From Candidatus Saccharimonadota bacterium (GTDB taxonomy: Bacteria > Patescibacteriota > Saccharimonadia > Saccharimonadales > UBA4665): a stretch of DNA of 36,132 nucleotides. Both the position numbers and the translations under genes were made by a program. Positions 1 to 36,132 of the stretch are shown piece by piece. Each line of letters opens with the position of its first letter. Position 1 is the first letter of the stretch. The notes beneath the pieces are model-generated. The model had not been told where the DNA came from, did not search any database, and worked only from the letters and a program-made list of their open reading frames with translations. Location of the stretch: positions 1 through 36,132 of the forward strand of contig JAQBRP010000020.1 in the NCBI GenBank assembly GCA_028286405.1, given 5' to 3'.

Positions 1-2
1 AC

Positions 3-353
3 CTCGTGAAGGTCGATTTTTACGTGGCTGGTGAGCGGATTGATGCGCTCAGTGTTATGGTGCACCGCACTGAGGCCGATCGCTTAGGCCGCGAGACGAC
101 CGCAAAGCTTAAGGAAGTTATTCCGCGTCAGAACTTTCAGGTCGCTCTGCAAGCAGCAATTGGCTCAAGGTTTATTGCCCGTGAAGACCTCAGCGCCTAC
201 CGCAAAGATGTAACTACTGGGCTATATGGCGGGGACGTATCGCGCAAAAAGAAGGTGCTAGCCAAGCAGGCTAAGGGCAAAAAACGCCTCAAGCGCTTTG
301 GTAAAGTCGACATTCCAGCCGAAGCCTTCACCATTATGCTCAAGCGTGATTAG
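3..353 (+). CDS. lepA: Elongation factor 4 (LepA), C-terminal part; 5' end outside window
   Basis: Translation VDFYVAGERIDALSVMVHRTEA...IPRQNFQVALQAAIGSRFIAREDLSAYRKDVTTGLYGGDVSRKKKVLAKQAKGKKRLKRFGKVDIPAEAF matches the LepA C-terminal signature. Confidence 0.95.
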   Translation, partial: LVKVDFYVAGERIDALSVMVHRTEADRLGRETTAKLKEVIPRQNFQVALQAAIGSRFIAREDLSAYRKDVTTGLYGGDVSRKKKVLAKQAKGKKRLKRFGKVDIPAEAFTIMLKRD

Positions 354-401
354 TTGCATTTTGGCACGGGGAAGCTACAATAGCGAACAGGGAAACGTGA
401 C

Positions 402-1010
402 ATGAAAAATGATAAAAACGTATGGCTACTGCTAACCCCTTCGTGGGTGACCAACTTTATTGGGATTACTCTTGGCATCCTCATAACTGGCGCAACAATT
501 GTATTAAGCCAGTATCAGGGCAGTGAGCTGCGTCGTCAGATATTTGAAGTACAGACTAACTCAGCAGGCTCCTCAAGTGCCTACGACAATATTACGAGTA
601 ACATCGCCGATAACAGTTTTCTGGGCGCACTGCCCCTGCTGATTGTCTGGGCCTGTGTGGGTCTGGTGGTGTACTTCTTTGCAGCGGCTATTCTTCGTTC
701 ATTTGGGCAAGCCGCAGCACTGCATGATGAGCTGGAGTATGTGCATGTAACCCGCCAGGCGCGCATTCGTGAAGCATTGTTGCACCTTGGCATACGAGCC
801 GTAGCAGCCGTCGGCTGGTTTGTATTTATTAAACTATCGCTCAGTGTACTGATTCCCTATGCCTTGGCGGCAGCAAGCATCGCATCGCATTCCTTTAGTT
901 TGCAAAATGTTGGCTACGCGCTATTAGCGGTACTCATTATTTATGGCGATGTCTGTATGCACGCCATTTTCTTGCGCTTAGTTGCGCTCAAGCCGCGATT
1001 GTTCAGTTAG
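402..1010 (+). CDS. Hypothetical membrane protein with several predicted TM segments
   Basis: 202 aa ORF with hydrophobic segments; upstream TTGCAT-N16-TACAAT. Confidence 0.7.
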   Translation: MKNDKNVWLLLTPSWVTNFIGITLGILITGATIVLSQYQGSELRRQIFEVQTNSAGSSSAYDNITSNIADNSFLGALPLLIVWACVGLVVYFFAAAILRSFGQAAALHDELEYVHVTRQARIREALLHLGIRAVAAVGWFVFIKLSLSVLIPYALAAASIASHSFSLQNVGYALLAVLIIYGDVCMHAIFLRLVALKPRLFS

Positions 1011-1737
1011 TTTCTAAGAATTTTTTGGTGTCGGTGAGCAGTTGCTGGGCGACGGCTATACCTTCGGCTTGGTGCTTTTCGGAGCGAGCATTTTCGAGTG
1101 TCATTTTGTTGATGCCGGCCGCGGTGTGCACAAAGGTATCGTTTACCACAAAGCGGTAGTAGTCGCGGTCGAGTGCCATGGTCAGTTCTTTAACGGCACT
1201 GGTCAGCCGACGCCTGGTTTCATCGGCTGGTAAGGAGCCGCGGGTGTTCATGCGCACCATCCACTCGTCAAAACTTGGTGGCAAAATGAATAAAAACAGG
1301 GCATCGGGTTTAACCGCATGAATGTGGTCGGCCCCGACCACTTCAATCTCGTTGATGGCTACTTTTTGCTCATTAACCGCGGCAGCTAACTCGCGCATAC
1401 TGATGCCGGATACTTGCTGGTTGTGAATAATTGCGGCTTCTAGGAATTCACCGGCTTCTAAATCTTGCAGGACTTCGTCCTCGGTGCGGAACCAGTACTG
1501 CTTGCCGTTTTCTTCGAGGACGCCATCGTTCACTCGTGGCTGACGAGTGGTGTCCGACACAATAAAATGATATTTACCGGACTTTAGAAGTTCGTTAATA
1601 ATTGTGTTTCGACCAGCGGAAGACGGGCCAACCAGCAGCACGAGCTGCAGGCGAGCTAGTAGATCCTTGGCACCCTCAGACACGTGGTAATCGGCAAGTA
1701 CTCGTTTAAAATCATCGGCACGGGCAAGACTGTTCAT
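1003..1737 (-). CDS. gmk: Guanylate kinase family protein
   Basis: P-loop-like VLLVGPSSAGRNTIINEL, SDTTRQPRVNDGVLEENGKQYWF, EAGEFLEAAIIHNQQVSG, and a lid region typical of guanylate kinases. Confidence 0.75.
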   Translation of the reverse strand: MNSLARADDFKRVLADYHVSEGAKDLLARLQLVLLVGPSSAGRNTIINELLKSGKYHFIVSDTTRQPRVNDGVLEENGKQYWFRTEDEVLQDLEAGEFLEAAIIHNQQVSGISMRELAAAVNEQKVAINEIEVVGADHIHAVKPDALFLFILPPSFDEWMVRMNTRGSLPADETRRRLTSAVKELTMALDRDYYRFVVNDTFVHTAAGINKMTLENARSEKHQAEGIAVAQQLLTDTKKFLETN

Positions 1738-1755
1738 TACTTGTATGATACCAGA

Positions 1756-1782
1756 CTGGCACTCTTGACTCCAGAGTGCTAG
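1756..1782. promoter_or_regulatory. CIRCE operator (HrcA site) upstream of hrcA
   Basis: CTGGCACTC-TTGACTCCA-GAGTGCTAG, near-consensus TTAGCACTC-N9-GAGTGCTAA; -35 TTGACT (1765-1770), -10 TACAAT (1788-1793), 17-nt spacer. Confidence 0.93.
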
Positions 1783-1826
1783 AGCTTTACAATTATTACT
1801 GTAAATTGCAAACTGCGACGGAGTCT

Positions 1827-2534
1827 ATGACAGAACGACAACGATTAATTCTCAACTCAATTATTGAGCAGTACGCCGAAGTGGCCAGCCCCGTCGGTTC
1901 TAGTTTGCTGGCCAAAGTTTTTGGCGTGTCATCGGCTACCATTCGTGCCGAAATGGTCGAGCTGGAACACCTCGGTTTAATTAGTCAGCCGCACACCAGC
2001 GCGGGCCGCATACCGACGGACAAAGGCTACCGTATATACGTCAACAACATTACCGAAAATACTGATCATGTACTGCCAGCCCGCCGGGCCGAAAAGGCCT
2101 TAGCCGCCCGCGTGCAAGGTGGCGGCGTGCCCGAACGGACCATCCGTAACGCGGTAGACACGCTAGTAGAGCTAACCCACAACTTGGGTATTGCTACCAT
2201 CGGTCCACAGCTGTACATGAGCGGCTTGTCTAATCTATTTGGCCAGCCCGAATTCGTGGGCGGCAACCAGGTGCGCCAAATTGCCGAACTGCTTGATAAC
2301 CTTGAGCCATGGCTGCGTGAAGCTGCGCCCAACGAACCGCTCAGTGTCTACATTGGCGGCGAAAACCCCATTGGCCGCACCGCTGGTGCTAGTTTGATTA
2401 TTAGCCGCTTCCGCAGTCCCTTCAGCGACCACAGCTACATCGGCGTGATTGGCCCAACCCGCCAGCAGTACCGGGACGTCATGAGTCTAGTACGCCACGC
2501 TGGCCAAGAATTGGAAGAGGCGCTGTATGTATAG
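1827..2534 (+). CDS. hrcA: Heat-inducible transcription repressor HrcA
   Basis: MTERQRLILNSIIEQYAEVASPVGSSLLAKVFGVSSATIRAEMVELEHLGLISQPHTSAGRIPTDKGYR..., C-terminal IGGENP...IGVIGPTRQQYRDVMSLV. Start moved from 1776 because 1776 lies inside CIRCE/promoter; ATG 1827 follows a purine-rich stretch (gacggag). Confidence 0.93.
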   Translation: MTERQRLILNSIIEQYAEVASPVGSSLLAKVFGVSSATIRAEMVELEHLGLISQPHTSAGRIPTDKGYRIYVNNITENTDHVLPARRAEKALAARVQGGGVPERTIRNAVDTLVELTHNLGIATIGPQLYMSGLSNLFGQPEFVGGNQVRQIAELLDNLEPWLREAAPNEPLSVYIGGENPIGRTAGASLIISRFRSPFSDHSYIGVIGPTRQQYRDVMSLVRHAGQELEEALYV

Positions 2535-2733
2535 GGCTATAGAAGTGGCCAGTGATGCGGTTGACCGTTGTATTGACGGGCTTGATTACGCCTTAGATAT
2601 GGTGACCCTTAATAATCCAATTGACATGGCACTACACCAGAGGACCTATCGGTTGACGGCCCTGGTTCACCAACTTGAGAGTAAATTCTTCGAAGGAATG
2701 TATGAATATTCAAACAAAAGGAGCAATAAGTAA
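2527..2733 (+). CDS. Small hypothetical protein between hrcA and grpE
   Basis: 68 aa ORF overlapping hrcA 3' end by 8 nt and abutting grpE start; co-directional. Confidence 0.6.
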   Translation: MYRAIEVASDAVDRCIDGLDYALDMVTLNNPIDMALHQRTYRLTALVHQLESKFFEGMYEYSNKRSNK

Positions 2734-3212
2734 TGACTGAAAAAAAGCCGCAAATGCCTAAGACAGATGCTAATGTAGCCGAGCTTATGACTCAAGTGGC
2801 TCAGCTAACTGAGGCACTGCAGCGCGAACGAGCCGATGCCATGAACTTGCGTCGCCGCCATGATGACGAAATGGCCAACCTGCGAGTGCGCGTTAAGGCT
2901 ACGGTCATGAAAGACTTGCTGCCGATTGTCGATAACTTTGAGCGAGCCCTCAAGCACGTGCCGGCGGATCTGACCGACAACGAGTACGTTAAAGGTGTGC
3001 AAGGTGTTGTTAAGCAGTTCGAAAAGACCCTAGCCGACCTGGGCGTCGAGCGTATCAAGACGGTTGGCGAACCATTCAACCCCGAACTACACGAAGCCGT
3101 CAGCGCCGAAGAAGGCGACGGCGACACCGAAATCGTCAGCGAAGAACTGCAGGCTGGCTATAAAATCGGCAATGACGTGATTCGGCACGCCATGGTCCGT
3201 GTAAAGTCGTAA
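2733..3212 (+). CDS. grpE: Nucleotide exchange factor GrpE
   Basis: RRRHDDEMANLRVRVKATVMKDLLPIVDNFERAL...GVQGVVKQFEKTLADLGVERIKTVGEPFNPELHEAVSAE. Confidence 0.95.
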   Translation: MTEKKPQMPKTDANVAELMTQVAQLTEALQRERADAMNLRRRHDDEMANLRVRVKATVMKDLLPIVDNFERALKHVPADLTDNEYVKGVQGVVKQFEKTLADLGVERIKTVGEPFNPELHEAVSAEEGDGDTEIVSEELQAGYKIGNDVIRHAMVRVKS

Positions 3213-3216
3213 AAAT

Positions 3217-3522
3217 ATGCAAGAACAGCTAGTGTGTAATGGTTGTGTCCTCCGTACAATAGGTGGGGATGGCCTTGGATTGATAGTAGAGACTCTCCGC
3301 GCCCGTTTAGATGATAGCGGTGATCTGCAGCAGATTGGGAAGATGGAAGGCGCGGAAGAAATTAAGCAGGCCCTCCGACTGCCGCGCCCTGAGCGCTGCG
3401 CCCGTTTAGCAGGAATGGTTGTTATCCCGAGGGAACTGGCTGGCCATAGGCAATTCTCTCGTTGTCCTGAGGTAGCCCTGGCTGGTCAACTCGTAGATCC
3501 GGCAAATAATGTAGACTTTTAG
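3217..3522 (+). CDS. Small hypothetical protein
   Basis: 101 aa ORF 4 nt after grpE; no family recognised. Confidence 0.5.
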   Translation: MQEQLVCNGCVLRTIGGDGLGLIVETLRARLDDSGDLQQIGKMEGAEEIKQALRLPRPERCARLAGMVVIPRELAGHRQFSRCPEVALAGQLVDPANNVDF

Positions 3523-3528
3523 ACACAG

Positions 3529-3555
3529 TTAGCACTCTTGACATGTGAGTGCCAA
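3529..3555. promoter_or_regulatory. CIRCE operator upstream of dnaK
   Basis: TTAGCACTC-TTGACATGT-GAGTGCCAA; -35 TTGACA (3538-3543), -10 TACACT (3561-3566), 17-nt spacer. Confidence 0.95.
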
Positions 3556-3625
3556 TTTCTTACACTAGAATCATCTAGCACGCTGCTAAACGTATTGCTA
3601 ACCGCTAACGAAAGGATTCAAAGAT

Positions 3626-5533
3626 ATGGGTAAAATCATTGGCATCGACCTCGGTACAACTAACTCGGCTATGGCCGTTATGCAATCTGGTAAACCAGAA
3701 ATTATTGCAAACTCTGAAGGTGTGCGCACCACACCGTCGGTGGTAGCTATTAACAAGAATGGCGACCGCTTAGTTGGCCAGGTAGCTCGCCGCCAACAAG
3801 TTACTAACAGTAGCAACACGATTTATGAAGTAAAGCGCCTGATTGGCCGCAACTTTAACGACAAAGAAGTCCAGCGCGACATTAAGCTCATGGGCTACGA
3901 AATGGTCAAGAGCGGCAACGGCGTAAAAGTTAAGATGGGCGACAAAGAGTACAGCCCAGAGGAAATCAGCGCTATGGTGCTCAGCAAGCTGAAGAGCGAT
4001 GCTGAGTCCTTCCTTGGTGACAAAGTGACTGAAGCGGTGATTACCGTTCCGGCCTACTTTGACGACTCACAGCGCCAAGCTACTAAGGACGCTGGTAAAA
4101 TTGCCGGCCTCGAAGTAAAGCGGATTATTAACGAACCAACTGCTGCTGCACTGGCTTATGGGCTAGACAAAGATGGCAAGGACGAAAAAATCGCCGTCTA
4201 CGACCTTGGTGGTGGTACCTTCGACGTTTCTATTTTGGAACTCGGTGACGGTGTATTTGAAGTTAAGTCGACCAACGGTGACACCCACCTTGGTGGTGCC
4301 GACTTCGACCGCGTCATTATTAACTACTTTGCTGATGAGTTCAAAAAAGAGCAGGGCGTTGACATTACAGGCGATAAGGCTGCCATGCAACGTCTACGTG
4401 ATGAAGCCGAAAAAGCTAAAATCGAGCTGTCGAGTGCCCAGGAAGTTGTTGTTAACCTACCGTTCTTAACCGCTGATGCCGATGGCCCCAAGCACTTTGA
4501 ACACAAGCTAACCCGCGCTAAGCTTGAAAGCCTGGTCGCCGACCTTATTGCTAAGACGGCTGACCCTTGCGAGAAGGCTTTGAAGGATGCCGGCCTAAAG
4601 GCCAGCGAAATCAACGCCGTTGTTCTGGTTGGCGGTATGACCCGTATGCCCGCTGTGCAAGAAAAGGTTAAGCAAATCTTCGGCAAAGAACCGATGAAGG
4701 GTGTGAACCCTGACGAAGTTGTAGCCGTTGGTGCGGCCATTCAAGGTGGTGTGCTGCAGGGCGACGTTAAAGACGTGCTGTTGCTCGACGTAACACCGCT
4801 GAGCCTTGGCATTGAAACCATGGGTGGCGTAATGACTAAGCTCATTGAGCGCAACACCACCATCCCAACCAGTAAATCTGAAGTATTTAGTACTGCCGCC
4901 GACAACCAGCCACAGGTAGAAATCCACGTGGGCCAAGGTGAGCGCGACATGATTGAAGGCAACAAGAGCCTCGGCCGCTTTGTGCTCGATGGAATCCCAT
5001 CAGCTCCCCGCGGCGTACCGCAAATTGAAGTGACCTTTAACATTGATGCCAACGGTATTTTGAACGTTACCGCCAAAGACAAGGGCACTGGCAAAGAGCA
5101 GAACATTACCATTAGTGGTTCTGGCGCGCTCGATAAAGCTGAGGTCGAAAAAATGGCCAAAGATGCCGAAGCCCACGCCGACGAAGACAAGGCTAAAAAA
5201 GAAGCTGTTGAAGCTCGCAACCTACTCGACAGCACCGTCTATCAAGCCGAAAAAATGGCTGTCGACAACAAGGACAAGATTGGCGAAGACGACCTCAAAA
5301 TCTTGAACGAAGCCGTCGAAGCCGCCAAAAAAATTGTGGCTAACGACAAGGCTACCAAGGACGAGCTGGAAGCGGCCGCCAAGGAGCTGAACGATAAGCT
5401 GATGCCAATCGGTGCCAAGATGTACGAGAACAACGAAACGGAGACGTCATCTGACAAGTCCGACGACGAAACGAAAGATGACGCCAAAGACGAGCCTATC
5501 GAAGGTGAAGTCGTCGACGAAGACAAAAAATAA
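3626..5533 (+). CDS. dnaK: Chaperone DnaK (Hsp70)
   Basis: [19 protein letters not shown]..., [36 protein letters not shown]. Confidence 0.99.
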
Positions 5534-5574
5534 GCACTAGCATTTTGCAACAGTAGGCGTATAGTTAGGCTCAT

Positions 5575-6012
5575 ATGAGCCATGACGCGCTCGAAAGAAC
5601 GCTGCGTCCAGATCAAAAAGAAAAACTGGCCAAGAAAATTGACGAGGATATGCAGGCTATTGCCCGGCATTTGCCATGGTTTGTTAAAAAGGCGGCGAGT
5701 GGTCTTGTGCACACGCTCTGTGAAGTCCCGGAAGTGGGGCGACTGGAGGGTATGTATATGGGTAATTTTGCTGTTCGAATCTTAGCCGTTGGTGAGGATA
5801 CGGGCTGGTATCAAGACTTTGATTTAGTCGACTATCACCGAGCTCATGGAGGGGTGCCGGTACCTAAATCAGGATACCTCACTAGCCCAGAAGAATTAGG
5901 TGACTGTCCAATCGAGCCTGAGAAGCTGGGCCAGCTAGTAGGCACCCTCCGTGATTTCTATACCCGGCAAAACATTGATGAGCACATCGCTAATTTTGAA
6001 ACAGGTAGTTAG
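5575..6012 (+). CDS. Hypothetical protein between dnaK and dnaJ
   Basis: 145 aa ORF with TATAGT 9 nt upstream of ATG; no family recognised. Confidence 0.55.
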   Translation: MSHDALERTLRPDQKEKLAKKIDEDMQAIARHLPWFVKKAASGLVHTLCEVPEVGRLEGMYMGNFAVRILAVGEDTGWYQDFDLVDYHRAHGGVPVPKSGYLTSPEELGDCPIEPEKLGQLVGTLRDFYTRQNIDEHIANFETGS

Positions 6013-6035
6013 CACTCTTGAGTAGCGAGTGCTAA
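6009..6035. promoter_or_regulatory. CIRCE operator upstream of dnaJ
   Basis: TTAGCACTC-TTGAGTAGC-GAGTGCTAA, perfect arms; -35 TTGAGT (6018-6023), -10 TACAAT (6041-6046), 17-nt spacer. Confidence 0.97.
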
Positions 6036-6053
6036 AGTTGTACAATAGTACCG

Positions 6054-7151
6054 ATGGCAAAACGTGATTATTACGAAGTACTAGGTGTCGAAAAAGCCGC
6101 CAGTGCCGATGAAATTAAAAAGGCCTTTCGCCGCAAAGCGGTGGAATTTCACCCGGACCGTGGTGGCGACGAAGCTAAGTTCAAAGAAGTGAACGAAGCC
6201 TACGAGGTGCTCAAAGACCCGTCTAAAAAGCAGCGTTACGACCAGTTTGGTCACGCCGGTGTTGGGGGTAATGGCGGCAGCAATCCGTTTGAAGGTTTTG
6301 GTGGTGGGCAGGGTCAGAGCTTCGACTTTGGCGACATGGGCCTAGGCGACATATTCAATAGCTTTTTTGGTGGCGGAGCTGGCCAGCATGGACAGCGCCA
6401 GGCACGCGGTAACGACGTTGAGTCGCGCGTCGAAATTACCTTTGAGCAGGCGGTATTCGGCACCGACATTGATCTTAACCTGACACTCGAGGATACCTGC
6501 GAGCACTGTAAGGGCACTACCGCTGAGCCAGGCCATGAGCTAAAAACCTGCGACACCTGTGGCGGTAGCGGGCAAGTTATGAACGTCACGCGCACGGTGT
6601 TTGGCAACATTCAGCAAGCTAGTATTTGCCCAACCTGTAAGGGTAGCGGCAAAGTTCCCGAAAAAGTTTGTAGCGTCTGCCACGGCAAGGGTACCCAAGC
6701 TCGCAAGCAGAAGATCAGTCTTAAAGTGCCGGCCGGCATTGATGACGGCTCTACAATTCGTTTGCGGGAGCACGGTGAAGCAATTGCCAACGGCCCCAAG
6801 GGCGATCTGTACGTTAACATTCGAGTTAAGCCACACAAGCAGTTCACCCGCGAAGGCGATCTTATTTTAAGTGAAGAGCACATCGACTTTGTGTCGGCCA
6901 CACTCGGTGCCGAAATTGAAGTCGCTACTGTTGATGGTCCGGTGCGCATGAAAGTGCCGGCCGGTACCCAGTCACACAGTGACTTTAAGCTGAGCAACCA
7001 CGGTGTGCCGCATATGAAATCAAAAACCCGTGGCGCTCACATTGTGACGATTGTGATCGATACGCCCACCAAGCTGACCCCTACGCAGGCTGAACTACTC
7101 AAGCAGTTCCAAGCCGAAAAACCCGATCCTAAGCGCAAATTTTGGAGCTAA
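6054..7151 (+). CDS. dnaJ: Chaperone DnaJ
   Basis: J-domain with HPD ([12 protein letters not shown]), G/F region, four CxxCxGxG-type zinc motifs. Confidence 0.97.
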
Positions 7152-7177
7152 CACCACAACTGGTGTACGCTATATCC

Positions 7178-7294
7178 ATGAAAAGCATAAGCAGGAACCA
7201 GCAGGGCTTTGTCCCGATGATTATCTGCATCTTACTGATAATTGCGGCAATTATTTACTTTGCCTATATCCGAGTGGTCCAGGCTGGCCAGTAG
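7178..7294 (+). CDS. Small single-TM protein (38 aa), absent from supplied ORF track
   Basis: Translation MKSISRNQQGFVPMIICILLIIAAIIYFAYIRVVQAGQ*; charged N-terminus plus a hydrophobic helix; weak TACGCT 6 nt upstream of ATG. Confidence 0.5.
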   Translation: MKSISRNQQGFVPMIICILLIIAAIIYFAYIRVVQAGQ

Positions 7295-7309
7295 TGGTAC
7301 TGTAGCTCC

Positions 7310-8284
7310 ATGATGAACAATAGTGTTACGCGTACGCTTATAATTGCTGAAGCTCTTCGACGTGGATGGCGCACCGAAGGTGTGGGGCCCAACGAGCACT
7401 TTTTAAGGATTTTACACCCCGATGGACGAAAAGAGCTGTTGTGGGGGACCATGTCCACAAGGACAACAGCCATTGGAAATATGATCTGCAGGTATAAAAA
7501 TTTAACCCTAAGCTTTGTTCAAGACTGTGGGTATGGGGTGCCGGCATTTAAAATTGTTCCTGATGAACAAACTGCCCTAGACTTTCTGGAGCAGCATAAA
7601 AAAATCGTCTTAAAGCCAGCCGATGGTCAGCGGACAGAAGGGGTTAGCGTCGGTATTACCGATGCGGCAGTCATTCCCAAGGCCTTCGCTTATGCTCAGC
7701 AAAATTCTAGCAAGAAAAGTGTTATTGCTCAGCAGCACCTTGAGGGTAATCTGTACAGGATCGTTGTATTAGATGGCAAACTGGTGGCTGCCGCTTGGCG
7801 TACTGCGGCGGCGGTTGTTGGCGATGGCCAAAGCACGGTCGATGAGCTTATAGCTCAGGCCAACCTCGATCCACGACGAGGCAAAGGAACCGATACTCCC
7901 CTCAAGACGATCGATATTACGGCCGCAGAAGAATTTTTAGGCCACGACTGTATGCAAAGTATTCCCGCTGTTTCGGACCGAATTATAGTTTCGCCCATTG
8001 ATAGTATTAGTGCCGGTGGAGAAGCGGTCAATGTCACCAATGATGTCCACGACGATTGGCGTCGTTTTGCCGAACATGTAGCCACCGAGGCTGGTTTATT
8101 CATTTGTGGTTATGATGTGATTTGTGAAGATATAGCAAAGCCTCTCAGCGATAGTTATGTACCACTACTTGAGATTAACTCTAGCCCGGGCATGAAATTA
8201 CACGAATATCCAACTGGTGGCGGTGAACCAATTCATCTCGCCCCACTACTACTCGACGCACTGTTCCCCTCTGAGAAGCATTGA
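7310..8284 (+). CDS. ATP-grasp protein resembling the cyanophycin synthetase/GshAB-type ATP-grasp domain
   Basis: IVLKPADGQRTEGVSVGI..., AAVVGDGQSTVDELIAQANLDPRRGKGTDTPLKTI..., LLEINSSPGMKLHEYP. Confidence 0.75.
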   Translation: MMNNSVTRTLIIAEALRRGWRTEGVGPNEHFLRILHPDGRKELLWGTMSTRTTAIGNMICRYKNLTLSFVQDCGYGVPAFKIVPDEQTALDFLEQHKKIVLKPADGQRTEGVSVGITDAAVIPKAFAYAQQNSSKKSVIAQQHLEGNLYRIVVLDGKLVAAAWRTAAAVVGDGQSTVDELIAQANLDPRRGKGTDTPLKTIDITAAEEFLGHDCMQSIPAVSDRIIVSPIDSISAGGEAVNVTNDVHDDWRRFAEHVATEAGLFICGYDVICEDIAKPLSDSYVPLLEINSSPGMKLHEYPTGGGEPIHLAPLLLDALFPSEKH

Positions 8285-8309
8285 CAAATAGTATATTCTG
8301 TAGTATAAT
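8281..8309 (+). promoter_or_regulatory. Consensus sigma70-type promoter
   Basis: TTGACA (8281-8286)-N17-TATAAT (8304-8309), exact consensus hexamers and spacing; ATG at 8317. Confidence 0.88.
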
Positions 8310-8316
8310 ACAAACC

Positions 8317-9339
8317 ATGACAACTCCTGTCAGCGAAACAATTCCTGTAGATAGCTATCAACCAACCACCGACGCAGTTGAAAAACTGCTTGATTATCCT
8401 GGTGACCGACCGGCAACCAGTTTTATGACAAATGGTACCGAGGTAGTGCTGCTACCTGAAGCGTATCAGGACTTCGTAGAGGCTGCCGACGAACGTTTAC
8501 GGGAGTTAGACCTACCAACTATCGAAGAACGCATCCCAGTATTGGCGTATGGTTCAAATGCGAGCCCGGCTCGCTTACGTGACAAAATGAGTAAATTCGC
8601 CACAGACAGTCCCGAGGCAATGCAAACGATTCCTCATTGCATGGCAACACTGCCAGATACCATCGCCGTTTGGCATGGACAACCTGGCCAAACTGGATCT
8701 ATCTTTGCCGAGTTGTACCGTGGCCCAGAAGCTCGGGGCGCAAGTTTACGGGCACATGTAGCATTTCTGACTCGAGAACAATTAGCGGCAGTCCATACGA
8801 CTGAGGGTAAGACGTATTCAGTCGCTGAGCTACCAGTTAAAATTGGTAATGAGCGGTCGTATACTGAGACCTCAGTACTCTCATACGTGGCCTTAAAGAG
8901 CCAAGTATTGTTACGTGATGAAAAGCCAGTGCTGGTCAGTAATTTGACACACAATGGTTCAACGCTGCCGGCCATGAAGGCTGAAGAGGCAGTAGTCTAT
9001 ATATTGGATCATGCCGCTCGTGATGCTGATGTCCCACATGACGTGCACGATTATGTAGCCGAGGGTATCGGGCTTAAGTCTTTAAGTGCTCGAGTTGATC
9101 GCCAAATGCGCGTTGGCCGAGTACTGCGCGGCATGGGCTTGAATCGTCCTTATGCCTTTGCTGAGGCTAACCCAGAAAGCCTGATTGGCCGAGCGGACTT
9201 TACTAGTATTCCTGGTAACCACGATAAGCATTTGTATGCAATTCCAGAAATGCTGTTACCGGCCGGCTTAGCCCGTCAGGTTTCGGCTCGAGCCCTGGTG
9301 GAGCTATCAGAACGAACCGGCCAACACATTGTTGAATAG
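8317..9339 (+). CDS. Hypothetical protein with possible gamma-glutamyl-cyclotransferase-like fold
   Basis: VLAYGSNASPARL resembles the GGCT YGSN motif; FLTREQLAAVHTTEGKTYSVAEL resembles the GGCT L..EG..Y region. Start moved from 8281 because that position is the -35 box. Confidence 0.55.
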   Translation: MTTPVSETIPVDSYQPTTDAVEKLLDYPGDRPATSFMTNGTEVVLLPEAYQDFVEAADERLRELDLPTIEERIPVLAYGSNASPARLRDKMSKFATDSPEAMQTIPHCMATLPDTIAVWHGQPGQTGSIFAELYRGPEARGASLRAHVAFLTREQLAAVHTTEGKTYSVAELPVKIGNERSYTETSVLSYVALKSQVLLRDEKPVLVSNLTHNGSTLPAMKAEEAVVYILDHAARDADVPHDVHDYVAEGIGLKSLSARVDRQMRVGRVLRGMGLNRPYAFAEANPESLIGRADFTSIPGNHDKHLYAIPEMLLPAGLARQVSARALVELSERTGQHIVE

Positions 9340-9434
9340 CAGGGCAGATACTATTGCCAAATAAGCTTAATCATGTTAGAATAAATAGTCTTTGCAATAT
9401 TCACGCGAAGCGGTAGTATACCCAGGTATTAGTT

Positions 9435-10805
9435 ATGACAAGCAAGAAAATATCCATCGAATATAATCACAACTTGCCACTCGGTGTGGTTAGTCCTGAC
9501 CCCTATAACTTTTTAATTCTCGATAAGTTCTTCGACGACTTTAAATTTGTCTCCAGCGATAAGCAGACTTGGCTTCAAGATCTGTCGCTTAAAGTGGCCC
9601 CGAGTTCTCTTGGTCAAAAGAGTACTTATGGGGAAGCGAAGGAGCTATACCGTTCAAAGAAGTTTGTTGATATGGTCAAGGCTGATCCGAAGCGTAAGTA
9701 TGTCATGTACTCTCCCCTCGATCCACCGTACAAGGTAAACCCGCTTACCTACCTTATGAACTCACCAACGATTTCGCACGCCTACGAAAATAAGCGTTAT
9801 TTCCGCGACGAATTCTCGGGCCTTATTAAGATTCCAGATTATGAAATTAAATATATGAACGAGTTGGATCGAGCCGCCAGCTACAAGAATTTAACTGAAC
9901 GTTTTGAAGGACCATTTATGCTTCAGGACGAAGATTCGTCTGGTTCAAAAGGCACCTACGCTATCCGTAACCAAGATGATTACGTAGAAGCCATCAAGTC
10001 GCTCAAGAAATTCTCACGTGGTCGCACCATTGTGGTCTCCAAGTTTATTCACGGGGAAGTCACCAGTATCCAGGTATGTATTACCAAATACGGTATATTC
10101 AGTGGTGGAATTCAGCGTCAACTGGTCGATAGTAAATACCTATGTAACCCCGACCTAGCCGGTGCCAGTAAGTGGTGTGGTGGTGAAATTGGCGATGAGT
10201 ATCCCGATATTGTGCAACACCAAGCTCGGGAAATTGCCAGTATCGTAGGTTCGGAATTATCCAGCCATGGCTACAAGGGCATTTTTGGCGTTGATCTTAT
10301 TGTTACGCCAGAACATGAGGTGTATGCCATCGAGATTAATGCTCGGCTGACTGGTTACTCACACATCATTAGCGACATGCAAACGCTACAAGGTAAGATT
10401 CCATTCATGTTGTTACACCTACTAGAACTAGGCAACTTTAAGTATGAAGTTACCGATAGCGAAGCATTGCCGAGTGTAAACAAATTTGATAAGCCTGGTT
10501 CATTGTTAATTCTTAATAACACGCTAGACACCGATATTACGCTAGACACGTATATCCGCCCGGGTTTGTACCGCTTCCGTCAGGGTAAGATAACGTTCAT
10601 ACGACCAGCCTACTCGCTGGAAAGTGTAAAAGGCGAAGATACGCTGCTTATTCTATGTCGCCACAATGAGGGCGCAACTATCGAGAGCGGCAAGCGTGTA
10701 TTAAAGATCATGAAGTATGGTCGCACCATGTACAAAGGTGAGCTGACACCAAAAGCTCAGCAAATGATTCAAGCGATTAAAGAAACTTTCAACCTCCCCA
10801 ACTAA
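9435..10805 (+). CDS. ATP-grasp domain protein with extra C-terminal domain
   Basis: FMLQDEDSSGSKGTYAIRNQDDYVEAI..., VSKFIHGEVTSIQVC..., GIFGVDLIVTPEHEVYAIEINARLTGYSH. Confidence 0.75.
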   Translation: MTSKKISIEYNHNLPLGVVSPDPYNFLILDKFFDDFKFVSSDKQTWLQDLSLKVAPSSLGQKSTYGEAKELYRSKKFVDMVKADPKRKYVMYSPLDPPYKVNPLTYLMNSPTISHAYENKRYFRDEFSGLIKIPDYEIKYMNELDRAASYKNLTERFEGPFMLQDEDSSGSKGTYAIRNQDDYVEAIKSLKKFSRGRTIVVSKFIHGEVTSIQVCITKYGIFSGGIQRQLVDSKYLCNPDLAGASKWCGGEIGDEYPDIVQHQAREIASIVGSELSSHGYKGIFGVDLIVTPEHEVYAIEINARLTGYSHIISDMQTLQGKIPFMLLHLLELGNFKYEVTDSEALPSVNKFDKPGSLLILNNTLDTDITLDTYIRPGLYRFRQGKITFIRPAYSLESVKGEDTLLILCRHNEGATIESGKRVLKIMKYGRTMYKGELTPKAQQMIQAIKETFNLPN

Positions 10806-10847
10806 TACGTAATTACTGGGCCATTCCGCTCATGCTATTATGGGGTG

Positions 10848-11360
10848 ATGGACACAGCTCTTATTACACTCGTTGCAATTGTTATTGTGCCAGTCGTGGC
10901 ACTGATGTTGCTGCGTATTAATGCGGCCCTGGTATTCATGGCGCTCTGCCTGGGCAGCGTTCTGACACAGTTTGTGGCCGAGGACGCCAGTTGGTTTGTC
11001 GCCCTGGCGAAGCCAAATGTGCCGCAGGCTGGCTCGGTCAGCGAATCGATGGTCAAGCTTGGTTTATTGCTACTGCCACCACTACTGACAGCTGTGTTCA
11101 TGATTCGTACTGTGCACGGCGGCGGTCGCTTGCTGCTGAACGCTCTGCCGGCAGTCGGAACGGGCCTACTAGCTGCCTTGCTGGTGGTACCGCTATTGAC
11201 CCCCGGTACCGCCATTCCGATTCTAGCTTCGCCACTGTGGCAAGATGTAGTTAAGCTCCAAGACTTGATTGTTGGCTCTAGCGCATTGCTGTGTTTGTTG
11301 GTACTTTGGCTGCAACGCCCTAAGACGGGCGAGCGCAAACACCGTAAGCATCACGGCTAA
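10848..11360 (+). CDS. Hypothetical polytopic membrane protein
   Basis: About 170 aa, multiple hydrophobic helices, basic tail RPKTGERKHRKHHG; TTACTG-N17-TATTAT-N6-ATG upstream. Confidence 0.65.
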   Translation: MDTALITLVAIVIVPVVALMLLRINAALVFMALCLGSVLTQFVAEDASWFVALAKPNVPQAGSVSESMVKLGLLLLPPLLTAVFMIRTVHGGGRLLLNALPAVGTGLLAALLVVPLLTPGTAIPILASPLWQDVVKLQDLIVGSSALLCLLVLWLQRPKTGERKHRKHHG

Positions 11361-11461
11361 CAGATTGACTTTTTGCTCAAAACATCGATAATACAAGGAG
11401 TTAATTGAACCGTTTACGGATGTTTGGCCCCATATGCTTCGCATATAATGCCCACATCCTC

Positions 11462-11498
11462 GGAAAGTAATTTTATGTGAACATAAAATTAGCTTTCC
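11462..11498 (+). other. Long hairpin in the 5' leader of the tRNA
   Basis: GGAAAGTAATTTTATGT-GA-ACATAAAATTAGCTTTCC, inverted repeat with one bulge, ending 8 nt before the tRNA; TATAAT at 11444-11449 upstream. Confidence 0.8.
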
Positions 11499-11506
11499 TG
11501 CGGTGT

Positions 11507-11583
11507 GGGCCCATAGCTCAGTCGGTTAGAGCACCTGCCGTTTAAGCAGGGTGTCGTGAGTTCGAGTCTCACTGGGCCCTCCA
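11507..11583 (+). tRNA. tRNA, apparent anticodon TTT (Lys), encoded CCA, G at position 33
   Basis: Cloverleaf: acceptor GGGCCCA/TGGGCCC, D-arm GCTC..GAGC, anticodon stem CCTGC/GCAGG with loop CGTTTAA, T-arm GTGAG-TTCGAGT-CTCAC, T73, CCA. Confidence 0.88.
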
Positions 11584-11590
11584 TGAAAAA

Positions 11591-11617
11591 TGCCTCAGCA
11601 AAGCTGGGGCTTTTTTC
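11591..11617 (+). terminator. Rho-independent terminator after the tRNA
   Basis: GCCTCAGC-AAA-GCTGGGGC-TTTTTT. Confidence 0.85.
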
Positions 11618-11701
11618 ATGGTTGGTGCAATGGGACTACTGAACGAGTTCGGTCGTTAGTCACAGCCCCCAGCGTAGCGGGCGGCTGGATTAACGTGCGC
11701 T

Positions 11702-11719
11702 GTCTCACTGGGCCGTCCA
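11702..11719 (+). repeat. Partial duplicate of the tRNA 3' end
   Basis: GTCTCACTGGGCCGTCCA matches 11566-11583 GTCTCACTGGGCCCTCCA at 17/18 positions; a related terminator follows at the same distance. Confidence 0.8.
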
Positions 11720-11727
11720 AATAAAGA

Positions 11728-11751
11728 ACGTCAGCAAAGCTGGCGTTTTTT
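11728..11751 (+). terminator. Second terminator-like hairpin
   Basis: AACGTCAGC-AAA-GCTGGCGTTTTTT. Confidence 0.75.
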
Positions 11752-11769
11752 ATTTGCTATAGTTAGAGC

Positions 11770-12222
11770 ATGAAGCCATTTAAAGAAGCGGTGTCGTTAG
11801 TAATAGTCTCTAGCGATAACAAGTTTTTAGCAGTTAAGCGCCCAGACAATCCAAGCGATGACCTAGCAGGAGTATGGGGCTTTCCGGCAGTTACTCTTAA
11901 TGAGGGCGAAAGCCATGACGACGGTGCAGCTCGTGTTGGTCGTCAGAAGTTGGGCGTTGATATTATGTTAGGCGAAAAGATAGGTGAAAGCACCCACGAC
12001 CGCGGAACCTACACGCTACACTTGACTGACTACAGGGCAGAAATTGTAGATGGCGAACCGGTAGCGCCACAAGACGACACCTCAGTAACCCAGTATTCGG
12101 AATGTAAATATTCTGATGACCCCATTATTCTTATTCCAGCAGCTAAGCGCGGCTCTCAGTGCACCCAGCTTTTTCTAGAGTCGCTTGGTATTGACTGGGA
12201 AAGTCACGCTGTTACGTTATGA
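11770..12222 (+). CDS. Nudix hydrolase family protein
   Basis: WGFPAVTLNEGESHDDGAARVGRQKLGVDI resembles a degenerate Nudix box GX5EX7REUXEEXGU. Confidence 0.7.
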   Translation: MKPFKEAVSLVIVSSDNKFLAVKRPDNPSDDLAGVWGFPAVTLNEGESHDDGAARVGRQKLGVDIMLGEKIGESTHDRGTYTLHLTDYRAEIVDGEPVAPQDDTSVTQYSECKYSDDPIILIPAAKRGSQCTQLFLESLGIDWESHAVTL

Positions 12223-12713
12223 ATCAAGCGCTTGCAGAACGTATTCAAAGGGCGAAAGTCCTTTTAGAAACAGCTCGCCATGCGACCATGGCGACAGTTA
12301 ATGTCGATGGTACGCCTCACAACACACCTTTCTTTTTCATCCATGGCGAAAAGCTCGAGTATATCTACTGGGGCTCACATCCAGATGCCCTGCACTCGCA
12401 GAACATCGTCCGTACGGGAAATGTGTTTATTGTGGTGTATGACATGATGGAGAAAGGCGGGCTTTACATTAAGGGCACTAAAGCTCACAAACTTTCAGGC
12501 TCTGAACTTGAAAAAGCCCTAGAAATTCATAATGTGCTGCGAGCCAAAGAGGGTAGTAAACCTATCGATCTTTCATACTATACCGGGGATAGCCCCCAGC
12601 GCATGTATGCCACTAAGCCAACAAATTTTTGGGTTAACATTGGCAAAAAGAGTAAAGAGGGCATGATGCTCCAAGATCTTCGTGTGGAAGTTAACCTAGC
12701 TGATTTAATTTAG
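12219..12713 (+). CDS. Pyridoxamine 5'-phosphate oxidase-like FMN-binding split-barrel protein
   Basis: LLETARHATMATVNVDGTPHNTPFFFIHGEKLEYIYWGSHPDALHSQNIVRTGNVFIVVYD; overlaps upstream gene by 4 nt. Confidence 0.75.
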   Translation: MNQALAERIQRAKVLLETARHATMATVNVDGTPHNTPFFFIHGEKLEYIYWGSHPDALHSQNIVRTGNVFIVVYDMMEKGGLYIKGTKAHKLSGSELEKALEIHNVLRAKEGSKPIDLSYYTGDSPQRMYATKPTNFWVNIGKKSKEGMMLQDLRVEVNLADLI

Positions 12714-12746
12714 TTGCAACTATTTCTACCCTGCCCCTCCAGTAAA

Positions 12747-12773
12747 AAAAGATTACCACAGGTAGTCTTTTTA
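12747..12773 (+). terminator. Rho-independent terminator
   Basis: AAAAAAGATTACC-ACA-GGTAGTCTTTTTA, stem with one G-U pair and a U-tract. Confidence 0.75.
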
Positions 12774-12777
12774 TTGG

Positions 12778-12823
12778 TTGACACGACCAAACTTGCAGCA
12801 TAAAGTTAACTCATAGGTTAACT
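12778..12823 (+). promoter_or_regulatory. Promoter with overlapping palindromic operator upstream of the ArsR-type regulator
   Basis: TTGACA (12778-12783)-N17-TAAAGT (12801-12806); AGTTAAC-TCATAG-GTTAACT (12804-12823) overlaps the -10. Confidence 0.75.
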
Positions 12824-12826
12824 ATT

Positions 12827-13162
12827 ATGCGAATTCCTTACGACTCACCGCAACTTGATACTGTGCTCGAGGCTTTGGCCAATCAGAAGCGCCGCGGCAT
12901 TATTCATGATTTATCGTTGCAGCCGTCCACGGTCGGCCAGCTTGCTCGGAACCACGAACTGTCACTACCAGCCATTCATAAACACATTCGGACGCTCGAA
13001 AATGCAAAACTTATCATACGAAAAAAGTCGGGTCGCACGAACTTTGTAGCCCTCGACAGCGCTACCCTAGGTCTGGCCCAAAGCTGGATAACACAATACC
13101 AGGTAGCCTGGGGCAGCGGCCAGGCCTCACTCGAGAATTACATTTCCAGGATGCAAGAGTGA
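12827..13162 (+). CDS. ArsR-family winged-HTH transcriptional regulator
   Basis: LDTVLEALANQKRRGIIHDLSLQPSTVGQLARNHELSLPAIHKHIRTLENAKLIIRKKSGRTNFVAL. Confidence 0.85.
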   Translation: MRIPYDSPQLDTVLEALANQKRRGIIHDLSLQPSTVGQLARNHELSLPAIHKHIRTLENAKLIIRKKSGRTNFVALDSATLGLAQSWITQYQVAWGSGQASLENYISRMQE

Positions 13163-13205
13163 AACCTGGGACGAATCAGTAGCAATAATTAAGGAGGAAA
13201 AAATA

Positions 13206-13505
13206 ATGGGTAAATACGTATACATCTACTACGCCGGCACAGCATCTAATGGCGGCAGCGCCGAAGCATGGGGCAAGTGGTTTGGTGAGCTTGGCGACAA
13301 GCTAGTCGACGGCGGCAATCCCTTTAATGATGGTGGCCAAGCCGTGCACCAGGGCGGCGTTATGCCCGTTCAAGACAGGCCAGCAACCGGCTACTCAATT
13401 GTTTCGGCCGACAGCATGGACGAAGCCACTGAGCTAGCCAAAGGCTGTCCTTTGATGTCGGCTGCCGACGGTGCGGTCTGCGTCTACGAAGCCTTACCTA
13501 TGTAG
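13206..13505 (+). CDS. YCII-related small protein
   Basis: KWFGELGDKLVDGGNPFNDGG...YSIVSADSMDEATELAKGCPLMSAADGAVCVYEALPM; AAGGAGG ribosome-binding site. Confidence 0.6.
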   Translation: MGKYVYIYYAGTASNGGSAEAWGKWFGELGDKLVDGGNPFNDGGQAVHQGGVMPVQDRPATGYSIVSADSMDEATELAKGCPLMSAADGAVCVYEALPM

Positions 13506-13524
13506 TCTTTGCTATACTGCGCAT

Positions 13525-13845
13525 ATGAAAGAACTCGTTAAGCTCGTTGTTTTTGTGCCAGAAGAAGACGCCGACGAAGTGCGCCAGGCTCTCGGTGAAG
13601 CCGGTGCCGGCAAAATTGGTGAATATTCATTCTGCAGCTATTCAGTGAAGGGAATCGGCCGATTTAAGCCCAGCGATAACGCCAATCCTCATATTGGTGT
13701 GGCAGGCAAGCTTGAGGCGGTTGATGAAGAAAGAATCGAAGTAGCCTGCGAAAAATCCCAAGCAGCAGAAATTATTGCTGTCATCAAAGAAGTGCACCCC
13801 TACGAAGAAGTGGTAATCGATATTTACCCTATGCTTTCACTATAA
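13525..13845 (+). CDS. NIF3/YqfO N-terminal-like small protein
   Basis: MKELVKLVVFVPEEDADEVRQALGEAGAGKIGEYSFCSYSVKGIGRFKPSDNANPHIG...VHPYEEVVIDIYP. Start moved from 13471 to ATG 13525, just after TATACT-N6. Confidence 0.75.
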   Translation: MKELVKLVVFVPEEDADEVRQALGEAGAGKIGEYSFCSYSVKGIGRFKPSDNANPHIGVAGKLEAVDEERIEVACEKSQAAEIIAVIKEVHPYEEVVIDIYPMLSL

Positions 13846-13919
13846 CGCAGATTAACGAAACATTAACTTTTAGCCGAGCCGTTCATGGTTAGCAGCTAGC
13901 CAAAACCTACACTGAATAG

Positions 13920-15401
13920 GTGGGTATTTGGGGCTACCGTTTTCGGCGCACCACGCTTATTCTGTGGTTGTGTTTTGGGGTGTTAGTTGGATTATGCGCT
14001 GGCTACTTTGATTACACCTTGCAGCCAGTCGGCATCTGGGTTACCGTTTGTCTGCTAGTAATAACAGGAGTACGGTTTCGCCTTGCCGGGCTTGTAGCAG
14101 TGGCGGTACTGGGCTTTGCACTGGGCTCGTGGCGCGGCGCGGTCCTAGCCGAACGGCTGACAGGCTACGCGCCACTCATCGACAACAAGGTCACGCTGCA
14201 GGCCCAGGCCAATGAAGACGCCGTGTACGGTAAAAACGGCCAGCTGACGTTTGTGGCCGTCGACATTACCAACCCAGAAACGGGTGAGCATATGCCCGGC
14301 CAAGTATGGGTAAGTGGCTACGGACCAACCGGTATTTATCAAGACGATGAATTAATTATTGCAGGCAAGCTACGCGAGGGCATTGGTTCGTACCAAGGCT
14401 TCATGAGTTTTGCCGAACTAGAACTAGTCAAACATCACCCGACGCCGATTGCTAATTTACGCCGCATGTTTGGTGCTGGCATGTTGAGCGGGCTGCCAGA
14501 ACCGCTAGCATCATTTTCGATGGGGCTGCTGATTGGTCAGCGGGCGACGCTGCCAGAAAGTGTTAAAGACAATCTGCAAAAGGTTAGCTTAACGCATATC
14601 ATTGCCGTATCAGGTGCCAACTTGACGATTATGCTCGACGCCAGTCGACGGCTGCTGGGCAAAAGCTCTAAGCGATTATCAACCGGCTTAACGCTGGGCC
14701 TAATGGCCGTGTTTGTGCTGATGACTGGCGGTAGCGCCAGCATTGTGCGAGCGGCCTTCGTGAGTTCTTTAAGTATCGCTGCTGCTTATTACGGCCACCG
14801 AACTCGGCCACTGCTTATCATTACTATGGTGGCTGCCATCACAGCTTTTATAAATCCGATTTACATTTGGAGTGACGCCAGTTGGTATTTAAGTTTTTTG
14901 GCGTTCTTTGGTGTGCTGATGGTTTCGCCACTATTACAAAACCGACTACCAGCAATTTTTGGGCGCAATATCATTTTAGCCATTGCGCTAGAAAGTTTGT
15001 GTGCCGAAATTATGTCGGTGCCGTATATTTTGTATACCTTTGGGCAAATGTCGTTCGTGGGATTGCTGGCCAACGTGTTGGTCGTCAGCATGATTCCCTA
15101 CGCCATGTTGTTTGGTTTATTCGCAGGACTAGCCGGTACATTTTTGTTTTCGTGGTGTGGTTGGTTCACCTGGCCCGCCAAGTATTTGCTGCTGTACATG
15201 CTCGACACGGCCCAGATTTTAGCCAGCTGGCCGCACATCTTTATTGACGGCATTTGGCTGGAGCTACCGGGCTTGGCACTACTATATGGCACCATCGCTG
15301 TCATGGTCGGCTTGCTGAGCTTTAAAGACCGTCACAAAAGTGCTATAATAACAGATAACAAAGCAATTAATCCCTACAAAAAACTCGGAAGGATGAGCTG
15401 A
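13920..15401 (+). CDS. comEC: ComEC/Rec2-family competence-domain membrane protein (no beta-lactamase-like domain seen)
   Basis: LIGQRATLPESVKDNLQKVSLTHIIAVSGANLTIML... plus many TM helices; GTG start. Confidence 0.85.
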   Translation: MGIWGYRFRRTTLILWLCFGVLVGLCAGYFDYTLQPVGIWVTVCLLVITGVRFRLAGLVAVAVLGFALGSWRGAVLAERLTGYAPLIDNKVTLQAQANEDAVYGKNGQLTFVAVDITNPETGEHMPGQVWVSGYGPTGIYQDDELIIAGKLREGIGSYQGFMSFAELELVKHHPTPIANLRRMFGAGMLSGLPEPLASFSMGLLIGQRATLPESVKDNLQKVSLTHIIAVSGANLTIMLDASRRLLGKSSKRLSTGLTLGLMAVFVLMTGGSASIVRAAFVSSLSIAAAYYGHRTRPLLIITMVAAITAFINPIYIWSDASWYLSFLAFFGVLMVSPLLQNRLPAIFGRNIILAIALESLCAEIMSVPYILYTFGQMSFVGLLANVLVVSMIPYAMLFGLFAGLAGTFLFSWCGWFTWPAKYLLLYMLDTAQILASWPHIFIDGIWLELPGLALLYGTIAVMVGLLSFKDRHKSAIITDNKAINPYKKLGRMS

Positions 15402-16129
15402 TGAGCGGACACAGTAAATGGTCAACAATCAAACGCCAAAAGGGCGCTAAAGATGCGGCTCGTGGTGCCGTATTTACCAAACTGGGCAACATGATTGCCA
15501 TGGCTGCCCGCAGCGGTACCGATCCCGAAACAAACTTCACCTTGCGCTTAGCCATCGATAAAGCCAAAGCCGCCAACATGCCGTCGGCCAACATTCAACG
15601 GGCCATTGACCGTATTAAAGACAAGTCAGCCGCCCAGCTAAACGAGGTCTTGTACGAAGGCTACGGCCCCGGTGGCACCGCTATTTTAGTAGAATGCGCC
15701 ACTGATAATACCAACCGTACCTACCCCGAAGTGCGCTTAGCTTTTAGTAAGCACGGCGGCAATATCGCCGAAAAAGGTAGCGTGGTGTTCCAGTTTGACC
15801 ACAAGGGCATGATCCGCGTCAAAGGTTCTGGCGACGACATTCTGCTGGTCGCCTTAGATGCCGGTGCCGAAGATGTGCAAGACGAAGATGGCGAATCGGT
15901 TATTTACACCGTTAACACCGACCTGGCCAAGGTGCGCGATGCCCTGCGCGAAGGCGGCTTAGAAGTACTGGAAGCAGAGTTAACGTACGTACCGAATAAT
16001 ACGGTTGAGGTTAGCGACGCGGCAACTGCTGGCAAAATCCTTCGCCTGATGGACGCCCTCGACGACATTGACGACGTCACCAACACGCATGTAAACTTCG
16101 ATATTCCCGAAGCACTGGTGGAGGCTTAG
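15401..16129 (+). CDS. yebC: YebC/PmpR-family regulatory protein
   Basis: MSGHSKWSTIKRQKGAKDAARGAVFTKLGNMIAMAARSGTDPETNFTLRLAIDKAKAANMP. Confidence 0.97.
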   Translation: MSGHSKWSTIKRQKGAKDAARGAVFTKLGNMIAMAARSGTDPETNFTLRLAIDKAKAANMPSANIQRAIDRIKDKSAAQLNEVLYEGYGPGGTAILVECATDNTNRTYPEVRLAFSKHGGNIAEKGSVVFQFDHKGMIRVKGSGDDILLVALDAGAEDVQDEDGESVIYTVNTDLAKVRDALREGGLEVLEAELTYVPNNTVEVSDAATAGKILRLMDALDDIDDVTNTHVNFDIPEALVEA

Positions 16130-16130
16130 C

Positions 16131-16640
16131 ATGGGCCGTCCCAATCTCGAAGAAGGCTTTAAGTTTTGGCGAGACGAAGTAGCTGAGCTAGAGCGCCCCG
16201 AAAAAGATATACCCTACATACCCGTAATTGCTCTGGCCGGTATATACGTAGCGCTTAACCGGGATCCACAAAAGCTTACATCGTATGATTGGCGACGTAC
16301 TGTTTTGACAAACGACGATGCTATGGCCGGCTTTCGACAGAGCTTGATAGATTTTTTTAGAGATCGCGTTGACGATGATTTCATGATATCTATTGATCAT
16401 AACGACCCAGGCCACAATACATCCATGCAAAGTCGCAACAAATACGACTCAGTTATTGATGGGCTACCAGATTCAGTGATCGCTCTCCCTGAAAACGAAA
16501 CGTTCCTAGCAGAATCACTGGGCTTAGCCCGACACGATGACGCAATTGAGCTTAATCCACTGCGACTATCGGTCCAAGGTATGTACGCCTTCGCCAGTCA
16601 TTATCCTCGTACGGCGGAATTTGTGGGTGAACAGGTATGA
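16131..16640 (+). CDS. Hypothetical protein between yebC and ruvC
   Basis: 169 aa ORF, 4-nt ATGA overlap with ruvC. Confidence 0.6.
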   Translation: MGRPNLEEGFKFWRDEVAELERPEKDIPYIPVIALAGIYVALNRDPQKLTSYDWRRTVLTNDDAMAGFRQSLIDFFRDRVDDDFMISIDHNDPGHNTSMQSRNKYDSVIDGLPDSVIALPENETFLAESLGLARHDDAIELNPLRLSVQGMYAFASHYPRTAEFVGEQV

Positions 16641-17107
16641 GAATCCTGGGCATCGACCCAGGCACCGGCATCCTCGGCTTTGGCATTATTGAAATCATTA
16701 AAAACCAACCGGTTCTAGTCGATGGCGGTGTGATCCGCACACCCGTAAAAGAAGATGATGCTGTTCGTTTACTAACGATTTACGATGAACTCAGCGAAAT
16801 TATTAAGCAAACCAAGCCCGACGTTATGTCGGTCGAAAAGTTGTTCTTTGCCCGTAACGTGACTACTGCTATGACGGTGGCCCAGGCACGGGGAGTGGTA
16901 TTACTCTGCGGCAAGCAAGCCGGACTGCCAATTTATGAATACACGCCAATGCAAATTAAGCAGGCGGTAACTGGCTACGGTAAGGCCGATAAAAAGCAAA
17001 TGCAAGAAATGGTGCGGGTCATTCTAAAGCTCAAAGAAATTCCCAAGCCCGATGATGCCGCCGACGCTCTAGCAGCAGCTATCACCTGCAGCATGGTTAT
17101 GAGATAA
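16637..17107 (+). CDS. ruvC: Crossover junction endodeoxyribonuclease RuvC
   Basis: MRILGIDPGTGILGFGIIE..., VEKLFFARNVTTAMTVAQARGVVLL..., VTGYGKADKKQMQEMV, DDAADALAAAI. Confidence 0.97.
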   Translation: MRILGIDPGTGILGFGIIEIIKNQPVLVDGGVIRTPVKEDDAVRLLTIYDELSEIIKQTKPDVMSVEKLFFARNVTTAMTVAQARGVVLLCGKQAGLPIYEYTPMQIKQAVTGYGKADKKQMQEMVRVILKLKEIPKPDDAADALAAAITCSMVMR

Positions 17108-17114
17108 TTGCTCC

Positions 17115-17690
17115 ATGATTGCTACACTCGCAGGAACCGTCAGCGAAAAGTTTGAAGACTTAGTAGTGCTCGACGTGGCTGGCGTAGGCTATGGCCTACT
17201 GGTCACCCTCGATGACTACAGCAAGCTAGCCACTGGCCAGCCAGCCAAACTGTATGTGCACGAGCATATTCGCGAAGACTCTCACGACTTGTATGGTTTC
17301 GTAGCCCGCGATACGCAAAAATTATTCGAGCAACTGTTAAGCGTTAAAAATGTTGGCCCCAAGGTTGCTTTGGCGGTTTTGGGCATTGGCGCGTCGGCCA
17401 TCCTTCGCGGTGCCATTGCCGCTGGCGATGTAAAACTACTGCAAACTGCCAAAGGCGTTGGCAAGCGGGCCGCTGAGCAAATGGTGGTTGAACTGCGCGA
17501 TAAGGTCGGTTTAGTTGCGGGAGCGGACGCCGAGGGCCTAGTTACCCGCGGTGGCGTCAATACGGCCGACGAAGCGGTGCAGGGGCTTATGGCGCTTGGC
17601 TACAGTGACACCGACGCCCAGCGCGCCCTGCAAGATGTTGATCCATCGTTATCAACTGAAGAACGCATCAAGCTCGCCCTAAAAGCGTAG
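17115..17690 (+). CDS. ruvA: Holliday junction helicase subunit RuvA
   Basis: MIATLAGTVSEKFEDLVVLDVAGVGYGLLV..., LLSVKNVGPKVALAVL, AKGVGKRAAEQMVVELRDK. Confidence 0.96.
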   Translation: MIATLAGTVSEKFEDLVVLDVAGVGYGLLVTLDDYSKLATGQPAKLYVHEHIREDSHDLYGFVARDTQKLFEQLLSVKNVGPKVALAVLGIGASAILRGAIAAGDVKLLQTAKGVGKRAAEQMVVELRDKVGLVAGADAEGLVTRGGVNTADEAVQGLMALGYSDTDAQRALQDVDPSLSTEERIKLALKA

Positions 17691-17749
17691 TTTAAATCAC
17701 GACTTTGCAGCATAAGCAATTTTGATGCCGACAGGGTATAATAAGGCTA

Positions 17750-18781
17750 ATGATTGATCGTATTGTTGACGCCGCTCTGCCACCCGAAGAACCACAAGAA
17801 GTTGAGCTAGAAGTTACGCTTCGTCCGCAAGACTTTGCCAGTTACATTGGCCAAGAGCGCTTAAAGCAAAATCTAAAGTTAGCCATTACAGCTGCTCAAA
17901 AGCGCGGTGAGCCAATCGATCATGTGCTACTATATGGCCCTCCTGGGCTTGGCAAGACAACCATGGCCTCGGTTATCGCCCATGAAATGGGTGCCCAGAT
18001 TCGCATTACTTCTGGCCCGGCCATTGAACGAGCCGGAGATTTGGCTAGTTTACTGACCAACTTACAGGACGGCGACATATTATTCATCGATGAAATTCAC
18101 CGCCTGAACCGCAACGTCGAAGAAGTGCTGTACAGCGCCATGGAAGACTTCAAGCTCGACATTATGCTGGGCAAAGGTCCGAGCGCCCGCAGCTTGCGAC
18201 TCGATTTACCCAAGTTTACGATTATTGGTGCCACCACGCGCGCCGGTGCTTTAGCTGGACCGCTGCGCGACCGTTTTGGGCATATTCACCGTCTAGAGTT
18301 TTACACCCCAGACGAAGTGCAACAGATCATACTGCGGGCCGCCGGCATACTTGACGTCAAAATTGATGCCCCTGCCGCCCAGGCCCTGGCTACTCGCGCT
18401 CGCTTAACGCCGCGCATTGCTAACCGCCTACTTAAGCGCGTTCGTGATTACGCCGACGTCAACGGTGACGGTATTATTGATACGAGCATTAGCACCCAGG
18501 CATTACAACTACTTGAAATTGACGAACTGGGGCTCGACCCAGCCGATCGTTTACTACTGCTAGCGATTATTGATAACTATGGTGGTGGGCCGGTTGGCGT
18601 CGAAACACTCGCTGCACTAACGGCCGAAGAACGTCAAACCATCGAGGACTTTATTGAGCCGTATTTACTACAGATTGGCCTGCTGGAGCGCACGCCGCGG
18701 GGTCGCAAAGTGACCGCTAAAACCTATCGTCATTTAGGACGGACGCCAGCAGCTGATGCGCCACAGTCGGCCCTGCTATAA
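17750..18781 (+). CDS. ruvB: Holliday junction helicase RuvB
   Basis: [58 protein letters not shown]..., [26 protein letters not shown]. Confidence 0.98.
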
Positions 18782-18789
18782 TGAACCCC

Positions 18790-19392
18790 ATGGAACCAAA
18801 CCAAGCACCCGAGCAGCCAGTTATCCATAACCCCCTCAGCGCCATGCGCCAAGATGAGGTCATTATTTTTGAAGTAAAGCGCCACCCTATTGGGCTGGTA
18901 TTCATGTACTTGTCGTTTGGCTTTATGCTAGTGCTGATTGGCGTGATTGCCATCATGGCACCGGACTTGTTGAGCAACTATGACACCAAGCTGGTGCGCC
19001 AAATCTCCCTGATTACTTTTCTAGTGTCATTTGTGTTTGCTGCCATCTTTACCTTTATTGGGCAGATTGTGTACAACGGCAACCGCTGGATTTTAACCAA
19101 CGATAGCTTAACCCAGGTATCGCAGCGCAGTCTGTTTGACCGGCAAAATAGTCAATTAAGTCTGGCTAACTTGGAAGACGTTACGGCGCACCAAGACGGC
19201 ATTTTGGCGCACATGTTTAACTTTGGCGTGCTTAAGGCCGAAACAGCCGGTGAGCGCAGCAAGTTCTCGATGTTGTACTGTCCGAACCCCAACGCCTACG
19301 CCCAAAAAATCCTGATGGCCCGCGAGGAATTTGAACAGAGCGGTGGCCACATGGGCAATAGCAACTCCGGCGTAAACGCCAACACCCAGTAG
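18790..19392 (+). CDS. PH-domain-like (bPH2/YdbT-type) membrane protein
   Basis: Two TM helices followed by NRWILTNDSLTQVSQRSLFDRQNSQLSLANLEDVTAHQDGILAHMFNFGVLKAETAGE. Start placed at 18790 because ATG 18781 overlaps TATAAT. Confidence 0.7.
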   Translation: MEPNQAPEQPVIHNPLSAMRQDEVIIFEVKRHPIGLVFMYLSFGFMLVLIGVIAIMAPDLLSNYDTKLVRQISLITFLVSFVFAAIFTFIGQIVYNGNRWILTNDSLTQVSQRSLFDRQNSQLSLANLEDVTAHQDGILAHMFNFGVLKAETAGERSKFSMLYCPNPNAYAQKILMAREEFEQSGGHMGNSNSGVNANTQ

Positions 19393-19394
19393 CT

Positions 19395-19679
19395 TTACTG
19401 GAAGGGGTTGGTTCGAGCGTCGTTAAACAATGCTTTGACGCTCACGCTGTTATCTTGCAGTTGCTGTAATTGCTTTACGACGGTCGGGTCGATGTGCGGT
19501 GTGGTCTTGGCAGTGGCTGTGTCTGGTGCCGGCTCAACATTAACCGCCTTGCTGGTCTGTAGCGCCAAATAGCCGTACAGCGCCAGTACGAAGGCTACAA
19601 ACAGCACAATACGGTAGCGCTTGAGTAGTTCGAGTTTGGCCAGGAGTAGTGTCGGTAATTCTTTAATGTCTAATTTCAT
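19395..19679 (-). CDS. Small membrane protein at the end of the T4P cluster (PilP-like position)
   Basis: 94 aa, one TM helix, C-terminal NPFQ; follows pilO. Confidence 0.6.
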   Translation of the reverse strand: MKLDIKELPTLLLAKLELLKRYRIVLFVAFVLALYGYLALQTSKAVNVEPAPDTATAKTTPHIDPTVVKQLQQLQDNSVSVKALFNDARTNPFQ

Positions 19680-20293
19680 GATGGCTTTATATACGTACTA
19701 ATAATAAGCGTAAACACCAGGCGGTTGGCAGAATTGGCTTGTGGCTGAATGCTTAAACTGCTAACAGCAGCGGTGCGGCGATTGTTCTCGAGCCCGCGTA
19801 AAAAGGCGTCCAGCTGACTAAACGTTACCGTGTTATTGCCGTTGTTACCAATAGTAATTTGTAAATTGTACACACCAGGGATGTTCGTTACCGGGGTGAG
19901 CTGTGAAAGGTTCGGCTTGGCACTACCGGCTGCCGAGGGGGTACCTGAAGCGGTGGCACCCAGTGTGGAGCTGGGGAAGGTGATGCTGGTCAGCGAAATG
20001 TGGTTAGTGCTGGCAATGTTGGTAATTTCGCGAACAGCCTGGGCTTGGTCTTTGTCTTGCGGGACGATGGCTTTGGTAATTTTTTCGAGGTCGGCATAGC
20101 GCGCAATGTCACTTTTGGACTTAATAAGGCCTATCTGCTGGTCGGCAAGTTGTTGGGCTTGCGCTCGGTCGCTGGCTAGCTGCTGCGACTTAGTCTTAAG
20201 CATGCCGCTGACGCCATAGGTCGCCCCAACCAGTCCGACGAGTAAGGCGGCCAGCGTAACCAGGAGCAGTATGTTTAAGCGTTTGGCGGTCAT
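19676..20293 (-). CDS. pilO: Type IV pilus assembly protein PilO-like
   Basis: N-terminal TM, coiled-coil, ferredoxin-like C-terminus; located after pilM and pilN; 4-nt overlap. Confidence 0.7.
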   Translation of the reverse strand: MTAKRLNILLLVTLAALLVGLVGATYGVSGMLKTKSQQLASDRAQAQQLADQQIGLIKSKSDIARYADLEKITKAIVPQDKDQAQAVREITNIASTNHISLTSITFPSSTLGATASGTPSAAGSAKPNLSQLTPVTNIPGVYNLQITIGNNGNNTVTFSQLDAFLRGLENNRRTAAVSSLSIQPQANSANRLVFTLIISTYIKPS

Positions 20294-20895
20294 GACTTAA
20301 CCTGCTTCTGATTAATGAACAAGAACGGATTGTTCTGTCCAAACTGGGCACGAAGGGTAATTTTACAGGGGTAATTCGGGTTGGTCGCGCCAGCGGCGTC
20401 ACAAGTAATATTTTGGATGTCGGCTTTAGCAAAAATCTGATTGGTCGGATCGGCCAGGTTTACCTGTACCTGGGTGGCCACCGTGTAATTGGTGGCGTCA
20501 GCCGTTACATCGAGGGCGCTGCCGCCCGACACTTGGGCGATGTTTAGGCCTGTCAGATTAGCGCCATCGGGCAGGGCGGTGGCCATTTGCTTGAGTAGCT
20601 TAGAAAATAGTATTTCTTGGCTGAGTACCTTTTCGGCCAACTTAATACTATTACTAATGTCAGTGACCTTCTTGTTGGTCTGCTCGAGGTTGGCTTGTTG
20701 TAGCTCCTGTTGGGTGCTGGCAATTTGCTGTTCGGAAGTCAGCGTCGATTGGCGCAGCGTTAGCCAACCGTAGCAGCCAATCAAGCCAACACCAACCAGG
20801 CCGATCATTGCGGCAATAATCCAGTTAAGTAGGCTGACATTGTGCTGGGCGTAGCGATAGGACTGTTTGGTGGCTGGCGGTAGCAAGTTGATCAT
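20290..20895 (-). CDS. pilN: Type IV pilus assembly protein PilN-like
   Basis: MINLLPPATKQSYRYAQ... is a typical PilN start; single TM; between pilM and pilO. Confidence 0.85.
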   Translation of the reverse strand: MINLLPPATKQSYRYAQHNVSLLNWIIAAMIGLVGVGLIGCYGWLTLRQSTLTSEQQIASTQQELQQANLEQTNKKVTDISNSIKLAEKVLSQEILFSKLLKQMATALPDGANLTGLNIAQVSGGSALDVTADATNYTVATQVQVNLADPTNQIFAKADIQNITCDAAGATNPNYPCKITLRAQFGQNNPFLFINQKQVKS

Positions 20896-21971
20896 TTGAA
20901 CACTCCGGTTGGCGGGGCGAGACCTAGCCCAATAACGCCAGCGAACATAGGGCGGTCGTGAAGGCCGGGTGGCTGTAAGCCGTTTAGTTCAATGCTTTGC
21001 CAAGGGTCGAGGGAGCGCACGGCCAGGCGCAAATTACTGGTGAAGTAATCACTCAAACCTGGCACGTTAGCGCCGCCACCCAGCATAACAACTTGCTGAA
21101 TTGGCCGCTCAGAACCGTAGTGTTCGTCATGGTAGCGGACCAGGCGCTTAATTTCTTTAGTAATTTTTTGCAAAATTGGGTCTAAGGCTGCCTGAATTTC
21201 CGCTTGCCTGCGGCTGCGGCCCAAGCCGTATTTGGTTTTAATGATGTTGGCTTCGGCGCTGCTGACTTTGAGTCCCTTTTCGATGGCTTCATTAAATAAC
21301 TGACCACCACTATCGACGGTGCCGGTCGTGACCACGCCGCGGTCGTAAATGCTGATGTCGGCACTCAGCGATCCAAAATCGATGATCACACTGGCCACAT
21401 CGCTTTGATGATCGCGCGAAAATAGTCGTCCAATGGCGTTCATGGTCGACTCAATAAGCACGACTTCGATACCCATAATGGCACCCAGGTCGACGTAGGA
21501 GTCAACAATGGTACGGGGTACGGCCACGGCTAAAATTTCGGTGCCGGTTTTGGACTGTGACAGCACGGTGTAGTCCAGGTACAAATCGTCGAGCGAGAGT
21601 GGTATATATTGCTCGGCTTCCAGGCGGACGGCGTCGGCCAGTTCGTGCGGTTTTAGGGCCGGCAGTTGAATGGAACGGGCAAAGGTTCGGTACGACGGAA
21701 TGGTGAGCGCGGCACGACGACTGGTTATGCTGCCCACCAAGCCTTTGCCAAACAAGGTCTGGGCGGCCTCTGCAATAAGCTCGGGCTTAACTACAACGCC
21801 GTCTTGAATGGCAGCCGGGTCGAAACCGGCCGTACCGTAGCCGACAAGTGTGGGTTTGACTGCACTGTCATCCAGGCTTAACTGGACGGCTTTAAGCGAC
21901 CCTTTGCCAATATCGAGTCCGAATAGTGGCTTTGGCCGAAAGAAATATGGAGTTGTGTGTATGTTGCCCAT
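20892..21971 (-). CDS. pilM: Type IV pilus assembly ATPase-fold protein PilM
   Basis: LFGLDIGKGSLKAVQLS..., ADAVRLEAEQYIPLSLDDLYLDYTVL, VIIDFGSLSADISIYDRGVV, VVMLGGGANVPGLSDYF. Confidence 0.93.
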   Translation of the reverse strand: MGNIHTTPYFFRPKPLFGLDIGKGSLKAVQLSLDDSAVKPTLVGYGTAGFDPAAIQDGVVVKPELIAEAAQTLFGKGLVGSITSRRAALTIPSYRTFARSIQLPALKPHELADAVRLEAEQYIPLSLDDLYLDYTVLSQSKTGTEILAVAVPRTIVDSYVDLGAIMGIEVVLIESTMNAIGRLFSRDHQSDVASVIIDFGSLSADISIYDRGVVTTGTVDSGGQLFNEAIEKGLKVSSAEANIIKTKYGLGRSRRQAEIQAALDPILQKITKEIKRLVRYHDEHYGSERPIQQVVMLGGGANVPGLSDYFTSNLRLAVRSLDPWQSIELNGLQPPGLHDRPMFAGVIGLGLAPPTGVFK

Positions 21972-22010
21972 CTAAGCATTAGCCTTTTGACCAGTATATC
22001 ATTTTCACCC

Positions 22011-23408
22011 CTATTGTCCGGGGTATTTAATCTGATAACTGCTAATCGTCCAAGTACTGACGCCCGATGAAAGCACGGTGCCAAAGGTAAGCGTGCCGGC
22101 ACCACTCAGGTCAACGGTTTGGCCGACTGCCGATCCAACATTGCCGCTACCGGCAATTGTAGCCTTGCCCCAGTAAGCATTGAACACCACGCCCGGCACG
22201 CTGACTGCGCCACCGACATTGATGGTCTCGTAAGTCGAAGTTGTTTTGAGGGCCGTGCCGGTAATGTCGGCGCAGGTAGCGCCGCAAGCGGCATTGCTGG
22301 CAAAACTGATAAATTCGGCACCGGTTCCGGCGGAGTTAGCCGTGATGGCAGCCGACCCACCGACAGTGATTTTACCGTCAGCCACAATAACTGGTCGACT
22401 GGCTCCGGCGCTATTATCGACTTTAATGTGAGCGGCACCACCAATCGTTAGGGTGCCAGTGATGTACACGTTACCTTTAATGGTCAGGTTGCAGCTTCCA
22501 CCAATAGTTACATTGCCGGTTAGCTTGAGATTGGCTGGCCAGGTACGGTCGAATGGCCAAGAGTTACAAACATAGGTGTTATCGCTACCCGAACCGGTGG
22601 TGGTCATGGAAGCAATGTGGGAGGCGCGGCTGTAGGTGGGTGTGGGAACATCGGGAGCGGCGCAGCCAACAATCAACCCCTGGCCACCGCTGCCGGTCTG
22701 GATGTTATTGTTTGGACCCTTACTGGTTTGGCCAGTAGCACAGACGCTGCCGTAAATGTTGGTACTCCGGTCCAGGCTGATGGGCTCGGTGCTGGTGCAG
22801 AGAGCTGGGTAGCTGGCTCCTGGGCTGGCACCGGCGGGGCAAGCCTTGTTGGCCACGTCGACTTGTAGCGGCTTAGCAGCCGTACCAATTTTGGCCGTGC
22901 CGGTGAGGCTAATCGTTCCGCCAACGAATACCGATGAGTTGGTGATGTTAGCACTGCCGCTCAGTATGAGGCCACCCGGCCCCGTCATAACTGAATAGCC
23001 CTGCGAGGTGGTACCAACGACGGTGACCTGTACGGTGCGCGAGCTGACCAGCGAAGTGTGGTTACTGTACCTGTAGATTTTACCGGTCGAGGTAATGACC
23101 TTGGCATTACTATTACCGGAAGCGGCGGTGACGGCAGTAGTGTAGGTGCCAAATCCCTGGGCGGTAGTGTTGAAGAAGGTCTGGCTGGACGCATAGCCGG
23201 TAAAGCTACTACTAGTGTTGAGCTGCTGGATGGACTGCTCAATACCGGCCTCGGCGGTGTACATGGCGTTGCTATTGGTGGCGGTGTTGCTGGTCACCAG
23301 GTACTGGCTGGTGGTTTGGCTAATCAATGCCAGCCCAATCAGCATCAGAGCGCTGACCATTACCAGCACCAGCACGAGTACCAAGCCCTGTTCTTTTTGC
23401 TTAATCAT
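22011..23408 (-). CDS. Large PilX-like pilus-associated protein with repetitive Gly/Ser/Thr beta-rich region
   Basis: N-terminus KEQGLVLVLVLVMVSALMLIGLALISQTTSQYLVTSNTATNSNAMYTAEAGIEQS; repeated GG-SANITN / LTGTAKIG / LTGNVTIGGS / TGTLTIGGAAHI / ITVGGSAAI units. Confidence 0.7.
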   Translation of the reverse strand: MIKQKEQGLVLVLVLVMVSALMLIGLALISQTTSQYLVTSNTATNSNAMYTAEAGIEQSIQQLNTSSSFTGYASSQTFFNTTAQGFGTYTTAVTAASGNSNAKVITSTGKIYRYSNHTSLVSSRTVQVTVVGTTSQGYSVMTGPGGLILSGSANITNSSVFVGGTISLTGTAKIGTAAKPLQVDVANKACPAGASPGASYPALCTSTEPISLDRSTNIYGSVCATGQTSKGPNNNIQTGSGGQGLIVGCAAPDVPTPTYSRASHIASMTTTGSGSDNTYVCNSWPFDRTWPANLKLTGNVTIGGSCNLTIKGNVYITGTLTIGGAAHIKVDNSAGASRPVIVADGKITVGGSAAITANSAGTGAEFISFASNAACGATCADITGTALKTTSTYETINVGGAVSVPGVVFNAYWGKATIAGSGNVGSAVGQTVDLSGAGTLTFGTVLSSGVSTWTISSYQIKYPGQ

Positions 23409-24069
23409 TACGGAATACCATCCTGGTGGTGTAGCTGGCGCTTTGAGTTTGCTTATACTGCGTGCGGGCCGATGTTAGGCTGATTTCAACCGAGCGGGCA
23501 CTCGTAGGGGCTACGGCGTGATTGCTACCGTCCAGGTAGCTAACCTGGAAGGCGCTGACATTGTGCAGTAATTCCTTGTCGCCTGGGCAAGCGGAAGTTA
23601 CCTTAGAGGCTGGGCAGGTGGTCTGGGCACCGTTCCCGGCCACGCTGGCCGCTAGAATGCGCTTGTACAGCGTGCCGCCCGACACAAAGTAGACGATGTT
23701 GTTCTTGGTGGTGACGTAATTTGCCGGGTCAGAAAATATGATGACGTGCCCGCTAGTAGTAGCAGCGGTTGCCAGAACCAGCGTTGAGGCGTTAGATGTC
23801 CAGCCGAACTGATTGCCGCTACCGCCGGGACTGTTGTCGTCGGTGTTGCGGTTGTTGAGGTCGGCATTGGCGCTGAGGCGAACATCGGTGGCTACAATGT
23901 CGAGGGTTTGCTGTACTTCGCGGAGGATAGTCGCTCGGGCGGTCTCGAGAGTGCTGGTTTGAATGCTGCGCATCATGAAGTTAGTTATAACAATAAGTAC
24001 CAACGTGGTGACCGAAACGGCAACCAGTACTTCGACCATGGTAAAACCGGCCTGGCCGCGGGATTTCAT
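23401..24069 (-). CDS. Prepilin-type protein (PilW-like minor pilin)
   Basis: MKSRGQAGFTMVEVLVAVSVTTLVLIVITNFMMRSI, class III signal peptide. Confidence 0.85.
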   Translation of the reverse strand: MKSRGQAGFTMVEVLVAVSVTTLVLIVITNFMMRSIQTSTLETARATILREVQQTLDIVATDVRLSANADLNNRNTDDNSPGGSGNQFGWTSNASTLVLATAATTSGHVIIFSDPANYVTTKNNIVYFVSGGTLYKRILAASVAGNGAQTTCPASKVTSACPGDKELLHNVSAFQVSYLDGSNHAVAPTSARSVEISLTSARTQYKQTQSASYTTRMVFRND

Positions 24070-24452
24070 TGGGTAATACCTATTTCGCCAATCAGCGAGC
24101 TAAGGGTTAGGGTGCGGGTTTTGCCTTGGGCTTTGTAAGTCACGGTAGCGTCAACCCGGCGAATACCGTCAGTCGGTGCACTGACCACGACGGTGCCATT
24201 GCGGTTTGGTAAGGTGGTTGGCAGATCCGCCGTGAAATTGATTGTTTGGCCAGCCGTGAGGGTGGCATAGCTGTCGTTGCGCAGCGACTCGATTTCGCGG
24301 GCGGCCGCTCGATTGGCGGTGTCGTAATACGACGATTGCAACTGAATGTTACGGATGCTAATAAAGACGCTGCTCAGTGAAGCCGTAGCGATGCCCAGCA
24401 ACAGAATCGTTACTAAAATCTCAACCAGCGTGAACCCACCGTCTTTTTCCAT
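24066..24452 (-). CDS. Prepilin-type protein (PilV-like minor pilin)
   Basis: MEKDGGFTLVEILVTILLLGIATASLSSVFISI. Confidence 0.87.
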   Translation of the reverse strand: MEKDGGFTLVEILVTILLLGIATASLSSVFISIRNIQLQSSYYDTANRAAAREIESLRNDSYATLTAGQTINFTADLPTTLPNRNGTVVVSAPTDGIRRVDATVTYKAQGKTRTLTLSSLIGEIGITQ

Positions 24453-24475
24453 AGTTATTATGCTTATTATAGTAC

Positions 24476-24502
24476 AAAAGCTCCGGAGTTACCGGAGCTT
24501 TT
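24476..24502 (-). terminator. Bidirectional-looking terminator between pilA and the minor pilin genes
   Basis: AAAAGCTCCGG-AGTTA-CCGGAGCTTTT, perfect 11-bp arms with A/T flanks. Confidence 0.88.
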
Positions 24503-24523
24503 ATGTTTACTAAGGCTGGCTGC

Positions 24524-24997
24524 TCAGTCGAGAGCGGTCTTGCTGTAAACAGTCTTGCTGCTTTCCAGGTAAGCCGTCAGGGTGTAAGTACTACAGTCGG
24601 TTGCGCCAGCTGCACACTCGGTACCGCCCGAAGTTTTGGCTTCGTAGCCGTAAACCTTCTGGTTGGTAGAAGATGCAGCATCGTTATCAAGCGTTGCTGT
24701 GCTGCTTGATGGATCGGTCATGGCACCGGCATCAAGGCTCTTCATGTTAGTGGTACGCCAGCTTGAGCTGTTAATGTCAGCTACAGCTGGGTAGTAGTTG
24801 TTGTTGGCGAAGAATGCTTCGACTTGAGTTTGCAAAGCCGCTAGATCAGCTTGGCGTTGCGAATCACGACCCTTGGCTTGAATACCACCGTAGGTTGTGA
24901 CAACCAAAGCCGCCAAAATACCAATGACTACAATGACGATCAACAGTTCAACGATTGTAAAACCACGTTGGTCGCGTTTATTTTTAAGTGAGAACAT
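24524..24997 (-). CDS. pilA: Type IV major pilin-like protein
   Basis: KRDQRGFTIVELLIVIVVIGILAALVVTTYGGIQAKGRDSQRQADLAALQTQVEAFFANNNYYP; strong RBS AAGGAGGGTGG upstream. Confidence 0.93.
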   Translation of the reverse strand: MFSLKNKRDQRGFTIVELLIVIVVIGILAALVVTTYGGIQAKGRDSQRQADLAALQTQVEAFFANNNYYPAVADINSSSWRTTNMKSLDAGAMTDPSSSTATLDNDAASSTNQKVYGYEAKTSGGTECAAGATDCSTYTLTAYLESSKTVYSKTALD

Positions 24998-25125
24998 AAG
25001 GGCCCACCCTCCTTAATTAATTACTATTATTGTTAATGATTGTTTGGCCGTTCATACAAAAGGACAAACTATCTGTTACTGATTATAACCATAAGCGGTC
25101 CGTCGTCAACAGCATTGTGGACAAC

Positions 25126-26412
25126 TTAGTTGGTTGGGCCGACAGCTTTGGACAAGTTGGCGATTGGTCCCATAACCGAAGCGGCAATCAAGCCGACTGC
25201 CGAACCCAGCACAATAATCATTAATGGCTCAATAACAGCTGCTAACCCGTCAATCAAAACTGCTACCTCTTCTTCGTAAAAGTCGGCAATTTTAACCAGT
25301 ACGGTATCGATTTGACCAGTTTCCTCACCGACTAGCAGCATCTGTGCCACAATCGGTGGAAAGTGGGGGCTTTGGCCAATTGGCTCACTGAGCGGCTTGC
25401 CGGCTTTGACCTGTTCGGCGGCGTCGGCCAGCTCGGCTTCAATAACTTTGTTACCGATAGCGCCACCGGTTACCGCCAGCGCTTCCAGGACGCTGACGCC
25501 GCTACCCATGAGTGAGGCGAAGGTGCGCGAAAAGCGAGCAATGGCAATTTTAAGAATGACAGTCTTAATAATAGGCGTCCGCAGTAGCAGGGCATGGAAC
25601 TTGTATTTGCCCTTGGGCGTTTGTACGTAGCGGTAGACGTAGTAACCAATGACGCTGGCGATCAGGGCCAAGAATATAAGATTGGGCGCTTTGTTGAGTA
25701 ACGGAATGGCGGCCAGACCGGGGATATGTCGAATAATACTGGAACTCACGCAAAAACTGCTGGCATCAAGTAAGACCTGCGTGTAGACCGGCAGCTTGGC
25801 GTTGGGTCCACCCAGACTGATCAGAATTGCTGCCAGCTTTGGCACGATGAAAAGCATGATGCCAAAGAACGCTAATACCGTGACTGTCAAAATAACAATC
25901 GGGTACATCATGGCACTTTTTATTTTTTTACGGATTGAGGCATCGAGTTCAACCTGCAGGGCTAGGCGCTTTAAAATATCGTCTAAAATACCGCCAGCCT
26001 CACCAGCTCGCACCATGTTCACATACACTTCACTGAAGATCCGGGGGTATTTGGCAAAGGCGTCGGCCAGCGGATGCCCGGCTTGCACATCCTTGGTAAT
26101 GTTGCGCAGGGCCTCGCGTAAGTATGGGCTTTCGCTGTCGTTTTGCAGCGCGGTCAAAGACCTTACAATGGGCACGCCTGCACTGATCATGGTGGAGAGT
26201 TGTCGGGTAAAAATGACTAGATCCTGCAACTTAACCCGTTTACTATTGCCGAAAAAACTGTGCCGAGTGCTACGACCCTTGCTGACGGCAACCGCTAGCG
26301 GTCGCAAATGCTGCTTGCGCAGCGAGGCAATCAACTCATCGCGGCTAGCGGCTTGGGCGCTGCCGGTAACAATTCGGCCATCGTTTGTAACTGCTTTATA
26401 AGCTAACTGCAT
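25126..26412 (-). CDS. pilC: Type II secretion/type IV pilus inner membrane platform protein PilC
   Basis: LQDLVIFTRQLSTMISAGVPIVRSLTAL, GHPLADAFAKYPRIFSEVYVNMVRAGEAGGILDDILKRLA, GSGVSVLEALAVTGGAIGN, VGEETGQIDTVLVKIADFYEEEV. Confidence 0.96.
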   Translation of the reverse strand: MQLAYKAVTNDGRIVTGSAQAASRDELIASLRKQHLRPLAVAVSKGRSTRHSFFGNSKRVKLQDLVIFTRQLSTMISAGVPIVRSLTALQNDSESPYLREALRNITKDVQAGHPLADAFAKYPRIFSEVYVNMVRAGEAGGILDDILKRLALQVELDASIRKKIKSAMMYPIVILTVTVLAFFGIMLFIVPKLAAILISLGGPNAKLPVYTQVLLDASSFCVSSSIIRHIPGLAAIPLLNKAPNLIFLALIASVIGYYVYRYVQTPKGKYKFHALLLRTPIIKTVILKIAIARFSRTFASLMGSGVSVLEALAVTGGAIGNKVIEAELADAAEQVKAGKPLSEPIGQSPHFPPIVAQMLLVGEETGQIDTVLVKIADFYEEEVAVLIDGLAAVIEPLMIIVLGSAVGLIAASVMGPIANLSKAVGPTN

Positions 26413-26415
26413 AGT

Positions 26416-28227
26416 TTAGTCCTGAGCCGTGACCCGTAAAATTTCCTCAATACTGGTTTGCCCGCGGAGGGCTTTTATAAGACCATCGAGTTGCATGGTG
26501 ACCATGCCGTCATTAACGGCGGTTTGGTTTAACTGCTCGCTGGTGGCGTTGCTCACAATCAGGCCCTGTAATCCTGGGGAATTGTCGAGTACTTCGTAAA
26601 TACCTATCCGACCTTTGTAGCCAGTGTGGTTACAGCTGGCACAGCCGTCGTTATGCGCCTTGTACAGCGTGGTTATCGCTGAACTGGTGGTGCTCAAAGT
26701 GCTGGTGTCCAGCTTGGCTTTACTGTCGGTCTTGCCGATGCCGTCTGCCAGGGCCTGCTCTTCCAGCTTGTGTAGTTCAGGAATGCCGCCGTGCTTGGTG
26801 ACTTGAAAAGTCTTTTCGACTTCACCAAGCATCAGGACATCGGGAGGGAAAGTCTCACGGCAATCAACACACAGGCGACGGACTAAGCGTTGGCCGACCA
26901 CAGCCCGCACGGTGCTGGCAATGAGGAATGGTTCGACGCCCATGTCCAGCAAACGCGGCAAGCAGGTGGCAGCATTGTTGGTGTGCAGGGTAGTGAATAC
27001 TAAGTGACCGGTCAGCGCGGCTTGCACGCCGAGGTCAGCAGTTTGTTTGTCCCGCATTTCTCCAACCATAATGACGTTGGGATCTTGGCGCAGCAGGGCC
27101 CGCAGACCACTCTCGAAGGTCATGCCGGCTAGGGGGTTTACCTGGGTTTGGTTGACGCCTTGAATGCGATATTCCACTGGATCTTCGACAGTCGATATGT
27201 TGACATTCGGTGTATTGAGCAAGCTAAGCACGCTGAACAAGGTGGTCGACTTACCAGAGCCGGTCGGCCCGGTGACTAGCACCATACCGTGCGGTTGCAC
27301 GATGGCTTGCTGCAGGGTGGCCAGGGCCTGTCCCCAAAAACCCAGCTCTGGCAAGGTGGCTGGTTTGCTGGATTCGTTCAAAATACGCATAACGACTTTT
27401 TCGCCGTCAACAATGGGCAAGGTGGAAACACGCAGGGCATAGGTCAGCTGACCAACCGATATTTTAAAGCGACCATCTTGTGGCGCGCGGTGCTCATCAA
27501 TTTTAAGGTCGGCCAAAATCTTAATACGACTAACTAAGGCACCTAATACTTTGCGCGGTAGTTTGTTGGCTTCCCGTAGCAGGCCGTCGACGCGGTAGCG
27601 GACGACCACAAAGCCCTCGCGTGGTTCGATATGTATGTCGCTGGCCCCGGCTTTAATACCGTACTCAACCAGCAGATTCACCGTCTTGGCAATGGGCGAG
27701 TCTTCGGCCAGGTCGGCTTCGTTAATTGCTTCGTCGGCAAAACCCTGGGCGGCTTCGTCTTTAGAAATCGCGTCGGTCAGTTCGCCAGCAATGTTACCGC
27801 CACGGTAAACATCGAGCGCCGCCTGAATTTGGTTTTCGGTAGCAATGTGAACTCGTATGTTGCTGCCCAGCTGCTTTTGCAAAAAGTTGAGCGCCTGAAC
27901 ATCATCGGGATCGGCCATGGCAACCAGCTTGGCCCCATCTTCTTCGGCAAAGACGATGGCATTATATTGGCGGGCGATTCGCTCCGACAGCAGGTCGAGG
28001 CTGTCATGGGTAATTTCTTTGGGGTTAAGCTCAATAAAGGGCACGTCAATTTCGGCGGCGTATAGCTTAGTGAGGTCTTTTTCACTGGTTATGCCATTTT
28101 CGACGACGATATCTTGTAGTGATTTATTTTTGGCCGTTTCTTGGTCACGCAAAGCCACCAGCTGCTCGCTGGTTGCCAGTCCACTTTTGCTCAGAAGCGT
28201 CTCAACGTGTGAATCAGAGATATGCAT
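26416..28227 (-). CDS. pilB: Type IV pilus assembly ATPase PilB / GspE family
   Basis: ASDIHIEPREGFVVVRYRVDGLL, MVLVTGPTGSGKSTTLFSVL, NPLAGMTFESGLRALLRQDPNVIMVGEMRD, TGHLVFTTLHTNNA, CVDC...CASC. Confidence 0.97.
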   Translation of the reverse strand: MHISDSHVETLLSKSGLATSEQLVALRDQETAKNKSLQDIVVENGITSEKDLTKLYAAEIDVPFIELNPKEITHDSLDLLSERIARQYNAIVFAEEDGAKLVAMADPDDVQALNFLQKQLGSNIRVHIATENQIQAALDVYRGGNIAGELTDAISKDEAAQGFADEAINEADLAEDSPIAKTVNLLVEYGIKAGASDIHIEPREGFVVVRYRVDGLLREANKLPRKVLGALVSRIKILADLKIDEHRAPQDGRFKISVGQLTYALRVSTLPIVDGEKVVMRILNESSKPATLPELGFWGQALATLQQAIVQPHGMVLVTGPTGSGKSTTLFSVLSLLNTPNVNISTVEDPVEYRIQGVNQTQVNPLAGMTFESGLRALLRQDPNVIMVGEMRDKQTADLGVQAALTGHLVFTTLHTNNAATCLPRLLDMGVEPFLIASTVRAVVGQRLVRRLCVDCRETFPPDVLMLGEVEKTFQVTKHGGIPELHKLEEQALADGIGKTDSKAKLDTSTLSTTSSAITTLYKAHNDGCASCNHTGYKGRIGIYEVLDNSPGLQGLIVSNATSEQLNQTAVNDGMVTMQLDGLIKALRGQTSIEEILRVTAQD

Positions 28228-28342
28228 GTTTATGTTGGTGCGTGTAGGTGCCCATCCTCTTCTGGTTTCATTTTAGCAGATTAGGCCATCAAGCGTAAGC
28301 AGTACAAGAGGCGGTAAATATTAAGTTTTTATTAACTATTGG

Positions 28343-28376
28343 ACTTTCTGTAAACACTATCACTTTCTATGTAAAA
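28343..28376 (+). promoter_or_regulatory. Tandem imperfect repeat upstream of the recA promoter
   Basis: ACTTTCTGTAAA (28343-28354) and ACTTTCTATGTAAAA (28362-28376), 19-nt period; TATACT -10 at 28394-28399. Confidence 0.5.
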
Positions 28377-28452
28377 ACAGGGGCGTATAGTGCTATACTA
28401 TGTAGAGCAAAGACTGATCTACTTGTAGGGTAACAACGGAGGTAATTTTATT

Positions 28453-29520
28453 ATGGCAAAAGCTACAAAGACGCCTAAAGACGAATTAGACGCAGCTGCA
28501 AAAGCAGATGCCGCAAGCGGCTCAAGTACTGGCAAAGCTAAGGCCCTTGGCCTGGCTATGGACGCCATCGAAAAGCAGTATGGCAAGGGCTCAATTATGC
28601 GTTTGGGCGAATCAACCCACGCCAATGTCGAAACGGTTTCAACTGGTGCCCTGTCGCTCGATATTGCCCTTGGTGGTGGTATTCCTCGTGGCCGTATTGT
28701 TGAAGTCTATGGTCCCGAATCATCTGGTAAAACCACGCTTACCCTGCACGCCATTGCCGAAGTGCAGCGCAACGGTGGCACGGCGGCCTTTATTGACGCC
28801 GAGCACGCTCTTGACCCCTCTTACGCCAAGCGCATTGGTGTCGACATCGAGAACCTACTACTGAGCCAGCCAGACAATGGTGAACAAGCGTTGGAAATTA
28901 CCGAAACGCTCGTGCGTTCCAACGCCGTGGACTTAATTGTGGTCGACTCCGTCGCCGCGCTCGTGCCGCGTGCCGAAATTGAAGGTGATATGGGCGATAG
29001 CCTGCCTGGTCTGCAAGCTCGTTTAATGAGCCAAGCACTACGTAAGCTAACCGGTGTGATTAACCGCTCTAAAGTAACAGTTATTTTCATTAACCAAATC
29101 CGTATGAAAATTGGTGTTATGTTCGGTAACCCCGAAACCACCACTGGCGGTAATGCCCTGAAGTTCTACGCCTCAGTACGTATGGACATCCGTCGCATTG
29201 GCCAAATTAAGGCCGGCGAAAGCGTCATTGGTAACCGTACCCGGGTGAAGGTCGTTAAAAACAAGATTGCCCCGCCATTCCGTGAAGCCGAATTCGACAT
29301 TATGTATAACGAAGGTATTTCACGCACTGGTGACGTACTCGACCTGGCTGCCGCCCGTGGCATTGTCGAGAAGTCCGGTGCTTGGTATGCCTACAACGAC
29401 GCTAAAATCGGCCAGGGCCGTGAAGCCTCCAAGGCCTACCTCCAAGAAAACCCCTCTGTTACCAAGGAAATCTCCGACAAGGTTATGGCTGACGAAGCCG
29501 ACAAAACCGCCAAAGAGTAG
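28453..29520 (+). CDS. recA: Recombinase RecA
   Basis: [36 protein letters not shown]...; leader with GGAGGT. Confidence 0.99.
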
Positions 29521-29553
29521 TCCGTAGCTACGGCTGCGTCCATCAAACAGCCT

Positions 29554-30162
29554 ATGAAAATAACTAGCATCAAACAGCAGGTCAAGCGTTCCAACCGCTA
29601 CTCAGTATTTGTTGATGAGCAGTATTCTTTTTCGTTGAGCGAGTCCGCTCTGCTGGAGAGTGGCTTGGCTAGTGGTCGGGAACTGACGTTCGCCGAAGTC
29701 GATGACTATAAACGGCTGTCTGCTGATGACAAGGTATACAACCTAGCGTTGCGCTATGTGGCCATGCGGCCACGTTCCGCTTGGGAATTAAGTACTTATT
29801 TGCAGCGTAAAGATGCACCCGAAAGTCTCACCGAGTCGATCATCCAGAAGCTGACTGACCTTGACCTACTAAACGACGGTAAGTTTGCCGCTAGTTTTGT
29901 GCACAATCGCCAATTGCTGCGGCCTACCTCACGCCGCAAACTTATTTTGGAGCTCAAACAGAAGCGTATTGCCGAGGAGCACATTCAGTCAGCGCTTGAG
30001 CAAAACGAACTGAGTGAGGCTGACAGTCTAGAGCAGGTGATTATTAAAAAGCGTCGGCAATCAAAATATCAAGACGATAACAAGCTCATGCAGTACCTAG
30101 CTCGCCAGGGCTTCGGTTACGGCGATATAAAGTCGGCACTCGCCAAAAACGAAGACGACTAG
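29554..30162 (+). CDS. recX: Regulatory protein RecX
   Basis: YNLALRYVAMRPRSAWELSTYLQRKDAPESLTESIIQKLTDLDLLNDGKFAASFVHNRQLLRPTSRRKLILELKQKRI; downstream of recA. Confidence 0.9.
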   Translation: MKITSIKQQVKRSNRYSVFVDEQYSFSLSESALLESGLASGRELTFAEVDDYKRLSADDKVYNLALRYVAMRPRSAWELSTYLQRKDAPESLTESIIQKLTDLDLLNDGKFAASFVHNRQLLRPTSRRKLILELKQKRIAEEHIQSALEQNELSEADSLEQVIIKKRRQSKYQDDNKLMQYLARQGFGYGDIKSALAKNEDD

Positions 30163-30674
30163 GCGGCGGCTGGTACCGTTGCCCGTGACTCACCCAGTAA
30201 TTCGTTAATGATAATGCGCTTATCGGTGATTTCGTTTATTTGGCTGCGGTCAACACTCAAACTGCCGCCAGTAAAGTTTTTCAGTAGCGACTGCGAGACA
30301 TATATTTTTTGCACGAACATGGTTTCGGTTTCTACGGCGAAGTCGGTTACTTTACCGACCTTTTGTTTACTAATGGTTTCAACTTGTTTGCCAAGCAGCT
30401 CAAAGCGCAGCGCTAGGACATCCTTAAGTCTGACAAGCTCAGTTGCTTCAGCCAGCACGTCGTGGTCATTGACTACAAAGCCCTCTTTAAGCACTTCGCG
30501 AATGTCTTGGTAGAGCAGCACCAGCTGCTTTTTACTGAACGAATCCTGGCAGTAAAAGCCCTCAATCTTGAGGTTGTTAGGGTTAAAAATTGCCCCGCTG
30601 ACGGTGGCTACCGGCTGTCCGGTTCGCAGACTAAAAACGGATTTATGGAGCAGGGTGGCACTTAATTGCAACAT
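30159..30674 (-). CDS. PRC-barrel domain protein
   Basis: Two PRC-like halves (LLHKSVFSLRTGQPVATVSGAIFNPNNLKIEGFYCQ; LLGKQVETISKQKVGKVTDFAVETETMFVQKIYV); TATACT-N6-ATG on minus strand. Confidence 0.7.
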   Translation of the reverse strand: MLQLSATLLHKSVFSLRTGQPVATVSGAIFNPNNLKIEGFYCQDSFSKKQLVLLYQDIREVLKEGFVVNDHDVLAEATELVRLKDVLALRFELLGKQVETISKQKVGKVTDFAVETETMFVQKIYVSQSLLKNFTGGSLSVDRSQINEITDKRIIINELLGESRATVPAAA

Positions 30675-30797
30675 ACATACAGTATAGCTAATCTAGATCG
30701 ATCTCGCTGCCAAACTGCTCGATTATTAAATAAATATTAAAAAACATAAAGCTCTCGCTTGCAACAACTTATGCCGATCACTACAATCCCCGGCAGT

Positions 30798-32243
30798 ATG
30801 AAAACCATTACGCACTATCTGCGAACCATATTGACCATTGCAGCACTTCTGGCCGCAGTGGCTATACCGGGTATGGCGCTGGCGGCAGTACCGCCCATGT
30901 CGGCCCCAGCCGGCTTAAGCATATTAGAAATCAAAATGACCGGTGACGAATTTATACTGCTACAAAACAGCACCCCCAACGACATTACTAACCTGAGCAG
31001 CTATTGGCTGACTGCCTATAATAACGTCAATCCATTGGCCGCAGGGGTTTCAAGTTCAACGCAGCAACTACCAACGGCCAGCCTACTCGCTGGACAGGCC
31101 TTATTACTTAGTGCTGATCCTATGCAAACCTGTGGTGCCAGTGTGGCCGGTAAATTATCGCTTAGTTTTGGCGATAGCGGCGGCTTTTTACAGCTTGCCC
31201 AAACCAGCCTCAGCCCTAGCGGTGCGATTATGCAGACGCCCGGTGACGTGGTGAGTTGGAGTAGTGGCACCACCGGAATTATTCAAAACCTGCCTTCCAA
31301 TACCAAAGATCCGAAGGCGGTGTATTATCGTTACCTGAATGGTGGCAGCTATGCCTGGCAGCAAGCTGACCTCGACCTGAACAATCTCTGCCAGTTGAAT
31401 GTGTTGGTGGCCGGCGGCTCGGGGTCGTCATCTGCTGTAACTCCCCTCACCTTGGCTGCGACTTCGCCGCCGGCTACCATTCTGGGGACTGTCAATGCAG
31501 GCGGTGATGACGACGAAATTGTCGCCCAACTGCCAGCGGCCGACATTGGTCTGAACGCCCCGCAACTCAGCGAACTGCTACCCAACCCTATAGGGACAGG
31601 TAATGATGGCACCGACGAGTTTATTGAACTATATAACCCAAACGCCAAACCGTTTGACCTGACGGGCTTTAGTCTACTCAGCGGTATGACCACCACGCAT
31701 AGCTACACCTTCCCGAACGGAACAATGCTAGCACCGAGCAGCTTCCAAGCTTTTTATAGCGAAGAAACCAAGCTCAGCCTGAGCAATACCGCTAGCCAAG
31801 TGGCGTTGCTCGACCCGTTCGACAATGTCATTAGCAGCACCGATGCCTACGCCAAAGCCAAAGATGGCATCGCCTGGGGGCTTGCCAAAGGTAAGTGGTA
31901 CTGGACCACCCAGCCAACACCAGGAGTTGCCAACGTCATTAAGCAGCCTCCAGTTTCTAAAACAGCCAGTCAATCCAAGAAGACGAGCAAGAGCAAGGCA
32001 GCGGCTATTAAAGGTGCAAAAACCACTAAACTAACAGCTAGTGCGACAGCTGGTAACTTTGAAGAAGAGGAGGCCGGTACGCCAGTGCACGCCTGGGTGC
32101 TTGCCCTGATTGCCAGTGGCGCGCTACTATACGGAGCGTATGAGTACCGACGTGACATTGCAAATCGATTGTTCCAGCTTAGAACAAAGCTTGGCGCTCG
32201 CCGAGCGACTTGGCCAGCGCTTAAAGGGCGGCGAAGTGATTGA
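30798..32243 (+). CDS. Putative surface-anchored protein with lamin-tail domain(s), signal peptide and C-terminal TM
   Basis: LSELLPNPIGTGNDGTDEFIELYNPNAKPFDLTGFSLLSGMTTTHSYTFPNGTMLAPSSFQAFY...; signal sequence ITHYLRTILTIAALLAAVAIPGMALA; C-terminal HAWVLALIASGALLYGAYEYRR. Start moved from 30759 because that is the -35 TTGCAA of TTGCAA-N17-TACAAT. Confidence 0.75.
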   Translation: MKTITHYLRTILTIAALLAAVAIPGMALAAVPPMSAPAGLSILEIKMTGDEFILLQNSTPNDITNLSSYWLTAYNNVNPLAAGVSSSTQQLPTASLLAGQALLLSADPMQTCGASVAGKLSLSFGDSGGFLQLAQTSLSPSGAIMQTPGDVVSWSSGTTGIIQNLPSNTKDPKAVYYRYLNGGSYAWQQADLDLNNLCQLNVLVAGGSGSSSAVTPLTLAATSPPATILGTVNAGGDDDEIVAQLPAADIGLNAPQLSELLPNPIGTGNDGTDEFIELYNPNAKPFDLTGFSLLSGMTTTHSYTFPNGTMLAPSSFQAFYSEETKLSLSNTASQVALLDPFDNVISSTDAYAKAKDGIAWGLAKGKWYWTTQPTPGVANVIKQPPVSKTASQSKKTSKSKAAAIKGAKTTKLTASATAGNFEEEEAGTPVHAWVLALIASGALLYGAYEYRRDIANRLFQLRTKLGARRATWPALKGRRSD

Positions 32244-32607
32244 GCTGGTCAGTGATTTGGGTGGCGGTAAAACGACATTTGTTCGTGGCCTGGCTAAAGG
32301 CATCGGCAGCAGCGACTTGGTTAGTAGTCCGACGTTTACGCTGAGTAACGTCTATAAGGGTACAAAGTTAACTATTAATCACTTTGATTTTTACCGCTTG
32401 GCCAAACCGGGCATTATGCGTGAAGAACTAGCCGAAGTCCTCACCGACCCGCAAGCGGTAACAGTTATTGAATGGGCCGATATTGTCCACGATGTACTAC
32501 CCCAAGAACGGCTTACCATGCACATCACCGCCACTGGCGAAGCCAGTCGGCGCTATAACCTAACGGGTGGCCCCGGGTTACAATACCTGACAGAAGGACT
32601 TACCTAA
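32140..32607 (+). CDS. tsaE: tRNA threonylcarbamoyladenosine biosynthesis ATPase TsaE
   Basis: LALAERLGQRLKGGEVIELVSDLGGGKTTFVRGLAKGIGSSDLVSSPTFTLSNVYKG...NHFDFYRL. ATG 32140 after GGAG. Confidence 0.95.
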   Translation: MSTDVTLQIDCSSLEQSLALAERLGQRLKGGEVIELVSDLGGGKTTFVRGLAKGIGSSDLVSSPTFTLSNVYKGTKLTINHFDFYRLAKPGIMREELAEVLTDPQAVTVIEWADIVHDVLPQERLTMHITATGEASRRYNLTGGPGLQYLTEGLT

Positions 32608-32999
32608 TGTTTATACTGACAATTCGTACCGACAAGCAAGAAGCCGAGATTGGCTTATCCGACGACCACAAGCAGCTGGTCTACGAAAAATGGCAAGCGC
32701 ATCGCGAGCTGGCCGAAACCATTAATAAGAAAATTATTGACGTACTAATGAGCGGCGGTATACGGCTGCATGAGCTAAACGGCATCGTGGTTTTTAAAGG
32801 CCCCGGTAGTTTTACTGGCCTGCGAATTGGCCTAACCGTCGCTAATGCATTGGCCTATAGCCTAACCATTCCAGTGGTTTCGACCATGGAAGATGACTGG
32901 CTAGCCAGCGGTATCGATCGTCTGCTGGGCGATCAAGATGAAAAAGTTGCTATGCCTGAATATGGCGCACTGCCAAATATTACGACACCAAAACATTGA
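32607..32999 (+). CDS. tsaB: Short TsaB-like tRNA t6A biosynthesis protein
   Basis: LHELNGIVVFKGPGSFTGLRIGLTVANALAYSLTIPVVS; adjacent to tsaE. Confidence 0.85.
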   Translation: MFILTIRTDKQEAEIGLSDDHKQLVYEKWQAHRELAETINKKIIDVLMSGGIRLHELNGIVVFKGPGSFTGLRIGLTVANALAYSLTIPVVSTMEDDWLASGIDRLLGDQDEKVAMPEYGALPNITTPKH

Positions 33000-33172
33000 C
33001 CACGCACTCTCGTGCAGCGTATAGTTTAAACAGGAACTTGTAGTTGAGAGACGACTACGTCCTGATGTCAGAACTGGTAAGATATTTATAAATTTCAGAT
33101 TTTCAGGTAGTGGGCTAGTGAAGTGATAGCGATTGTCCATACCTGGACTCTGCAGGAATAGAAAGGAATACC

Positions 33173-34687
33173 ATGGTTATTCTATCCATAGTGCTCGCTG
33201 TGGTTGGGTTAGGTGCGGGATTTGGTGGCAGCACGCTGCTCTACCAAAAACGCCAAGGCGCAACCGAGGCAACCATTAAAAAAGACAAAGAAAAAGCCGA
33301 ACGCGAAGCCGAAAAGCTTATTAGCAAAGCCCGCGAGGACGCCCACAAGGTAGCCGAAGAAGCTCGCCACGACGAACAAACTCGTCGTAACGAATTCAAA
33401 GATATTGAAAAGCGCTTAATCCAGCGCGAAGAATCATTGGACCGCAAACTCGACGAAATCGATAAGCGTGCCGAAAACCTCCGCCAAGGCGAAGATGAAG
33501 TCGAAAAGCTCAAGAACGAAATCCGCGACATTCGCACCAAGCAACAAGACAAGCTCGAAAAAATTGCCAAGCTCAGCAAAGCCGACGCCGCCGAAAAGCT
33601 GATGCAAATGACCGAGCGTGACATTAAAAACGACTTGCTCGGGCTGGTTAATAAATTGCAAAACGAAGCCCGCGAAAATGCCGAAGAGCAAGCGGCACTT
33701 ATTTTGACGACCGCCATGGAACGCATGAGTAGCGAAGTGACTGCTGAGCGCACCGTATCGTCAGTTAAGCTGGCCGACGAAGACATGAAAGGCCGCATTA
33801 TCGGCAAGGAAGGCCGTAACATCCAGGCCTTACAGCGTGCCACCGGCGTCGACATCATGGTCGACGACACCCCTGGTTACATTGTGCTCAGCAGCTTCGA
33901 TCCAATCCGCCGTGAAGTTGCCCGTCAGGCAGTAGAAATGCTGATGAAAGACGGTCGCATTCACCCAGGCCGCATTGAAGAAATTGTCGACAAAGCCCAG
34001 AAGGTCGTTGAAAAAGATGTTATTAAGGCTGGTGAAGACGCCGCCCGCGAAGTCGGTGTACTGGGCATTCCAAAGGAAGTCCTGCACCTGCTTGGTGAGC
34101 TGCGCTTCCGTACCAGCTTTGGTCAAAACGTTCTGAAGCACTCGACCGAAATGGCCCACATTGCCGGCATGATCGCTGAAGAACTCGGCGCCAACGTCAA
34201 GACCGCCAAGTATGCCGCTTTGGTTCACGACCTCGGCAAGGCTTTGACCCATAAAATGGAAGGCAAGCACCACCACATTAGCGGTGAAATGCTGCGCAAG
34301 TATGGCGCTCCCGAAGAAGTTGCCCTGGCTGCCGAACAGCACCACGACGACGTCGAGGCCACAACTGTCGAAGCTTTGATTGTCCGCGTGGTTGACGCCA
34401 TTAGCGCCAGCCGTCCCGGTGCCCGCAACATCAGCGCCGAGAATTTTGGCGAACGTATGCGTGACCTCGAAAACGTCGCCAATGGCTTCCCTGGTATCGA
34501 AAAATCCTACGCTATTAGCGCTGGTCGCGAAGTTCGGGTGTTCGTAAGGCCCAACCAAATCGACGACCTCAGCGCCATTAAACTGGCCCGCGACATCGCC
34601 ACCAAAATTGAGTCATCCATGCAGTACCCCGGTACCATCAAGGTGAACGTCATTCGCGAAACCCGCGCCATTGAATTTGCAAAATAG
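33173..34687 (+). CDS. rny: Ribonuclease Y
   Basis: N-terminal TM, long coiled coil, KH domain (GRIIGKEGRNIQALQRATGVDIMVDDTPGYIVLSSFDPIRREVARQ), HD domain (ALVHDLGKALTHKMEGKHHHISG). Confidence 0.97.
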   Translation: MVILSIVLAVVGLGAGFGGSTLLYQKRQGATEATIKKDKEKAEREAEKLISKAREDAHKVAEEARHDEQTRRNEFKDIEKRLIQREESLDRKLDEIDKRAENLRQGEDEVEKLKNEIRDIRTKQQDKLEKIAKLSKADAAEKLMQMTERDIKNDLLGLVNKLQNEARENAEEQAALILTTAMERMSSEVTAERTVSSVKLADEDMKGRIIGKEGRNIQALQRATGVDIMVDDTPGYIVLSSFDPIRREVARQAVEMLMKDGRIHPGRIEEIVDKAQKVVEKDVIKAGEDAAREVGVLGIPKEVLHLLGELRFRTSFGQNVLKHSTEMAHIAGMIAEELGANVKTAKYAALVHDLGKALTHKMEGKHHHISGEMLRKYGAPEEVALAAEQHHDDVEATTVEALIVRVVDAISASRPGARNISAENFGERMRDLENVANGFPGIEKSYAISAGREVRVFVRPNQIDDLSAIKLARDIATKIESSMQYPGTIKVNVIRETRAIEFAK

Positions 34688-34711
34688 CCCAAGCGGTATA
34701 AAGTAAAAATA

Positions 34712-35389
34712 ATGGCAATCGAAGTTGATCAGCTCAGACAACAGTTGGGATTGCGGGAGCATGACCTCGTACTGTCTGAAAGTGATCAGAGTGGTTTTGC
34801 GCGTAACGCCGAATACAATGGGCTTATGGCAGGGCTGGAGTGCTTTATGGGTCGTATCGTGCAAGAGCGTACGATGAGTTTCTATGAAGTATCGGGTTTC
34901 CATACTGAAGACGAAAGTACAATCCGGGCGCTGATTGCGCCATACGATCACTTCCGGGAAATCGATGAATCAACTGGCATGTTCTCGTATGTCAGAATGC
35001 TTGTAACTCAAGATTTCAAGAAGCAGGAAGAGCGTCCGCTGCTGTGCAATGACTTTGTGATTGATACGGTGAGGCGCCAGATGGGCTGGCGTCAACAGAC
35101 GGTACAGTTGTCCCCCAACAAAGGGGGACAGCTTGTATGGCAATGCAGCAAAGATGACGTCCCAAAGCTACTCCAAGGGAATAATAGTGAAGAGCGCCAC
35201 TTAGGACAAACAAGTATTACCGTTCATATGGGTACGGCTTATGAGCTCGATCCGCCAATTAGTGATACAGACCAAAAAGTTATCGCCGCCAAAAAGTTTC
35301 TAGAACATATGAAACACATTTTCAGAAACGGCAGCGAACTGCCAATTAATGCCCTTAGCTTTGTGCGACATGATAAGCTGCTCGGCTAG
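34712..35389 (+). CDS. Hypothetical protein between rny and ymdB
   Basis: 225 aa ORF; TATAAA 9 nt upstream of ATG; no family recognised. Confidence 0.6.
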   Translation: MAIEVDQLRQQLGLREHDLVLSESDQSGFARNAEYNGLMAGLECFMGRIVQERTMSFYEVSGFHTEDESTIRALIAPYDHFREIDESTGMFSYVRMLVTQDFKKQEERPLLCNDFVIDTVRRQMGWRQQTVQLSPNKGGQLVWQCSKDDVPKLLQGNNSEERHLGQTSITVHMGTAYELDPPISDTDQKVIAAKKFLEHMKHIFRNGSELPINALSFVRHDKLLG

Positions 35390-35410
35390 TATCCAGGTAT
35401 ACTGGTTATA

Positions 35411-36132
35411 ATGAACATTTTATACATTGGTGATGTCATGGGCGAACCAGGCATTCGTCTCATTGAACGGCAGTTGCCCCAGATTCGCCGCGACCACCAG
35501 GTAGATTTTGTGGTGGCCCAAGCCGAAAACACCACCGAGGGGAGGGGCATTTCGGTAGCCGACTTTGCCCGCCTACGTAAGGCTGGTGTCGACTTTTGCA
35601 CTGGCGGTAACTGGAGCTTGTGGCGCGACGAAATTGTGCCAGCTATGAGTGATCCGGCGCAGCCGATTATTCGTCCAGCCAACTATCCAGACGGCACGCC
35701 CGGTCTCGGTTACAAGTACGCCGACACGCCCAAGGGTAAAGTTTTGGTTATCAGCTTACTCGGTCAGATTGTTGGGCGCGATGCCGCCAAACCACTCGAT
35801 AATCCTCTGCAAACCATTGATCGTATTCTGGCAGAAGCTGAGTCGCATGTTGCCACCGTGGTGAACTTTCATGGTGACTTCAGCAGCGAAAAAGTAATCA
35901 TTGGTCACTATTTGGACGGCCGGGTGTCGGTTGTGGTTGGCGATCACTGGCATGTGCCGACGGCCGATGCCCGTGTGCTTCCGGGTGGCACAGCGCACCA
36001 AACCGACGTTGGCATGTGTGGTGTACTGAACGCTTCTCTGGGTATTACCTTCGAGTCGGTGGTACCACGCTGGCATAGTGGCGTTAAGACGCGCAACCAG
36101 CTGGCAACCGACGGGCCGTACCAGTTTAACGC
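35411..36132 (+). CDS. ymdB: YmdB-family metallophosphoesterase, truncated by window end
   Basis: MNILYIGDVMGEPGIRLIERQLPQIRRDHQVDFVVAQAENTTEGRGISVADFARLRKAGVDFCTGGNWSLW...VVNFHGDFSSEK...VVVGDHWHVPTADARVLPGGTAHQTDVGMCG. Not in ORF track because no stop is present. Confidence 0.93.
   Translation, partial: MNILYIGDVMGEPGIRLIERQLPQIRRDHQVDFVVAQAENTTEGRGISVADFARLRKAGVDFCTGGNWSLWRDEIVPAMSDPAQPIIRPANYPDGTPGLGYKYADTPKGKVLVISLLGQIVGRDAAKPLDNPLQTIDRILAEAESHVATVVNFHGDFSSEKVIIGHYLDGRVSVVVGDHWHVPTADARVLPGGTAHQTDVGMCGVLNASLGITFESVVPRWHSGVKTRNQLATDGPYQFN

Follow-up and report, generated by a model that had tools for sequence, protein, structure and literature searches.

A -10 element close to the start codon predicts leaderless genes in Saccharibacteria

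In the genome of a Candidatus Saccharimonadota bacterium, about one gene in five should have a promoter so near the start codon that a leaderless mRNA is expected. We consider it highly probable (roughly 90 %) that a sigma-70-type -10 element sits 6–8 nt before these start codons and yields leaderless mRNA, alongside genes led by a Shine-Dalgarno (SD) sequence. Judged by comparison of genomes, the pattern is conserved across the whole class Saccharibacteria and patchy in the wider phylum.

Genome and data sets

The window, the whole 36,132 nt stretch of DNA that was analysed, comes from an assembly of 635,982 bases in 20 contigs that is ~75 % complete. The RuvB encoded in the window shares 89 % identity with its nearest named relative and the other best hits were mostly Saccharibacteria, which are ultrasmall bacteria of the candidate phyla radiation (CPR). 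The gene-level sample (293 kb, 239 genes) combined the window with 13 further stretches of this genome, drawn from eight other contigs. Genes were called with a codon-pair scorer that is blind to upstream sequence and independent of the list of open reading frames (ORFs), and all start codons are computational predictions. A gene was counted as a peak gene when a hexamer with no more than one mismatch to TATAAT had its first T at -14, -13 or -12. Dinucleotide shuffles (300) and internal in-frame ATGs served as background controls, and in counts over whole genomes the pattern TATANT-N6-8-ATG was set against TATANT-N16-18-ATG as background.

Position of the -10 hexamer

The hexamer was present at -14 to -12 in 50 of the 239 genes, compared to a mean of 7.5 in the shuffles (sd 2.4, maximum 15 in 300). 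The first T lay at -14, -13 and -12 in 13, 14 and 23 genes, respectively, versus approximately 2 genes at each of the other positions, and only 11 of 1239 internal in-frame ATGs (0.8 %) were preceded by the hexamer. The peak persisted when the window was left out (44/203 genes), was seen under both start-choice rules, and in the whole genome TATANT-N6-8-ATG was found at 130 sites versus 47 for N16-18. The same pipeline found no peak in 200 kb of Escherichia coli K-12 (2 vs 3.2). Deinococcus radiodurans belongs to a lineage known for leaderless genes, and 150 kb of its plasmid MP1, used as the positive control, gave a TANNNT peak (8 vs 1.7). In-frame stop codons were rejected as the source of the peak, as they could touch only -14 and no peak was seen at -11 and -17.

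The initial annotation had claimed that -10-like hexamers end 6–7 nt before many start codons, and had named a histogram of hexamer positions compared with shuffled upstream sequence as the check. In the sample from this genome the histogram has a sharp peak at -14 to -12 and the attempted refutation failed. The fixed distance between hexamer and start holds, though the peak spans N6–N8 rather than N6–N7. The pattern was also described as widespread, which is appropriate for ~18–20 % of genes above background, though these are not a majority; about 7 of the 50 peak genes would be expected by chance, and the shuffles yield ~3 % of genes.

Candidate leaderless genes in the window

For all 12 cases that had been listed, the hexamer, spacer and start codon were read back exactly as described, and 11 of the 12 hexamers have no more than one mismatch to TATAAT, the comEC hexamer TACACT having two. 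The weaker candidates put forward with them (7178, 7310, 5575, 30798 and 34712) are still weak. In the lines below, the fractions are orthologues with the -10 at -14 to -12, followed by the number expected where available.

1745..1750, minus strand: gmk candidate -10 TATCAT, N7, ATG 1737; CIRCE immediately upstream, same strand
6041..6046, plus strand: dnaJ candidate -10 TACAAT, N7, ATG 6054; 13/32 orthologues (expected 0.5)
8281..8309, plus strand: predicted full promoter TTGACA-N17-TATAAT, N7, ATG 8317; both hexamers perfect consensus
10836..10841, plus strand: candidate -10 TATTAT, N6, ATG 10848; 4/6 orthologues
11718..11756, plus strand: terminator-like hairpin of 18 bp with a U-rich 3' arm; -22.7 kcal/mol, z = -6.2
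11758..11763, plus strand: candidate -10 TATAGT, N6, ATG 11770 (NUDIX gene); the hairpin abuts the -10
13513..13518, plus strand: candidate -10 TATACT, N6, ATG 13525; read directly
13908..13913, plus strand: comEC candidate -10 TACACT, N6, GTG 13920; 6/11 orthologues at no more than one mismatch (expected 0.1)
17103..17108, plus strand: ruvA candidate -10 GATAAT with TG extension, N6, ATG 17115; 52/74 orthologues (expected 2)
17737..17742, plus strand: ruvB candidate -10 TATAAT, N7, ATG 17750; 30/78 orthologues (expected 2)
18777..18782, plus strand: TATAAT, N7, ATG 18790, doubtful; 3/9 orthologues
30681..30686, minus strand: PRC-barrel gene candidate -10 TATACT, N6, ATG 30674; 30/33 orthologues (expected 0.4)
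35398..35403, plus strand: ymdB candidate -10 TATACT, N7, ATG 35411; 1/5 orthologues

The hairpin at 11718..11756 ends 1 nt short of the -10 of the NUDIX gene, and a more distant upstream origin for the transcript of this gene is improbable. A second terminator-like hairpin (11592–11610) lies just after the tRNA-Lys gene (11507–11583), which is the sole Rfam match in the window.

The ruvA hexamer GATAAT overlaps the stop codon of ruvC, yet its conservation in orthologues supports a role as promoter element. Strong conservation upstream of ruvA is confined to the -10 and extended -10. The two columns that separate the TG from the stop codon (hexamer positions -1 and 0) vary, which makes coding constraint an improbable cause. 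The case at 18790 is weak. The hexamer is there as described, but the same TATAAT runs into ATG 18781. This ATG overlaps the stop codon of ruvB (TAATG), and translational coupling would explain the site equally well. ATG 18790 is one of two candidate starts for this gene, the other being ATG 18781.

CIRCE operators and heat-shock genes

The HrcA/CIRCE heat-shock operator is a canonical inverted repeat with hrcA adjacent, and the window likewise has the canonical inverted repeat with hrcA adjoining. The core GCACTC-N9-GAGTGC is found at three sites in the window, matching the inverted repeat TTAGCACTC-N9-GAGTGCTAA.

1759..1779, no strand assigned: CIRCE (putative HrcA operator), GCACTC-N9-GAGTGC, between the divergent gmk (minus) and hrcA (plus)
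3532..3552, plus strand: CIRCE of dnaK with internal -35 TTGACA; -10 TACACT at 3561–3566, ATG 3626
6012..6032, plus strand: CIRCE upstream of dnaJ; the spacer holds a -35, TTGAGT (6018–6023)

The presence of hrcA was recognized from the HrcA domains PF01628 and PF03444 in 1776–2534. GTG 1776, the hrcA start in the ORF list, falls inside the CIRCE at 1759–1779, and the true start is thus probably downstream, for example at TTG 1806.

Two features differ from the canonical HrcA/CIRCE arrangement. Here the -35 is often embedded in the 9 nt spacer (GCACTC-TTGACA-N3-GAGTGC), and the predicted -10 of dnaJ and of gmk sits 8 nt past CIRCE, beside the ATG. The distance from TTGAGT in the CIRCE spacer to the -10 of dnaJ is exactly 17 nt, and the predicted dnaJ promoter is fixed independently by the operator with its internal -35. 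The CIRCE, -35 and -10 of dnaK have the same geometry as those of dnaJ, but dnaK has a leader of ~53 nt with a weak SD-like site (AAAGGA), so both modes of initiation would occur with one promoter design. Among Saccharibacteria, CIRCE spacers often contain TTGACA, such that operator and -35 are fused.

Promoter anatomy and relation to the Shine-Dalgarno sequence

Though not selected for, an extended -10 was common in the peak genes, with G at hexamer position -2 in 36/50 and TGn in 25/50, and the -35 was mostly weak. The TGn, the 17 nt spacing to a -35 (at 8317 and at CIRCE) and the footprints in orthologues point to the peak hexamers being sigma-70 promoter elements.

When the 239 genes were sorted by both signals, 5 had the -10 peak and an SD, 45 the peak only, 86 an SD only and 103 neither. 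Hence, 45 of the 50 peak genes are without an SD, and the two signals are mutually exclusive (Fisher p = 1.3e-6). With a fixed TA signal at ~12 nt that stands above the shuffled background and no SD in most peak genes, this set is predicted to belong to the leaderless (TA-led) class. That two modes of initiation coexist had been suggested from the window, and the two gene sets, both in one genome and excluding each other, bear this out. The SD leaders reported for recA, the pilin gene (pilA), yebC and the gene at 13206 are indeed present, and two of them are given here as contrasts.

13206..13505, plus strand: SD-led contrast gene, AAGGAGG
28453..29520, plus strand: recA, SD-led contrast; SD in 12/12 orthologues, -10 peak in 0/12

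Among yebC orthologues an SD was found in 51/66 and the -10 peak in 3/66. The anti-SD sequence CCTCC is kept in the 16S genes of relatives, which argues for SD-led translation in parallel; the incomplete genome itself yielded no 16S gene. We weighed a special translation apparatus and rejected it, with nothing distinctive in IF3 or bS1. This genome encodes IF3, as do 38/41 genomes of the class. The bS1 match covers positions 18–347 of the 516-position profile and is under the curated cut-off, as it is in all 41 class genomes and in 12 of the 14 control genomes.

Conservation across Saccharibacteria

In the class-level set of 80 Saccharibacteria loci, one per species, the peak was found in 254 of 1144 genes versus ~45 expected, noting that these loci have the ruvB neighbourhood in common and the genes are not all independent. 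The TG extension was present in 128 of 255 peak hexamers from these loci. Among the listed cases ymdB is the exception in conservation, and the ruvB orthologues without the peak are mostly SD-led or have neither signal. Columns further upstream have near-zero information (means of 0.02 bits for ruvA and 0.06 bits for the PRC-barrel gene), in contrast to the informative hexamer columns. The hexamer is position-locked in orthologues whose flanks have diverged.

Interpretation and alternative explanations

The peak, the TGn, the mutual exclusion of peak and SD, the CIRCE-linked -35, the terminator-like hairpin before the gene at 11770 and the orthologues all support the leaderless reading proposed for the window. 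In this predicted mechanism, sigma-70-type promoters, often with an extended -10 (TGnTATAAT) and a weak or missing -35, have the hexamer ending 6–8 nt before the start codon. This would place transcription initiation by RNA polymerase at, or within 1–2 nt of, the A of the ATG and produce a leaderless mRNA. As in other leaderless systems, ribosomes would initiate on the 5'-terminal AUG with no SD duplex. The same cell would use SD-led initiation for other genes.

The alternative that survives best is compatible with leaderless mRNA, namely that many genes have dual promoters, the near -10 giving a leaderless transcript and a farther one a leadered transcript. SD-like motifs in 5/50 peak genes and the differing operon position of ruvB orthologues fit such an arrangement, and an additional promoter of this kind may lie upstream of some peak genes. 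That this extends to many genes is unlikely, given the 45/50 peak genes without an SD and the predicted terminator that would block read-through at 11770.

We think it very improbable that the -10 elements are real and the true start codons lie downstream, in which case the transcripts would be leadered and the annotated starts wrong. The starts are predictions, with several candidates in some genes (the gene at 10848 has an alternative start at 10845), but starts picked without upstream information still give the peak at -14 to -12, the start codon is ATG in 47/50 peak genes (94 %), the N-termini of ruvA, ruvB and dnaJ orthologues start at the same codon and most peak genes are without an SD.

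A role as non-SD translation enhancer has been proposed for some A-rich leaders, and the A/T-rich element could be an enhancer within a leader and not a promoter. Non-SD A/T-rich initiation signals do exist in other phyla, and AT-rich ribosome binding sites have been described in the FCB group (PMC9581028). However, the specific form TGnTATAAT, the CIRCE-linked -35 at 17 nt and the terminator-like hairpin that stops 1 nt short of the -10 at 11758 are at odds with an enhancer and make it, if anything, slightly less credible than misplaced starts. Finally, though AT-rich upstream regions do raise the match rate, chance matches near starts were ruled out by the shuffle and orthologue tests, given 50 genes versus 7.5, a sharp 3 nt peak that E. 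coli lacks and the conservation in orthologues.

Relation to known leaderless systems

TA-led leaderless genes, with TANNNT/TATAAT ~12 nt before the start and no SD, were described by Zheng et al. 2011 (PMC3160421), and the groups with >20 % TA-led genes were Actinobacteria and Deinococcus-Thermus. The genes found here share the -10 distance, the absence of an SD, the coexistence with SD genes and a similar share of the genome, and differ in the prominent TG of the extended -10 and in the predicted CIRCE-regulated cases. A search of PMC3160421 for CPR genomes found none. In Deinococcus-Thermus, experiments showed that the ORF-adjacent motif acts as the -10 of leaderless mRNA, in most cases with no -35 (PMC12340547); the geometry is the same as here, in a different phylum. 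The domain-wide scan in that work left out unclassified and symbiotic species and thus probably did not cover Saccharibacteria. Mycobacteria likewise mix leaderless and SD-led genes in one genome (PMC3898074, PMC4633059), but their transcription starts were mapped by experiment, whereas ours are predicted from sequence alone. Hence, leaderless genes are already known elsewhere, and in the open-access literature we found no report of leaderless genes or of anti-SD loss in Saccharibacteria or the CPR.

If the leaderless reading is correct, Saccharibacteria and much of the CPR would be another large group rich in leaderless genes, which would bear on start-codon annotation in thousands of genomes, on the reading of promoters and on ideas about early translation initiation. 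The reading is directly testable, since cultured Saccharibacteria exist, TM7x among them.

Wider Patescibacteria and the anti-SD sequence

TATANT-N6-8-ATG was enriched relative to N16-18 in 63 of 116 Patescibacteria genomes at 5 % FDR, strongly in several families and not at all in others. At gene level, two families combined a -10 peak with no SD enrichment, represented by G025 (peak 29/171 vs 2.2; SD 7 vs 14.2) and G106 (peak 33/134 vs 4.1; SD 10 vs 11.4). In contrast, G012 has SDs and little -10 peak. Despite its strong peak and lack of SD enrichment, G106 (L213-L216, L249-L254) keeps CCTCC in its 16S gene.

In the order that includes G025, 16S 3' ends could be read for 30 genomes, which cover 30 families, and all 30 are without CCTCC right after an apparently intact helix 45, a typical tail (L231, L263-L291) being GTGGAATATTTCAA. 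An intron displacing the anti-SD was rejected because CACCTCC or CCTCCTT was not found within ~140 nt downstream, other than isolated matches in 4 loci. Five further genomes of this order gave a pooled -10 peak of 48/261 vs 13.2 and SD counts of 24 vs 19.8, and one member, G248, has SD-like enrichment (15 vs 4.6); one of these genomes was partly masked. These findings are a lead, not proof, for anti-SD loss. The order may have given up the SD system, with patchy leaderless transcription across the phylum making the loss tolerable, a proposal we hold tentatively and rate at somewhat under even odds. If true, an order that lacks the anti-SD would let initiation without SD pairing be studied in a natural bacterial setting. 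Altered anti-SD sequences were also seen in other Patescibacteria, namely CATCTCCTTA in G105 (L227), AACACTTAAAC in G043 (L307) and ATACCGCCTTT in G046 (L309).
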